64,000 bases of DNA from Alphaproteobacteria bacterium. Lineage in GTDB: Bacteria; Pseudomonadota; Gammaproteobacteria; Burkholderiales; Burkholderiaceae_C. Position 1 is the first letter of the stretch. The number at the start of each line of letters is the position of its first letter. Shown in pieces: positions 1 through 64,000 of this stretch. The position numbers and the translations under genes are program-made. The stretch covers positions 62,001-126,000 of the forward strand of contig JASGCM010000007.1 of assembly GCA_030054175.1 (NCBI GenBank), read 5' to 3'. The notes below the pieces were generated by a model. It did no database searches, was not told the DNA's origin, and saw only the letters and a list, made by a program, of their open reading frames with translations.

Positions 1-2
1 TG

Positions 3-1538
3 CGCGCCGCCTTCGTGGCCGTCAATGGCGGTAAGCAAGTCGCCTTTTTGGCCCCGACGACCTTGCTGGCCGAACAACACTACCAAACCCTGACCGATCG
101 CTTTTCCAAATGGCCGGTGCGCATCGCCGAGATGAGCCGCTTTCGCACCACCAAGGAAATCAATGCCGCCGTCAAAGGTCTGGCCGAGGGCACCATCGAC
201 ATCGTGGTCGGCACCCATAAATTGCTCAGCGAGTCGGTGAAGTTCAAAAACCTGGGCTTATTGATCATCGACGAGGAACACCGCTTTGGCGTGCGCCACA
301 AAGAGGCCATGAAGGCCCTGCGTGCCGAGGTCGACGTGCTCACCCTGACCGCCACCCCCATTCCTCGGACTCTGGGCATGGCGCTTGAGGGTCTGCGCGA
401 TCTGAGCGTGATCGCCACCGCGCCGCAACGCCGTCTGGCCATCAAGACCTTTGTGCGCACCGAGGGCACCGGCGTGATCCGCGAGGCCGTGCAGCGTGAA
501 ATCAAGCGCGGCGGACAGTGTTATTTTCTACACAACGAAGTCGAAACCATCGCGAACCGCATGGCGCGCCTGGAAGAAATCTTGCCCGAAGCCCGCATCG
601 CCATTGCCCACGGCCAGATGCCAGAGCGCGAACTCGAACGCGTCATGCGTGACTTTGTTTCGCAACGCTTCAATGTGCTGCTGTGCTCAACCATCATCGA
701 GACCGGCATTGATGTGCCGACCGCCAACACCATCCTGATCAGCCGCGCCGATAAATTCGGCTTGGCGCAACTGCACCAGTTGCGCGGACGCGTCGGGCGC
801 AGCCACCACCAGGCTTACGCCTACCTGATGGTGCCCGACACAGATGGCCTCACCAAGCAGGCGCAAATGCGACTGGAAGCGATTCAGCAAATGGAAGTGT
901 TGGGCTCAGGCTTTTACCTGGCGATGCACGACCTGGAAATTCGTGGTGCGGGCGAGGTCTTGGGCGAGAACCAAAGCGGCGACATGGTGGAAGTGGGTTT
1001 TCAGCTCTACAACGAAATGCTCTCTGAGGCGGTGCGTGCGCTCAAGAGCGGCAAAGAGCCCGACCTGATGGCGCCGATGCAGGCTGCCACCGAAATCAAC
1101 CTGCATGCGCCTGCCCTGTTGCCCGACGACTATTGCGGCGACGTACACCTGCGTCTTTCTTTCTACAAAAAACTGGCCATGGCGCAAAGCACGGCCCAAG
1201 TGGAGCAGTTGCTGGAAGAGATCGTCGACCGCTTTGGTAAACCGCCCACCGCCACCCAAACCCTGATTGATGTGCACCGCCTGCGCGTGCTGGCCAAGCC
1301 TTATGGTGTGGCCAAAGTTGATTCTGCACCGGGCGTGACAAACATCGCCTTCCGGCCCCACGCCCCTGTCGACGGGGCCCGCATCATCGAGATGGTGCAA
1401 AAAAATCGACACATCAAGCTAGCGGGAAACGACAAACTGCGCGTCGAGCGCGAGTTGCCCGACGTCAAACAAAGGGCCCAACTGGTGCGTGACATCCTGC
1501 GCCAGCTGGGCCAGCCCCTTGTGAAAGAAAATGCATGA
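3..1538 (+). CDS. mfd: Transcription-repair coupling factor Mfd, C-terminal part (5' end outside window)
   Basis: This is the translocase half of Mfd, the SF2 ATPase that removes stalled RNA polymerase and recruits UvrA to DNA damage. The reading frame is open to the left edge, so only about 510 of a usual ~1150 residues are present. Visible motifs are the end of motif I/Ia (APTTLLAEQH), the Walker B box DEEHRFG about 85 residues in, motif III TATPIPRT, motif VI RGRVGRS and the C-terminal TRCF domain (LPDDYCGDVHLRLSFYKK). The stop overlaps the serB start by 4 bp (ATGA), so the two genes are probably translationally coupled. Confidence 0.97.
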   Translation, partial: RAAFVAVNGGKQVAFLAPTTLLAEQHYQTLTDRFSKWPVRIAEMSRFRTTKEINAAVKGLAEGTIDIVVGTHKLLSESVKFKNLGLLIIDEEHRFGVRHKEAMKALRAEVDVLTLTATPIPRTLGMALEGLRDLSVIATAPQRRLAIKTFVRTEGTGVIREAVQREIKRGGQCYFLHNEVETIANRMARLEEILPEARIAIAHGQMPERELERVMRDFVSQRFNVLLCSTIIETGIDVPTANTILISRADKFGLAQLHQLRGRVGRSHHQAYAYLMVPDTDGLTKQAQMRLEAIQQMEVLGSGFYLAMHDLEIRGAGEVLGENQSGDMVEVGFQLYNEMLSEAVRALKSGKEPDLMAPMQAATEINLHAPALLPDDYCGDVHLRLSFYKKLAMAQSTAQVEQLLEEIVDRFGKPPTATQTLIDVHRLRVLAKPYGVAKVDSAPGVTNIAFRPHAPVDGARIIEMVQKNRHIKLAGNDKLRVERELPDVKQRAQLVRDILRQLGQPLVKENA

Positions 1539-2257
1539 GCTTCACTCCTCAGCCCGGGCTGACCCTGCGCGGGATCCATTCGCCACGCCCCCTGTGTGAC
1601 TTCGCCCTGATCGCCTTTGACATGGACTCGACCCTGATCAACATTGAGTGCATCGACGAAGTCGCCGATGCCGCTGGCCGCAAATCCCAAGTGGCCGCCA
1701 TCACCGAAGCCGCCATGCGCGGAGAGATCAGCGACTACAAAGAAAGCCTGCGCCGACGCGTCGCCCTGCTGCGCGGCGTACCCGCCAGCGCCTTGCAAGA
1801 AGTCTACGAACAGCGCCTGCGCCTGAACCCCGGTGCCCGCGAACTGGTCGCAGCCTGCCGATCGGTAGGCATGAAGGTGTTGCTGGTCAGCGGCGGCTTC
1901 ACCTACTTCACTGACCGCGTGCGAGACACCCTGCACATAGACTACACCCGCAGCAACGTCTTTGAGATCATCGATGGCCACCTGAGCGGGCGCATGGTCG
2001 ACCAAAGTTGGGGGGACATCTGCGACGGTGAAGAAAAAAAACGGATGCTGCTGCAAACCTGCGCCGAACTGGGCATCACCCCGTCGCGCGCCATCGCCAT
2101 GGGTGACGGTGCCAACGACCTGCCCATGATGAAAGCCTGCGCCGATGCCGGCGGCCTGTCTGTGGCCTACCACGCCAAACCCAAAGTCCGTGAACAAGCC
2201 ATGGTCTCCATCGAGACCGGCGGCCTCGACCGCCTGCTCGAAATCCTCCCCCTTTAA
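1535..2257 (+). CDS. serB: Phosphoserine phosphatase SerB
   Basis: A HAD-superfamily phosphatase that hydrolyses O-phosphoserine in the last step of serine synthesis in the cytoplasm. The nucleophile motif FDMDST lies near residue 29, followed by the substrate-recognition Glu stretch (IECIDEVAD), the SGGFT motif near residue 117 and the Mg-binding loop GDGANDLPM near residue 190. At 240 residues it matches the short SerB form without an N-terminal ACT domain. The ATG sits in an ATGA overlap with mfd. Two copies of the palindromic repeat follow the stop within 85 bases. Confidence 0.95.
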   Translation: MSFTPQPGLTLRGIHSPRPLCDFALIAFDMDSTLINIECIDEVADAAGRKSQVAAITEAAMRGEISDYKESLRRRVALLRGVPASALQEVYEQRLRLNPGARELVAACRSVGMKVLLVSGGFTYFTDRVRDTLHIDYTRSNVFEIIDGHLSGRMVDQSWGDICDGEEKKRMLLQTCAELGITPSRAIAMGDGANDLPMMKACADAGGLSVAYHAKPKVREQAMVSIETGGLDRLLEILPL

Positions 2258-2270
2258 TTCGAGTCACCTC

Positions 2271-2289
2271 ATTGGGGTCAGACCCCAAT
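2271..2289. repeat. Palindromic repeat, copy 1
   Basis: A near-full copy of the window-wide palindrome: arms ATTGGGGTC and GACCCCAAT around a central A. It lies 13 bases after the serB stop and is followed by TTCAG, a flank shared with the next copy. Confidence 0.9.
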
Positions 2290-2318
2290 TTCAGCGCTGT
2301 TGCTCAAAACCAACCATC

Positions 2319-2339
2319 AATTGGGGTCAGACCCCAATT
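2319..2339. repeat. Palindromic repeat, copy 2
   Basis: A perfect 10-bp-arm palindrome (AATTGGGGTC, A, GACCCCAATT) in direct orientation to copy 1, 48 bases downstream, and again followed by TTCAG. The two copies fill most of the 140-base gap between serB and the nicotinamidase gene. Confidence 0.92.
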
Positions 2340-2397
2340 TCAGGTCTGGACTTGTCATGTAATATGAAAGAATTCATTTCATATTTGAGAGCCTGAC

Positions 2398-3129
2398 ATG
2401 AACATTGTTTCCAGCAAGAGAGCCGTTTTGCGCGCAACGGGTTTGGGTCTGATCGCGTCGGCCGTACCGCTGGGGTGGAAAGCCTGGGCCAATCAACCCC
2501 TCAGGCCTGGGGTTCAATCGGCCCTGATCGTGGTTGATGTTCAAAACTGTTTCATCGACGGTGGAACACTGCCCGTGGCCAAGGGAGCCGAGGTGGTGCC
2601 CATCATCAATGCCATGGCCCCGAAATTTGCCAATATCGTGGTCACCCAAGACTGGCACACCCCGGCGCACGCCTCATTTGCGAGCAGCCATGCCGGCAAA
2701 AAACCCTTTGAAACTACCAACCTGTCTTACGGTACCCAAGTGCTCTGGCCGGACCATTGCGTACAGGGCAGCGAAGATGCGGCATTGCACAAAGACCTGA
2801 AATTGCCCACCGCGCAAGTCATCTTGCGCAAGGGCCATCACCCACTTGTCGATAGCTATTCGGCCTTCCTTGAGGCCGATCGCAAAACCGTCACTGGTTT
2901 GGGGGGCTACCTCAGGCAACGGGGCATCACCGATGTATTCGTTTGCGGCTTGGCCACCGATTTTTGCGTCGCTTGGACGGCCCTCGATGCACGCGACCTG
3001 GGCTTTGCCACCTATGTCATCGAAGACGCTTGCCGCGCCATCGACCTCAATGGCTCGCTCGATCAGGCGTGGAAGGCCATGCTGGCCAAAGGCGTTCGCC
3101 GCATTCAATCGAAAGAAATTGGGGTCTGA
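2398..3129 (+). CDS. Exported nicotinamidase-like isochorismatase-family hydrolase
   Basis: This resembles PncA, which deamidates nicotinamide to nicotinate. The catalytic Asp is in VVDVQNCF (near residue 48), the Lys in LRKGHHP, and the Cys in GLATDFCVAW (near residue 190). The metal-binding pattern D-W-H-x4-H is present (QDWHTPAHASF). Unlike cytoplasmic PncA it begins with SKRAVLR followed by a hydrophobic stretch and AWA|NQ. This looks like a Tat signal with Lys-Arg in place of Arg-Arg, so a periplasmic location is inferred. The last codons and the TGA stop are supplied by a copy of the palindromic repeat. A pncB gene lies 13 kb away. Confidence 0.85.
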   Translation: MNIVSSKRAVLRATGLGLIASAVPLGWKAWANQPLRPGVQSALIVVDVQNCFIDGGTLPVAKGAEVVPIINAMAPKFANIVVTQDWHTPAHASFASSHAGKKPFETTNLSYGTQVLWPDHCVQGSEDAALHKDLKLPTAQVILRKGHHPLVDSYSAFLEADRKTVTGLGGYLRQRGITDVFVCGLATDFCVAWTALDARDLGFATYVIEDACRAIDLNGSLDQAWKAMLAKGVRRIQSKEIGV

Positions 3130-3155
3130 CCCGAAATTGGGGTCTGACCCCAATT
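3117..3155. repeat. Palindromic repeat, tandem pair (copies 3 and 4)
   Basis: Two head-to-tail copies. The first (from 3117) has an imperfect right arm (GACCCGAAATT) and contains the TGA stop of the upstream gene at 3127-3129. The second, 3135-3155, is a perfect 21-base palindrome with a central T. Confidence 0.92.
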
Positions 3156-3236
3156 AATGCAATTAATGCCGGGTGACACGCGCGGGATTTCGCCAGACTG
3201 AAGTCACGTCGATAATGGGCATCAAGGAGGCTCCCC

Positions 3237-4172
3237 ATGGCATGGTTTGAAGGCTATGATTTGCATACCCGCACCATCGGCACACGCCCAGTGCGTTTTC
3301 GCGTCACCAACCAAGCTGATTGGCAGTCCCAAAACCATTTGCCGGTGCTGGTTCTGCTGCACGGGTTCCCTCAGACCCATGTCCTTTGGCACCGCGTCGC
3401 CAAGCAGCTGCGCGGACATTACCGCATGGTCATGCCCGACCTGAGGGGCTACGGCGGTTCGTCTTGTGAGTTGGGCGAACCCGACCACTCGAACTACAGC
3501 AAGCGCGTCATGGCGCAAGAAATCATCGACCTGCTCGACAGCCTGGGCGTGAATGACTTCTTCCTGTGCGGTCATGATCGCGGGGGCCGGGTCTCACACC
3601 GCTTGGCACTGGAGCACGGCCACAGGGTGCGCAAGATGTGCGTGCTGGACATTGCCCCCACGCTGGACATGTACCAGGGCACGAACTTCGAGTTCGCACA
3701 GGCCTACTACCACTGGTTCCATCTGATCCAACCCGCGCCTGTACCCGAAGTGATGATCGGTGGGAACCCCGAAGGTTATCTGCGCTTGAAGATGAAGGGC
3801 TGGGGCAGCAACGGCGGCTCGTTTTTTGAGCCCGAAGCCATGGATGAGTACGTGCGCTGCTTTTCCGAGCCCACGCTGAATGAGAAAGGTTGGCGTGCCG
3901 CCGTTCATGCCAAAGCCGAAGACTATCGCGCCAGCGCCGGCATCGACCTAGAGCATGACCGCGCCTCACGCGCCAAGGGTGAAAAAATTCCTTGCGACCT
4001 GTTGGTGATGTGCGGCGACCGTGGGGTGGTTCACCGCTTGTTCGATGCCGCTGGCCTGTGGCAGGCACAGTGCCAAGGTCGGGTGAGTTACAGGTCCGTG
4101 CCCTCAGGGCATTACATCCCGGAAGAGCTGCCCGAAGTCACCACCCAGGCTTTGCTGGAGTTCATGCGCTGA
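3237..4172 (+). CDS. Alpha/beta hydrolase, haloacetate (fluoroacetate) dehalogenase type
   Basis: A 311-residue alpha/beta hydrolase closest in motif content to fluoroacetate dehalogenases, which cleave C-halogen bonds of 2-haloacetates through an Asp ester. Visible elements are the oxyanion motif HGFPQTHVLW (near residue 42), the nucleophile region GHDRGGR giving Asp plus two substrate-binding Arg, the halide-site pair His-Trp in YYHWFHL, a Tyr in DEYVRCF, the acid Asp in CVLDIAP and the base His in SGHYIPEE. A strong AGGAGG lies 7 bases before the ATG. The substrate is inferred; epoxide hydrolase is a less likely alternative because of the Arg/His/Trp pattern. Confidence 0.8.
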   Translation: MAWFEGYDLHTRTIGTRPVRFRVTNQADWQSQNHLPVLVLLHGFPQTHVLWHRVAKQLRGHYRMVMPDLRGYGGSSCELGEPDHSNYSKRVMAQEIIDLLDSLGVNDFFLCGHDRGGRVSHRLALEHGHRVRKMCVLDIAPTLDMYQGTNFEFAQAYYHWFHLIQPAPVPEVMIGGNPEGYLRLKMKGWGSNGGSFFEPEAMDEYVRCFSEPTLNEKGWRAAVHAKAEDYRASAGIDLEHDRASRAKGEKIPCDLLVMCGDRGVVHRLFDAAGLWQAQCQGRVSYRSVPSGHYIPEELPEVTTQALLEFMR

Positions 4173-4174
4173 GT

Positions 4175-5140
4175 TCAGCGCGTCATCTCTGCTGAAAAGT
4201 CCATGGCCGGCCGATGTTGCGGACTGCCTTGGTGGTCGATGCGAACCACATGCACCCCCCATTGGCGCACACCACTGCGGTCGACTTGCAAGCGCAGCAT
4301 CCAACCGGTGTTTTCTTCGGTGCGTGTGAAACCATCAAATACAAAATTGCCCAAACTGTAAAAGATCGGCTTGCCCCGATAGGTCTCAATCTCTTGCGTC
4401 ACGTGCGGATGTGTACCAATGACGACATCGGCCCCCGCATCGATCATTCGTCGAGCCAAACGGCGCTGTCGTTCGCTGGCCAAGGGCTCGTACTCGACCC
4501 CCCAATGCATGAACGGAATGACCACATCGGCGCGGTCGTGCGTGCGAGCCAGCCGAATATCCCGCACCACCCGCTCATCATCGCTCCAGGCGACACCTGC
4601 CCGGTCATGGTCGGCCTCAAAGCTGCGTGGAAAAAACTCGTTGTAACCCAATAGGGCGATGCGCACGCCCTTGCGCTCAATGATCAAAGGGCGATGCGCG
4701 CGCGCCAAATCGAGCCCATCCCCAAACCAGGGAAGTCCGGCCTCATGCAACAAACTCAACATCTCGGTCAATGCCACCCTGCCAAAATCGCCGGTGTGGT
4801 TGTTGGCCAGAGAGACAGCATCAAAATGGCGCTTGAGTACCGGCAAGACCCGAGGATGTGCGCGAAAAGTATAAATTTTGTTGGGTACCGCTTGTCCGGA
4901 TCGGGCCACCACGGTCTCAAGATTAGCGATGCGCACATCGGCCTCGCGCAACAAAGGAGCCACATGGCGCAACGGATCGACGCCACGTGCAATCAATTGC
5001 CCTGGCGTTTCAGCCAGCATCAAATCACCAACAAAGATCATCGAAACCGTCGTCGCGGGAGACTGGGCACATGCACTCCAAACCCATGCGCTGAAGACCC
5101 AAGCCCAGCACACGCGCCCCAGAGCCATGCACAAGTTCAT
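4175..5140 (-). CDS. CapA-family (poly-gamma-glutamate synthesis type) metallophosphatase-like protein
   Basis: A CapA/PgsA-type protein of about 321 residues. From the chosen ATG at 5140 it starts with a hydrophobic export signal ending near ACAQS, then shows the family motifs FVGDLML, NLETVV, SLANNHTGDFG, the metal-site HWGVEYE and GTHPHVTQE, and the C-terminal YSLGNFVFD. In Bacillus the family belongs to poly-gamma-glutamate export, but most proteobacterial members have no assigned role and no pgsB/pgsC is near. The start overlaps the stop of the upstream secreted-protein gene by 4 bp, and it converges on the dehalogenase stop with a 2-base gap. Confidence 0.85.
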   Translation of the reverse strand: MNLCMALGRVCWAWVFSAWVWSACAQSPATTVSMIFVGDLMLAETPGQLIARGVDPLRHVAPLLREADVRIANLETVVARSGQAVPNKIYTFRAHPRVLPVLKRHFDAVSLANNHTGDFGRVALTEMLSLLHEAGLPWFGDGLDLARAHRPLIIERKGVRIALLGYNEFFPRSFEADHDRAGVAWSDDERVVRDIRLARTHDRADVVIPFMHWGVEYEPLASERQRRLARRMIDAGADVVIGTHPHVTQEIETYRGKPIFYSLGNFVFDGFTRTEENTGWMLRLQVDRSGVRQWGVHVVRIDHQGSPQHRPAMDFSAEMTR

Positions 5141-5547
5141 GGAGTGGCCCGAGACAATTGGCACTGGTAACGCAAGGCGCGCCCCAAATCGGGCGAGTAC
5201 AACCACTGCTCGGGGCCCAATGTGCCATTGGCTGCACGAGCAGCCGCCAGGATATCTGGGCCGTAGGTGCTGTGTTGCATCGTGATGTACTGACTGCCAT
5301 CCCAATACTGAACATCAATCACCAGGGTGTCGGCCCGAGCATGGACGCTGGCCCAAGACACTTTCAGACGAAATCGCTGACCGACCTCGCGGGTCGCTGC
5401 AGCGTAAGGTTCATCAGGATCGGGGACGAACACATGGCGCCAGCCAAAAATGGCCTACTCGGTCTCACATTCCACCGATTGAGCGCTGGCCCCGACCCAA
5501 GGCCCAACCATGGCCGACAGACAGAGGGCAACAGCGCGCAGTCTCAC
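5137..5547 (-). pseudogene. Small secreted protein interrupted by an in-frame TAG codon
   Basis: A GTG at 5547 opens a frame with an export signal (RLRAVALCLSAMV...GASAQ) that meets TAG at 5457-5455 after 30 codons. It then continues in the same frame through GWRHVFVPDPDEPY to a stop at 5137. Both junctions are preserved: the GTG overlaps the dsrE-like stop (GTGA) and the stop overlaps the capA start (ATGA). This strongly suggests one 136-codon gene with a nonsense change, sequencing error or readthrough. The family is not recognised. A GTG at 5433 could start the distal 98 codons alone, but that product would lack the signal. Confidence 0.7.
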
Positions 5548-5990
5548 GGCTTGATGTATGCGTATCGCTGCCGGAATTGCAATTCCCCGATCCGCGCCAC
5601 TCCCGAGGGGGTGAAATCGGCATCAAAGGTGAACTGCTCTTTTTTCAGGTTGCGGTTACGCAATGTGATCTCGCAGACCTCGAACTTGACCCCGCGCGCC
5701 TTCAGCGCCGAAACCAAAGGGGCATACTCGATGTTGGAGTTCTTGGCGTCGTGCGCGCCTTCCATGAGGAAGTCAACGCCATTGGCATGCGTCACCACGG
5801 TGATTTGGGTGTCGGGCAAAACATCGAGGTGATTGCGGATGTTGCGCAAACCCTTGGTGGCCTGTGCCGCCGCGTCGTCGATGTGGTAGACGACATTGTC
5901 GCCTGCGTGGGCACTGACAGAGGCCAGTGCGCAGGAGAGAATCAGGGACAAGCCCAACAGAATGGAACGGATCTGACGGAAAGGTTTCAT
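5544..5990 (-). CDS. Exported DsrE/DsrF-like protein
   Basis: A 148-residue protein with a clear Sec signal (positive start, then ILLGLSLILSCALAS, cleavage near AHA|GD). The mature part has the DsrE/F-like alpha/beta pattern: VVYHIDDAAAQATKGLRNIRNHLDV, ITVVTHANGVDFLM, LKARGVKFEVCEITL. The single mature Cys sits where many DsrE-like proteins carry one. Sulfur-relay function is known for cytoplasmic DsrE, not for these periplasmic relatives, so the role is unknown. It is the first gene of a tightly coupled three-gene operon with a small secreted protein and CapA. Confidence 0.8.
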   Translation of the reverse strand: MKPFRQIRSILLGLSLILSCALASVSAHAGDNVVYHIDDAAAQATKGLRNIRNHLDVLPDTQITVVTHANGVDFLMEGAHDAKNSNIEYAPLVSALKARGVKFEVCEITLRNRNLKKEQFTFDADFTPSGVARIGELQFRQRYAYIKP

Positions 5991-6077
5991 GGTGTGTCTC
6001 GCAGGTGGTGGCTTGTGGGCTATGCTAAACCATCTTGCGCTACCATGCGCCGAAACAGCCCCGCAGGAGACCCCGAC

Positions 6078-7133
6078 ATGAACGCACCCCGCTACACCCC
6101 GCAGTCACTGATCGATTTCGCGACCCGGACCCTGCAAGCTGTCGGTATGGAGCCCGCAAAAGCCGATTGTGTGGCGCTCACCCTGGTCGAGGGTGATTTG
6201 CTGGGCCACGACACCCACGGCCTGAACCTGTTGGCCCCCTACGTCAAAGAAGTGCAAAACGGCACCATGTCGCGCACGGACGAGCCGCTGGTGCTGCGCG
6301 ACAAACCTGCCGCACTGTGGTGGGACGGCCAGCGACTGCCCGGCCCCTGGCTGGTGCGTCGGGCCATGGACACCCTGATGCCGCGCGCTCGCGATTTGGG
6401 CTGTGCTTCTTTGGTGATCAAACGCAGCCACCACATTGCCTGTCTGGCGGTGTATTTGCGATGGGCTTTGGAGCAAGGCTTTTTGATGCTGCTGGCCTCG
6501 TCAGACAACAACTCGGCCAGCGTGGCCCCCTATGGTGGCACCGAAGCCGTGTTCACACCCAACCCTTTGGCGCTGGGCTACCCGCTGTCCGATGGCGGCG
6601 TGATGGTGGACATTTCGGCTTCGATCACCACCAACAACATGCTCAACCGCAAACGCGCTGCCGGCCTGCGCTATGACCACGATGTGTTGATGGACGCCCA
6701 AGGCAAGCCCACCAATGACCCCAAAGTGTTGTCGGAACAACCTCCCGGAACGCTCTTGCCCGTAGGGGGCTTGACGCACGGTCACAAGGGTTATGGTTTG
6801 GCCCTGCTGGTCGAATCTCTGACCGCCGGTCTGTCCGGGCGCGGTCGAGCCGACCCCAAGGAAGGCTGGGGCGCAACGGTACACATCACCCTGTATGACA
6901 TCGATTCTTTTTGCGGCCAGCCCGAGTTTCTGCGCCAAATGGATCGCGTCGCGCAGATGTGCCGAGGCAACCGCCCGTTGGATCCCAAGCAACCGGTGCG
7001 AATGCCGGGCGACAAGGGTTACAAGCAAATGCACGAACAATCGGCACTGGGCGTGATCCTGCACCCCAGCATTTGGCCGCAACTGCTGCCGCTGTCGCAG
7101 GCTTTGGGGGTGGCGCTACCAGAGGCGGTTTGA
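6078..7133 (+). CDS. Ldh2-family malate/L-lactate/ureidoglycolate-type dehydrogenase
   Basis: A 351-residue NAD(P)-dependent 2-hydroxyacid oxidoreductase of the Ldh2 (MdhII/YlbC/ComC) fold, unrelated to Rossmann-fold lactate dehydrogenases. Hallmarks are the GHDTHGL loop near residue 42, the NAD-contact stretch SSDNNSASVAPYGG, NPLALGYP and the C-terminal GHKGYGLALLVE. The frame stays open far upstream, but the ATG at 6078 is preceded by CAGGAGACCCC and fits the family N-terminus. The substrate cannot be told from sequence alone; malate, lactate, ureidoglycolate and sulfolactate members exist. It is transcribed divergently from the dsrE-like operon. Confidence 0.87.
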   Translation: MNAPRYTPQSLIDFATRTLQAVGMEPAKADCVALTLVEGDLLGHDTHGLNLLAPYVKEVQNGTMSRTDEPLVLRDKPAALWWDGQRLPGPWLVRRAMDTLMPRARDLGCASLVIKRSHHIACLAVYLRWALEQGFLMLLASSDNNSASVAPYGGTEAVFTPNPLALGYPLSDGGVMVDISASITTNNMLNRKRAAGLRYDHDVLMDAQGKPTNDPKVLSEQPPGTLLPVGGLTHGHKGYGLALLVESLTAGLSGRGRADPKEGWGATVHITLYDIDSFCGQPEFLRQMDRVAQMCRGNRPLDPKQPVRMPGDKGYKQMHEQSALGVILHPSIWPQLLPLSQALGVALPEAV

Positions 7134-7322
7134 TCTGCAACCCCATGTCCTGGGGAATCATTTCGTCAAGGCAGTGCGGCCTTGCTTGCTGCTTGCAAGC
7201 TGCGCCCATAATCCGGCGCCATCCAAAGCGGATTTCGCAGCAGAGATCCGTCGATCGCGACATCCGCCCAGAATCGCAAGCTGAATGAGTTCAGAAACTG
7301 CCCGCTGCGGGCTGCAATGATT

Positions 7323-9179
7323 TCAGCGCAAGGCCATGTATATGTTCTGAGCCAATTCGGGCGAAATGCCTTCGACGCTGCTCAAGTCTTGCACACTGGC
7401 CTCAGCCACACCGCGCGCACCACCAAAACGCTGCAACAGACGAGCACGTTTTTTCGGACCGATGCCCGCAATTTCTTCCAACTTGCTGCCCCCCACCCGA
7501 ACTTTGGCGCGTTGCGCTCGCATGCCAGTGATCGCGAAGCGGTGGGCCTCGTCGCGGATTTGTGCGACCAGCATCAGCGCCGCCGAATCCTTGCCCAAAT
7601 AGACCTTGTCGCGGCCATCGGCAAAGACCAGTTCTTCAAGCCCGACCCGACGACCCTCGCCCTTTTCCACACCGACGATGCGCGAGATGTCCAGAACCAG
7701 CGCTTCAAACACTTCGCGCGCCATCGACACCTGCCCCTTGCCACCGTCGATCAACACCAAGTCGGGCATGCGCCCTTGGCCATTGCGCTCGGCCTCGGCC
7801 AACTTGCTGTAGCGTCGCGTCAGCACCTGGCGCATGGCGGCATAGTCGTCGCCGCCGGTAATGCCCTCGATGTTGAAACGCCGGTATTCGGACGACTGCA
7901 TTTTGTGGTGATGGAACACCACGCAAGACGCCTGAGTCGATTCCCCGGCGGTGTGTGAGATGTCAAAACACTCGACGCGAAACTGATCGAGGTCTTCCGG
8001 GGCCAAGTCCAGCGCTTCCACCAGGGCACGGGTGCGCGCCTGTTGCGAGCCCTCCTCGGCCAACAAACGGGTGAGCTGAATTTGGGCGTTTTGCTGCGCC
8101 ATGTCCAACCAATCGCGCCGCTGGCCGCGAGGCTGGTGTACCAAGCTGGCCTTGACGCCGGTTTGCTCGGCCAAGGCCAAGCCCAGCTCGGGATCGATCT
8201 TGTGACTCAACACCAAGGCCGCCGGCATCGGGGTGTCGATGTAATGCTGACCGACGAAAGCCTCGAGGATTTCGCTGGGCTCGGCCTGCTCGACGTGCAG
8301 CGGGAAGTAAGGGCGATCCCCCAGATGGCGCCCGCCGCGCACCATGGCCAAATTCACGCAAGCCTTGCCGCCTTGCACATGCACAGCCAAGATGTCCACA
8401 TCCTGATCCCCCACCGTGTCGACCGACTGTTGGTGCAAAACTTTGCTCAAGGCCGCCATCTGGTTGCGCACCTCGGCAGCCTGCTCGAACTCCAGCCGAT
8501 CGGCATGCTGCATCATGCGTGACTCCAGGTCATGCAGCACCTCGCGCGTCTCACCGCGTAAAAATCTCGCCGCGCTGCTCACCGTGGCTTGGTAATCTTC
8601 GGGGCCAATGTGGCCCACGCATGGGGCCGAACAACGCTTGATCTGGTACAGCAGACAGGGTCGGGTGCGGTGTTTGTAGACGCTGTCTTCACAAGTGCGC
8701 AGGCGAAATACCTTTTGCATCAGCCAAATGGTCTCGCGCACTGCCCACACCGAAGGATACGGCCCAAAGTAGTCGTGTTTCTTGTCGACCGCACCACGGT
8801 AGTACACCATGCGCGGGCTGTCGGCCCGGGTCAGCTTCAAATAAGGGTAGCTTTTGTCGTCGCGAAACAAAATGTTATAGCGCGGTTTGAGCGTCTTGAT
8901 CAGGTTGTTTTCAAGCAGCAAGGCCTCGGCCTCGGAGCGCACCACCGTGGTTTCCATGCGAGCGATCTTGCCCACCATGTGTCCAATGCGCGTGCCATCG
9001 TTGCCCTTGCGAAAGTAGGACGACACCCGCTTCTTCAAATGGATGGCCTTGCCCACGTACAAGACCTGACCGGCAGCATCGAAAAAGCGGTAAACCCCAG
9101 GCAATCCGGGCAAGGAAGCGACCTGGGCCAGCAATTCGGGCGGGAATTCGTGCCGATGTTCAGAGGGCTCGATGGACAT
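7323..9179 (-). CDS. uvrC: Excinuclease ABC subunit C (UvrC)
   Basis: The dual-incision nuclease of nucleotide excision repair, 618 residues from the chosen ATG. It has an N-terminal GIY-YIG domain ([12 protein letters not shown]...VLYVGKA), a UVR motif around residue 215, the RNase H-like C-terminal nuclease ([24 protein letters not shown]) and a tandem helix-hairpin-helix end ([21 protein letters not shown]). The start at 9179 lies inside the region where the divergent earP begins, so the two genes share a promoter zone of essentially no intergenic length. With mfd it gives two repair genes in the first 9 kb. Confidence 0.95.
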
Positions 9180-9198
9180 GCCCGCTATTATGCGAGGC

Positions 9199-10266
9199 AT
9201 GTGGGATGTTTTTTGCCGCGTCATCGACAACCATGGCGACCTGGGGGTATGCGTTCGCCTGGCTCGCCAATTGGCCGACCGGGGCGAACTGGTGCGATTG
9301 TGGGTGGACGAAGCCAGCGCCCTGACCTGGATGGCCCCGGATCTGGCCCAGTGCCGCTTGCACGGGGTGCAGTGGCACCCTTGGGGTCAGGCCAGCGAAC
9401 CCGGCGTGCTGGCTGGTCTGGCGCCTTCAGAGGTCTGGATCGAGGCCTTTGGCTGTGAGTTGCCCGAAGCCTTTGTCGCCCATGGCGTGGCCCAAGCCCA
9501 GTCACTCGGGCGCCCCCAACCCGCCTGGATCAACCTGGAGTACCTCAGCGCTGAGGCCTTTGTCGAGCGCGCGCACGGGCTCCCCTCGCCGGTGCAAAGT
9601 GGACCGGCACGAGGCTGGGTCAAGCGTTTTTTTTACCCAGGCTTCACCCGACAAGCCGGTGGCCTTTTGCGTGAGGTCGATTTGCAGGACCAGCAGCGTC
9701 ATTTTGACCGGATCGCCTGGCGCTCCAATCATGCGCATCCGGGCGCGCAGCGACTCATCAGCCTGTTTTGCTACGAACCGCCCGGTTTGGGCGATGTGTG
9801 GCGGCAACTCGGTCCCAATGACCACCTTTTGGTCACCCCCGGTCGGGCCTGGGCCGCCCTCCAAGCGCTGCGCCAGGTCGGCGGAGCCCAACCCAGCTGG
9901 CAGGTCCTGCCCGCCACCGACCAAGCCGGCTTCGACCGCATGCTGTGGGCTTGCGATCTGAATTTTGTGCGGGGTGAAGATTCTCTGGTTCGCGCCCTGT
10001 GGTCGGGGCTGCCGCTGGTCTGGCACATCTACCCCCAAGAAGACGCCGCCCACCATGACAAATTAGAGGCTTTTTTGGCATGGCTGGACGCCCCGAGCAG
10101 CCTGCGCCGTGCGCACCGGGTCTGGAACGGCATCGAGGCCGGCCCCATGCCGAGCCTCGGTGGGCCAATGCTGGCCGAATGGGCCGCTTGCATCGATGCA
10201 GCACGCCGCCGTTTGTGGGCCCAAGACGATCTGTTGACCCAACTGATGACCATGGCGGGGCGCTAG
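9199..10266 (+). CDS. earP: EF-P arginine rhamnosyltransferase EarP
   Basis: EarP uses dTDP-L-rhamnose to rhamnosylate Arg32 of elongation factor P, relieving ribosome stalling at polyprolines. The protein opens with the family signature [17 protein letters not shown] and ends with the nucleotide-sugar site [16 protein letters not shown](L)PLVWHIYPQ...H, about 355 residues in all. The start is uncertain: ATG 9199 fits the family best, while ATG 9172 has a better Shine-Dalgarno (AGAGGG) but overlaps the divergent uvrC start. It ends in TAG. The target, efp with Arg32, follows 74 bases downstream. Confidence 0.93.
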
Positions 10267-10340
10267 AAGACTGACTCTCCCGATCGGCTCAAAAAAACGA
10301 TAAAATACAAGGTTTTGCACATACCAGACTTGATTCAACT

Positions 10341-10895
10341 ATGAAAATCGCCCAAGAAATCCGCGCCGGCAACGTCATCATGCAAGGCAAAGACCCCATG
10401 ATCGTTTTGCGCACCGAATACGCCCGTGGCGGTCGTGGCGCGGCCACCGTCCGCATGAAACTCAAGGCCCTGCTGTCTAACATGGGCGCTGAAGTCGTTT
10501 TCAAGGCCGACGACAAAATGGACCAGGTCATTCTGGACCACAAAGAGTGCACTTATTCGTATTTCGCCGACCCCATGTACGTGTTCATGGATGCCGAGTA
10601 CAACCAGTACGAAGTGGAAGCTGCCAACATGGGCGATGCCCTGAACTACTTGGAAGACGGCATGGCTTGCGAAGTGGTGTTCTACGACGGCAAGGCCATC
10701 TCGATCGAACTCCCCACCACAGTAGTGCGCGAAATCACTTGGACCGAACCCGCTGTCAAGGGCGATACCTCGGGCAAGGTGCTCAAGCCGGCCAAGATCG
10801 CCACCGGCTACGAAGTAGCGGTGCCTCTTTTTGTCGACCAAGGCGACAAAATCGAAATCGACACCCGCACCGGCGAATACCGCAAGCGCGTCTGA
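10341..10895 (+). CDS. efp: Elongation factor P
   Basis: Three-domain KOW/OB translation factor of 184 residues that stimulates peptide-bond formation at proline stretches. The tip of the first-domain loop reads [10 protein letters not shown], placing Arg at position 32, the residue modified by EarP rather than the Lys used by the EpmA/YjeK pathway. The C-terminal signature ([19 protein letters not shown]) is intact. It directly follows earP, so modifier and target are adjacent. A short GC hairpin follows the stop. Confidence 0.97.
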
Positions 10896-10903
10896 TCTGA
10901 CTT

Positions 10904-10920
10904 GGGGATATTTCCCCTTT
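10904..10920 (+). terminator. Weak hairpin after efp
   Basis: A 5-bp stem (GGGGA / TCCCC) with a 4-base loop followed by TTT, 8 bases after the efp stop. It is short for a Rho-independent terminator and may only attenuate transcription. Confidence 0.35.
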
Positions 10921-10948
10921 GCCTTCGTGCTTGCACTAACATAGCGAC

Positions 10949-11812
10949 ATGGACGGCATACTCGACCCCAACGATTCCAGGCTGGTGCAAGCTTGGGAAA
11001 CCCTTCAGGCCCAGAAAGATCTGGGCCTTTGTCTTGAGCCTGACTCGAACCGTTTGGCCTTTGCCGACCCAGAATTTTTGCTGCGCCGAGAAACCCGAGG
11101 CATTCGCTTTCAGTTGGAGTTGCTCAAACCCGATTTGGGCATGAAAGCCCATGGCATTGAACATACCGTGGTGGTCTTTGGCAGCGCCCGCTACCGCAGC
11201 CGCCAAGACGCCGATGCGGCTTGGCTGGCCGCCCAAGAAAAAAACGATGCCACGGCCCTGGCCCGCGCAGAAGTGTTGCGGCGCAATGCCCACTACTACG
11301 AGCAAGCGCGTGAATTCAGCGCCTTGGTGGCGCAGCGCTCGACCCGGCAACCCGCATCCGAGCGCTTGTACATCTGTACCGGGGGTGGCCCAGGCATCAT
11401 GGAAGCGGCCAATCGGGGGGCCTTTGAAGCCGGCGGCATCAGCGTCGGGCTCAACATCGCTCTGCCCCACGAGCAACAGCCCAACCCTTACATCACACCC
11501 GGGCTGAGCTTCAAATTCCACTACTTCGCTTTGCGCAAGATGCACTTCGTCATGCGGGCCAAGGCACTGGTGGCCTTTCCCGGCGGATTTGGCACCTTGG
11601 ACGAGCTATTCGAAACCCTCACGCTGGTGCAATGCAAAAAAGCCATACCCGTGCCGATTGTGCTGTTCGGCTCCCAGCATTGGAAACGCTTGCTGGACCT
11701 GGACTTACTGGTCGAAGAAGGCGCAATCTCGGCCGAAGATTTAGATCTGATCCAGTATGTCGACACCGTCGATCAAGCTTGGGCAGCAATCGCCAATTTC
11801 TACCATCTCTGA
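10949..11812 (+). CDS. LOG-family (TIGR00730) Rossmann-fold protein
   Basis: A 287-residue member of the LOG/lysine-decarboxylase-like family, whose characterised members are nucleoside 5'-monophosphate phosphoribohydrolases. The diagnostic motifs are GGGPGIMEAANRGA near residue 148 and PGGFGTLDELFE near residue 211. It is longer than minimal LOG proteins (~190) owing to an N-terminal extension. Substrate preference (cytokinin riboside phosphate, AMP or others) cannot be read from sequence. It converges on the MFS gene with a 1-base gap. Confidence 0.85.
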   Translation: MDGILDPNDSRLVQAWETLQAQKDLGLCLEPDSNRLAFADPEFLLRRETRGIRFQLELLKPDLGMKAHGIEHTVVVFGSARYRSRQDADAAWLAAQEKNDATALARAEVLRRNAHYYEQAREFSALVAQRSTRQPASERLYICTGGGPGIMEAANRGAFEAGGISVGLNIALPHEQQPNPYITPGLSFKFHYFALRKMHFVMRAKALVAFPGGFGTLDELFETLTLVQCKKAIPVPIVLFGSQHWKRLLDLDLLVEEGAISAEDLDLIQYVDTVDQAWAAIANFYHL

Positions 11813-11813
11813 T

Positions 11814-12944
11814 TCATAGCTTGCGGGCCAAGTGTGACCCCAGGGTGACCGAAGCGGCCATGATCCAAAACACCGGTGCGGCGCCCAGTGTCGCGCTGGC
11901 CGCGCCAAACAACAGCGGCATGCCCACGCTCGATGCGTTGATGGTCATCAGGCGCAGTCCCAAAGCCTGACCCAATCGATGCTCGGGGGTGATTTGGTGC
12001 AAAGCACTCATCACCATTGGTTGCACCGCACCCAGGAACAACCCCAAGACGATCGACCCCGCCCCCATCACCCAGGCGTTGGGCGCCCAAGGATACAGGG
12101 CCAGCATGGCGCCAGTGACCCACATGGCGGCGCGGATGATTTGACGCTCTTTGAAGCGCCTGGCCACCCAAGGCAACACGGTCCGCGTGAAGGTCGCGGC
12201 CAAGGCGAACATGCCCAGCACGGTGCCGATGGCCGAGGCGCTGACATCCAACTCATGGCCCAGGATGGGCACCATGAAGGTGTGCACGTCCCAGCAAGAC
12301 GACAAAAACCAGTTCACCAGCAACAATCGGCGCAATGGCGCATCGCGCAGCAACTCGAAGGCGGGGCCGGGTTTGGGCGCATCGGCCAACCGGGGCGACG
12401 CTTTAGACCGCACGCCACGCGCCAGCCAAGCACTGACCAAGGGAAAGACACCCAACAAGACATAGGCGGCGCGAAAACCCAGCAAGTCGATCACCACACC
12501 AGCACTCAAAGGGCCGATGAAGTTCGACACCGCGGGCCCGATGGACAACCAACTGAAGGCTTGACGCAACTCATCCACGTCTTGAGAGATGCGCCCAACG
12601 TGACGTTGCAAAGCGATGATGACCAACCCGCAGGCGGCCCCCGTGAGCAACGCCGCCAGGCTCAGCATCCAGGTCCGGGGCCACAAAGCAGCCAGCCAGG
12701 CCCCACTGCTGGCCACCACCACCGATAAGGAAAAACAGTTGCGCAAGCCCCAGCGATCCGATAATCGCCCCGCAGGCAATGCCAGGAACACCTGACTGAG
12801 AGCGAACAGGGACAACAGCACGCCGATTGCGGCTTCGGTCTGCCCTTGCCGCAAAAGCATCAGCGGCGCCGCCATGCGCAGACCGGTCATGCACGAATGC
12901 AGACACACCTGAGCGCTGACCAAACGGGCCAGTTCACGCTTCAT
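11814..12944 (-). CDS. MFS transporter
   Basis: A 376-residue membrane protein with about 12 hydrophobic helices. The MFS loop 2-3 motif appears as GRLSDRWGLRN near residue 58, and a long hydrophilic loop (VRSKASPRLADAPKPGP) sits in the middle, as expected for the two six-helix halves. The substrate is unknown. The start overlaps the rmuC stop by 4 bp (ATGA), so it is the third gene of a coupled operon: hydroxyacid dehydrogenase, rmuC, MFS. Confidence 0.85.
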   Translation of the reverse strand: MKRELARLVSAQVCLHSCMTGLRMAAPLMLLRQGQTEAAIGVLLSLFALSQVFLALPAGRLSDRWGLRNCFSLSVVVASSGAWLAALWPRTWMLSLAALLTGAACGLVIIALQRHVGRISQDVDELRQAFSWLSIGPAVSNFIGPLSAGVVIDLLGFRAAYVLLGVFPLVSAWLARGVRSKASPRLADAPKPGPAFELLRDAPLRRLLLVNWFLSSCWDVHTFMVPILGHELDVSASAIGTVLGMFALAATFTRTVLPWVARRFKERQIIRAAMWVTGAMLALYPWAPNAWVMGAGSIVLGLFLGAVQPMVMSALHQITPEHRLGQALGLRLMTINASSVGMPLLFGAASATLGAAPVFWIMAASVTLGSHLARKL

Positions 12945-14140
12945 GCGCCCTCGCCCTCGGATTCAGGGGGAAGCAAGTCTTGCGCCTGCTCGGCGGGCAA
13001 GGCATGGACCCGATTCAGAGCACGCCTCATTTGTCGGCTGCGCGTCTCGGCCTGATCGAGCGTATTTGCAGCCTGATGCACCTGATCGCGCACCTTGTCG
13101 ACCCATTTGCCATAGCGTTCAAACTCGGTCTTGACTGCGCCCAAGACCTGCCACACTTCAGAGGCTTGGCGCTCAAGCGCCAGCGTGCGAAAGCCCATTT
13201 GCAAGCTGTTGAGCAAAGCCAGCATGGTGGTCGGTCCGGCCAGCGTCACTCGGTGTTTGCGCTGCAATCCGTCCATCAAACCCGGGCGGCGCAATGCCTC
13301 GGCAAACAAACTCTCTGAGGGCAAGAACAAAATCGCGAAGTCTGTGGTGTGTGGGACAGAGATGTATTTGTCCGCAATGGACTTGGCTTCAGACCAGATT
13401 TGGTTCTCGAGCGCCTTGGCCGCCGCCTCGACACCAGCCACATCGGACTGCGCCTGGGCATCGAGCAAGCGCTCAAAATCTTCGCGCGGGAACTTGGCGT
13501 CGATTGGCAACCACACTGGGGTTTCATCACCCCGCCCAGGCAAACGCACGGCGAAGTCGACATTGACGCTTTTGCCGGGAATGATGGCCGCCTGTCTGGC
13601 GAACTGCTCGGGGGTCAGCACCTGTTCAAGCAAGGCATGCAGTTGAATTTCGCCAAAGATGCCCCGGGTTTTCACATTTGAGAGCACACGCTGTAAATTG
13701 CCGACATCCTGGGCCATGACTTGCATCTGCCCCAGGCCCTGTTGGACCTGTTGTAAGCCGTCGGCCACTTGCTTGAAACTTTGCGTGAGCTTGGCTTCCA
13801 GCTGGGTTTGCAACTGCTCGTCTACCGTGCGTCGGATCTCTTCCAATCTCCGCTGCAAAGTCTCGGTCAAGGCCTTTTGCTGCAAGCTGAATTGCTCGTT
13901 CAGATTGCGCTGAAACAGCGCCAGGCTTTCTTGCTGCTCTTGGCGAGCGTAGCGGGCTGCCTCCTGGATCTCGCGCCGCAATTCGCGCTCGGTGCGCTCA
14001 CTTTGGGCCAACAGATCGGACCAGGCCTGTGCGCCTGCCGGGTCCGAGGAAGTTGCATCTCGCCTCGCCCAGGCATAACCCATGGCGGCCGCCACGACAG
14101 CCACCACCACCAACGTGGGCAGCAGATCGAGAAAACTCAA
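12941..14140 (-). CDS. rmuC: DNA recombination protein RmuC
   Basis: A membrane-anchored RmuC protein of 399 residues, associated in E. coli with limiting inversion at short inverted repeats. It has an N-terminal transmembrane segment (LLPTLVVVAVVAAAMGYAWA), a coiled coil rich in Glu/Gln/Arg from about residue 45 to 140, and the PD-(D/E)XK-like core (VNVDFAVRLPG...WLPIDAKFPREDFERL). Start and stop both sit in ATGA overlaps with neighbours, indicating tight translational coupling. Given the many short palindromes in this window, the presence of rmuC is noteworthy but not proof of a link. Confidence 0.93.
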   Translation of the reverse strand: MSFLDLLPTLVVVAVVAAAMGYAWARRDATSSDPAGAQAWSDLLAQSERTERELRREIQEAARYARQEQQESLALFQRNLNEQFSLQQKALTETLQRRLEEIRRTVDEQLQTQLEAKLTQSFKQVADGLQQVQQGLGQMQVMAQDVGNLQRVLSNVKTRGIFGEIQLHALLEQVLTPEQFARQAAIIPGKSVNVDFAVRLPGRGDETPVWLPIDAKFPREDFERLLDAQAQSDVAGVEAAAKALENQIWSEAKSIADKYISVPHTTDFAILFLPSESLFAEALRRPGLMDGLQRKHRVTLAGPTTMLALLNSLQMGFRTLALERQASEVWQVLGAVKTEFERYGKWVDKVRDQVHQAANTLDQAETRSRQMRRALNRVHALPAEQAQDLLPPESEGEGA

Positions 14141-15111
14141 GCCGACACCTCGTTCAAGGGGGTCATGGCTTGGCCTCGGCTAAAAAACTCGATCAGATTG
14201 TCCGCAGCCAACTTCGCCATCTTCATGCGGGTGGCGATGGTGGCGCTGGCAATGTGCGGGGTAAGCACCACGTTGTCCAGGGCCAACAAACCGGGGTTGA
14301 CCTGGGGTTCTCCTTCGAACACATCCAAGCCGGCGGCGCTGATGCGGCGTTCGCGCAGGGCCGCGATCAGCGCGGCTTCATCGACGATGCCTCCACGAGC
14401 AATATTCACCAGCGTGGCACTGGGCTTCATCAGCGCCAGCTCGGATGCGCCTACGGTGTGGTGCACCGAGGGCGAGTACGGTAACACCAAGACCACATGG
14501 TCGGCCTGACGAAACAAGTCTTCCTTGCCAACCCAAGTGGCGCGCAACTCGCCCTCGGTGACCTGCGGCAAACGGCTGCGGTTGTGATAGATGACCTTCA
14601 TGCCAAAACCATGCGCGCCCCGACGGGCGATGGCCTGACCGATGCGCCCCATGCCCAAAATACCCAGAGTCGAACCGTGCACTTCGGCGCCTGCGAACAA
14701 GTCGTAGCGCCATTGGGTCCAGCGTCCGGCACGCAGAAAGTGCTCGCTCTCGGCCATGCGACGGGCGGTGGCCATGAGCAGGGCGAAACCGAAATCAGCG
14801 GTGGTCTCGGTCAACACATCGGGGGTGTTGGTGGCCAGCACCCGGGCGGCTGTCATGGCCGGGACATCAAAGTTATTGAAGCCCACCGCCATATTGGCGC
14901 AGATGCGCAAGTTCGGGCAGGCCGCCAAGACATCGGCATTGATGGGGTCGGCCCCGGTGGTCAAAGCACCGTGGCACTGGGACAAGCCCTGTTTCCAGCT
15001 CTCGGGTGTCCAAACCGAGTCGGGTTGGTTGGACAGCACATCAAAATGCGACACCAAAAGATCGAGTATTTCGGGGAAGATGGGTCGAGCGACGAGAATG
15101 CGGGGTTTCAC
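14137..15111 (-). CDS. D-isomer-specific 2-hydroxyacid dehydrogenase (glyoxylate/hydroxypyruvate reductase type)
   Basis: An NAD(P)-dependent reductase of about 324 residues. The nucleotide-binding motif GMGRIGQAIARR lies near residue 152, the catalytic Arg in NIARGGIVDE, the Glu in DVFEGEP and the His in LTPHIASAT, which closely matches the GhrB/GyaR group reducing glyoxylate or hydroxypyruvate. The GTG at 15111 is preferred because AGGA lies 6 bases upstream; an alternative frame extends to 15177 but would run into the divergent promoter. It is first in an ATGA-coupled operon with rmuC. Confidence 0.88.
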   Translation of the reverse strand: MKPRILVARPIFPEILDLLVSHFDVLSNQPDSVWTPESWKQGLSQCHGALTTGADPINADVLAACPNLRICANMAVGFNNFDVPAMTAARVLATNTPDVLTETTADFGFALLMATARRMAESEHFLRAGRWTQWRYDLFAGAEVHGSTLGILGMGRIGQAIARRGAHGFGMKVIYHNRSRLPQVTEGELRATWVGKEDLFRQADHVVLVLPYSPSVHHTVGASELALMKPSATLVNIARGGIVDEAALIAALRERRISAAGLDVFEGEPQVNPGLLALDNVVLTPHIASATIATRMKMAKLAADNLIEFFSRGQAMTPLNEVSA

Positions 15112-15142
15112 AGATATTCCTGAACTGATGAGGTTTTGAGGT

Positions 15143-15165
15143 GCTGTGCCACAATCTGGCACAGC
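15143..15165. promoter_or_regulatory. Perfect 9-bp inverted repeat, putative operator
   Basis: GCTGTGCCA, five bases, TGGCACAGC: perfect arms in the divergent gap between the hydroxyacid dehydrogenase and the antiporter gene. It may be an activator or repressor site. Its right arm forms the -24 box of the sigma-54-like promoter. Confidence 0.6.
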
Positions 15166-15171
15166 GTTTGC
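15157..15171 (+). promoter_or_regulatory. Sigma-54-type -24/-12 promoter
   Basis: TGGCAC, five bases, TTGC (then A) matches the RpoN consensus, with the essential GG and GC dinucleotides exactly 10 bases apart (GG at 15158-15159, GC at 15170-15171). Transcription would start near 15183, leaving a short leader with GAGG before the GTG at 15201. Confidence 0.6.
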
Positions 15172-15200
15172 ACCCATTCTATTTTGACGAGAGGCTCAGC

Positions 15201-16457
15201 GTGGAATTCACCCCATTGCAATTGGTCGCGTCGGTGGTTTTTGCCATCGCTGTGGCACACACCTTCCTCACCAAGTACTTCGAGCGCATGGCCCATATCT
15301 ACCCGCGCCACGTCGGTGTATTCCATCTGCTTGGCGAAGTCGAGGCCGTGTTTGGCTTTTGGGCCTTGGTGCTGGTGCTGATCATGGCGGTGATGGCAGG
15401 CCAATACCAGGCCATCACCTACCTCGAAGGGCGCAACTACACCGAGCCCATGTTCGTCTTCGTGATCATGGTGGTGGCTGCCAGCCGCCCTGTGATGACC
15501 TTGGTGCAAGACAGCGTGCTGGGCCTGGCGTTGCGCACGCCCATGCACACCCGCATGGCGCTGATGTTCCTGATTTTGTTTTTGGTGCCCCTGCTGGGCT
15601 CTTTCATCACCGAACCCGCAGCCATGACGCTGGCCGCTTTGCTCCTGCGCGACATCATCTTCAACCAGCACGCTTCGCATTGGCTGCGTTATGGCACCCT
15701 GGGCGTGCTGTTCGTCAATGTCTCGATCGGCGGCACGCTCACCAGCTTTGCCGCCCCTCCGGTACTGATGGTCGCGGCCAAATGGAACTGGGACATGGTC
15801 TACACGATGACGCACATCGGTTGGCGTGCCACCATCGCATGCTTCATCAACGCTGCGGTGCTGGTCTTCATCTTCCGCCGCGAGTTGTGCGCCCAGCCCT
15901 TCTTGCATCAGACCCGCAAACGCGAAGTACCCATGAGCGTGTCGCTGGTGCATGTGCTGTTTCTGGCCGGTGTCGTGGTGTTCGCTCACCACCCGGTGAT
16001 CTTCATGGGTCTGTTCCTGTTTTTCCTGGGCTACACCGTCGCCTACAAGGCCTACCAGCACCCCCTGATCCTGCGTGAGGCATTGATGGTGGCGTTCTTC
16101 CTGGCCGGCTTGGTGGTGTTGGGTGGCATGCAGGACTGGTGGTTGCGACCGGCTCTTTTGTCGATGGACAGCACCCTGGTGTACTACGGGGCCACGGCAC
16201 TGACAGCGATCACCGATAACGCCGCCCTGACCTATCTCGGCTCTCTGGTCGATGGTCTGAGCGAAGAATTCAAATTATCGCTGGTGATGGGCGCAGTCAC
16301 CGGCGGTGGCCTGACCCTGATCGCCAATGCCCCCAACCCGGCGGGGGCAGCAATCTTGAAAGTCAAGTTCAGCGATCAGTCCATCAGTGCCAAAGACCTC
16401 TTGCTGGCGGCCTTTCCGGCCACGCTGGTGGCCATCGTTTGCATGCGCTTCATTTGA
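15201..16457 (+). CDS. Putative Na+/H+ antiporter (PF07399-type membrane protein)
   Basis: A 418-residue polytopic protein with roughly eleven hydrophobic segments, conserved acidic/polar helix motifs (LLGSFITEPAAMTLAALLL, ITDNAALTYLGSLV, GGGLTLIANAPNPAG) and overall similarity to the putative Na+/H+ antiporter family related to the ion-transporter superfamily. It is inner-membrane. I chose the GTG at 15201, which has GAGG 7 bases upstream; the frame opens earlier, but that would include the promoter. A sigma-54-like promoter precedes it, suggesting nitrogen or stress-linked control. Confidence 0.8.
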   Translation: MEFTPLQLVASVVFAIAVAHTFLTKYFERMAHIYPRHVGVFHLLGEVEAVFGFWALVLVLIMAVMAGQYQAITYLEGRNYTEPMFVFVIMVVAASRPVMTLVQDSVLGLALRTPMHTRMALMFLILFLVPLLGSFITEPAAMTLAALLLRDIIFNQHASHWLRYGTLGVLFVNVSIGGTLTSFAAPPVLMVAAKWNWDMVYTMTHIGWRATIACFINAAVLVFIFRRELCAQPFLHQTRKREVPMSVSLVHVLFLAGVVVFAHHPVIFMGLFLFFLGYTVAYKAYQHPLILREALMVAFFLAGLVVLGGMQDWWLRPALLSMDSTLVYYGATALTAITDNAALTYLGSLVDGLSEEFKLSLVMGAVTGGGLTLIANAPNPAGAAILKVKFSDQSISAKDLLLAAFPATLVAIVCMRFI

Positions 16458-16469
16458 AGCGCGGATGAA

Positions 16470-17642
16470 TCAGATGTCAAAGACCTGGCGCAAATAGGCC
16501 AGGTACTTTTCATCTTCGCACATGTTCTTGGCTGGTGTGTCAGACAACTTGGCTACGGGTTGTCCATTGCAGCGCACCATCTTGATCACGATTTGCAAAG
16601 GCTCGTAGCCCAGGTCATTGGTCAGGTTGGTGCCGATACCAAAAGCCAGTTGGGTGCGTCCATGGAACTGACGGAACAACTCAATGGTGCGCGGCACGGT
16701 CAGGCCATCGCTGAAAATCAAGGTCTTGGTCAGCGGATCGACCCGATTGCGACGGTAATGCTCGATCATGCGCTCACCCCAGGCGAAGGGGTCACCACTG
16801 TCGTGGCGCGCGCCGTCAAAGAGCTTGCAGAAATACATGTCGAAGTCGCGCAAAAAGGGTTCGATCCCGTAGACATCGCTTAAGGCGATGCCCAGGTCGC
16901 CCCGGTACTCGCGGGCCCACGACTCAAAACCAAACACCTGGCTGTCGCGCAAACGCGGGCCCAGCGCCTGACAAGCCTGCAGGTATTCATGCGCCATGGT
17001 GCCCAGGGGAGTCAGTCCCAGCTTCATGGCCAACAGCACATTGCTTGTGCCGGCGAACTGACCGCCCGCGCCAGTGCCCAGCTGTGCCGACAAGACGCGC
17101 AAAACTTCTTCGTGCCAAGCCCGTGAAAAACGCCGCCGGGTGCCGTAGTCGGCAATGCGCAGTTCATGCAATTCGGGCGCTTTCAAGGCCACCATTTTGT
17201 CCGCCAACCGCTTGCGGCCCTCTACAAAGTCGGGCACCCGCTGGACGTTGCGGAAGTAGACCTCGTTGACAATGGCCAGCACCGGGATTTCAAACAAAAT
17301 CGTGTGCAGCCATGGGCCTTGGATGGTGATGTCGATTTCACCGTCCAGGCGCGGTTGCACATCAATGTACTTTTCGTTCAGCTTGAACAAGCCCAGAAAA
17401 TCGACAAAATCGCTTTTGATGAAACGCAATTCGCGCAACCAAGCCAGTTCGTCATCTTGAAAGTGCAGGCTACAAAGGGAGCGAATTTCCTGGCGGATTT
17501 CGTTCACCATCGGAGCCAGCTCGACACCGGGGTTGCGACATTTGAAGCGGTACTCGACCTGTGCCCCAGGGAATTGATGCAGCACGGCCTGCATCATGGT
17601 GAACTTGTAGAGGTCTGTATCGAGCAGGCTGGTGATGATCAT
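16470..17642 (-). CDS. pncB: Nicotinate phosphoribosyltransferase
   Basis: This enzyme converts nicotinate, PRPP and ATP to nicotinate mononucleotide in NAD salvage. The 390-residue protein begins [18 protein letters not shown], has the autophosphorylated His region [12 protein letters not shown] and the C-terminal phosphate-binding block [15 protein letters not shown] 17642 is chosen because an upstream in-frame ATG (17684) would overlap the preceding nitroreductase gene. It is last in a thioesterase-nitroreductase-pncB run with 13 bases between the latter two. Together with the nicotinamidase at 2.4 kb it completes nicotinamide to NaMN conversion. Confidence 0.95.
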
Positions 17643-17655
17643 GGTCTGTACCGCG

Positions 17656-18354
17656 TCATTCAACCCAATGGGTGAATGACTCAACCGGTTCGCGTGGGGT
17701 GATGAAGGTGTTGACGATGTCTTGGGTATCAGCCCAACCCAGGGCCATGCCGCAGACCATCATTTCATTGTCGCCAGCACCGATGTGGGGCAAGATGATG
17801 CGGGCGTAATGATTCCAGGCCGCTTGCGGGCAGGTGTGCAGGCCCCGCGCGCGCGCGGCCACCATGATGCTCTGCAAAAACATGCCGTAGTCCACCAGCG
17901 AGCCACGTCCCATCACCCGATCCAGGGTGAAAATCAATCCCACGGGGGCATCGAAAAAGCGGAAATTACGCTGATGTTGGGCGTGCATCTTGTCTTTTTC
18001 GCCCTTGCCAATGCCCAACAGGCCATAAAGGCTCCAACCATTCTCGCGGCGGCGGTCGATAAAAGGGCTGACCCATTGGGTCGGGTAGTAGTCGTACTCC
18101 TCGCGGTACTGGGTCGCCAAGCTGGGGTCAGCGCGCTGCGCGTCGTGCGCCGCACACACTTGTTCGACCAGGCTGTCGCGCTTTTGTCCTTGCAACACGT
18201 ACACGCGCCAGGGTTGGGTATTGGTGCCCGAAGGAGCGCGACTGGCGACACGCAAAATGTCTTCGATCATCGCGCGTTCGACGGGTTGTTGGGTGAAGGC
18301 TCGGGCCGACATCCGCGAGGTGATCGCGTCATCAACGGCTTGCTGGGGGGTCAT
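17656..18354 (-). CDS. Nitroreductase-family FMN oxidoreductase
   Basis: A 232-residue FMN-dependent oxidoreductase of the nitroreductase/FRP fold. The FMN-phosphate motif SRMSARAF is near residue 13, [17 protein letters not shown] near residue 40 and the C-terminal flavin-contact GLGWAD-like stretch ([14 protein letters not shown]) near residue 205. The natural substrate is unknown; relatives reduce nitroaromatics, quinones or enones. The start overlaps the upstream thioesterase stop by 4 bp (ATGA). Confidence 0.87.
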
Positions 18355-18791
18355 TGCAGGGTCTCCAAAAATTGTTTGAATTCAGCCGCCAGCGGTGCCG
18401 GTCGACGCGTTTCACGGTCGACGTACACGTGGATGAAATGGCCTCGCGCGGCGCACTCGGCTTCACCTTGAATGAACAGACCCACCTCGTAGCGCACACT
18501 CGATCCACCGATGCGGGCCACCCGCACGCCGGCCTCGATCACCTGAGGGAAGGTGACCGGGGCGAAGTAATTGCACTGCGTCTCGATGACCAGTCCGATG
18601 GTGCGGCCATGGTGGATGTCCAGCACACCTTGCTGGATCAGCAGGGCGTTGACCGCAGTGTCGAACCAACTGTAGTACACCACGTTGTTGACATGGCCAT
18701 AGGTGTCGTTGTCTTCCCAGCGGGTCGGAATGGTCCAAAACGCTCGGTAGGCCGAACGCAGTTCTGGTGCGGGTCGAGTCGGGGCATTCAT
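18351..18791 (-). CDS. Acyl-CoA thioesterase, 4-hydroxybenzoyl-CoA thioesterase (hot-dog) family
   Basis: A 146-residue single hot-dog domain. The signature RWEDNDTYGHVNNVVYYSWFDTA near residue 20 carries the Asp and His-Val-Asn-Asn pattern of YbgC/FcbC-type acyl-CoA thioesterases. The acyl chain preference is unknown. Translationally coupled to the nitroreductase through an ATGA overlap. Confidence 0.87.
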   Translation of the reverse strand: MNAPTRPAPELRSAYRAFWTIPTRWEDNDTYGHVNNVVYYSWFDTAVNALLIQQGVLDIHHGRTIGLVIETQCNYFAPVTFPQVIEAGVRVARIGGSSVRYEVGLFIQGEAECAARGHFIHVYVDRETRRPAPLAAEFKQFLETLQ

Positions 18792-18813
18792 TTGGTTGGA
18801 TTGTGCCGCAGCT

Positions 18814-19713
18814 TCAGCGCTTGGCCTGCCAGCGGCGCCAATAGCTCAGAGCGATACCAAAAGTATGAACCTGCACCTGCACCGTTTGAGTGATGTCACG
18901 TCCATAGCCGCCCGCCATGGCAAAAGCCAGTGGCAAGCGCCGCTGCCAGGCCCAATCGAACACCCGACGGTCGCGCGCCTCAAGTCCGTCAAAACTCAGC
19001 TTCAACCGCCCCAAGCGATCGCCCTCATGCGGATCAGCCCCCACCAAGTAAAACACCAATTGGGGCTCGAACCGCTGCTCCAAGGTGAGCAGGGCCTGCT
19101 CCAAGGCGGCCAAATAGGCGTCTTCACCGGTACCGTCGGCCAATTCAATATCGAGGTCGCCCGCCTCTTTGCGGAACGGGAAATTCCGCACGCCGTGCAG
19201 CGACAGGGTAAAAACGCTTTCATCACCCTGAAAAATCCGCGCCGTCCCGTTGCCCTGGTGCACATCCAAATCAATGATGGCCACCTTCAGTGTTTGTCGC
19301 GGGCGACTGCGCGACCATTCGGCCTGCATCAAACGCGCAGCGACAGCCACATCGTTGAAGACGCAAAACCCGCTGCCCTTGTCTGGATAGGCATGGTGCG
19401 TGCCACCGGCCAGATTACCAGACACCCCCTCAGACAACGCCGTGCGAGCCGCTTGGATCGTGGCACCGCTCGACCCTCTGGCCCGAATCACCATGCCTGG
19501 GGTCCACTCAAAACCGATCTCGCGCTGGGCGCTCGGACTCAACACGCCCGACACCACCGACCTCACGTATTCAGGCGTATGCACCAGCGCCAACTGCCCA
19601 TCGGTCGCAGGCTCCGACAAAATCCACTGGATCTCGGGCATCTCATCCAACCGCTCACGCAGTATTTCATACTTTCCCATAGGGAATCGATGGCCTGGCG
19701 GCAACTTTTGCAC
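18814..19713 (-). CDS. Histone deacetylase-family amidohydrolase; 5' end broken by in-frame TAG
   Basis: A bacterial arginase/deacetylase-fold protein, likely removing acetyl groups from small amines or proteins using Zn. The active site is intact: GGTHHAYPDKGSGFCVFNDVA (tandem His), IDLDVHQGNGTA (Asp-His zinc ligands), GADPHEGDRLGRL (Asp) and AGGYGRD. The annotated start is GTG 19713. However, in-frame codons upstream (GTG 19740: VKVYYATP, TAG at 19716-19714, then VQKLPPGHRFPMGKY) align without a gap to the usual N-terminus of the family. The original start is therefore probably 19740 and the TAG a nonsense change or error. The truncated form loses its first beta strand. Confidence 0.8.
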   Translation of the reverse strand: MQKLPPGHRFPMGKYEILRERLDEMPEIQWILSEPATDGQLALVHTPEYVRSVVSGVLSPSAQREIGFEWTPGMVIRARGSSGATIQAARTALSEGVSGNLAGGTHHAYPDKGSGFCVFNDVAVAARLMQAEWSRSRPRQTLKVAIIDLDVHQGNGTARIFQGDESVFTLSLHGVRNFPFRKEAGDLDIELADGTGEDAYLAALEQALLTLEQRFEPQLVFYLVGADPHEGDRLGRLKLSFDGLEARDRRVFDWAWQRRLPLAFAMAGGYGRDITQTVQVQVHTFGIALSYWRRWQAKR

Positions 19714-19772
19714 CTACGGAGTGGCGTAATAAACCTTCACCCCCACATTGTCGGGCAAGACCGAAACCCGGC

Positions 19773-19883
19773 AGAAATTGGGGCGGAAATTGGGGTCAGA
19801 CCCCAATTATTTAATGTGACTGTGAAGTTAAGGAAACGTGAAGAAATAATTGGGGTCTGACCCCAATTTCCGCCCCAATTTCT
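19773..19883. repeat. Inverted pair of palindromic repeats (perfect 40-bp arms, copies 5 and 6)
   Basis: Two repeat units in opposite orientation, 19773-19812 and 19844-19883, are perfect reverse complements over 40 bases and separated by 31 bases. Each arm holds a half-unit (AAATTGGGGCGG) and a full palindrome (19788-19808 and 19848-19868). The whole can fold into a long cruciform or hairpin. It lies between the phasin terminator and the histone deacetylase-like gene. Confidence 0.93.
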
Positions 19884-19887
19884 TCTG

Positions 19888-19916
19888 AAAAAAAGGGGTG
19901 CCGTGAGGCACCCCTT
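19888..19916 (-). terminator. Rho-independent terminator of the phasin gene
   Basis: Read on the minus strand: a perfect 9-bp stem AGGGGTGCC / GGCACCCCT with a 4-base loop followed by a run of seven T. It is 80 bases after the phasin stop and immediately before the inverted repeat pair. Confidence 0.85.
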
Positions 19917-19995
19917 GAAGGGATCCTTGGGTCCAAACGACCGCGAAGAGGATCCGGGGAGACAATCAGGGATTGCGGCCTCGGACCGCAGTCCA

Positions 19996-20541
19996 TCAAC
20001 GCTTTCGAGCGGTGGTGGCTTTGGTCGTGTTGACCGCGTTTTGGGCCACGGCTTGCAGATTGGCTTCGGCAGCTTGGGTGGCTTGCTTGACCACTTTCTG
20101 GACCGATTCGTAGGCGTTGTTAGAGGCCGATACGGCGGTCTTGAACAGGGCCACAGCGGACTCAGAGCCGACGGGAGCGTTCTTGGCTGCGGCGTCAACC
20201 ATGTTCAGCACGGCTTTATGGGCGTCAGCCAATTGGGCTTCCACGGCCTTGGTGAACTCGGCCTGGGTGCCGGCAGTGATGTCATACACATGGCGGCTGT
20301 AAGAGCTGACTTTTTCGCCGACCGGCTGCAGAGCCTCAGATTGCAGGGCCACGAATTGTTGCACGTCCTTGACGTTCAACAGGGCTTGAGCGTGGGCGGC
20401 GGATTCGTTCAGAGCGGCTTTGCCGGCGGCCAGGTTCAACTGGGTCAGCTTTTCCACGCCTTCGAAGGTTTTTTCGGTCAAGCCAAAGAAAACATCCAGA
20501 TTGGCTTTGTTCAGGGCAGCAACTTGTTCAACGGTCAACAT
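19996..20541 (-). CDS. phaP: Phasin (PHA granule-associated protein)
   Basis: A 181-residue amphipathic, Ala-rich helical protein of the phasin_2 family that coats polyhydroxyalkanoate granules. The family core FFGLTEKTFEGVEKLTQLNL is visible from residue 18, followed by repeated Ala/Val/Gln helices and a basic C-terminal tail (TKATTARKR). AGGAG lies upstream of the ATG. The upstream 160 bases carry two CTGC-N3-GCAG-like sites, and a strong terminator follows. phaB and the end of phaC are at the right edge of the window. Confidence 0.92.
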   Translation of the reverse strand: MLTVEQVAALNKANLDVFFGLTEKTFEGVEKLTQLNLAAGKAALNESAAHAQALLNVKDVQQFVALQSEALQPVGEKVSSYSRHVYDITAGTQAEFTKAVEAQLADAHKAVLNMVDAAAKNAPVGSESAVALFKTAVSASNNAYESVQKVVKQATQAAEANLQAVAQNAVNTTKATTARKR

Positions 20542-20596
20542 GAGAAACTCCTAATGGGTGTTTTGTGGTCTCTGCACACTTCAACCGATGAAAATG

Positions 20597-20607
20597 TTGC
20601 GGTGCAG
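20597..20607. promoter_or_regulatory. PhaR-like site, proximal (TTGC-N3-GCAG)
   Basis: TTGC GGT GCAG, 56 bases upstream of the phasin ATG, is one mismatch from the CTGC-N3/4-GCAG operator reported for PhaR of Paracoccus denitrificans. Assignment is by motif only; no phaR gene lies in the window. Confidence 0.35.
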
Positions 20608-20655
20608 CATGGTATGAAGTATAGGGTTTACCCAAGCCTTTGCAAGCATTTTTTG

Positions 20656-20666
20656 CTGCGCCGCAG
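20656..20666. promoter_or_regulatory. PhaR-like site, distal (CTGC-N3-GCAG)
   Basis: CTGC GCC GCAG lies inside a perfect 15-base palindrome (20654-20668) flanked by T runs, 115 bases upstream of the phasin start. It could be a PhaR operator controlling the phasin gene, or alternatively a plus-strand hairpin. Confidence 0.4.
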
Positions 20667-20703
20667 CATTTTTAGAGTCGATTTTCTAAAAAGTGGGGGC
20701 GTT

Positions 20704-21657
20704 TCAAGGTGACAAGAAGCGTTTGATCTCGGGCAAAGCCTGAATCATGGCCTGTCGTCCAGCCTGGATCGAACGCTGGCGCTCTCCAAACGAAGCCGAA
20801 CCAACCCCGTCCAAGGCGGGTTTGACCACCACCTCAGCCTCACGCAATTCGAACTCTTTGATGCTTTTGCCCATGATGGTGAAGGATTGCAACAAGACCT
20901 GCAGCATGCCACTGGCCTTGTTCGATTCGGGGGTGCTCGAGATGTCCACGGCCAGCACGATGTCGGCGCCCATCTGACGGGCATAGCGCACAGGTACCGG
21001 CGATACCAAACCGCCGTCGACATAGTCTCGCCCGGCGATGCGCACCGGGTCGAACATGGCCGGCACAGCGCTGGACGCCCGCACTGCCGTGGCGACGTCG
21101 CCGCGCTGGAATAAAACGCCCTGCCCTGAATGTAAATCGGTGGCGACAATGCCCAAAGGCACGGGCAGGTCTTCGATGCGCTTTTGCCCCGTCACCGAGG
21201 CCACGTACTTGGCCAGACCATCGCCCTTGATCAAACCGCGCGAGGATAACGGAAGATTCCAATCGGTCAAAGCAGCCTCTTCCATCGTCTCAGCCAAGCG
21301 CTGCAACTGGGCGCCGTTGCGACCCGATGCGTAAAACGCCGCGACCATGCTGCCGGCAGAAGTACCCACCACGAGTTGGGGACGAATACCGGCCTCTTCC
21401 AAAACCTGAATCACGCCCACATGGGCGAAACCGCGTGCAGCGCCGCCTCCCAGCGCCAACCCCAGTTTGACTGGCTTGCGCGGCGTGGCAGGCTGGGAGA
21501 CCGGATCGGGAGCACTGACCACTGGGGAAGGCAATTCAGTGCGGACCGTGCCCTGCGGCGGGGTGGCACAACCCACCAACCACACGCACAAGCAGACCCA
21601 AGCCAGACGCTGGGTCCCCATGCGGTGACGTGATTCATTCAATGTCGGTGAGTTCAT
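20704..21657 (-). CDS. Patatin-like phospholipase lipoprotein
   Basis: A serine-Asp dyad acyl hydrolase. The patatin elements are LALGGGAARGFAHVG (oxyanion GGGxxRG), GTSAGSMVAA (nucleophile Ser) and DGGLVSPVP (catalytic Asp). The N-terminus carries a lipobox, CVWLVGC-ATPP, so it should be lipid-anchored in the cell envelope. Start codons at 21657 and 21621 both leave the signal intact; 21657 has a weak GGGG upstream. About 317 residues. RssA-like relatives exist without a known role; the physiological lipid substrate is unknown. Confidence 0.85.
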   Translation of the reverse strand: MNSPTLNESRHRMGTQRLAWVCLCVWLVGCATPPQGTVRTELPSPVVSAPDPVSQPATPRKPVKLGLALGGGAARGFAHVGVIQVLEEAGIRPQLVVGTSAGSMVAAFYASGRNGAQLQRLAETMEEAALTDWNLPLSSRGLIKGDGLAKYVASVTGQKRIEDLPVPLGIVATDLHSGQGVLFQRGDVATAVRASSAVPAMFDPVRIAGRDYVDGGLVSPVPVRYARQMGADIVLAVDISSTPESNKASGMLQVLLQSFTIMGKSIKEFELREAEVVVKPALDGVGSASFGERQRSIQAGRQAMIQALPEIKRFLSP

Positions 21658-21750
21658 GCCCCATAGTTTAGTGGCTGCGGTGCGGCCGCTTGTCAGCCAA
21701 ATGGCGGACGAATCAAGCATAATTTTTGAATCTACAACAAGGAATTCACC

Positions 21751-22509
21751 ATGGAAATACAAGGCAAGGTTTTCATCGTCACCGGCGGGGCATCAGGCTT
21801 GGGCGAAGGCACGGCACGTCATTTGGCCCAGCAGGGAGGTCAGGTGCTGGTCGCCGACATGCAGCAAGAGCGTGGCCAGCAGGTGGCGCGCGAGATCGGC
21901 GGCCAATTCATGCTGTGCAATGTGGCCGACGAGGCGCAGGGCCAAGCCGTGGTCGACCAAGCGGTGAAGATGGGCAAGCTGATGGGTTTGGTGAATTGCG
22001 CCGGCATCGCCCCAGCCGAAAAAACCACGGGCAAAAAAGGCCCGCACTCGCTGGACACTTACACCCGCACCATCATGGTCAATCTGGTGGGCACCTTCAA
22101 CATGATCCGTTTGGCTGCCATCGCCATGGAGCGTAATGAGCCCGAAGCCACCGGCGAGCGCGGCTGCATCGTCTCAACCGCTTCAGTGGCGGCTTACGAC
22201 GGCCAAATCGGCCAAGCCGCCTACAGCGCCTCGAAGGGTGGCGTGGTCGGCATGACGCTGCCCATCGCCCGCGACTTGGCGCGCAGTGGCATCCGCAACA
22301 TGACCATCGCCCCAGGCATCTTTGGCACGCCCATGCTGTTCACCATGCCCCAGGAAGTGCAAGATGCACTGGCCGCCAGCGTGCCCTTCCCCTCACGCCT
22401 GGGTCGCCCGCTAGACTACGCTCGCCTGGTGCAGCATATTTTTGAGAACGACATGCTCAACGGTGAGGTGATCCGATTGGATGGTGCCATTCGCATGGCA
22501 CCGAAGTGA
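21751..22509 (+). CDS. Short-chain dehydrogenase, type II 3-hydroxyacyl-CoA dehydrogenase-like
   Basis: A classical SDR of 252 residues: [13 protein letters not shown] cofactor motif at residue 12, [11 protein letters not shown], catalytic Ser in [10 protein letters not shown], and YSASK with the Tyr-Lys pair near residue 160. The PG-IFGTPML stretch and overall arrangement resemble HSD17B10-type 3-hydroxyacyl-CoA dehydrogenases of isoleucine or branched fatty-acid breakdown. The acidic residue after the second strand (VADM) favours NAD. Propionyl-CoA, a product of such pathways, is handled by the pcc/mcm operon elsewhere in the window. Confidence 0.85.
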
Positions 22510-22519
22510 TCACAGCCTC

Positions 22520-24349
22520 ATGAGCACACGGGCCCGATCCAGCCGTTGGTCTTGGCACCGGGCCTGCGCCTGCCTGACCTGGGCGGCACTGAACTGCGCC
22601 CAGGCCCAACACACAGCGCCCCTCACCCCTGCCCAACCAGAGGCCGCCACGGCGCGCCAAGCCACGGCCATTGGGGTGTTTCAACATCGCGCCGTGGTCA
22701 GTGCCCATGCCTTGGCCAGCCGCGCCGGCGAGCGCGTTTTGAGTGAAGGCGGCAACGCCATCGACGCCGCAGTGGCCACGCAATGGGTCTTGTCGGTGGT
22801 CGAACCGCAATCGAGCGGCCTGGGTGGCGGTGGGTTTGCCGTGGTGTTCGATGGCCGACAAGCCTGGGCCTACGACGGGCGCGAGGCCGCCCCTCAGTCG
22901 GCCACCCCCGACTGGTTCATGAAAGAGGGCATTGCCCTGGGCTTTGAGGCCGCACGGCGCAGCCCGCGCTCGGTGGGGGTTCCCGGTCTGGTACCGATGC
23001 TGTGGTCCATGCACCAAAGGCATGGACGCAGGCCCTGGGCCTCTGTGCTGTCACCCGCCATCGAACTGGCCGAGCAGGGTTTTGCCATCACGCCGCGTTT
23101 GCACCAACTCTTGCAAATCGACCCGCTGCTGCGCCAAGATCCTTGGTCGCTGAAGCTGTACTACAACGACGCAGGACTGGCCCACCCCGTGGGTCAAGTG
23201 CTGCGCAACCCCGAGTTGGCTTGGGTGCTGCGTCGCATCGCTGCCCTGGGCCCACGCGCCATGAACGAGGGGCCTGTGGCACAAGCCCTTTTGCGTCGCT
23301 TGAGAGATGGGGCAGGCCATGACCCCGTATTGACGGCCCGCGATCTGCGCGACTACACGGTGCGGGTCGAACCCGCCTTGTGTTTTCAATGGCCAGCTCT
23401 GCCGCAAACGCGCTTGTGCGGCGCACCGCCCCCCAGTTCGGGCACGCTGGCGGTGGGGCAACTGCTGAATCTATTGGACCGACTCGGCCTGACCCAAGGC
23501 AGCCACCCCGATCAAGCCGCGCCCCGCCATGCTTACATTGAAGCCGCACGCCTGGCTTATGCCGACCGTGCAGCCTACATCGGTGACCCAGCCCAGGTGG
23601 TCGCCCCCAGCGGCGGCTGGCCGGTCTTGCTGGACCCGGCTTATTTGGGCCGGCGTGCGGCGCTGATTCAAGGCCCACGCATGCCCAGAGCCGAGCCGGG
23701 TGAGCCGGCTTGGGTACCCTTCGCCGGTGGTCAAATGCCCGACCAGGCCGAATACGGCACCACGCACCTGAATGTCGTTGACGCGCAAGGCCTGGCGGTG
23801 GCCCTGAGCAGCAGCCTCGAAAGCGCCTTTGGGGCCCGCCGCATGGTCAACACCGGCGCGGGTCGAAAGGGCGGGTTTTTGTTAAACCACCAATTGACCG
23901 ACTTCGCCCTTCAACCCAAAGACGAGCAGGGGCGGATGCTGGCCAACGCGCCCGGCCCCGGCAAACGCCCTCGCTCTTCGATGACCCCCATGTTGGTGTT
24001 GTCGGCCACCCCAGGATCGACCGAGAGAGTGACCATGGCGCTGGGCAGTGCCGGCGGGCCGTTCATCATCCACCACGTCGCGCAATCGCTGTGGGCCTTG
24101 GCCCAGGGGCTGGACGATCCCGAACGCATTGCCGACCTGCCCCGCTTCGGGTTGACCGACCCGCAAGGCCCCATCTGGCTTGAGGCCGGAACCCGCGCCG
24201 CCGATTGGGTCACTGAGCTGCAAAGCCGAGGGCACGCTGCCCGGGTGAGCGAGATGAGCAGCGGCGCCCACCTGCTGTGGCGCCGCTCAGACGGGGCCTG
24301 GGTGACGCTGGCCGACCCGCGCCGTGAGGGCCTGGGCGCCGGTCTCTGA
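22520..24349 (+). CDS. ggt: Gamma-glutamyltransferase (glutathione hydrolase)
   Basis: A 609-residue Ntn hydrolase precursor that cleaves gamma-glutamyl bonds, typically of glutathione in the periplasm. An N-terminal export region ends near NCAQAQH. The large-subunit signature GGNAIDAAVATQWVLSVVEPQSSGLGGGG and Arg region YDGREAAP are present. The autocleavage Thr starts the small subunit in EYGTTHLNVVD, and GSAGGPFIIH forms the oxyanion loop. The ATG at 22520 (MSTRARSS) is chosen over an in-frame upstream start that overlaps the SDR gene. Confidence 0.92.
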   Translation: MSTRARSSRWSWHRACACLTWAALNCAQAQHTAPLTPAQPEAATARQATAIGVFQHRAVVSAHALASRAGERVLSEGGNAIDAAVATQWVLSVVEPQSSGLGGGGFAVVFDGRQAWAYDGREAAPQSATPDWFMKEGIALGFEAARRSPRSVGVPGLVPMLWSMHQRHGRRPWASVLSPAIELAEQGFAITPRLHQLLQIDPLLRQDPWSLKLYYNDAGLAHPVGQVLRNPELAWVLRRIAALGPRAMNEGPVAQALLRRLRDGAGHDPVLTARDLRDYTVRVEPALCFQWPALPQTRLCGAPPPSSGTLAVGQLLNLLDRLGLTQGSHPDQAAPRHAYIEAARLAYADRAAYIGDPAQVVAPSGGWPVLLDPAYLGRRAALIQGPRMPRAEPGEPAWVPFAGGQMPDQAEYGTTHLNVVDAQGLAVALSSSLESAFGARRMVNTGAGRKGGFLLNHQLTDFALQPKDEQGRMLANAPGPGKRPRSSMTPMLVLSATPGSTERVTMALGSAGGPFIIHHVAQSLWALAQGLDDPERIADLPRFGLTDPQGPIWLEAGTRAADWVTELQSRGHAARVSEMSSGAHLLWRRSDGAWVTLADPRREGLGAGL

Positions 24350-24392
24350 AGCCCCCCCGTGGTTGGTGGCGGCATACAATGCCCCACGCACC

Positions 24393-26285
24393 ATGGCCAT
24401 CCCTCAAGGTTTCATCCAAGACTTGCTCGCCCGTGTCGACGTGGTCGATGTGGTGGGTCGCCATGTCAAACTGAAAAAAGCTGGTGCCAACTATTCGGGG
24501 TTGTGTCCGTTCCACACCGAAAAATCCCCCTCTTTCACAGTCAGCCCCAGCAAGCAGTTCTTTCATTGCTTCGGTTGCGGCAAAAACGGCAATGCCATCG
24601 GTTTCCTGATGGACCACGCGGGCATGAATTTCATTGAAGCCGTCAAAGAGCTGGCGCAAAGTTGCGGCATGACCGTGCCTGAAGAGCAGCGCTCACCGCT
24701 AGAGCGCGAACAAGCCCAACAGGCGCGCCAAAAGCAAGCCACACTCACCGAGATGCTGGAGAAATTCAACACTGCCTATCGCCATCAACTGCGGCAATCG
24801 ACCAAAGCCATAGACTACCTCAAGGGCCGTGGACTGTCCGGTGAAATCGCGCGTCAATTTGGTTTGGGTTACGCACCACCGGGTTGGCGGTTCTTGGCAA
24901 GCGTATGGCCGGACTACGCCGACCCCATGCTGCTGGATGGAGGCATGGTCATCGACAAAGACGCGCAAGCCGAGTCCGCCGACGGCCAGTCGGAACACCG
25001 CCGCCACGACCGATTTCGCGACCGCATCATGTTCCCCATCCGCAACGTCAAAGGCGAGTGCATCGGCTTTGGCGGTCGCGTGTTGGGTGATGGCACGCCC
25101 AAGTACCTGAACTCGCCCGAAACACCGGTATTCAGCAAGGGGCGCGAGCTGTACGGCCTGTACGAAGCACGCCAAGCCATCCGTGAAGCCGGTTATGTCT
25201 TGGTGACCGAGGGCTACATGGACGTGGTTGCCTTGGCGCAACTGGGCTTTCCCAACGCGGTGGCCACGCTGGGTACAGCCTGCACCACCGATCACGTGCA
25301 CAAACTCTTTCGCTTCACCGACTCGGTGGTGTTCAGCTTTGACGGCGACGCGGCTGGACGACGCGCGGCCCGCAAGGCGCTGGATGGTGCCCTGCCCTAC
25401 GCCACCGATGTGCGCAACGTGAAATTCTTATTCCTGCCCCCCGAGCACGACCCCGACAGCTTCATCCGTGCCCACGGTGCCGACGCCTTCGCTCGCAGTG
25501 TGGGCAGCGCCATGCCGCTGAGCCGCTTCATGATGGAGTCGGCGCGCGAAGGCTGTGACCTCGACACTTCCGAGGGCCGTGCCCTGTTGGCCAGTCAGGC
25601 CAAACCCCTGGTGGGCGCCATGCCCGAAGGGGTACTGAAGTCTCAATTGGTGTCTGAATTGTCCGACATGGTCCAAATCGGCGCGCATGAGTTGCTTCGC
25701 TTGTGGGGGACTGGTGGCGCGGGTGCGTCCGCCAAAAGCGAATTTCGCCGCCCAGCGTCAGGGCAGCCCTCCAGCGGTGCTGGCCAGGGCGCCAAATGGG
25801 GGCGTCGTCCTGCTTCATCCTCGGGAACCAACGCCGCCCATCGTGCCAGCGGTGGCTTGCGACGCCAGGCCAGCAGCCGAGAGGATCGAGCCATCCAATT
25901 GCTGTTCATCCAGATGTCGGCCTGGGAGGACCTGTCGGCCAACCAGCACGCCCTGCTGTGCGGCTTGCCTGATCCCCACGGCGTGGCCTTGCGCTGGCTG
26001 GAGCTACAGTTGCACGAACACGGCGCCATGCCATGGTCGGCGCTGTACGAGACCCTGACCGATCACCCGTTGCGCGATTGGATTGCCCGCATCGTTCTGG
26101 CCGCCCCGGCCGAGGTCGAGTTTGACCAAGCCGAGCTGCACAGCATCTTGCTGGAACTGGAAAAAATCGCGGTCGCAGCTGAGCTCAACGCCATCACCCC
26201 CGAGGTCGGGCGCGACCCCGCCTTGTTCGAACGCTTTCGCCAATTGAATCAACGACTCATTCAACTCAAATCAGGCCAGAGCTGA
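24393..26285 (+). CDS. dnaG: DNA primase
   Basis: Synthesises RNA primers at the replication fork. The zinc-binding domain is complete (CPFHTEKSPSF...FHCFGCG, residues ~40-65), followed by the RNA-polymerase basic motif region, the TOPRIM fold (VTEGYMDVVALAQLGF and FDGDAAGRRAARKA) and a C-terminal helicase-binding domain. The linker before that domain is Ser/Gly/Arg-rich (about residues 455-500). 630 residues from the ATG at 24393. It forms the dnaG-rpoD pair of the macromolecular synthesis operon; rpsU is not upstream here. Confidence 0.96.
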   Translation: MAIPQGFIQDLLARVDVVDVVGRHVKLKKAGANYSGLCPFHTEKSPSFTVSPSKQFFHCFGCGKNGNAIGFLMDHAGMNFIEAVKELAQSCGMTVPEEQRSPLEREQAQQARQKQATLTEMLEKFNTAYRHQLRQSTKAIDYLKGRGLSGEIARQFGLGYAPPGWRFLASVWPDYADPMLLDGGMVIDKDAQAESADGQSEHRRHDRFRDRIMFPIRNVKGECIGFGGRVLGDGTPKYLNSPETPVFSKGRELYGLYEARQAIREAGYVLVTEGYMDVVALAQLGFPNAVATLGTACTTDHVHKLFRFTDSVVFSFDGDAAGRRAARKALDGALPYATDVRNVKFLFLPPEHDPDSFIRAHGADAFARSVGSAMPLSRFMMESAREGCDLDTSEGRALLASQAKPLVGAMPEGVLKSQLVSELSDMVQIGAHELLRLWGTGGAGASAKSEFRRPASGQPSSGAGQGAKWGRRPASSSGTNAAHRASGGLRRQASSREDRAIQLLFIQMSAWEDLSANQHALLCGLPDPHGVALRWLELQLHEHGAMPWSALYETLTDHPLRDWIARIVLAAPAEVEFDQAELHSILLELEKIAVAAELNAITPEVGRDPALFERFRQLNQRLIQLKSGQS

Positions 26286-26339
26286 GTCGCCTGGGGGCCA
26301 GGGGACATGAAAAAATCCCCATCAATCAACGTCCTGCGG

Positions 26340-26345
26340 TATAAT
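26340..26345 (+). promoter_or_regulatory. Candidate -10 box upstream of rpoD
   Basis: A perfect TATAAT in the 250-base gap between dnaG and rpoD, about 190 bases before the rpoD start. No convincing -35 hexamer is seen at 17 bases, so this is a tentative internal promoter of the dnaG-rpoD operon. The rest of the gap shows nothing clear. Confidence 0.35.
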
Positions 26346-26535
26346 CCAATTTCAGGCAAGCGCGACAGCAGCACCTCCGGGCCCGGCCAACAGTGACCAC
26401 AATGGCACGACTCGCCACCTTCACCGCAAGGACTGCATACCAAATGTTCGCCCATCCCACTTGCCGGTGATCCCTTTTTTCTTTCAACACCCGCGCCTGT
26501 GCTGAGGGTGCCTTTGTTTTGCCAAGAGGATGGTC

Positions 26536-28998
<2,463 letters not shown>

Positions 28999-29055
28999 AG
29001 CATCTGATGGACTCGGCCAGTGGCCGGGTTTGGTCTGAGCCCTTCGCACTGAAAC

Positions 29056-29087
29056 AGACCCTGCCCTGGCGGCAGGGTCTTTTTTTT
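29056..29087 (+). terminator. Rho-independent terminator of rpoD
   Basis: A perfect 10-bp stem AGACCCTGCC / GGCAGGGTCT with a 5-base loop followed by eight T, 57 bases after the rpoD stop. The T run touches the stop codon of the convergent aroE gene. Confidence 0.92.
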
Positions 29088-29929
29088 CAGGTCAGCGGCA
29101 CCGTCAGTTGTCGGATCAACTGCGCAGTGTCCGGGCGCACGCCGCGCCACCAGGTAAAGGCCTCGGCCGCTTGCTCGGCCAACATGCCAACCCCATCGGC
29201 CAGGTTTGACACACCGGCATCGCGGGCCAGGCGTAAAAAGGGCGTCAGGCCCTTGCCATAGGTCAGGTCATAGGCCAAGGCGCGAGGGGCGAATACCGAG
29301 TTAGCCAGCGGCGGCATCTGACCACTCAAGCCCGCAGAGGTCGCATGCAACACCACGTCAAAAGCACGGTCTTGCAAGTCAGCATAACCCACACCCTGCA
29401 CCTGCGATGCTTGGGCTTGCGCAGGCACATGGAGACGCGCGATATCGACCAACTCACTGGCTTTGTTCAGTGTGCGATTGACCACCACCAGTTCGGCTGG
29501 CGCACAAGCCAGCAAGGGCAGCAAAGCGCCTCGCGAGGCACCGCCCGCCCCAACGATCAACACCCTCTTGCCCACCAGCGGCATATTTAAATTCACTTGC
29601 AAATCCCGCACCAGACCCACACCATCGAAGTTTTGCCCCAGCACGCGTTTGCCTTCAAATTTCATGGCATTGACCGCCCCGGCCAAGCGGGCGTCCAGCG
29701 ACAGTTCGGTGCAATATGCGCAAGCGTCGAGCTTGAATGGAGCCGTCACATTCATCCCCAAGCCGCCTTGGGCGCGAAACGCATCCACGCTGGCGACAAA
29801 GCCTCCGACTGGACCCAAGATGCGGTCATACTCGATTTGCTGGCCACAGGCACGGGCAAACTCGCCGTGAATGAACGGCGACTTACTCTGCTCGATGGGG
29901 TTCCCGATGACAGCGTAACGCTCTCTCAT
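29087..29929 (-). CDS. aroE: Shikimate dehydrogenase family protein
   Basis: An NADP-dependent oxidoreductase of 280 residues interconverting 3-dehydroshikimate and shikimate, or quinate analogues. The substrate Ser pair is in NPIEQSKSP, the catalytic Lys in NVTAPFK, the Asp in NFDGVGLVRDL, and the dinucleotide loop is GAGGASRGALL. It follows pmdC by 5 bases in the same direction, so it is probably the last gene of the protocatechuate operon. That suggests a catabolic role feeding shikimate or quinate into protocatechuate rather than, or besides, aromatic biosynthesis. Whether another aroE exists is outside the view. Confidence 0.88.
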   Translation of the reverse strand: MRERYAVIGNPIEQSKSPFIHGEFARACGQQIEYDRILGPVGGFVASVDAFRAQGGLGMNVTAPFKLDACAYCTELSLDARLAGAVNAMKFEGKRVLGQNFDGVGLVRDLQVNLNMPLVGKRVLIVGAGGASRGALLPLLACAPAELVVVNRTLNKASELVDIARLHVPAQAQASQVQGVGYADLQDRAFDVVLHATSAGLSGQMPPLANSVFAPRALAYDLTYGKGLTPFLRLARDAGVSNLADGVGMLAEQAAEAFTWWRGVRPDTAQLIRQLTVPLT

Positions 29930-29934
29930 GACAC

Positions 29935-30888
29935 TCAGATCAATTGTTGTTCCAACTGATGCAGCACCTGGTAGCAGGGCAACACGCTGGTCACGCTGGC
30001 ATTGGGCTCTCGGCCTTCGCGGATAGCGGCAAAGAACTCGCGATCTTGCAATTCGATGCCATTCATGGACACATCGACTTTCGAGACATCCACCTTCTCT
30101 TCCTTGCCGTTGAACAGGTCATCGTAGCGGGCGATGTAGGTGCCAGTGTCGCCGATGTAGCGAAAGAAGGTGCCCAAAGGGCCGTCGTTATTGAACGAAA
30201 GCGACAATGTGCAAATGGCGCCATTGGCGGCCTGCAACTGAATGCTCATGTCCATTGCAATGCCCAGCGCAGGATGTATCGGCCCCTGAATGGCATTGGC
30301 TTTCACGACCGGACTGCCACACTGGTAAGCAAACAAATCGACGGTGTGGGCGGCATGGTGCCACAGCAGATGATCGGTCCAGCTGCGCGGCTGACCCAAT
30401 GCGTTCATATTGGTGCGACGGAAGAAATAAGTCTGAACATCCATTTGCTGGATGTTGAACTCGCCCGCCTTGATCTTGTGATGCACCCACTGGTGGCTGG
30501 GGTTGAAGCGTCGAGTATGACCGCACATGGCCACCAAACCAGTTGATTTCTGCAAATCGACCACTTGCTGGCCGTCGCGCAAGACATCGCACAGCGGAAT
30601 TTCGACCTGCACGTGCTTGCCGGCTTTCAGGCATTGAATCGATTGACTGGCGTGCATCTGGGTCGGTGTGCACAAAATCACCGCGTCCAGTTCCGGCAGC
30701 TTCAACGAATCAGCCAAGTCGGTGGTGACGTGGCCGATGCCATACTTGGCGGCGACTTCACGGGTTTTGTCCAGCTCACGCCCAATCAGCGAAATCACTT
30801 CGACTCCGTCAATCAGACGGATGCCGTCGAGGTGCTTGATGCCAAAGGCTCCGGCACCAGCCAGCGCGACTTTGATGGATTTGCTCAT
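29935..30888 (-). CDS. pmdC: 4-carboxy-2-hydroxymuconate-6-semialdehyde dehydrogenase (PmdC/LigC)
   Basis: A Gfo/Idh/MocA-fold NAD(P) dehydrogenase of 317 residues, matching LigC length. It would oxidise the ring-cleavage product of protocatechuate 4,5-dioxygenase to 2-pyrone-4,6-dicarboxylate. The Rossmann motif ALAGAGAFGIKHLDGI opens the protein, the family EIPL (EKP-equivalent) follows HVQVEIPLCD, and a His-rich helix WTDHLLWHHAAHTVDL sits mid-protein. The assignment leans on its position directly after pmdB. The start is ATG 30888, 10 bases after the pmdB stop. Confidence 0.9.
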   Translation of the reverse strand: MSKSIKVALAGAGAFGIKHLDGIRLIDGVEVISLIGRELDKTREVAAKYGIGHVTTDLADSLKLPELDAVILCTPTQMHASQSIQCLKAGKHVQVEIPLCDVLRDGQQVVDLQKSTGLVAMCGHTRRFNPSHQWVHHKIKAGEFNIQQMDVQTYFFRRTNMNALGQPRSWTDHLLWHHAAHTVDLFAYQCGSPVVKANAIQGPIHPALGIAMDMSIQLQAANGAICTLSLSFNNDGPLGTFFRYIGDTGTYIARYDDLFNGKEEKVDVSKVDVSMNGIELQDREFFAAIREGREPNASVTSVLPCYQVLHQLEQQLI

Positions 30889-30898
30889 GATGCTACTT

Positions 30899-32216
<1,318 letters not shown>

Positions 32217-32247
32217 GGAGTTCTCCTCAACGAAATTGGGTTCACGA

Positions 32248-32268
32248 AATTGGGGTCAGACCCCAATT
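32248..32268. repeat. Palindromic repeat, copy 7 (with a preceding half-unit)
   Basis: A perfect palindrome with a central A, directly after the pmdD stop codon (32271) and inside the pmd operon, preceded by a partial unit (GAAATTGGG at 32232-32240). In the transcript it would form a hairpin between pmdD and pmdA. Confidence 0.92.
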
Positions 32269-32270
32269 TC

Positions 32271-33188
32271 TCAGCTCACTTCTTCCGGCCAATACAGGCG
32301 CATGGGGTTGTCAACCAACAAACGGCGCTGTAGCTCGGCGGTTGGGGCGATGTGGGGGATGAAGTCGACCAACAGGCCGTCATCGGGCATGTGGTCTTTT
32401 AAATTGGGGTGCGGCCAATCGGTACCCCACAAGACGCGGTCGGGGAAGGTCTCGACGATGCGCCGGGCAAAAGGCACCACGTCGCGGTAAGCGGCTTGCT
32501 GGCCGTTCAGGGCGGGCGGGCCGGCCACAGACAATCGCTCGGGGCAAGAGACCTTGCTCCACACATTGGGGTGCTGGCGCATGAATTTCAAAAAAAGCTC
32601 GAATTCAGGGCCATCGACGGGCTTACTCACGTCCGGTCGGCCCATGTGGTCGACGACCACGGCGGTGGGCAAAGCGGTGAAAAAATCCCATAACTTGGGC
32701 AGGTCGACAGCCTCAAAATAAATGACCACATGCCAGCCCAATTTGGCGACCCGTGCGGCGATCGCCATCAACTCGTCCTTGGGCGTGAAATCAACCAAAC
32801 GCTTGACAAAATTGAATCGCACGCCACGCACACCGGCCGCATGCAACTGCTGTAACTCATCATCGGTGACGCTTCTTCGCACTGTGGCGACGCCACGCGC
32901 CTTGCCCCCCGAGGTCAGGCAGGCATCGACCAAGGCGCGGTTGTCGGCGCCATGACACGTGGCTTGCACGATGACATTGCGTCCAAAACCCAGGTGGTCG
33001 CGCAAGGCAAAGAGTTGTGCTTTGGATGCATCGCAGGGCGTGTACTTGCGCTCGGGCGCATAAGGGAATTGATCTCCGGGCCCAAAGACGTGGCAGTGGG
33101 CATCCACGCTGCCCGCAGGCAACTGAAAACGTGGGCGACTGGGTGCGTTGTACCAATCCAACCAGCCGGGGGTTTTGTCAAAGCTCAT
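32271..33188 (-). CDS. pmdD: 2-pyrone-4,6-dicarboxylate hydrolase (PmdD/LigI)
   Basis: An amidohydrolase-superfamily lactonase that opens 2-pyrone-4,6-dicarboxylate to 4-oxalomesaconate (metal-independent in LigI). Motifs are VDAHCHVFGPG near residue 30, QATCHGADN, VRGVRFNFV, VVDHMGRPD and GTDWPHPN near residue 255, all typical of LigI. 305 residues from ATG 33188, which is preferred to the first in-frame ATG six codons upstream on length and an AGGA at a workable distance. Confidence 0.93.
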   Translation of the reverse strand: MSFDKTPGWLDWYNAPSRPRFQLPAGSVDAHCHVFGPGDQFPYAPERKYTPCDASKAQLFALRDHLGFGRNVIVQATCHGADNRALVDACLTSGGKARGVATVRRSVTDDELQQLHAAGVRGVRFNFVKRLVDFTPKDELMAIAARVAKLGWHVVIYFEAVDLPKLWDFFTALPTAVVVDHMGRPDVSKPVDGPEFELFLKFMRQHPNVWSKVSCPERLSVAGPPALNGQQAAYRDVVPFARRIVETFPDRVLWGTDWPHPNLKDHMPDDGLLVDFIPHIAPTAELQRRLLVDNPMRLYWPEEVS

Positions 33189-33291
33189 GGTCGTTTGTCC
33201 TGGCAATGTGTCAATCGGGTTTGATTTGTGCTTCTCGCACCAAAGGAAATGGCGAGCCTGCGCCTGCGACGCTTGAAATCAATCATCGGCT

Positions 33292-33975
33292 TCAATCGAT
33301 GTAACGCAGACCCAACTGGGCCAGCGGCTCGCGCATCTTGTACATGTCCAGCCCCAAAACGCCCGATGCCAGCTTGGCGCGCTTGTCCCCCTCGTTGGCC
33401 TCTCGTGCCTGCGCGGCCTGCAAGGTTTTGTCGGCCAGGGTTCGGGGCACGCAGACCACACCGTCGTCATCGGCCACGATGACATCGCCGGGCATGACCG
33501 AAACGCCAGCCACCACCACAGGGATGTTCACCGAACCCAAGGTCGCCTTGACCGTGCCCTTGCTGCTGATGGCCTTGCTCCATACCGGGAAAGGCATCTC
33601 TGTCAGCACGCGCACATCGCGCACACCGCCATCAATGATCAGACCTGCGGCGCCACGCGCCTTGAACGAGGTCGCCAGCAAATCACCGAAATACCCGTCG
33701 GTGCAATCGGCCGTGACGGCCGCCACCACCACGTCACCGGGTTGGATCTGCTCGGCCACCACATGCAACATCCAGTTGTCTCCCGGATGCAGCAACACCG
33801 TCACAGCTGGCCCGGCGATCTGCACGCCGCTGAAAATCGGCCGCAGATAGGGTTTCATCAATCCCACCCTTCCCATTGCCTCGTGGATCGTGGCAGAGCC
33901 CATGGCGGCCATGGCCTGGGCCGTGGCCAGCGGCGTGCGTTGGATGTTGCGATAAACCACACCGAGTTCGTACAT
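33292..33975 (-). CDS. pmdF: 4-carboxy-4-hydroxy-2-oxoadipate/HMG aldolase (PmdF/LigK)
   Basis: An RraA-fold, divalent-metal class II aldolase, 227 residues, cleaving 4-carboxy-4-hydroxy-2-oxoadipate to pyruvate and oxaloacetate. The family features are [12 protein letters not shown] (start of the fold), the substrate loop [33 protein letters not shown] and the Arg-Asp metal/substrate motif DGGVRDV. It lies between pmdE and pmdD as in Comamonas. Confidence 0.93.
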
Positions 33976-33994
33976 GACAATCCCTTTCAGCAGA

Positions 33995-34045
33995 AATTGG
34001 GGTCTGACCCCAATTGTTGTGACCCCAATTGTTGTGACCCCAATT
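33995..34045. repeat. Palindromic repeat, copy 8, plus two tandem half-units
   Basis: A full palindrome (33995-34015, central T) is followed by two exact 15-base tandem copies of GTTGTGACCCCAATT (34016-34030, 34031-34045). The block fills the pmdE-pmdF gap inside the operon. Confidence 0.93.
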
Positions 34046-34051
34046 GTTTTG

Positions 34052-35098
34052 TTAGAGGCCGCGCGCTTTCAATTGGATATCCAGACGCGAGAAGACGCGA
34101 CGGGCGTTGCCTTCAAAGACCTGATAGCGCTGAGCGTCGCTCAGGTTGGGCGTGGCCTGCACATAGCGCTTGGTATCGTCGAAATAATGCCCGGTTTCCG
34201 GGTCGATGCCTCGCACAGCACCGATCATCTCGGAAGCGAACAAGATGTTTTCGACCGGAATCACCTTGGTCAGCAAGTCGATGCCGGGCTGGTGGTACAC
34301 GCAGGTGTCGAAGAATATATTCTTCAGCAAATGCTCTTGAAGCAGCGGCTTTTTCATTTCCTGGGCCAAGCCACGGAAACGGCCCCAGTGGTAAGGCACC
34401 GCGCCACCGCCATGTGGTATGAGGAACTTCAGAGTGGGGAAGTCCTTGAACAAATCGCCCTGGATGCACTGCATGAACGCGGTGGTGTCGGCGTTGAGAT
34501 AGTGCGCACCCGTCGTGTGGAAACAACTGTTGCAACTGGTCGAAACGTGGATCATGGCCGGTATGTCGTACTCGACCATCTTTTCGTAAATAGGGTACCA
34601 ATGCCGATCGGTCAAAGGCGGGCTGGTCCAGTGCCCGCCCGATGGGTCGGGGTTGAGGTTGATGCCGACAAAGCCGTATTCCCTGACACATTTCTCCAAC
34701 TCGGCGATGCAGGTTTTGGGATCGGCGCCGGGCGACTGCGGCAGCATGGCCGCGCCAATGAAGTGAACGGGAAAGAGCGTTGAGACGCGATGGCACAACT
34801 CGTTGCAAATGGCGGCCCAGGTGGCAGACACCTGAAAATCGCCAATATGGTGCGCCATGAAGGAAGCGCGTGGACTGAAGATGGTGATGTCGCTGCCGCG
34901 CTCTTTCATCTTGGCCAATTGGTTGAGCTCAATCGATTCACGCAACTCGTCATCGCTGATCTTCAGGTCGGCGACTATGGGTTGTTGCCCAGCGCCACTG
35001 AAGGCGGCAATCTGCTGGTTGCGCCAGTTCTCCAACGCCTTGGGGGCGGTGGTGTAGTGGCCGTGAACGTCGATGATCAGGGGTTGGGTGGTGCTCAT
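34052..35098 (-). CDS. pmdE: 4-oxalomesaconate hydratase (PmdE/LigJ)
   Basis: An amidohydrolase-superfamily hydratase of 348 residues that adds water to 4-oxalomesaconate to give 4-carboxy-4-hydroxy-2-oxoadipate. The first metal motif [10 protein letters not shown] is at residue 8. Other conserved stretches are [34 protein letters not shown] and [18 protein letters not shown]. The start overlaps the ModA-like stop by 4 bp (ATGA). Confidence 0.92.
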
Positions 35099-35808
35099 GA
35101 CAATGCGGACATGCCGTGTTGAAGTTTGAAGGGAAGCGCCGCGATCGAGGTCAGGAAAGCGACGAAGGATTCGACTTGGGCGCGTCGGGCCGGATCTTGG
35201 GCCAGGGCCCGGGGCACGCCGCAAGAGAAAATGGTGGTATAGCCCACCGGGTCGGGCAATGGACCCAGCACATGAACGCCATCGATGCCGATCATCTCGC
35301 TGCGTTGCTGAAAGCCAAGGGCCACCTTGCCTTGGGCAATGTATTGCGCCACGGGAGTGCCGGGCGGCGGCACCACCCGGCGCTGGGCCAGCAATTCACC
35401 CATGCCCCAGCCCTGGATCAGCTTTTCGACATAGGCGCCCGAGGGGCCGGTGGAAATGCCCAAGGTCGGCGCGTCGGACACCGCCTGACGCAATTGAGCC
35501 TCGGTCGCAATGGGCGGCGCGGCGACTGCCAAGGGCACGGCAACCACCACGGTCGAGAGCACCCAGTCCAAACGGGTGCCGGCCAACACATGGCCTTGTT
35601 CAATCAAGTTGTCGATGGCGTCACTGGCCAAGAGCACCAGGTCAAACGCCTCGCCGGCCGCGACACGGCGGGCGGCATCGACGCCACCGACCGATTCGAT
35701 GTGCCAAGCCGGCCCACCCTGGCGGGCATAGTGCGCCGACAGAGCGGCCAGCAGCTGTCGCGTGGCCATGGAAGAGATGCCACACAAAGGAGGCGGATTG
35801 GGGTTCAT
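35095..35808 (-). CDS. ModA-like substrate-binding-fold protein, no signal peptide
   Basis: A 237-residue protein with the two-lobed fold of molybdate-type binding proteins: VDAARRVAAGEAFDLVLLASDAIDNLI, LGISTGPSGAYVEKLI, GKVALGFQQRSEMIGIDGVHVLGPLP. It lacks an export signal and there are no modB/modC genes nearby. It is the promoter-proximal gene of the pmd operon, coupled to pmdE by an ATGA overlap, where other organisms carry a 4-oxalomesaconate tautomerase. Its role is unknown; ligand sensing or an isomerase step is speculative. Confidence 0.75.
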   Translation of the reverse strand: MNPNPPPLCGISSMATRQLLAALSAHYARQGGPAWHIESVGGVDAARRVAAGEAFDLVLLASDAIDNLIEQGHVLAGTRLDWVLSTVVVAVPLAVAAPPIATEAQLRQAVSDAPTLGISTGPSGAYVEKLIQGWGMGELLAQRRVVPPPGTPVAQYIAQGKVALGFQQRSEMIGIDGVHVLGPLPDPVGYTTIFSCGVPRALAQDPARRAQVESFVAFLTSIAALPFKLQHGMSALS

Positions 35809-35876
35809 GACTTCATTTTAGAAAGGCTGTTGCCTGACAACAGAGCGGCCGGGAACTATCAGATATTCAATAAGAG

Positions 35877-35897
35877 TATATCGATTCAATTGATATA
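35877..35897. promoter_or_regulatory. Putative LysR-type operator between lysR and the pmd operon
   Basis: TATATC, nine bases, GATATA: an AT-rich inverted repeat with ATC-N9-GAT geometry in the 115-base divergent gap, a usual place for a LysR regulator site. TATACT on the minus strand nearby is a plausible -10 for the operon. Confidence 0.45.
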
Positions 35898-35923
35898 AAA
35901 TTTTTGCAAATACTGGAGTCCCC

Positions 35924-36859
35924 ATGGACCTCAAACAGCTAGAGTCATTCGTCCGCGTGGCCGAGTTGGGCAGTTTCACCCGGGCAGCGATCGCCCTGGG
36001 GGTGCAACAACCCCTGCTCAGTCGGCATGTGAGGCAACTCGAAGTCGAGTTGCGGCAAAACCTGCTCGACCGCAATGGCCGGGGAGTCACCTTGACCGAA
36101 GCCGGACGGGTGTTGTTGGAGCACGCCAGGGGCATCTTGCACCAGGTTGAGGTGGCACGAGAAGACCTGGGTGCGGTGCGCGGCGCCTTGGGCGGTCGGG
36201 TGTCGATTGGCTTGCCCCCCAGTCTGTCTCGATTGATCACCGTGCCCTTGTGTCAAGCCTTCAAGCAAAAATTGCCCGGCGCGCAACTGACGCTGACCGA
36301 GGGGTTTTCGCTGCAAATGTACGAGGCCCTGCGGTCGGGCCGCCTGGACATGGCGGTGCTCTACAACCCCACCATTTCACCTGAACTGGAAACCAGTTCG
36401 CTGCACGAAGAATCGCTGATGCTGATCGGCAGTCCGGCGGCCATGCGCCAGCACGCCCTGAAGGCCAAAACCGAATTGACCTTGCAGCAGGTCTCCGCCC
36501 TGCCCCTGATTCTGCCCAGCCAACCCAATGCTTTTCGTTTGCTGATTGAGAGTGAAATGCTCAATGCCCAATTGCGCCCAAGGGTGGTGCTGGAAGTCGA
36601 TGGATTGAACGCGATTTTGGAATTGGTTCGAGAGGGTTTGGGGTTTGCCGTGCTCCCGCCCTATACCTTATCCAGCCATGTCCCCAGCAACGATTTCAGC
36701 CTCCACCGCATCACACGTCCCAAATTGATGAGCCAACTCAGGTTGGTGTGGTCGGCGCGACGCCAACTCACACCCACGCACCAAGCGGCCATTGCCATCA
36801 CGCAAGAGCGGGTGTCCGATGCCCTGCGGGGCTTTATCCAGGAGATGAAGGGCTGGTGA
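35924..36859 (+). CDS. LysR-family regulator, probable activator of the pmd operon
   Basis: A 311-residue LTTR with the N-terminal winged helix (LKQLESFVRVAELGSFTRAAIALGVQQPLLSRHVRQLE, residues 3-40) and a periplasmic-binding-fold effector domain. It is divergent from the ModA-like/pmd operon, the classic arrangement for a pathway-specific regulator. The effector is probably protocatechuate or an intermediate, by analogy. Its 3' end overlaps the convergent PAP2 gene by 26 bases. Confidence 0.9.
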   Translation: MDLKQLESFVRVAELGSFTRAAIALGVQQPLLSRHVRQLEVELRQNLLDRNGRGVTLTEAGRVLLEHARGILHQVEVAREDLGAVRGALGGRVSIGLPPSLSRLITVPLCQAFKQKLPGAQLTLTEGFSLQMYEALRSGRLDMAVLYNPTISPELETSSLHEESLMLIGSPAAMRQHALKAKTELTLQQVSALPLILPSQPNAFRLLIESEMLNAQLRPRVVLEVDGLNAILELVREGLGFAVLPPYTLSSHVPSNDFSLHRITRPKLMSQLRLVWSARRQLTPTHQAAIAITQERVSDALRGFIQEMKGW

Positions 36860-37520
36860 CGGGCTGGGGCAGTAGCCAACGCGCCAGCAGGGAGCAAACT
36901 CCCCACATCACGGCGGCCGAAACCAGGACATCGGCCAAAAAATGTCCGCCTTGCAAGATGCGGCCCAGCCCCACCAGACCGCCGCTGAGCAAACCCACAC
37001 CCAGCCACAGCCGCCGTTGACGGCGCCGCACCCAAGCCATGGCCAAGGGGTAAAAGCCCAGGGCCGCGTGGCCGCTGGACATCGAGCAATTGCGTTGGCA
37101 TTGATCGCTGACTGCCAAAGGCGGGCTATAGGTCGCTTGGCCGCCAAACTCGGTCACCTGAACCGGACGCGCCCGACCCCAGTGGTTTTTCAAGACTTCG
37201 TTGACCATCAGACCTGGCCCCAGCAAAAGCGCCAACACCAAAAACACGCAAGCGCGGCGCTGACGTGCCCAAAAGGGATGGAAAATGCCAGCCAGCAGGC
37301 CCAAGATCAATGCGGCCAGAATGGGCCACTGCAAACGCGCAAAGGCCCAATACAGGGCCTGTACCCAAGGCAGGTCTTTGTAGACAAAGCCGAATTCGGG
37401 CTGGTAAAACAAGGCGCTGAAGGCCAGATCGAGTTGCGGAAAGATGAGGAACACCGCCGCGCCGATCAGACACGCGCTGAAATAAAATGCCATGAGTCGA
37501 TTTTGCCTCAGATCCCTCAT
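36834..37520 (-). CDS. PAP2-family membrane phosphatase
   Basis: A 228-residue integral membrane acid phosphatase with the three PAP2 signatures: KNHWGRARP (K-x6-RP), SMSSGHAALGF (SGH) and GRILQGGHFLADV (R-x5-H-x3-D). Relatives dephosphorylate undecaprenyl diphosphate, phosphatidylglycerophosphate or lipid A. ATG 37520 or 37493 are both possible; the longer frame upstream is antisense noise. It is divergent from, and 5'-overlapping with, a flippase-like gene and two lipid-linked glycosyltransferases, so recycling of an undecaprenyl carrier is a reasonable inference. Confidence 0.85.
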   Translation of the reverse strand: MRDLRQNRLMAFYFSACLIGAAVFLIFPQLDLAFSALFYQPEFGFVYKDLPWVQALYWAFARLQWPILAALILGLLAGIFHPFWARQRRACVFLVLALLLGPGLMVNEVLKNHWGRARPVQVTEFGGQATYSPPLAVSDQCQRNCSMSSGHAALGFYPLAMAWVRRRQRRLWLGVGLLSGGLVGLGRILQGGHFLADVLVSAAVMWGVCSLLARWLLPQPVTSPSSPG

Positions 37521-38462
37521 TTCCTGCCCCTGCCCAACTTGCTGCGAGCTTTTTTGTCCAAACGCCCCCTGCTGATTTCCGTCGCGCTGACCCTGGCCTT
37601 TCTGGGCTGGTTGGCGCATGTGGGTTTGTTGAGCCAATGGCAACAACAACTCGGTCGGGTCACACCCACCTGGTGGGCCGTCATGGCCGCGGGCATGTTG
37701 CTCAGTTATGGCTTGCGCGCCTGGCGCATCCGGCGCGAGTTCGCCGATGTGACGGGCATGCGATGGCCCCTGGCGCTGCGCATCGTGCTGGCTCACACCG
37801 CCATGGTCAATGTCCTGCCCATGCGCTCGGGCGAATTGGGCTTTCCATGGCTGATGAGGCGTGCCTTGAACGTGCCTTGGCTGGATGCCTCGGCCTCGCT
37901 GTTTTGGTTGCGATTGCAAGATGCCATGGTGTTGGCTCAATTGGCCATCTGGCTCTGGCCCGGATGGGCCTGGAACTGGCGGCTGGCCTTCAGCCTGATG
38001 TTGCTGGCGTCGGCCTGGTGGGGCATGCGCCGGGTCCGCGCCCTGGGGCAAGGCACGATTCCCACTGTGGCCTCTGGACTGTGGACTCGCATCACCCACG
38101 CGCTGGCGCAGCGCGGACAGAACATGTTGCAAGGTTGGGCCATTTCGATCTCCAACTGGGTTTTGAAACTCAGCCTACAAGCCTGGTTGCTGGCGCAATT
38201 GCTGCAACAAGACTGGTCCATCGCTTGGGCCGGTGCCTTGGGGGCTGAACTGTCGGCCCTCTCGCCCATACAGGGCCTGGCCGGCTTGGGCAGTTTTGAA
38301 GCCGGCAGCGCCGCTGCCCTGCGCTGGCATGGCGTGGCCTGGGCCGACGGACTGCAAGCCGCACTCACCCTGCACCTGGTGATGCTGGCCTGTTCGGTCA
38401 CTTTTGGCCTGCTGGCCTGGTGGCTGCCAAGCCCTCTGGTGACAAGGCACAATCAAGTCTGA
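37503..38462 (+). CDS. Lysylphosphatidylglycerol synthase/flippase-like membrane protein (AglD/UPF0104 type)
   Basis: About 319 residues with some seven hydrophobic helices and the family stretches AMVNVLPMRSGELGFPWLMRR and PIQGLAGLGSFEAGSAAAL. Such stand-alone transmembrane domains accompany glycosyltransferases and may flip lipid-linked sugars. The start is uncertain: no ATG is available, TTG 37503 is the best upstream candidate and would overlap the divergent PAP2 start by 18 bases. It is followed closely by a GT2 gene. Confidence 0.75.
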   Translation: MPQIPHFLPLPNLLRAFLSKRPLLISVALTLAFLGWLAHVGLLSQWQQQLGRVTPTWWAVMAAGMLLSYGLRAWRIRREFADVTGMRWPLALRIVLAHTAMVNVLPMRSGELGFPWLMRRALNVPWLDASASLFWLRLQDAMVLAQLAIWLWPGWAWNWRLAFSLMLLASAWWGMRRVRALGQGTIPTVASGLWTRITHALAQRGQNMLQGWAISISNWVLKLSLQAWLLAQLLQQDWSIAWAGALGAELSALSPIQGLAGLGSFEAGSAAALRWHGVAWADGLQAALTLHLVMLACSVTFGLLAWWLPSPLVTRHNQV

Positions 38463-38475
38463 AAAAGATCTGTTG

Positions 38476-39495
38476 ATGAACGACGTGTCCCCCATGCCCG
38501 CCCTGCCCCCGCACCATCTGTCCATCGTGGTTCCCATGTACCAGGAAGAAGACAGCGTGAGGCCTTTTGTGGCCCGGGTCACTGAATGCCTGGAACACTA
38601 CCCCCACCCCTGGGAGCTCTTGCTGGTCAATGACGGCAGCCGCGACGGCACCCGCCAGGCGATTGAGCGCGCCCGCAGCGAGCACGGCGGACACATCCGT
38701 CTGATCGAACTCACGCGCAACTACAAACAAACTGCCGCCATGCAAGCCGGCATTGACCAGGCGCGTGGCGACGTCATCGTGACTTTGGACGGAGACCTGC
38801 AAAACGACCCCATCGACATACCGCGCATGGTGTCTCGCTTGCTCAACGAAGATCTGGATTTGGTCGCCGGTTGGCGTCGCAACCGACAAGATGCGCTGGT
38901 CATGCGCAAGCTGCCTTCGCGCATGGCCAACGCCCTGATCGCTCGCATGTCCGGCTTGGACATCAAAGACAACGGCTGCAGCCTCAAGGTGTTTCGGGCC
39001 TCTATCCTGCGTCGCATTCGACTGTACGGCGAAATGCACCGTTTCATCCCGGCCTGGCTGTCCACGGTCACATCTCCGGCCAGGATTGCCCAGGAACCGG
39101 TCAGCCACCACGCGCGCCAGTTTGGCGAGTCGAAGTACGGCATCAGCCGTACCTTCCGGGTGATTCTCGATCTGTTCTTTGTCTATTTCTTCATGCGCTA
39201 TCGGGCCCGACCAGGTCACTTTTTTGGCGGCTTGGGCTTGTGGTTGTTGGGCATTGCAGGCGCCATCTTGGCCTACCTGCTGGGCCTGAAACTGTTGGGC
39301 GAGAGCATCGGCACGCGCCCCTTGCTGCTGGTGGGCTTTTTCTTCCTGATTGCCGGCGTGCAGTCGCTCATGGCGGGCATCCTGGCCGAAGTCTTGGTGC
39401 GGGTTCTGTTCGAATCAGGGACGTCGCGCTCGTACCAAATCAATGAGCATCAAAGCAGCCTGGGTGACCTGCCATGGCACCAACCCAAAACCTGA
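38476..39495 (+). CDS. GT2 glycosyltransferase with two C-terminal helices (DPM1/GtrB/ArnC type)
   Basis: A 339-residue inner-membrane enzyme expected to load a sugar onto undecaprenyl phosphate. The GT-A domain shows SIVVPMYQEEDSV, LLVNDGSRDGT, TLDGDLQNDP (DxD-like) and the acceptor region SKYGISRTFRVI, followed by two transmembrane helices (residues ~245-305). It overlaps the next gene, an ArnT-like transferase, by 22 bases, which suggests donor synthesis and sugar transfer act together. Confidence 0.88.
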   Translation: MNDVSPMPALPPHHLSIVVPMYQEEDSVRPFVARVTECLEHYPHPWELLLVNDGSRDGTRQAIERARSEHGGHIRLIELTRNYKQTAAMQAGIDQARGDVIVTLDGDLQNDPIDIPRMVSRLLNEDLDLVAGWRRNRQDALVMRKLPSRMANALIARMSGLDIKDNGCSLKVFRASILRRIRLYGEMHRFIPAWLSTVTSPARIAQEPVSHHARQFGESKYGISRTFRVILDLFFVYFFMRYRARPGHFFGGLGLWLLGIAGAILAYLLGLKLLGESIGTRPLLLVGFFFLIAGVQSLMAGILAEVLVRVLFESGTSRSYQINEHQSSLGDLPWHQPKT

Positions 39496-40922
39496 AGCCA
39501 CTTGCGTGTTTGCTGCTGGCGCTGGGCCTGTTGGCCACATGGCGCTGGTGGGTTGCGTCCGACTTGCCGCTGTCGGTCGACGAAGCCTACTACTTCGCCT
39601 GGTCGCGCACGCCCGACTGGGGGTACTGGACCAAACCGCCACTGATCGCCTGGGCCATAGGCGCGGCCGATGCATTGTGCGGCCCCGCCACCGCTTGCGT
39701 GCGATCGGTGGGGGTATTGGCTTTTAGCGCGACTTCGCTGTTGATTTACGCTTTGGCCCGACAAATGGCCTTGGGCAACGGCTATGCGCTGGCCGCATCA
39801 CTGGCCTTTGCCACCTTACCCTTGGCCACCTTCTACGGGCTGGCCGCCAGCACCGACTCACTCTTGTTGCTGTGCTGGGTCATGGCCATGACCAGCTTGT
39901 GGGCGGCCTTGCATGATCGGGCCTGGGGCTGGGTGGGGCTGGGTCTGTCGGCCGGTCTGGGACTGTTGGCGAAGTACTCGATGGCGGTACTCGGCCCCAG
40001 CGTCGCACTGGCTCTGCTGCACCCGCAGTGGCGTCACCACTGGAAACACCCCGGCCCATATGTGGCCGCAGCAGTGGCCCTGATCGTATTCGCACCCAAT
40101 TTGTGGTGGAACTTCAACAACGGGATGCCCACACTGCAACACACCGCAGACATCTCGCGCGGGGCATCGTATGCCTTGAACATTGAGCGCATGATGGGTT
40201 TTTGGGCCGAGCAATGGGTGGTCGGGAACGTGGTGCTGGTCAGCGTCTACGCCTACTGGTTGTTGCGTGGCTCGGGCCGCACCGAACCCAAGGGCTGGTT
40301 CTGGATGTCGCTCTCGCTGCCCATGCTGACCGTCATTTCAGCCCAAGCCATGCTTTCGCGCGCCCATGCCAATTGGGCAGCACCAGCACATGCTGCGATG
40401 GTCATGGCCGCGATCCACCTGCTGTGGCAACACCGCCGCCACACGGGGCTGAAGGTGGCCATCGCTTTGAACCTGTTGTTTGCCGTGTTGCTCTACCATG
40501 GCCAAACCCTGGTGCGCGAGCCTCTGGGTTTGGCGGCCGGTTGGCGCACCGATCCCTATTGGGCTCTGCGCAACTGGCCCGGTGTGCACCAGCAAGCGCG
40601 CGAACTGCTGCAAGCTCGCCTGCCCGCGAACCAGTGGCGGGTGGCCGCAGATGACCGCGCCGTGCTGGCCCAGTTGCAATGGGGGCTGAATCTGCCTGCC
40701 GGTGCAGCCCTGGGCTGGAAAAAATCCGGTCAGGCCATGAATCACTTTGATCAGCGTTTTCCCTTGACCCCCGAGAGCCCGGCTATCTTGTTGCTCACAC
40801 GCAGCAGCGATGCCGAAGTGATGCAACAATTCCCTCAAGCGCAACGTGCGGGCACTTTGCGCTCTGCCGTGGTGGAAAGCGAAGCCATCGTGCTCAACAC
40901 CTGGTGGCTGAACCTGCCCTGA
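39474..40922 (+). CDS. ArnT/PMT-like lipid-linked sugar transferase (GT39/GT83 superfamily)
   Basis: A 482-residue polytopic transferase. The catalytic first-loop motif LSVDEAYYFAWSRTPDWGYWTKPPLIAW near residue 34 has the conserved Asp-Glu and Lys-Pro-Pro of ArnT/PMT enzymes that move a sugar from a polyprenyl carrier. About ten hydrophobic helices follow, then a soluble C-terminal part. The acceptor could be lipid A, O-antigen or a protein; sequence does not say. It overlaps the GT2 gene. Confidence 0.85.
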   Translation: MAPTQNLKPLACLLLALGLLATWRWWVASDLPLSVDEAYYFAWSRTPDWGYWTKPPLIAWAIGAADALCGPATACVRSVGVLAFSATSLLIYALARQMALGNGYALAASLAFATLPLATFYGLAASTDSLLLLCWVMAMTSLWAALHDRAWGWVGLGLSAGLGLLAKYSMAVLGPSVALALLHPQWRHHWKHPGPYVAAAVALIVFAPNLWWNFNNGMPTLQHTADISRGASYALNIERMMGFWAEQWVVGNVVLVSVYAYWLLRGSGRTEPKGWFWMSLSLPMLTVISAQAMLSRAHANWAAPAHAAMVMAAIHLLWQHRRHTGLKVAIALNLLFAVLLYHGQTLVREPLGLAAGWRTDPYWALRNWPGVHQQARELLQARLPANQWRVAADDRAVLAQLQWGLNLPAGAALGWKKSGQAMNHFDQRFPLTPESPAILLLTRSSDAEVMQQFPQAQRAGTLRSAVVESEAIVLNTWWLNLP

Positions 40923-40974
40923 CCCCTTGCGCCGTTTGAGGCGCTTGCGCCTGACACACAGAACGGAGACACGC

Positions 40975-42153
40975 ATGAATACCGCTTACATCGTCGCTGC
41001 ACGCCGCACTGCGGGGGGGCGTCGCAACGGAAAGCTCTCGGGCTGGCATCCGGCCGACCTGGCCGCCGTCACTCTGAAAGCCGTGATGCACGACAGTGGC
41101 ATCGACCCGACCGCCATCGAGGATGTCATCATGGGTTGCGTCAGCCAAGGCGGCGAGCAGTCCTTCAACATCGCTCGCAATGCGGTCTTGGCTGCCGGTC
41201 TGCCCGAGTCAGTCCCTGCGACATCGGTCGACCGGCAATGCGGTTCATCTCAACAGGCGCTGCATTTCGCCGCGCAGGCTGTGATGTCAGGCACCATGGA
41301 CTGTGTGGTGGCCGCTGGTGTTGAAAGCATGACGCGCGTGCCCATGTTCAGCACCGGTGAACTGTATCGCCAAGCCGGCATGGGCGAGTACACCAGCCCG
41401 AACATGAAGGCCCGATACCCCGGCGTGCGCTTCAGCCAATTCACCGGGGCTGAGATGCTGGCGCGCAAGTACCAATTCAGCAAAGAACAACTCGACGCCT
41501 ACGCCTTGCTCAGCCACCACCGCGCCTTGCGGTCCACACAGGCGGGTCACTTCCAACCTGAAATCGTGCCTTTGGCCGTGCACCGCCAGGGCCAACATGC
41601 CGAAGCCGAGTTGCACACCCATGACGAAGGCATCCGCGCCGATGCCACGCTGGAATCGATTGCAGGCGTCAAACTGCTGCAAGAGGGGGGCGTGATCACT
41701 GCCGCCAATGCCAGCCAGATTTGCGATGGCTCGGCCGCTCTGATGGTCGCCAGCGAAGCGGCCATCAAAACCCATGGCTTGAAACCACTGGCACGCATCG
41801 TCCACCTGTCGGTGCTGGGGCACGATCCAATGATCATGCTCGAAGCCCCGATCCCGGCCACCGAGCGGGCTTTGAAGAAAGCCGGGTTGAGCATTCAAGA
41901 CATCGACCTCTATGAAGTCAACGAAGCCTTCGCCCCTGTCCCCCTGGCCTGGCTGCAAGTGTTGGACGCCGACCCTGATCGGCTCAATGTTCACGGTGGC
42001 GCCATCGCATTGGGTCACCCGCTGGGCGCATCAGGCGCCAAACTCATGACCACCCTGGTACATGCCCTACAGCAGCGCGGCGCCCGCTACGGCCTGCAAA
42101 CCATGTGCGAAGGCGGCGGCATGGCCAACGTCACCGTGATCGAGCGGCTTTAA
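40975..42153 (+). CDS. Acetyl-CoA C-acyltransferase (thiolase)
   Basis: A 392-residue thiolase. The nucleophilic Cys is in SVDRQCGSSQQAL near residue 89, the His in GGAIALGHPLGASG near residue 347 and the second Cys in TMCEGGGMAN near residue 377. It probably performs the final beta-oxidation cleavage or the reverse condensation. It starts at the ATG preceded by ACGGAGAC and is followed 13 bases later by an acyl-CoA dehydrogenase, forming a small fatty- or aromatic-acid beta-oxidation operon. Confidence 0.92.
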   Translation: MNTAYIVAARRTAGGRRNGKLSGWHPADLAAVTLKAVMHDSGIDPTAIEDVIMGCVSQGGEQSFNIARNAVLAAGLPESVPATSVDRQCGSSQQALHFAAQAVMSGTMDCVVAAGVESMTRVPMFSTGELYRQAGMGEYTSPNMKARYPGVRFSQFTGAEMLARKYQFSKEQLDAYALLSHHRALRSTQAGHFQPEIVPLAVHRQGQHAEAELHTHDEGIRADATLESIAGVKLLQEGGVITAANASQICDGSAALMVASEAAIKTHGLKPLARIVHLSVLGHDPMIMLEAPIPATERALKKAGLSIQDIDLYEVNEAFAPVPLAWLQVLDADPDRLNVHGGAIALGHPLGASGAKLMTTLVHALQQRGARYGLQTMCEGGGMANVTVIERL

Positions 42154-42166
42154 AAGGAGCACACCC

Positions 42167-43315
42167 ATGGCGGTGACTTTCAATCGCAGTTGGATGGACC
42201 AAGACCTGTCGACCTTCCGAGACACGGTGGTGCGATTTTTACAAGACGAAGTCGTGCCCGATGACGAAGCGGCCCGGCAACGCGGCCATGTGGGGCATGA
42301 GATCTGGCGTCGTGCCGGGGAATTGGGCCTGTTGTGCGTAGACATCCCTTCCGAGTACGGCGGCGCCGGCGGCGACTTCCGTCACGAGGCCATCATCCAC
42401 GAAGAAATGGCTCGCCTGGGACTGTCGGGCATGAGCATCGGCGTGCACTCGATCGTTGCACATTACTTGCTCAATCATGGCACCGAGAAGCAAAAGCAAA
42501 CCTGGCTGCCGCGCCTGACACGCGGCGAGCGGGTGGGCGCCATCGCCATGACCGAGCCTGGCACCGGCTCGGACCTGCAAGCCATTCGCACCCGAGCTCA
42601 GCCCACTCAAAACGGCTTCACCCTCAATGGCTCAAAGACCTTCATCTCGAATGGCTTTCTTGCCGGACTGTTGCTGGTGGTCTGTCGCACCGATGAGCAA
42701 GCTGGCGCCAAAGGCATGTCGATCCTGCTGCTCGATACACACGACAGCCCCGGATTTAGGGTCGGACGGGTACTCGACAAAATCGGACTGAAAGCCCAAG
42801 ACACATCAGAATTGTTTTTTGACGATGTCAGATTACCCGCCGATGCGGTATTGGGCGGACACACGGGACACGGCTTTTACCAGCTCATGAGCGACCTGCC
42901 CTACGAGCGACTGATCATTGGTGTGGGGGCACAAGCGGCCATGGAAGGAGCCTATCACATCACGCTGGAATACACCCGGCAACGCCAAGCTTTCGGACAA
43001 ACCATTGCCCAGTTCCAGAACACCCGCTTCAAATTGGCCGAGATTGCCACCACATTGCAGGTGGGGCGTGCTTTCATGGACCGCTGCGTCCATGACCTCT
43101 TGGCCGGCCAGCTTGACACCGCCACCGCCTCAATGGCCAAGTTGTGGGCCACCGAGCAGCAAGGCAAGGTCATCGACGAGTGTTTGCAGTTGTTTGGCGG
43201 CTATGGCTACATGAGTGAATACCTGATCGCACGCATGTACACCGATGCGCGCATTCAGCGCATCTACGGCGGCACCAACGAAATCATGAAGGAAGTGATC
43301 GCGCGTGCGCTTTGA
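42167..43315 (+). CDS. Acyl-CoA dehydrogenase
   Basis: An FAD-dependent acyl-CoA dehydrogenase of 382 residues. Family signatures are IAMTEPGTGSDLQAIRT near residue 125 and the C-terminal RIYGGTNEIMKEVIAR with the catalytic Glu near residue 370. AAAAGGAG precedes the ATG. Chain-length preference is not evident; long-chain or branched substrates are possible. Paired with the upstream thiolase. Confidence 0.92.
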   Translation: MAVTFNRSWMDQDLSTFRDTVVRFLQDEVVPDDEAARQRGHVGHEIWRRAGELGLLCVDIPSEYGGAGGDFRHEAIIHEEMARLGLSGMSIGVHSIVAHYLLNHGTEKQKQTWLPRLTRGERVGAIAMTEPGTGSDLQAIRTRAQPTQNGFTLNGSKTFISNGFLAGLLLVVCRTDEQAGAKGMSILLLDTHDSPGFRVGRVLDKIGLKAQDTSELFFDDVRLPADAVLGGHTGHGFYQLMSDLPYERLIIGVGAQAAMEGAYHITLEYTRQRQAFGQTIAQFQNTRFKLAEIATTLQVGRAFMDRCVHDLLAGQLDTATASMAKLWATEQQGKVIDECLQLFGGYGYMSEYLIARMYTDARIQRIYGGTNEIMKEVIARAL

Positions 43316-43328
43316 GCACCGAAGGGAT

Positions 43329-44072
43329 TTAACCCAGATCAAACTCAAGGACTCGACGCATCCAATCGTCTTGGCTGATGCCGGCCCATTGGGCGCACAG
43401 GACATGATCTCCGGCCGCCTCGGTCAACAAGGCCTGGAAACATTGCCGCTCTATTGAACGCGAAGTCCGTTGCAACACCTGCGCAAGCGATGTGCGCCGC
43501 ACCCATGTCGCCCAATCGGTATCTGGCGGGGGTTGCCCGCCATTCCAGAGCGGTTTTTGAGCTTCGGATCGAATGGCCAGCAAGGTCTGTTCTATTTCTT
43601 GATGGGCTTGAATGAACTGAAGTTGGGTCGCCTGGTTCGGTCTCAGATCGCGACAGACCATCAGTTTCAGGCCTTGAGCATGCTCAGACAAGCCCATGCA
43701 AACCGCCAAAATGGGAAGCTGATTCCCTTCATGACCCAGCAAATTGACGTGCCGCCAAACCGTAGGCGATGTGCTTGGCGCCAATTCCTGTTCCAGAATG
43801 GAAGCCAGTTTGAACCGGGTGTCCGAACTCAACACCGACTCGATGGTTCGCCCCCGCCAGTAGCGCAAATCGCTCTCCTCATAATCGGCCGAATGCCACA
43901 GATCCAGGATCTGGCCATCGACGTCGATCAACATCGATAGATCGTGGATTTTCTCCAGCCAACGCTTGACCCATTCAGGGGGCAAGTGGTCCAAGGGATC
44001 AACCGCTAAGATCTGTGCTTCTGTCATCAACCAATCCGAGTTCAATGGTGTGAAGGGGGCGGAACCTGACAA
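43329..44072 (-). CDS. Compact PpsR/CrtJ-like PAS regulator
   Basis: A 247-residue protein with a PAS-like domain (DLSMLIDVDGQILDLWHSADYEE...WRGRTIESVLSSDTRFKLASIL) resembling the first PAS of PpsR, the photosynthesis repressor. A VCRDLRPNQATQLQFIQAHQEIEQ linker recalls the PpsR Q-linker. The C-terminal IER(Q)CFQALLTEAAGD...AGISQDDWMRRVLEF aligns with the PpsR Fis-like helix-turn-helix. It is about half the usual PpsR length and its helix-turn-helix is poorly conserved, so DNA binding may be lost. The assignment is by remembered motif layout, not a search. Confidence 0.5.
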   Translation of the reverse strand: MSGSAPFTPLNSDWLMTEAQILAVDPLDHLPPEWVKRWLEKIHDLSMLIDVDGQILDLWHSADYEESDLRYWRGRTIESVLSSDTRFKLASILEQELAPSTSPTVWRHVNLLGHEGNQLPILAVCMGLSEHAQGLKLMVCRDLRPNQATQLQFIQAHQEIEQTLLAIRSEAQKPLWNGGQPPPDTDWATWVRRTSLAQVLQRTSRSIERQCFQALLTEAAGDHVLCAQWAGISQDDWMRRVLEFDLG

Positions 44073-44198
44073 CGCAAAAAATCAAATGCGCTGTCGATGC
44101 TGACCTCAATAGGGTCAACACCAAGCCCATCATAATGAATATTTAGGTATTCAAAAAGACCCCGTCCGATGCACCGGGTGAGCAAGCCGTGTACATGC

Positions 44199-45794
44199 TC
44201 AAGCCCCCGAGCCACTCGCCATATCTCGAACCATGGTCTTGCCCAATTCCACGCCCCACTGGTCATAGGGGTTGATGCCCCACAAGGCAGCCTGGCAAAA
44301 CACCTTGTGCTCATAGAGGGCGATCAATGTCCCCAGGCTCTGCGGCGAGAGCCGATCCATCCACACGATTGAGTTGGGGCTGTTGCCCACATAGGTGCGG
44401 TGTGGGCACAAGCGCCGCGCTTCTTCTTCGCTCATTCCTTCGGCTTGCAAAGCCACCAAGGTACGCTCCGCGTCCCGCCCCAAGGCCAAGGCCTGGGCTT
44501 GGGCCAGCAAGTTGCCAAGAACGACCTCTTGATGTGACTGGGCCAAGGGCAACGAACTGTCGGTTTGCAACACCCCAATGAAATCCACCGGCACGGTGTG
44601 CGTGCCCTGATGGAGCAACTGGAAGTAAGCATGCTGGCCGTCGCTACCCAGGCCACCCCAGACTACCGGGGCGGTAGACACCGCCACAGGGCTGCCATCG
44701 ATGTGGGTGCGCTTGCCGTTGGATTCCATCTCAAGCTGTTGGATGAACGCAGGAAACAGGGACAGGCCATAAGCATAAGGCGCCAAGTTCAAGGTATGGG
44801 CTTGCAGAAAATGTTGATTCCACGCACCCAACAAGGCCATCGTCAGAGGTAAATTATGTTGTGCATCAGCCGACAAAAAATGCTCATCCATGGCCCTCGC
44901 ACCTTGTAAAAATGCTTTAAAGGCCGAAGATCCAATGGCCATGGCCAAGGGCAATCCAATGGCCGACCAGACCGAATACCGGCCACCGACCCAATCCCAA
45001 AATGAAAACGTCTGCTCAGGCATGAAGCCCTGTTGCCGCGCCAGATCTGTCTTGGCGGTCACGGCCACCCAATGGGGGGCCTGACGCTCAACCGGACAGC
45101 CTGCGTCTTGCAACCAGCGCCGTGCCGATGCCGCCAGGGTCAGTGTCTCTTGGGTGGTGAAGGTCTTGCTCTGGACGATAAAGCCAGTGCGTGCCGGCTG
45201 CAATCCAGCCAACACCGATTGCAGCGCCAACGGATCGGGGTTGGACACAAAGTGAACCCGCAAGGAACTGCTGGCAGCGCCGCCATCGCGAACAGCCAAG
45301 GCCTGACATGCCATGCGCGGCCCCAGGTCCGACCCACCGATCCCGATGTTCACGACATCGGTGATGATCTGACCATCGAGACCCCGCCAATGGCCATTGC
45401 GAGCGCGTTCGGCAAAGGATAAAAAGCGATCCAGCTCAAGCTCAACCAGCCCAGACACCTTGTCTCCCCAGGGTGGGTTCTTCACAAACGAACCACGCAA
45501 GGCGACATGCAAAGCAGCTCTGCCCTCGGTGACATTGACGAGTTCACCAGCGAATAAATCACGCGCACGGGTCATCACTTGCATTTGCTCGGCCCATTGG
45601 TGCAGGGCGTGTAAGACGGACTGATCGACGCGTTGGCGGCTGGCATCCAGTTGCAAGCCTGCAGCCTGCAAGTTCAGGGACTGGGTTCGCGCCGAGTCAG
45701 CCAACAAATGAGACAAAGACAAAGGGTGTTGGCTCGCCAAACGGCCAAGGGTCTGCCAAGCAGGGGTGAGTTCGGGGCGGGTGAAGGTCGTCAT
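44199..45794 (-). CDS. pgi: Glucose-6-phosphate isomerase
   Basis: Interconverts glucose-6-phosphate and fructose-6-phosphate. The 531-residue protein has the sugar-phosphate signatures VVNIGIGGSDLGPRMACQAL near residue 148, GGRYSVWSAIGLPLA near residue 265 and QQLEMESNGKR near residue 350, and the C-terminal Lys region. It is 15 bases from the eda start side, so pgi and eda (both on the minus strand) could be one operon with eda first. Confidence 0.96.
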   Translation of the reverse strand: MTTFTRPELTPAWQTLGRLASQHPLSLSHLLADSARTQSLNLQAAGLQLDASRQRVDQSVLHALHQWAEQMQVMTRARDLFAGELVNVTEGRAALHVALRGSFVKNPPWGDKVSGLVELELDRFLSFAERARNGHWRGLDGQIITDVVNIGIGGSDLGPRMACQALAVRDGGAASSSLRVHFVSNPDPLALQSVLAGLQPARTGFIVQSKTFTTQETLTLAASARRWLQDAGCPVERQAPHWVAVTAKTDLARQQGFMPEQTFSFWDWVGGRYSVWSAIGLPLAMAIGSSAFKAFLQGARAMDEHFLSADAQHNLPLTMALLGAWNQHFLQAHTLNLAPYAYGLSLFPAFIQQLEMESNGKRTHIDGSPVAVSTAPVVWGGLGSDGQHAYFQLLHQGTHTVPVDFIGVLQTDSSLPLAQSHQEVVLGNLLAQAQALALGRDAERTLVALQAEGMSEEEARRLCPHRTYVGNSPNSIVWMDRLSPQSLGTLIALYEHKVFCQAALWGINPYDQWGVELGKTMVRDMASGSGA

Positions 45795-45809
45795 GGCGTG
45801 GTGATGGCC

Positions 45810-46484
45810 TTAAGGGTTAACCGATTGTGCAACGGCGCAAGCTTCGCAAGCCAGGCGTGTGATGGCGAGCCAGTCGGCAGCCTCCAATAGTGACAAGGGA
45901 GCGAGCCATGAGCCCCCTACCATGGCCACATTGGGTTGACTCAAAAACTCAGCCAGATTCGCGGCTGAAACCCCGCCAGTCGGACACAGCATGATATCGG
46001 CCAACGGCCCAGCCATGGCCTTGACCATCGACAGCCCCCCCGCCTGGGCAGCAGGGAACAGCTTGACGGTCCGGTAGCCCCAGTCGCGCGCCCGCATCGC
46101 CTCGGAAGGCGTCATGACGCCGGGCATGAAGGGCATGCCCTGATCTTGCGCCGCCTGATGCAACTCTGGCGTCAGTCCGGGAGAAAGGGCGAAAGTCGCT
46201 CCCGCCTCACGCACCTGGCGCATTTCAGTTGCCTGGGTCACCGTACCTGCGCCCACATGCATGGCGGGTACTTCACGCGCCACCGCTTCGATGCCGTGCA
46301 AACCTGCGGCATGACGCAAGGTAATTTCCATCACATCAATGCCACCCGCCAGCAAAGCGTGGGCCAACGGAACGGCCTGGTTGGGGTGGGTGATGACGAT
46401 CACCGGAATCACCCGGGATTGAAAAGCCAAGCTGCTCGCAGCGCCTGATGGTTTATTCATGAATGGCGTTGAGGGTCTGGGCAT
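45810..46484 (-). CDS. eda: KDPG/KHG aldolase (Entner-Doudoroff)
   Basis: A class I aldolase cleaving 2-keto-3-deoxy-6-phosphogluconate to pyruvate and glyceraldehyde-3-phosphate. The catalytic Glu is in VMEITLRHAAG, the Schiff-base Lys in RTVKLFPAAQAGG and the phosphate-binding loop in CPTGGVSAAN. 224 residues from ATG 46484, which has AAGGGGG seven bases upstream; the ATG at 46460 lacks such a site. The edd gene is not in the window. Confidence 0.93.
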   Translation of the reverse strand: MPRPSTPFMNKPSGAASSLAFQSRVIPVIVITHPNQAVPLAHALLAGGIDVMEITLRHAAGLHGIEAVAREVPAMHVGAGTVTQATEMRQVREAGATFALSPGLTPELHQAAQDQGMPFMPGVMTPSEAMRARDWGYRTVKLFPAAQAGGLSMVKAMAGPLADIMLCPTGGVSAANLAEFLSQPNVAMVGGSWLAPLSLLEAADWLAITRLACEACAVAQSVNP

Positions 46485-46545
46485 TTGGATACCCCCTTAG
46501 GTTCCGAATACAGACCACACTCTAACCTGACTGGACTGTAATCTG

Positions 46546-46566
46546 CCACTGGGGTTTAGCCAGTGG
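46546..46566. promoter_or_regulatory. Inverted repeat in the eda-yaeQ divergent gap
   Basis: CCACTGG, seven bases, CCAGTGG: perfect 7-bp arms midway between the divergent eda and yaeQ starts. It is a candidate repressor site (for sugar-acid control of eda) or an RNA hairpin in the yaeQ leader. Confidence 0.4.
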
Positions 46567-46608
46567 ACTACACTGCAATGCTACGACCTCGACTTTGACC
46601 CCTTACCC

Positions 46609-47169
46609 ATGGCCCTCAAATCCACCATTTACAAAGCCAATCTCTCGGTGGCAGACATCGATCATGGTTACTATGCCGACCACGCCCTGACTCTGGCTCG
46701 ACACCCCAACGAGACCGATGAGCGCATGATGGTGCGTATCCTGGCCTTGGCCCTCAATGCGCATGAATTGACCGACATCTGCCAGGGGGATGGCACCTTG
46801 GCCTTTGGCGCCGGTTTATCCGACCCCGATGACCCCGACCTGTCATTGAAAGACTTCACCGGGGCGATACGGCTTTGGGCCGAGGTGGGCCAACCGGAAG
46901 AAAAGCCCTTGCTCAAAGCCTGTCAAAAGGCCGACGTGGTGAGGCTTTATGCCTTTCACCATGCTGCCGAAGTGTGGTGGCGCACCATGCAGAGCAAGGT
47001 ACAGCGACTGGACAAATTACAGATTTGGCGCGTGCCTTCAGAAAGCGCTCAAGCCATGTCTCGCATGGCCGAGCGCAGCATGCAACTACAGGCCACAGTG
47101 CAAGACGGCGCCGTCTCATTCTCGGGCGCCAAAGACGGACTCCACATCGAGCTGGAACGCTGGAAATAA
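46609..47169 (+). CDS. yaeQ: YaeQ family protein
   Basis: A 186-residue YaeQ homologue of PD-(D/E)XK-like fold. The family profile is visible: ALKSTIYKANLSVADIDHGYY at the start, HPNETDERMMVRILALALNA, GDGTLAFGAGLSDPDDPDL, IRLWAEVGQPEEK and the C-terminal Trp-Arg-rich segment. E. coli YaeQ suppresses loss of RfaH in overexpression; the biochemical function is unknown. Confidence 0.9.
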   Translation: MALKSTIYKANLSVADIDHGYYADHALTLARHPNETDERMMVRILALALNAHELTDICQGDGTLAFGAGLSDPDDPDLSLKDFTGAIRLWAEVGQPEEKPLLKACQKADVVRLYAFHHAAEVWWRTMQSKVQRLDKLQIWRVPSESAQAMSRMAERSMQLQATVQDGAVSFSGAKDGLHIELERWK

Positions 47170-47182
47170 AGCCCTTTGCAGA

Positions 47183-47224
47183 AATTGGAAATTGGGGTCA
47201 TGAAATTGGGGTCTGACCCCAATT
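47183..47224. repeat. Palindromic repeat, copy 9, with two preceding partial units
   Basis: Partial units AAATTGG and AAATTGGGGTCATG run into a perfect palindrome with a central T at 47204-47224. It fills the gap between the yaeQ stop and the decayed Bug gene. Confidence 0.92.
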
Positions 47225-47229
47225 TCTAC

Positions 47230-48165
47230 TTATTCGATGCGAGCCCCTGAGGACTTCACGATTTGGGCGGCATTATCCCAATCGGCACGCAAGATGCGTT
47301 GAAAATCATCTGAGCTGATCAGGCTGATTTACACACCCAGGCGGGCGAAGCGTTCGGCCACTGCCGGGTCGCCCAGGGCCTTGGCCACTGCCGCGTTGAT
47401 CTTGTCGATCTCGACCTTGGGGGTGCCCGCCGGTGCCAACAGGCCAAACCATGAGTCAAAGCGATAGCCCGGAAAACCTGACTCGGCCACAGTGGGCAAT
47501 TCCGGCATGAATTTCGAACGTTGTTGCCCGGTATAGGCCAACAGTTTGATGCGCGGGTCGTTGCGGAAACCAGCCAGACCGATGGTGGCCGAAGTCACCG
47601 CCTGGGTGCGTCCGGCCAGCACCTCATTGACTGCGTCACCGGTAGACTTCAGCGGAATGTGCTGCATCTGCAAGCCCGCCCGGGCTGCGAACGAGGCTGA
47701 ACCCAGGTGGGTGGCACTGCCGTTGCCAGCCGATGAGTAGTTGTAGGCTCCTGGCTTGGCTTTGATGACTCGAACAAAATCCGCCAGGTTTTGCACGCCC
47801 AGGTTGGCAGGTGCAGCAATCACATATCCGGTGAACCCGACCAATGACACACCGACAAAGTCTTTCAAAGGGTCATAAGGCAATTTGGCGTACAAATGAC
47901 CGGACAGATGGTGGCTGGCCGCAGCCACGAACAAGGTGTTGCCGTCCGGCGTGGACTTGGCCACCTGGGCGGTGCCGACGGTGCCACCGGCGCCGGGTTT
48001 GTTTTCAATGACCACATTGGCGCCCAGTGTCTGCCCCAATTCGGCACTGAAGGTACGGGTGATGGTATCTTGAACCGCGCCGGAACCGTAGGGCACCACC
48101 AGATGGATGGTGCGGGTCTGGGCCCAAGCCGCAGATGACAAAGACAGCGCCAAGGTGGTGCCAAG
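47230..48165 (-). pseudogene. Tripartite tricarboxylate transporter receptor (Bug), decayed
   Basis: A periplasmic solute-binding protein of the Bug family: TIHLVVPYGSGAVQDTITRTF, VIENKPGAGGTVGTAQVAKSTPDG and the SYKST-type PYDPLKDFVGVSL region are clear. Two defects are seen. The signal peptide is fused in frame to the end of an amidohydrolase (junction near 48165: HNTS then LGTTLALSLSSAAWAQ). A TAA at 47331-47329 also interrupts the C-terminus, after which the expected tail (SSDDFQRILRADWDNAAQIVKSSG) continues in frame to a stop at 47230. It is probably non-functional unless rescued. Confidence 0.8.
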
Positions 48166-49215
48166 CGAGGTGTTGTGAATGATGCAGGGACCTGGCCCAT
48201 GATCGGGCATGCGGTGATCTCCGTCCCCATTGCCGATGAAGGCATAGCAACCAGGCCTGACTCGCAGCATGTGGGCAAAGTCTTCGGCGGCAAAACGGGC
48301 TTCGGTGGCGTGGTTCACCACCGGCGGAGAGGCACGGCGGAACTCGATATCGGCCCGGCAACCATAAGACTCGGCTGTGTGCTGGGCCTGACGTCGCAAG
48401 GCAGCCTCCAGATCATCCAAGGCCCTGTCGCTGAAGGTCCGCAAAGTGCCTCCTACCCAAGCCAGATCAGGGATCACGTTCGGGGCGACCGAACCTTGTA
48501 TTTGCGTCACGGCCAACAAAGCCCGCTCGCGAGAGTCGACCACTCGGGCCACCAGCGTTTACAATTGTTGCCCCAGGCTGATCACGGCAGCAATGGGGTC
48601 GATGCCGGTATGGGGCACCGAAGCGTGGGTTCCTTTGCCGTGGATGGTCACGCGCCTGGTGTTGCTGGAAGCCATGAAAGGCCCTGGATTGACGGCGAAA
48701 CCCCCGGTGCGCCCAATCGGGTAGTTGTGCAAGGCAAACACAGCATCACAGGGGAAACGCTCGAAGAGTCCCTCTTGCGCCATTTTCAAGGAACCGCTTT
48801 GCCCATTTCTTCAGCCGGTTGAAAAATAAAATTCACCGTGCCGGAGAAATCGCGGTGTTGTGACAAGTGCCAAGCCGCTGCCAACAACATGGTGGTGTGA
48901 CCGTCGTGGCCGCAGGCGTGCATGCGTCCATCGTGCAGAGACCGATGCGGGAAGTGATTTTCCCTCCTGCAAAGGCAAAGCGTCCATGTCGGCGCGCAAT
49001 CCAATGCTGCGCGTACCTGGCTTGCGGCCTTTCAACACCCCCACCACGCCGGTGCCTGCGATGCCTGTGTGTACCTCCAGGCCCCACTCGCAGAGCAAGT
49101 TGGATACCAAAGCCGAAGTGCGGTGCTCCTCAAAGCCCAACTCGGGATGGGCATGAATATCACGCCGCAAAGCGACGAAACGATCGATGTTTTGGAATGC
49201 GTCAAGTATGGCCAT
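48166..49215 (-). pseudogene. M20-family amidohydrolase (hippurate hydrolase type), frameshifted
   Basis: All pieces of an M20D amidohydrolase are present but in different frames: [35 protein letters not shown], then after a shift near 48960 (an AAAA run) [22 protein letters not shown] and FQPAEE. After a second shift near 48790 come EGLFERFPCDAVFALHNYP and GKGTHASVPHTGIDP. After an in-frame TAA (48561-48559) come VTQIQGSVAPNVIPD and GNGDGDHR. The last ~25 residues are replaced by the Bug signal peptide. Metal-binding His/Asp/Glu residues are recognisable but no intact product is possible. Confidence 0.85.
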
Positions 49216-49252
49216 AACGTGATTTTGGCATGACGTCATCAGCACCGAAAGA

Positions 49253-49317
49253 AATTGGGGTCAGACCCCAATTATTCTGACCCCAATTTTCTGACCCCAA
49301 TTTCCTCACCCCAATTT
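49253..49317. repeat. Palindromic repeat, copy 10, with a ladder of three half-units
   Basis: A perfect palindrome with a central A (49253-49273) is followed by three diverging half-units: ATTCTGACCCCAATT, TTCTGACCCCAATT and CCTCACCCCAATT. The last one lies inside the 3' end of the VOC gene and supplies its final codons and stop. Confidence 0.92.
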
Positions 49318-49788
49318 CTCCAGTTTCTGAAAGGCCGATACGACCTCGGGAGGGGCTTGGACCAATTCGATCAGAACGCCCTCGCCGGCAATGGGGAATT
49401 CATCGTTGGCCTTGGGGTGCAAGAAGCAGATGTCAAACCCTGCAGCGCCACGGCGGATGCCGCCGGGTGCGAAACGAACGCCTTGGGACGTCAGCCATTC
49501 GACGGCAGCGGGCAGGTGATCGATCCACAAACCGATGTGGTTGAGCGGGGTGGCATGAACTGCCGGTTTTTTCTCAGGGTCGAGCGGCTGCATCAAATCC
49601 ACTTCCACCTTGAAAGGACCACTTCCTATGGCACAGATGTCTTCATCCACGTTTTCCCGCTCGCTGCGAAAGGTGCCGGTGACTTCCAAGCCCAACATGT
49701 CCACCCACAGCTTTTGCAGGCGTAATTTATCGGGTCCGCCGATGGCGATTTGCTGGACACCCAGCACTTTGAATGGGCGATGGCTCAT
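49306..49788 (-). CDS. VOC-superfamily protein, candidate methylmalonyl-CoA epimerase
   Basis: A 160-residue vicinal-oxygen-chelate protein with two beta-alpha-beta-beta-beta modules. It is the last gene of the pcc-meaB-mcm operon, where a methylmalonyl-CoA epimerase is expected. Ligand positions: the usual first His (DHIAI) is Gln here (QQIAIG), the second module has His (LNHIGLWID), and the last Glu is present (GVLIELVQ). The replaced His makes the assignment tentative; lactoylglutathione lyase or another VOC role is possible. The stop and last residues (EKLG) derive from a repeat half-unit. Confidence 0.6.
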
Positions 49789-49804
49789 GTCTGTTTCCTT
49801 GCGA

Positions 49805-49825
49805 AATTGGGGTCTGACCCCAATT
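49805..49825. repeat. Palindromic repeat, copy 11
   Basis: A perfect palindrome with a central T whose last base is shared with the TAA stop codon of pccA (49825-49827). It occupies the pccA to VOC gap within the operon. Confidence 0.93.
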
Positions 49826-51879
49826 TATTCAAACTCCACGATGACCTGATCGACTGCCAGCGATTCACCTTTGCTGGCAACCACTTTCCTGACAACGGCA
49901 TCTTGGGTGGCCAGCAACACGTTTTCCATCTTCATGGCTTCGATCACGGCCACGCGCTCGCCGGCCTGGACCCTCTGGCCGGGTTGCACGGCGACATCGA
50001 CCAACAGACCAGGCATGGGCGATAGCACGAAGCGCGACAAATCGGGCGGGGCTTTGAACGGCATGAGGCGATGCAACTCGGCCATGCGAGGAGAGACCAC
50101 CAGGGCATCCATGCGCTTGCCGTTGTGCTGCACTTGCAGAGCCAAGGAATTCTTGCCGGTGCCACGCTCGACCTGAGCCGTGAAAGGCTGGCCATTGACG
50201 GTGCCGATGATGGTGATGTCGTTCAATCGCGAGATGCTGTGGATGGCGTAGTTCTTGTCCTCGACGCGAATCACCGCCACGCCGTGCTGACCGGAAAAAT
50301 CATCGACATGGACAGGCACATGGCGGTTCTCGCCTTTCTTGCCCCATTCGATCACGGTGTAGTCTTGGCCAACTTTGACATCGTAACCAGGCAATTGACC
50401 GCTCAGGCTGGCGGCCCGCTCACGCGATTTTCGGCGCACGAAAGCAGCCAGGGCAAACAGGAAGTTGGGGTCACTGTGCGGCACGTCTTCAGCGAAGAAG
50501 CCTTGTCCATAGTGCTCTGCGATGAACCCCGTGTTGAAATCTCCGCTGACGAATTCGGGATGCGCCAACAGGGCCGCTTGGAAGGGGATGTTCGAGCTGA
50601 TGCCACGGATGACAAAGCCATTGAGGGCTTCGCGCATTTTGGCGATGGCTTCATTGCGATCGCGACCGTGCACGATGAGCTTGGCGATCATCGAGTCATA
50701 GAACATTGGAATCTCGCCACCTTCTTGCACACCGGTGTCGACCCGCACCCCCAAAAGCGAAGACGTATCCCCTTGTTTCATGGTGGTTGGTGGCGTTTGA
50801 AAGCGAACCAAACGTCCGGTGGAAGGCAAGAAATTGCGGAACGGATCTTCGGCGTTGATTCGGCATTCGATGGCCCAGCCATCGCGCTTGACATCGGCCT
50901 GGGTGAAAGAGAGTGTTTCACCGGCAGCGACGCGAATCATCTGCTCGACCAGATCCAGACCAGTGATGCATTCGGTGACCGGGTGCTCGACCTGCAAACG
51001 GGTGTTCATTTCCAGAAAATAAAAGTCCTGGTTCTTGCCCACGACGAATTCAACAGTACCCGCGCTTTGATACTGAACCGCCTTGGCCAATGCCACGGCC
51101 TGCTCACCCATGGCCTTGCGAGTCTCTTCTGAGATGAAAGGCGAAGGGGCCTCTTCGATCACTTTCTGGTGACGTCGCTGAATCGAGCACTCGCGCTCGT
51201 TGAGGTAGACCACGTTGCCGTGGCTGTCGCCCAGCACTTGGATTTCGATGTGGCGCGGCTCGACGACGAATTTTTCGATGAACACGCGGTCATCGCCAAA
51301 ACTATTTCGAGCCTCATTGCGACAGGAACTGAAGCCCTCGAAAGCCTCTTTGTCGTTGTAGGCCACGCGCAAGCCCTTGCCGCCACCTCCGGCAGAGGCC
51401 TTGATCATCACCGGGTAGCCGATGCCTTTGGCAATCTCGACCGCCTGCTCAGGGGTGTCGATGGCGTCGTTGTATCCCGGAATGGTGCTGACCTTGGCCT
51501 CGTTGGCCAGTTTCTTGGACGCGATTTTGTCGCCCATGGCAGCAATCGAGTGGGCCTTGGGACCGATGAATACAATCCCCTCTTTCTCGCAACGGGCGGC
51601 GAACTCCTCGTTCTCAGACAGAAACCCATAGCCGGGGTGGATGGCTTGGGCACCGGTTTGTTTGGCGGCAGCGATGATCTTGTCGGCCACCAGATACGAC
51701 TCGCGACTCGCAGCGGGCCCCAGCAGCACAGCCTCGTCGGCCATTTGCACATGGCGGGCTTCCTTGTCGGCCTCGGAATAGACGGCGACAGTGGCGATGC
51801 CCATCTTGCGGGCGGTGGCGATGACTCGGCAAGCGATCTCACCTCGATTTGCGATCAGAATTTTCTTGAACATGGTCAT
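49825..51879 (-). CDS. pccA: Propionyl-CoA carboxylase alpha subunit (biotin carboxylase/BCCP)
   Basis: Carboxylates biotin for conversion of propionyl-CoA to methylmalonyl-CoA. The 684-residue protein has an N-terminal biotin carboxylase domain (FKKILIANRGEIACRV, ATP-grasp loop KASAGGGGKGLRV, EMNTRLQVEHPVTE) and a C-terminal biotinyl domain with the carrier Lys in EAMKMEN. The ATG at 51879 is chosen for AGGAG six bases upstream. Context with pccB and mcm favours propionyl-CoA over acetyl- or methylcrotonyl-CoA as substrate. Confidence 0.93.
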   Translation of the reverse strand: MTMFKKILIANRGEIACRVIATARKMGIATVAVYSEADKEARHVQMADEAVLLGPAASRESYLVADKIIAAAKQTGAQAIHPGYGFLSENEEFAARCEKEGIVFIGPKAHSIAAMGDKIASKKLANEAKVSTIPGYNDAIDTPEQAVEIAKGIGYPVMIKASAGGGGKGLRVAYNDKEAFEGFSSCRNEARNSFGDDRVFIEKFVVEPRHIEIQVLGDSHGNVVYLNERECSIQRRHQKVIEEAPSPFISEETRKAMGEQAVALAKAVQYQSAGTVEFVVGKNQDFYFLEMNTRLQVEHPVTECITGLDLVEQMIRVAAGETLSFTQADVKRDGWAIECRINAEDPFRNFLPSTGRLVRFQTPPTTMKQGDTSSLLGVRVDTGVQEGGEIPMFYDSMIAKLIVHGRDRNEAIAKMREALNGFVIRGISSNIPFQAALLAHPEFVSGDFNTGFIAEHYGQGFFAEDVPHSDPNFLFALAAFVRRKSRERAASLSGQLPGYDVKVGQDYTVIEWGKKGENRHVPVHVDDFSGQHGVAVIRVEDKNYAIHSISRLNDITIIGTVNGQPFTAQVERGTGKNSLALQVQHNGKRMDALVVSPRMAELHRLMPFKAPPDLSRFVLSPMPGLLVDVAVQPGQRVQAGERVAVIEAMKMENVLLATQDAVVRKVVASKGESLAVDQVIVEFE

Positions 51880-51896
51880 TTTTCTCCTGGCACCGA

Positions 51897-53429
51897 TCAG
51901 AGGGGAATGTTGCCGTGCTTGCGCCACGGGTTGTCGATGTTTTTCTCTTTCAGCATGACCAGAGAGCGGCAAATTCGTTTGCGGGTCTCGTGGGGTTGAA
52001 TGACGTCGTCGATGAAGCCTCGTGCGCCGGCGACGAAGGGGTTGGCGAAACGCGCCTTGTATTCAGCCTCACGGGCCGCCAGCTTCTCAGGATCGTTCTT
52101 GTCTTCGCGGAAGATGATCTCGACCGCACCTTTGGCACCCATGACGGCGATTTCGGCGTTGGGCCAAGCGAAGTTGACGTCGCCGCGCAAGTGTTTCGAG
52201 GCCATCACGTCGTAGGCGCCACCATATGCCTTGCGGGTGATGACGGTGATCTTGGGCACAGTGCACTCGGCATAGGCGTACAACAGCTTGGCACCATGCT
52301 TGATGATGCCGCCGTATTCTTGGCTGGTGCCGGGCATGAATCCGGGCACGTCCACAAAGGTGATGACGGGGATATTGAAGGCATCGCAAAAGCGCACGAA
52401 ACGTGCTGCCTTGATCGAACTCTTGATGTCCAGACAACCGGCCAACACCAAGGGCTGATTGGCAACAATGCCCACAGTCAGTCCGTCCATTCGGGCGAAA
52501 CCAATGATGATGTTTTTCGCGTAATCCGGCTGCAACTCGAAGAAGTCACCATCGTCGACAGTCTTCAAAATCAGCTCTTTGATGTCGTAGGGTTTGTTGG
52601 GGTTTTCTGGCGCCAATGTATCGAGCGACATATCCATTCGATCGATCGGATCGCCGCTGCGACGCACCGGCGCTTTCTCTTTGTTGTTGAGCGGGATGTA
52701 ATTGAACAGACGGCGCAACATCAACAGGGCTTCGACATCATTTTCAAAAGCCATGTCGGCCACGCCGCTCTTGGTGGTGTGGGTCAGTGCCCCGCCCAAC
52801 TCTTCAGCGGTCACCTCCTCGTGCGTCACGGTCTTGACCACCTCGGGCCCGGTGACAAACATGTAAGAGGTGTCCTTGACCATGAAAATGAAGTCCGTCA
52901 GTGCTGGCGAATACACCGCACCGCCAGCCGATGGCCCCATGATCAGGCTGATTTGCGGGATCACACCCGAAGCCATGACGTTGCGCTGAAACACATCGGC
53001 ATAGCCGCCCAGCGAGGCCACTCCCTCCTGAATGCGAGCGCCGCCCGAATCGTTCAGACCGATGACAGGTGCCCCCACTTTCATGGCTTGGTCCATGATC
53101 TTGCAAATCTTCTCGGCATGGGTCTCGGACAGGGCGCCACCATAGACGGTGAAGTCTTGGCTGTACACAAAAACCAAACGGCCATTGATCATGCCGTAGC
53201 CGGTGACCACGCCATCGCCAGGAATTTTGTTGTCCTGCATGCCAAAGTCAGTACATCGGTGTTCGACAAACATGTCCCACTCTTCAAAGGTTCCTTCGTC
53301 GAGCAAAACTTCAATCCGTTCGCGCGCAGTCAGCTTGCCTTTGGCGTGCTGTGCGTCGATGCGCTTTTGACCTCCACCCATGCGGGCGGCGGCGCGCTTA
53401 TTCTCCAGTTGTTGAATGATGCCTTGCAT
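51897..53429 (-). CDS. pccB: Propionyl-CoA carboxylase beta subunit (carboxyltransferase)
   Basis: A 510-residue carboxyltransferase that moves the carboxyl group from biotin to propionyl-CoA. The crotonase-like halves are visible: [30 protein letters not shown] (acyl-CoA oxyanion region) and [28 protein letters not shown] with [18 protein letters not shown]. The 510-residue length and [24 protein letters not shown] start are typical of PccB. It sits 17 bases upstream of pccA. Confidence 0.95.
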
Positions 53430-53444
53430 GGTTTTCTCCGGTAT

Positions 53445-54464
53445 TTATTTCGCCTGGGCCAAGGCCAGCAATTGGCGGGCGGCGGTGGATGCGGGCAATT
53501 GGCCCGAAGCGACTTGCGCGGTGATCTCGGGCAACAGATCGCGCACTTGGGGAACGGCTCGAAACTGCTGTCGCAAGCCCGATTCGATGCGTTCCCACAT
53601 CCAGGCCAGCGATTGTTGTTGACGCCGCTGGGCCAGACGGCCATTGGCGGTTTGGGTGTCTTTGAATTGCTGCACCTGACGCCAGAATTCTTCGATGCCC
53701 TGCCCTTGCAGTGCGCTCATTTGAATGGCCGTGGGGTGCCACAGCGTGGTGTCGTGGTGGGCATGGTCGGGGTGACCGTGCATGCCAAACAGGCGCAGGG
53801 CCGAGGTGATTTGGGCCTGGGCCCGGGTGGCAGCGGCGGCATCGATATCGGCCTTGTTGATGACCACCAGGTCGGCGAGTTCCATCACGCCTTTTTTGAT
53901 GGCCTGTAAATCGTCGCCCGCATTGGGCAACTGCAACAGGCAGAACATGTCGGTCATATTGGCCACAGCGGTTTCGCTCTGGCCAACGCCCACCGTCTCG
54001 ACCAGCACCACGTCGTAACCGGCGGCCTCGCAGACCAGCATGGCCTCGCGGGTTTTTTCGGCGACGCCGCCCAGCGTCCCGCTGGATGGGCTGGGTCGAA
54101 TGTAGGCCTTGGGGTGGACCGAGAGATGTTCCATGCGGGTCTTGTCGCCCAAAATCGATCCGCCCGAAATGCTGGAGGACGGGTCGATGGCCAGGACGGC
54201 GACCCGATGGCCCTGTGCGATCAGGTACAGGCCCAGGGCTTCGATGAAAGTGCTTTTGCCCACACCCGGCACACCGCTGATGCCCACCCGCAAAGAGCGC
54301 CCTGTGTGCGGCAACAAGGCGGTCAGCAACTGGTCGCCCTGCTGACGGTGATCGCTGCGGGTGGATTCAAGCAGCGTGATGGCCTTGGCCATGGCGCGGC
54401 GTTGCGCCATGGACTCGCCCCCAAGCACATCGTGCTGCAAAGTGGCGATGGTGGTCAGGGCCAT
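53445..54464 (-). CDS. meaB: Methylmalonyl-CoA mutase-associated GTPase MeaB
   Basis: A G3E-family P-loop GTPase of 339 residues that gates cobalamin loading and protects methylmalonyl-CoA mutase. Walker A is VGISGVPGVGKSTFIEALG near residue 61, Walker B/switch includes VLVETVGVGQSE, and the guanine motif is VINKADI. It lies directly downstream of mcm, 35 bases away, as usual for this chaperone. Confidence 0.95.
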   Translation of the reverse strand: MALTTIATLQHDVLGGESMAQRRAMAKAITLLESTRSDHRQQGDQLLTALLPHTGRSLRVGISGVPGVGKSTFIEALGLYLIAQGHRVAVLAIDPSSSISGGSILGDKTRMEHLSVHPKAYIRPSPSSGTLGGVAEKTREAMLVCEAAGYDVVLVETVGVGQSETAVANMTDMFCLLQLPNAGDDLQAIKKGVMELADLVVINKADIDAAAATRAQAQITSALRLFGMHGHPDHAHHDTTLWHPTAIQMSALQGQGIEEFWRQVQQFKDTQTANGRLAQRRQQQSLAWMWERIESGLRQQFRAVPQVRDLLPEITAQVASGQLPASTAARQLLALAQAK

Positions 54465-54499
54465 ATGGGGGGGCTTGATGCAAGGTGTCGATGGACAGG

Positions 54500-56653
<2,154 letters not shown>

Positions 56654-56709
56654 GGTTTCACCTCTGAATGGCGCATTTTCGCTTGATTTGTGCAGTTCCC
56701 ACATCATAT

Positions 56710-56727
56710 CATTCATAATTATGAATG
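56710..56727. promoter_or_regulatory. 18-bp perfect palindrome, putative GntR operator
   Basis: CATTCATAATTATGAATG is perfectly symmetrical and AT-rich in a GC-rich region. It is 31 bases before the gntR ATG and 56 bases before the mcm ATG, well placed to control both divergent units. Confidence 0.7.
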
Positions 56728-56758
56728 CAAAATTTGCTTTAGCCTTACAATTTCAGCC

Positions 56759-57394
56759 ATGAACGCCCTCTCCCTCGCCCAACGACCGCTTTACGAAGAG
56801 GTGGCCGAGCGCTTGCGCCAACGCATCTTCTCGCGCGAGCTCGAACCGGGCAGCTGGATCGATGAAATCCGGCTGGCGCAAGAGTACGGCATCAGCCGCA
56901 CCCCCATGCGCGAAGCCCTCAAGGTGCTGGCTGCCGAAGGTTTGGTGACCATGAAGGTGCGACGCGGAGCCTATGTCACCGAGGTCAACGAAAAAGACCT
57001 GACCGATGTCTACCACCTGCTGTCCTTGCTGGAGGCCGATGCCGTGACCGAGGTGACCCGTCGGATCCAAGATGAACAAATGCGCGAATTGGTGGCCCTG
57101 CACCAAGAGCTCAGTCTGGCCCTGGACGACCGGCAACGCTTTTTCGCCATCAACGAACGATTCCACCTGCGACTGCTGGAGATGGCCGACAACCGATGGC
57201 GCATGCAGCTGGTGGCCGACCTGCGCAAGGTGATGAAGCTCAACCGCCACCAATCGCTGTTCAAAACCGGGCGGGTGCAGGACTCATTGGCCGAACACCA
57301 GGCCTTGTTGGACGCCATGCTGGCCCGCGACCCAGACTTGGCCAGCCAACGCATGCGCGAACACTTCGCCAATGGGCTGGAGGCGGCCTCCTGA
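56759..57394 (+). CDS. GntR-family (FCD) transcriptional regulator
   Basis: A 211-residue regulator: winged helix-turn-helix (PLYEEVAERLRQRIFSRELEPGSWIDEIRLAQEYGISRTPMREALKVLAAEGLV, residues 9-65) and an all-helical FCD ligand domain with metal-binding His/Asp pattern (LLEADAV, NERFHLRLLEMADN). Divergent from the methylmalonyl-CoA/propionyl-CoA operon with an 18-bp palindrome between, it most likely represses or activates that operon. ATG 56759 is preferred; an earlier in-frame start would cover the palindrome. Confidence 0.9.
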   Translation: MNALSLAQRPLYEEVAERLRQRIFSRELEPGSWIDEIRLAQEYGISRTPMREALKVLAAEGLVTMKVRRGAYVTEVNEKDLTDVYHLLSLLEADAVTEVTRRIQDEQMRELVALHQELSLALDDRQRFFAINERFHLRLLEMADNRWRMQLVADLRKVMKLNRHQSLFKTGRVQDSLAEHQALLDAMLARDPDLASQRMREHFANGLEAAS

Positions 57395-57412
57395 AACAGC
57401 GCCCCAAGCAGG

Positions 57413-58156
57413 TCAGCGACGGGTGGCCAGGTAAATGCCGGGCAAGGTCATCAGGGCACCCACCCAGTGGTGCGGGCCCAATTGTTCCCCCAAGATCAGC
57501 CAAGCCATCAACGCATTCCACAGCGGCCCCAAATACAAGGTGACGCTGACACGGGCCGCCCCCAGCACCCGTTGCGCCCAGCCATAAATCAAATAGGAAC
57601 CGATGCCCGGAATCAGGGCCGCGACCACCACCAAGGCCAGGGCCTGCCAAGTCAATTCGGGCGTGACTGGATCGAACCACTCGGACACCGCGAAGGGCAA
57701 GAGCAAGAGCGAGCCGGCGAAGTTGATCAGCGCCAAACGACCCATGTCCCCCAGGGCCGTGGCCACATGACGCAGCAACAAGGCGTAGGCGGCCCAAGAG
57801 ACTGCGCACAGCATCACCCAAAAGTCGCCTTCGACCCAGACGATGTCGGTGATGCGCATCCAGTGCCCAGCGGTCACCACATGCAAGACCCCCCACAAAG
57901 AAAGCAAGACCCCCAGCCATTGCAGGGCCGACAGCCGCCGCTCATCCAACAACCAGGTGCTGGCCAACGTGATCAGGATGGGCGACGTGGCGTAGATCAA
58001 GCCCATGTTGATCGCCTGTGTGGTGCGACCGGCCTTGTAGAACAAGGCACCGCAAACGAACATGCCGCAAAAACCCAGCAGCAGATAAGGCAGTGGTCGG
58101 CGCAAGCACTCACGCCCGTGTTCACGCAACTCGGCACGCGCCAGCACGGCCAAGAT
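57413..58156 (-). pseudogene. EamA/DMT-family transporter, 5'-truncated
   Basis: The frame encodes about 245 residues of a drug/metabolite transporter: LREHGRECLRRPLPYLLLGFCGMF, INMGLIYATSPILITLAS, LDERRLSALQWLGVLLSLWGV and the second EamA half to GALMTLPGIYLATRR. The first ~55-60 residues (two helices) expected of the ten-helix family are missing. Its 5' part runs directly into the 3' end of dusA. A GTG at 58147 could start translation, but a complete EamA fold would not form, so a deletion remnant is likely. Confidence 0.7.
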
Positions 58157-59120
58157 GCTGCCGGGCGCGTTGCCAGACCTCGCGCGGGGGCAAAGGTTTG
58201 AGCCGATGGTCGCTCCACACCTGACGCCACAACCGTGCGCCCCGCAGGCCATGGTAGAGACCCAACATGTGCCGTGCAATGGCGTACCAAGGGCAGCCAT
58301 CTTCGACCTGGGCGCGCTCCATATAGGCCACCATCGCTTCTTCCACCGCCTCGCGCGCTGGAGCCCTTGCCGAGGCATCGCCCCAGAAACGGGCATCCCA
58401 CTCGGTCATGAGCCAAGGGCGGTAATAGGCCTCACGCCCCAGCATCACGCCGTCGACCTGTTGCAGATGTGATTCGATTTGGGCGTTGTCTGTGATGCCG
58501 CCGTTGATGGCGAAGGTGATCTGCGGAAAGTCTTTTTTCAGGCGATACACCATGTCATAGCGCAAAGGCGGAATCTCGCGGTTTTCTTTCGGCGACAGGC
58601 CTTGCAACCAGGCGTTGCGGGCATGCACGATGAAGGTGCTGCAACCGGCCTCGCTGACGCGACCGATGAAGTCGCGCACAAAGTCATACGACTCGATTTT
58701 GTCGACCCCGATTCGGTGCTTGACCGTGACCGGAATGCCAACGGCATCTTTCATGGCTTTGACGCCGTCGGCGACGGTGCCCGGTTCATTCATCAAACAG
58801 GCCCCGAAGGCCCCGCGCTGAACGCGCTCGGATGGGCAACCGCAATTCAGATTGATCTCGTCGTAACCCCACTGCTCGCCCAAGCGCGCGGCATAAGCCA
58901 GGTCCTCGGGCTCGCTGCCGCCCAACTGCAATGCCACCGGATGCTCTTCGGCGTTGAAGCGCAAATGGCGCTGCACATCCCCATGACGCAAGGCGCCGGT
59001 GGTGACCATTTCGGTGTAGAGCAAGGTGTGGCGAGTCAGCAGGCGATGGAAAAACCGGCAATGCCGGTCGGTCCAGTCCATCATTGGGGCGACGCTGAGT
59101 CGATGCGGAGAAAAGGTCAT
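58122..59120 (-). CDS. dusA: tRNA-dihydrouridine(20/20a) synthase DusA
   Basis: An FMN-dependent enzyme reducing uridine 20/20a in the D loop of tRNA, 332 residues. SVAPMMDWTDRHCRFFHRLL opens the TIM barrel, the catalytic Cys is in NLNCGCPSERVQ near residue 98, KHRIG and VHARNAWLQGLSPKENREIPPL follow, and FAINGGI and GREAYYRPW bind the FMN phosphate. ATG 59120 has AAAAGG-type context lacking a clear site. The last ~12 residues may be read from the junction with the truncated transporter. Confidence 0.94.
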   Translation of the reverse strand: MTFSPHRLSVAPMMDWTDRHCRFFHRLLTRHTLLYTEMVTTGALRHGDVQRHLRFNAEEHPVALQLGGSEPEDLAYAARLGEQWGYDEINLNCGCPSERVQRGAFGACLMNEPGTVADGVKAMKDAVGIPVTVKHRIGVDKIESYDFVRDFIGRVSEAGCSTFIVHARNAWLQGLSPKENREIPPLRYDMVYRLKKDFPQITFAINGGITDNAQIESHLQQVDGVMLGREAYYRPWLMTEWDARFWGDASARAPAREAVEEAMVAYMERAQVEDGCPWYAIARHMLGLYHGLRGARLWRQVWSDHRLKPLPPREVWQRARQHLGRAGACRVA

Positions 59121-59133
59121 GCGGCGCTCAACT

Positions 59134-59502
59134 TCACCAGGCGTGCAACAAGTCGTCAGGGAATTCACCGCTCTTCACCGCTTGCACATAACTGCGCATG
59201 GCATCCAGCACGCTGCCCTGCCCTTGCATGAAAACGTGGTAGCACATGTCAGCCAAGCTCACGCCCACCGTGCTGGTCAGCCCTTGACAGACCATGCCCA
59301 GCGAGTCGCCCACCAGGATGCATTCCACACCGGCGGCATCGGCCACGGCCGCGAAAGTCGCGTCGTAGGCGGTGAGCATGGTGATTTTTTCGCCCCGGGT
59401 GCGCATCTCGTTCAAGCGCGGCAGGCTGATCGGCTTGCGATTGGCCGGCGGCGAAGCCGGGGGCAAGGTCCCGTAAGGGCTGGCGGGGGTAGATTCGGAC
59501 AT
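59134..59502 (-). pseudogene. panB: 3-methyl-2-oxobutanoate hydroxymethyltransferase, internal deletion
   Basis: The first ~89 codons match the start of PanB, the first committed enzyme of pantothenate synthesis: [33 protein letters not shown] and LADMCYH. The remaining ~33 codons match its very C-terminus ([32 protein letters not shown]). About 150 central residues, including the catalytic Glu and substrate-binding residues, are missing in frame (junction near 59235). The Shine-Dalgarno AGGAG and start are intact, so a 122-residue remnant may still be made, but without activity. Confidence 0.8.
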
Positions 59503-59635
59503 GGCGGAAACTCCTGGGGGCATATCGACCCCTCGCGCAGGATTCTAGGGCTTGGCCAAGTGGCGTCAGACTCGCCCAGGCGACATGACCTGTGGCGCGA
59601 AGCAGGTATCCTAAGCACTTGGTTCAAGGAAAGAC

Positions 59636-60682
59636 ATGAGCACTTGGAAAACACCCATGCGGGTGGTTCGCACCAGTTTGTGGATCGACCCGATTTATGA
59701 CCAACTGATGAAAGCCGAAGCCGACATTGCGTTGTCCGTCATGGACATCAAGGGCCCCGAGACCTCCGCCTGGGCCTTGCTGGAGCGGGCCCATGTGTAC
59801 CAGATCGCGGCCACCAAAGACGATCTGCCTCGGCCTTATTTCGCCCAACAGGCCTTGATCGAGCGTTGCCCCGAATTGCTGATCGTCTCATCCAACGGCG
59901 CGGGCTTTGACACCGTCGATGCGCAAGCCTGTACAGACGCCGGCATTTTGGTCGTCAACCAGTCGGGCGGCAACGCACGCTCGGTGGCGGAGCACACCTT
60001 TGGACTGATGCTGGGTTTGTCGCGGCGCATGATCGAATGCGACCGCAAGATGCACCGCAGCAACCCACTCACGCGCGAAGAGGTCATGGGCCATGAGATC
60101 ACCGGTAAAACCCTGGGCTTGGTCGGCATCGGCCAGGTGGGTCGGCAGGTGGCACGCATTGCCGCCATCTTTGACATGAAGGTGCTGGCGTGCGACCCCG
60201 GGGTCGAGCCCGACGAAATCCGCCGCCGGGGCGCCGAACCCGTCAGCCTGGACGAGTTGCTGGCCCGCAGCGACGTGGTCTCTTTGCATTGCCCGCGTGA
60301 CGCCAGCACCCTGCGCATGATGAACGCCCAGCGCTTTGCCCAAATGAAGCGCGGCGCGATGTTCATCACCACCGCACGCGGCGGCATCCACGACGAAGCC
60401 GCACTGACCGAGGCCCTGAAGTCTGGCCACCTCTCTGGCGCGGGGCTGGATGTATGGGATCAAGAGCCGCCCCCTGCGCAGCACCCGCTCTTGGCTCTGG
60501 ACAACGTCTACGCCACCTTCCATACCGCAGGCGTCACACACGAAGCCCGCCGCACTGTGGCCAGCATGGGGGCGAGCCAGTTGATCGAATGGAAGAACAC
60601 GCTGCAAGCCCCACCGCGCTGCGCCAACCCACAGGCTTGGCCGGCGCACTTGCAACGACGCAAAGCAGTTTTGGGTTTTTAA
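59636..60682 (+). CDS. D-isomer-specific 2-hydroxyacid dehydrogenase
   Basis: A 348-residue NAD-dependent 2-hydroxyacid dehydrogenase with a longer C-terminus than usual. The dinucleotide motif GLVGIGQVGRQVARIA is near residue 160, followed by the Arg in TTARGGIHDE, the Glu of the DVWDQEP loop, and His in TFHTAGVTHEA. AAGGAAAGAC precedes the ATG. It leads a three-gene operon with an RraA-like aldolase and a Bug receptor, suggesting breakdown of an imported hydroxy/oxo-acid. The substrate is unknown. Confidence 0.87.
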   Translation: MSTWKTPMRVVRTSLWIDPIYDQLMKAEADIALSVMDIKGPETSAWALLERAHVYQIAATKDDLPRPYFAQQALIERCPELLIVSSNGAGFDTVDAQACTDAGILVVNQSGGNARSVAEHTFGLMLGLSRRMIECDRKMHRSNPLTREEVMGHEITGKTLGLVGIGQVGRQVARIAAIFDMKVLACDPGVEPDEIRRRGAEPVSLDELLARSDVVSLHCPRDASTLRMMNAQRFAQMKRGAMFITTARGGIHDEAALTEALKSGHLSGAGLDVWDQEPPPAQHPLLALDNVYATFHTAGVTHEARRTVASMGASQLIEWKNTLQAPPRCANPQAWPAHLQRRKAVLGF

Positions 60683-60698
60683 ATCAAGGAGTCATCAC

Positions 60699-61373
60699 AT
60701 GAGTTACATGAACGGTTTTGAAATTCACCCTCACCCCAACACACCGGCCAGTGCCGTGCAGTCGTTGACCGGGTTCGCCACGTCGATCGTCAGCGACATC
60801 ATGGGCGGCCGTTTGGTGGGCACCTCGGGCCTGCGGCCCGTGCACCGCTCCATCATGTCCGCCTGTGGCCAGGCAGTCACGGTACGGGTTCGCGGCGGCG
60901 ACAACCTGATGATCCACAAAGCGCTCTCAACCCTGGTTCCCGGCGATGTGCTGGTGATCGATGGCGACGGCGATGTGAGCCGCGCATTGGTGGGCGAAAT
61001 CATGTCCAGCGTTGCACGCAAGCGTGGCGCGGTGGCTTTTGTGGTGGACGGTGCGGTGCGCGACGCCGACAGCTTTGAGCACCACCGTTTCCCCTGCTGG
61101 GCCCGTGACGTGAACCTGCGTGGCCCCTACAAGGACGGCCCTGGCTCGATCAATGTCCCCGTGGTCGTGGGCGGCATGTTAGTCAATCCGGGCGACATCA
61201 TGCTGTGTGACGGCGACGGTGTGGTCGCCATTCCGGCGGCCATGGCTGCGACCGTGGCTGCAGCGGCGCAAGAGAAAACCGACACCGAAACCGCCATGCT
61301 CAAAGCCATCGAATCCGGCACCTACACCGCCCCATGGGTCGATGAATTGCTCAAAGCCAAAGGGGGGCTGTGA
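60699..61373 (+). CDS. RraA-like dimethylmenaquinone methyltransferase/aldolase-fold protein
   Basis: A 224-residue RraA-fold protein, paralogous in fold to PmdF. It keeps SIVSDIMGG, GGDNLMIHKAL, GDVLVIDGDGDVSRALVGEIM and the Arg-Asp motif VDGAVRDADSF, and so may be a class II pyruvate aldolase for a 4-hydroxy-2-oxo acid, or an oxaloacetate decarboxylase. AAGGAG precedes the ATG, and its stop overlaps the next start (TGATG). Confidence 0.82.
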   Translation: MSYMNGFEIHPHPNTPASAVQSLTGFATSIVSDIMGGRLVGTSGLRPVHRSIMSACGQAVTVRVRGGDNLMIHKALSTLVPGDVLVIDGDGDVSRALVGEIMSSVARKRGAVAFVVDGAVRDADSFEHHRFPCWARDVNLRGPYKDGPGSINVPVVVGGMLVNPGDIMLCDGDGVVAIPAAMAATVAAAAQEKTDTETAMLKAIESGTYTAPWVDELLKAKGGL

Positions 61374-62335
61374 TGGCTGTACGCCGCAGTATCTTGCTGG
61401 CGGGTGCTGCCGTACTGACCTCACCATGGGCCCATGCCAGTTGGCCCAACGACAACCGACCCGTCCGCATCCTGGTGCCTTGGCCCACTGGCGGAGCCAC
61501 CGACCAGATCGGCCGGATGTTGGCGCAACCCCTGGCTCAAGCCTTGGGGGTATCGGTGGTGGTTGACAACAAGGGCGGTGCGGGCGGAGTGATCGGAACC
61601 CAGCAGTTCGTCAAAGAAAAGGCCGATGGCCACAGCCTGCTCTTGGCCACCAGTTCGACCAACGCGGCGGCCGTGCACCTTTACAGCAAGTTGGGCTTTG
61701 ACCCCGTCAAAGATTTCACTCCTGTGACCACGTTGTGCGAAATTCCCAACGTGATGGTGGTCCCCACCAAGTCGCCGTGGAATTCTTTGCGCGACCTCAT
61801 GGAAGATGCCCGTCGCAACCCGGGCAAGTTCACCTACGGCTCAGCCGGTATCGGCGGCTCGCAACACCTCGCCGGCGCGCAGTTCAAGACCGCCACGGGC
61901 TTGGACATTCGCCATGTGCCCTACAAGGGCAGTGGACCGGCGGCACAAGACTTGATCGCGGGTCACATCGACATGATGATCGACACCGGGTCCCTGGGCA
62001 GCATCAAAGGCGGCTTGCTCAGGCCACTGGCGGTGGCCAGCGACAAGCGCTTGCCCGCCCTGCCCGATGTGCCCACCTTCAAAGAAGCAGGCGTCAACAT
62101 GCAGGCTTCGGCCTGGTACGGTCTGATGCTGCCGGCCGGTGCGCCTGCCGAGGTGGTCAACCGGCTGAACACGGAAGCGTTGGCGATCTTGCGTCAAGCC
62201 GACATCCGCCAAAAGCTGACCGGCATGGGGGCTTTACTCATGGGCAGCACGCCCGATGAGTTTGGCCGCTTCATCGGCTCCGAGATCAAGCGCTTCGAGA
62301 CCATCGTGCGCGACTCTGGCGCCCCCAAAGAGTAG
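61373..62335 (+). CDS. Tripartite tricarboxylate transporter receptor (Bug family)
   Basis: A 320-residue periplasmic solute-binding protein: export signal RRSILLAGAAVLTSPWAHA, then RPVRILVPWPTGGATDQIGRMLA, VVVDNKGGAGGVIGT and FTYGSAGIGGSQHLAG, typical Bug ligand-contact loops. No TctA/TctB membrane genes are near, as is usual for this very large family in Burkholderiales. It is coupled (TGATG) to the RraA-like gene, so its ligand is likely the substrate of that operon. Ends in TAG. Confidence 0.9.
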   Translation: MAVRRSILLAGAAVLTSPWAHASWPNDNRPVRILVPWPTGGATDQIGRMLAQPLAQALGVSVVVDNKGGAGGVIGTQQFVKEKADGHSLLLATSSTNAAAVHLYSKLGFDPVKDFTPVTTLCEIPNVMVVPTKSPWNSLRDLMEDARRNPGKFTYGSAGIGGSQHLAGAQFKTATGLDIRHVPYKGSGPAAQDLIAGHIDMMIDTGSLGSIKGGLLRPLAVASDKRLPALPDVPTFKEAGVNMQASAWYGLMLPAGAPAEVVNRLNTEALAILRQADIRQKLTGMGALLMGSTPDEFGRFIGSEIKRFETIVRDSGAPKE

Positions 62336-62347
62336 AACGACAACAGG

Positions 62348-62995
62348 TCAGGCCGCGCGCGCGAACTCGGCCTTGACCTGCTCTTCGTGGGCGAGCAATG
62401 CCTGAACGCTGGGGCGTTGTTCCATGCGCTGGCGATGCGCAATGCAATTTTTGAAGCGCGACAAGTCGCCCCCAAACGCGTCGCCTCGACGGAAAGTCCA
62501 ATAGAAATAGGCGTCGGCACAAGAGAAACGTTCGTTGAAGAACCAGTTCTTGCCCGCCAACAATTTTTCGGCCAGTTCGTACTGCTCAACCATGCCCTCA
62601 TGACCCAAAGCCTTGACTCGATCCGCACTGTCGGGCAAGTCACAATAGCGTTCAGGTCGGGCCTGCTGGGTCAGCTTGGGGTGAATTCCAGAGCCGCACC
62701 AACCCAACACCGACAGGCAATCGATGTACTGCATCGGGTCACTGGGCATGAGTCCTGCCTGAGGGAACTGGCGGTCGATCCAGACGTGGATGGCGACGTT
62801 TTCGGTGATCACACGGCCATCGACGATCAAGGCCGGAACTTTGCCCTTGGGGTTGATCTTGAGGTAATCGGCCTGGTGGTTCTGCCCTTTGCCCAAGTTC
62901 ACATTCAGGGTTTGGAAGTCGGCCCCGGCTTCCTTGAGCAAGATGTAGGGGACGATGGCGCAAGCGCCGAGACTAAAAGCCAAGGTCAGTTTCAT
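62348..62995 (-). CDS. gst: Glutathione S-transferase family protein
   Basis: A 215-residue two-domain GST. The thioredoxin-like half has LTLAFSLGACAIVPYILLKEAG with Ser/Cys near the active site, as in beta-class enzymes, and INPKGKVPALIVDGRVITENVAI with the cis-Pro and Glu-Asn glutathione contacts. The C-terminal helical domain carries the capping motif FSCADAYFYWTFR. The substrate is unknown. Convergent with the Bug gene (12-base gap). Confidence 0.88.
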   Translation of the reverse strand: MKLTLAFSLGACAIVPYILLKEAGADFQTLNVNLGKGQNHQADYLKINPKGKVPALIVDGRVITENVAIHVWIDRQFPQAGLMPSDPMQYIDCLSVLGWCGSGIHPKLTQQARPERYCDLPDSADRVKALGHEGMVEQYELAEKLLAGKNWFFNERFSCADAYFYWTFRRGDAFGGDLSRFKNCIAHRQRMEQRPSVQALLAHEEQVKAEFARAA

Positions 62996-63035
62996 GATAA
63001 GCCTTTGTGAAAACGGTACAGGGTCAGTTTAAACA

Positions 63036-63056
63036 CAAAGGGGCCCGAAGGCCCCC
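63036..63056 (-). terminator. Rho-independent terminator of phaB
   Basis: Read on the minus strand: GGGGCC, a UUCG tetraloop, GGCCCC, then TTTGTGTTT. It lies 23 bases after the phaB stop. Confidence 0.75.
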
Positions 63057-63078
63057 TGAGGTGTGTCGCAAAAAGCAA

Positions 63079-63816
63079 TCAACCCATGTGCAAACCACCG
63101 TTGACCGAGAAGTCGGCACCGGTGGCGTAACCGCCCTCATCGCTGGACAACCAGGCGACGATCGAGGCGATTTCACTGGGCTCGCCCAAACGCTTGACCG
63201 GAACAGTGTTGACGATTTTCTCCAACACATCGGGACGGATGGCACGAACCATATCGGTGCCGATGTAGCCGGGGCTGACGGTGTTGACGGTGACGCCCTT
63301 ATTGGCCATCTCTTGTGCCAAGGCCATGGTGAAGCCGTGCATGCCGGCCTTGGCCGCCGAGTAGTTGGTCTGGCCAGCCTGGCCTTTTTCACCATTCACC
63401 GACGAGATCTGGATGATGCGCCCCCAACCCTTTTCGACCATGTCGGGCACGACCTGCTTGGTCACGTTGAACATGGAGTTGAGGTTGGTGTCAATGACGG
63501 CATCCCAATCGTCGCGCGTCATTTTCAGAAACATGCGGTCGCGGGTGATGCCGGCGTTGTTCACCAGCACGTCGATGCTGCCATGCTCGGCCTTGGACTT
63601 GCTGAAGGCCTCGACCGTCGAGTTCCAGTCGGCCACATTCCCCACCGAGGCGTGGAAGGCATAGCCCAGCTCTTTTTGCTCGGCCAGCCACTTATTGAAG
63701 TCGCGGGTGGGGCCACAGCCGGCGATGACGGTGAAGCCGTCTTTGTGCAGGCGCTGACAAATGGCGGTCCCGATTCCCCCCATACCCCCCGTGACGTATG
63801 CGACTTTTTTGCTCAT
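63079..63816 (-). CDS. phaB: Acetoacetyl-CoA reductase
   Basis: An NADPH-dependent SDR of 245 residues reducing acetoacetyl-CoA to (R)-3-hydroxybutyryl-CoA for PHB. YVTGGMGGIGTAICQRL opens the fold, NNAGITRDRMFLKM is at residue 87, then SSVNGEKGQAGQTNYSAAKAG with the Ser-Tyr-Lys triad and SPGYIGTDMV, all characteristic of PhaB. AAGGAGAC precedes the ATG at 63816. It follows phaC with a 38-base gap. Confidence 0.95.
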   Translation of the reverse strand: MSKKVAYVTGGMGGIGTAICQRLHKDGFTVIAGCGPTRDFNKWLAEQKELGYAFHASVGNVADWNSTVEAFSKSKAEHGSIDVLVNNAGITRDRMFLKMTRDDWDAVIDTNLNSMFNVTKQVVPDMVEKGWGRIIQISSVNGEKGQAGQTNYSAAKAGMHGFTMALAQEMANKGVTVNTVSPGYIGTDMVRAIRPDVLEKIVNTVPVKRLGEPSEIASIVAWLSSDEGGYATGADFSVNGGLHMG

Positions 63817-63854
63817 GGTTTTGTCTCCTTGACGTGCTGAAAAAACGAAAAATG

Positions 63855-64000
63855 TCAGGCCTTGGCCTTGACGTAACGGCCCGGTGCCGGCTCTATGGCC
63901 TTGTACTTGCCCTTGCCCTTGCCGTAAGCCTTGGGGGCGGGAATGGTCTTCCCCGCATGGCCCTTGAGCCAGGTCGCCCAATCGGTCCACCAACTGCCAG
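63855..64000 (-). CDS. phaC: Polyhydroxyalkanoate synthase, C-terminal end (5' part outside window)
   Basis: The last 47 codons of a class I PHA synthase: SWWTDWATWLKGHAGKTIPAP, a Gly/Lys run and the conserved ending AIEPAPGRYVKAKA. The catalytic Cys-Asp-His residues lie beyond the right edge. It is upstream of phaB, giving the phaC-phaB order without phaA between. Confidence 0.9.
   Translation of the reverse strand, partial: GSWWTDWATWLKGHAGKTIPAPKAYGKGKGKYKAIEPAPGRYVKAKA

Follow-up and report, generated by a model that had tools for sequence, protein, structure and literature searches.

The short palindromes with the core GGGGTC-W-GACCCC that recur in the window (the whole 64-kb stretch of DNA analysed here) are very probably non-autonomous elements of REP type (TIR repeats) that a single chromosomal TIRYT-type HUH/Y1 transposase has spread in trans. 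The support for this comes from sequence, namely an amplified and mostly intergenic family, a transposase locus flanked by it, an empty orthologous junction and repeat-transposase matching in some other genomes, with movement of the repeats inferred from comparison. The palindromes are short repeats scattered between genes, a kind that is known and little studied, and this genome holds a clean and abundant example. What is new here relative to the TIRYT kind is the perfect palindromes, the half-unit ladders and the inverted pairs.

Within the window, GGGGTCWGACCCC has 10 exact copies (2274, 2323, 3139, 19792, 19852, 32252, 33999, 47208, 49257, 49809), a copy with one mismatch at 3121, the right side of which is GACCCGAAAT, and a match with two mismatches at 61693. 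When up to two mismatches were allowed, the window had 12 matches compared to 2.38 (sd 1.43) in shuffled sequences, and 12 or more were reached in 0 of 100 shuffles. An earlier note on this DNA had described the family, and all of its sites were found; its positions lie 3-4 bases lower, since they include the AATT arm. Its description of them as full copies needs amending: ten are exact, the copy at 2274 has a left arm of CATT and not AATT, and the copy at 3121 is imperfect. The copies and their arrangements in the window are:

2270..2290, no strand: palindrome copy with left arm CATT, 16 bp past a HAD-hydrolase-like gene
2319..2339, no strand: palindrome copy with the same centre base as the 2270..2290 copy, the two forming an A-A pair at 49 bp spacing
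3117..3137, no strand: imperfect copy whose 13-base core has 1 mismatch and which overlaps an isochorismatase-domain gene at its 3' end
3135..3155, no strand: palindrome copy that comes after the imperfect copy 3117..3137
19785..19870, no strand: inverted A-T pair (19788-19808 and 19848-19868)
32234..32268, no strand: half-unit with 1 mismatch (32234-32243) and palindrome copy (32248-32268)
33995..34045, no strand: palindrome copy (33995-34015) and 2 right half-units GACCCCAATT at 34021 and 34036
47190..47224, no strand: left half-unit (47190-47199) and palindrome copy (47204-47224)
49253..49316, no strand: palindrome copy (49253-49273) and right half-units at 49279, 49293 and 49307, the last with 1 mismatch
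49805..49825, no strand: palindrome copy directly downstream of a biotin carboxylase gene

The stop codon of the isochorismatase-domain gene falls within the imperfect copy 3117..3137, and computed folding predicts that the A-T pair at 19785..19870 forms a single long DNA hairpin (-28.7 kcal/mol, z -9.8). Some copies lie inside gene clusters, as the earlier note had proposed under its own names pmd and pcc: the copy at 49809 has a Glyoxalase_4 gene on one side and a propionyl-CoA-carboxylase-type biotin carboxylase gene on the other, and those at 32252 and 33999 adjoin amidohydrolase and RraA-like genes.

Genome-wide, the pattern GGGGTC-W-GACCCC has 88 exact copies compared to 0 for a reversed control pattern. 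This is far above chance and the copies are on many contigs, so the family is neither near random expectation nor confined to this segment, the two outcomes against which its reality had been staked. It should be noted that contig C34 is a mirror of itself, in that 24 sites pair such that a start plus its partner's end equals 295653, and the loci L016 and L017 in its two halves are identical across 3327 bases. The 12 copies in the second half of C34 were left out, which leaves 76; the second copy of L135 was left out likewise. According to a gene caller written for this analysis, 69 of these 76 copies are intergenic, whereas intergenic DNA makes up 8.4% of the 285,905 bases sampled. Another 4 copies are at gene 3' ends, 1 is at a gene 5' end and 2 are internal. 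The repeats are arranged as single perfect palindromes, inverted pairs (A-T) and half-unit ladders at 13-15 bp. Left out of the half-unit rows were 14 lone half-units, each with 1 mismatch. At L110:3414, a chain of 2 exact right half-units stands without a palindrome, an exception to this grammar, and its row was also left out.

These positions bear on two other explanations of the family. Being short, exact and conserved in its core, the palindrome could be the operator of a transcription regulator, with the copies marking its regulon, and 13 of the 76 copies do lie between divergent genes. However, 20 of the 76 lie between convergent genes, 42 of the 69 intergenic copies are 40 bp or less from a stop codon, copy counts within one genus range from 88 to 0, and the repeat family flanks a Y1 gene, so that the operator reading is most unlikely. 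However they arose, the repeats could also be retained chiefly because they terminate transcription or form hairpins at mRNA 3' ends. The hairpins are strong, many copies follow stop codons, and convergent gaps hold 20 of the 64 classed copies, whereas such gaps make up 12.5% of the window's intergenic bases. However, a T-rich tract follows only 6 of 152 flanks, and copies also occur between divergent genes and inside operons. Additionally, only 1 of the 5 copies in 32000-50000 is terminator-like (47190..47224 was the sole one listed by the scan), terminator-like sites in that region are at shuffle level (19 compared to 19.6), and the copy at the pcc junction is missing in relatives. Retention as terminators is thus improbable. 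Both functions were dropped as the main explanation on account of positions, absent T tracts and the presence/absence pattern. A promoter scan gave 2 sites, under the shuffle mean of 5.2. If the repeats are transposase-spread elements, any RNA-hairpin effects of the copies on neighbouring genes would be secondary.

The earlier note had found no Y1/RAYT transposase gene in the window, which agrees with a search of the genome itself, where matches were on contig C34 only, and its suggestion that a palindrome-flanked Y1 gene be sought elsewhere led to one. There is a single real Y1 locus (L016:1462-2172, 236 aa), upstream of glutamate synthase; a second on C34 is the mirror of the first. The 13-base palindrome flanks this gene, starting 28 bp ahead of the ATG and 31 bp past the stop codon. 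In the host genome (G000) both flanking copies have A at the centre, and judged by that base they do not, as written, form an inverted pair. Among relatives, 80 of 282 were kept, and 65 of the 80 have GGGGTC[AT]GA upstream and TC[AT]GACCCC downstream. The locus lies beside gltB-like starts in many relatives. In a separate table of transposase loci, the rows G084a, G094b, G011 and G019 were in the wrong reading frame and were not used. L021, with one in-frame stop, was left out of the protein alignment. The protein scores 44 bits against PF01797 (cut-off 23) and 76 bits against the NCBIfam REP-associated tyrosine transposase model, slightly below its cut-off of 80, and carries the motifs NHFH, WE, Y-I-D-L-N-P and WSS. 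Its structure model has helices as far as residue 212. Compared by sequence, the best of the solved structures was E. coli TnpA-REP (4er8, E 0.037), too weak a match alone; by fold the likeness is clear, Foldseek matches placing the predicted fold nearest E. coli TnpA-REP. This Y1 transposase most likely spread the palindrome family.

Judged by the published motif table and repeat consensus, the enzyme and repeat fit TIRYT / subclass 2.1 and not the GTAG-tagged REPs. The likeness to REP elements and RAYT enzymes that had been suggested earlier was right in kind, since a flanked Y1 gene exists, and is narrowed here to the TIRYT type. TIR repeats of TIRYT transposases have the consensus GGGGWSAS (PMC3733652), which is matched by GGGGTCAG on both sides of the G000 gene. 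The table for subclass 2.1 / RAYT group 1 in a 2018 survey gives NH[YF]H, W[EQ], YIELNP or Y[IV]HLNP, SS and a median length of 238 (PMC6006769), and the host enzyme agrees in NHFH, WE, Y---NP, WSS and its 236 aa, except that its third residue after Y is D. A beta-proteobacterial host, with repeats in dimers and clusters, is a further likeness. In contrast to the TIR repeats described, the repeat here is a perfect palindrome in 76 copies with 13-15 bp half-unit ladders and A-T pairs. No class-2 subclass in the survey's table is larger than 2.1, and the survey ties it to C-terminal HTH/DnaA-like tails and reports no REP-like sequences near its genes (PMC6006769). However, Pfam at E<=10 on the whole host enzyme listed Y1_Tnp alone and no DnaA- or HTH-like tail. 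With the GTAG-tagged REPs/REPINs and RAYT (TnpA-REP) of E. coli and Stenotrophomonas maltophilia, the family shares dispersed intergenic hairpins and one Y1 gene flanked by them, but in 76 aligned copies the GTAG foot is not conserved, the conserved GGGGTC sits within the stem, and the group 2 and 3 RAYT enzymes, as published, carry other motifs. IS200/IS605 differs in having several near-identical gene copies and Y---Q where the host enzyme has YIDLNP (Y---NP), and here there is one real locus, the repeats being amplified and not the gene.

Comparison with relatives gave an empty junction. At the pcc junction, all 29 of the 29 relatives compared lack the repeat 49805..49825, and so this insertion is lineage-specific. 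Of 61 genomes 57 matched, and the comparison covered the best 30 loci, counting that of G000; the G048 alignment is poor there. Because the relatives are just 70-77% identical, the ends of the insertion and its target were not resolved. No clean empty site was found for 2274-3139, where relatives' best matches span either the left or the middle of the query. In some other Burkholderiales, dispersed repeats match the flanks of the Y1 gene within their own genome, and in one genome whose Y1 gene is damaged, just the two flanking repeat copies are left. The 72 same-genus genomes searched have at most 12 exact copies each. Short, exact, genome-wide sequences in frequent inverted pairs might be DNA-uptake or other cell-wide signals, but those low counts and the scarcity of copies within genes make this scarcely credible. 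Uptake signals are usually common to related species and far more numerous.

Some genomes stand against spread by a TIRYT enzyme. G362 has 329 copies, but a search at E<=10 still gave no Y1 match in it. In six genomes (G339, G344, G284, G132, G314 and G131) there are 2-10 copies and also Y1 genes, but the motif is missing from every Y1 locus. A Y1 gene is present in many same-genus genomes where copies are few or absent; G003, for one, has 0 of the perfect and imperfect forms. Also, the variants do not match in G070 (5 perfect copies) and G021 (10 perfect and 17 imperfect copies), where the transposase flanks are imperfect.

In the proposed mechanism of spread by the Y1 transposase, single-stranded repeat DNA, probably exposed at the replication fork, would fold into a hairpin. 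The transposase would recognise GGGGTC(A), nick next to it by its tyrosine and join the strand elsewhere, so that single hairpins, inverted pairs and half-unit ladders accumulate. Copies may persist chiefly between genes because they do least harm there. The imperfect form in relatives is GGGGTCAGATCCC, which may have turned into a perfect palindrome in the host lineage before the perfect form was amplified; quasi-palindrome correction through template switching would be a plausible route. This change and the half-unit ladders bear on the origin and diversification of REPs.

Four 13-mers of the repeat were all absent from the open-licence literature searched, and no title among those listed names the repeat. 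The term TIRYT appears in 2 papers of that literature, and subclass 2.1 repeats have hardly been described so far. The present family links dispersed repeats to a TIRYT enzyme by flanks, partial within-genome matching, enzyme-tree agreement, a junction that is empty in relatives and one enzyme with natural damage. The GGGGTCAGACCCC and GGGGTCAGATCCC forms are ready substrates for a binding or cleavage test, and a cleavage and rejoining assay on a single-stranded repeat is among the methods described in PMC8266576.

A tentative and rather doubtful wider reading is that TIRYT repeats are a second REP-like world apart from GTAG REPs, able to take up host replication signals, and that in one related genus (G343 and G456) they might tie transposition, or the expression of the transposase, to the initiator DnaA, or might serve as a dispersed sink for it. 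In those two genomes the repeat continues into TGTGGATAA, the complement of the consensus DnaA box TTATCCACA. Exact boxed copies number 62 in G343 and 64 in G456, and boxes also lie on either inner side of the transposase gene.

The dispersed palindrome family described in the earlier note held up when its copies were counted against shuffles and across the genome. The window contains 10 exact copies of GGGGTCWGACCCC plus one with 1 mismatch, and allowing up to 2 mismatches gave 12 matches compared to 2.38 in shuffles, with 0 of 100 shuffles reaching 12. In the host genome (3.10 Mb, 39 contigs) the exact palindrome was found 88 times and a backward-read control pattern 0 times. One caveat is contig C34, where 24 palindrome sites are paired symmetrically around the contig middle and two 3.3-kb stretches carrying the same gene (L016, L017) are identical. 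C34 probably arose by fold-back during assembly, so that its genes appear twice in this genome, and with the mirror half left out the palindrome copies were taken as 76. By its repeat sites, C34 (295,652 bases; L016, L017, L135) is its own mirror image, and its centre adjoins a palindrome.

The earlier note placed the copies between genes or at gene 3' ends, and few exceptions were found: by our own gene caller, intergenic DNA holds 69 of the 76 copies (31 of these between co-directional genes, 20 between convergent ones, 13 between divergent ones and 5 at contig edges) and 4 lie at gene 3' ends; of the other three, 2 are internal to genes and 1 is at a 5' end. Intergenic DNA makes up 8.4% of the 285,905 bases sampled; the binomial value for this excess is extreme but only indicative, as the sample was picked around the copies and the copies are clustered. 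The gene-end palindromes (L134:1734-2603, window 3117-3133) provide the host gene's last codons and stop, for example the tail LGSDPN. Some contigs (C12:23, C19:6-47, C39:25550-25593; L109, L116, L141) end no more than about 60 bases from a palindrome or pair, as if the hairpins broke the assembly there.

Alignment of the copies showed a common 21-base palindrome, AATTGGGGTCAGACCCCAATT, beyond which conservation drops; its inner 13 bases are invariant by the choice of copies. Half-units lengthen the palindrome on the left (AATTGGGGTC) and right (GACCCCAATT). Among 30 left-left steps, 27 measure 13-15 bp, as do 32 of the 35 right-right steps. Half-units standing alone (n=14) each have a mismatch; in one place a chain of 2 exact right half-units has no palindrome. 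Sixteen pairs of palindromes lie within 100 bp of each other, with centres A then T in 10, T then A in 1 and the same in 5 (10 vs 1, p 0.012). Paired palindromes fold into long DNA hairpins, such as window 19785-19870 (-28.7 kcal/mol, z -9.8).

Twenty-nine relatives were aligned across the junction next to the biotin carboxylase gene (window 49805-49825), and neither GGGGTC nor GACCCC was found there in any of them. The junction stretch is 19-43 bases shorter than in the host genome in 28 of the 29; in G048 it is longer, and the alignment is poor. By this comparison the palindrome appears to be a lineage-specific insertion, its ends and target blurred by the 70-77% identity of the relatives. 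As for a role in the host, a T-rich tract follows the palindrome at 6 of 152 flanks and 1 of 5 copies in window 32000-50000 is terminator-like, which argues against classical termination as the general case. Gaps between convergent genes hold more than their share (20 of the 64 copies classed, with the window alone as background) and a stop codon lies within 40 bp of 42 of the 69 intergenic palindromes, a pattern compatible with tolerated insertion as well as with a mild 3'-end role.

The earlier note likened the family to REP elements moved by a RAYT (Y1) transposase. The likeness to a REP/RAYT system in how it works stands, but by membership the repeat and the host's 236-aa Y1 enzyme (L016:1462-2172, palindromes on both sides) fit TIR repeats of TIRYT enzymes, and the aligned copies do not fit GTAG-tagged REPs. 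PMC3733652 describes TIRYT Y1 genes with GGGGWSAS-containing repeats on their flanks, and some of these repeats form repeated families. According to PMC6006769, most such TIRYT belong to subclass 2.1, with a median of 238 aa and prevalent in beta- among other proteobacteria, and the subclass 2.1 entry for REP is 'no'. By analogy with work on TnpA-REP and IS200/IS605, the hairpin would be recognised, nicked and transferred at the replication fork.

A scan of named GTDB genomes found 282 relatives of the transposase protein, the best 80 mostly titled Limnohabitans or Comamonadaceae; judged by these closest transposases, the host is probably a Limnohabitans-like Comamonadaceae. Among these 80, GGGGTC[AT]GA occurs within 90 bases upstream of the gene in 66, TC[AT]GACCCC downstream in 79 and both in 65; many of the downstream stretches, among those listed, reach a gltB-like start. 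Because the commonest flank forms are GGGGTCAGATCCC (48) and GGGATCTGACCCC (56) and only 3 of the 80 have perfect palindromes nearby, the gene ends are mostly imperfect palindromes in relatives and perfect in the host genome, where a genome-wide count found no imperfect form. The perfect form has 0-12 copies in each of 72 other same-genus genomes (at least 5 in four; reversed-control single matches in four) and the imperfect form at most 18. The repeat variant requires 16 changes on the enzyme tree (99 rows) compared to 34.2 in shuffles, none of 200 as low, on a quick tree with 44 of 96 inner branches open and clustering inflated by near copies.

Across an even draw of 300 genomes from the order, host included, 40 carry at least one exact copy, the highest counts being G362 329, G343 104, G000 (the host) 88, G084 75, G224 33, G322 28 and G094 19, with 0-1 reversed-control matches in high-count genomes. 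By these counts the core is amplified in several families. Y1 genes were found in 12 of 13 palindrome-carrying genomes searched, and of their 23 Y1 loci only 9 adjoin the motif, spread over 6 genomes (G322, G224, G343, G247, G124, G209); in G339, G344, G284, G132, G314 and G131 palindromes are present and none of the Y1 loci examined is flanked by the motif. Within genomes, G343 continues the core with TGTGGATA at 3 of 3 dispersed places examined and at its Y1 flanks. In G084, abutting palindromes occur at 3 of 3 places and frame the second Y1 gene, with none flanking the first; these perfect palindromes (L177, L244-L246), with a 13-base period, arrange the core in another kind of array. In G094 the outer arm AGTAGA is common to the third Y1 gene and 3 of 4 places and the inner arm differs, G074 has AAAT/ATTT arms at its Y1 gene and variable arms at six places, and matching fails in G070 and G021.

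In genus g127 (G343, G456) the repeat runs on into TGTGGATAA, the complement of TTATCCACA, which matches the DnaA-box consensus TT[AT]TNCACA quoted in PMC6006769. The boxed repeats lie at these places:
Boxed repeats of G343 and G456: loci L199, L237-L239 and L277
A count across the 98 genomes of that family found 62 copies of TCWGACCCCTGTGGATAA in G343, 64 in G456, one in G383 and none in the other 95 (controls 0). Each of the two Y1 genes has a box at both inner sides, one of the four being TTATCCACG. The survey reports DnaA-like tails in subclass 2.1 enzymes and no DnaA-box-like target, whereas in G343 and G456 the box is in the target and Pfam found no DnaA-like tail on the enzymes. Titles and abstract beginnings yielded no literature on a DnaA box in RAYT-type repeats.

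The Y1 protein of G209 has DRFH instead of NHFH and YIEQEP instead of Y..LNP in an open frame (L203:1462-2148), and because these HUH and Y motifs are changed it should be inactive. The 2 exact palindromes of G209 both frame this Y1 gene, whereas its congeners G247 and G124, with intact motifs, have 18 and 16 copies; this contrast is a single case counting exact copies alone, and copies are also absent from other genomes that carry a Y1 gene, such as G003. Amplification by the transposase is further opposed by G362, which has the most copies and for which even a threshold of E<=10 gave no Y1 match; the gene may have been lost after amplification or left out of the assembly (99% complete), or a different enzyme may be at work. 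The G362 genome measures 1.5 Mb, and its copies are often paired at a distance of 17 bp (L240-L243).
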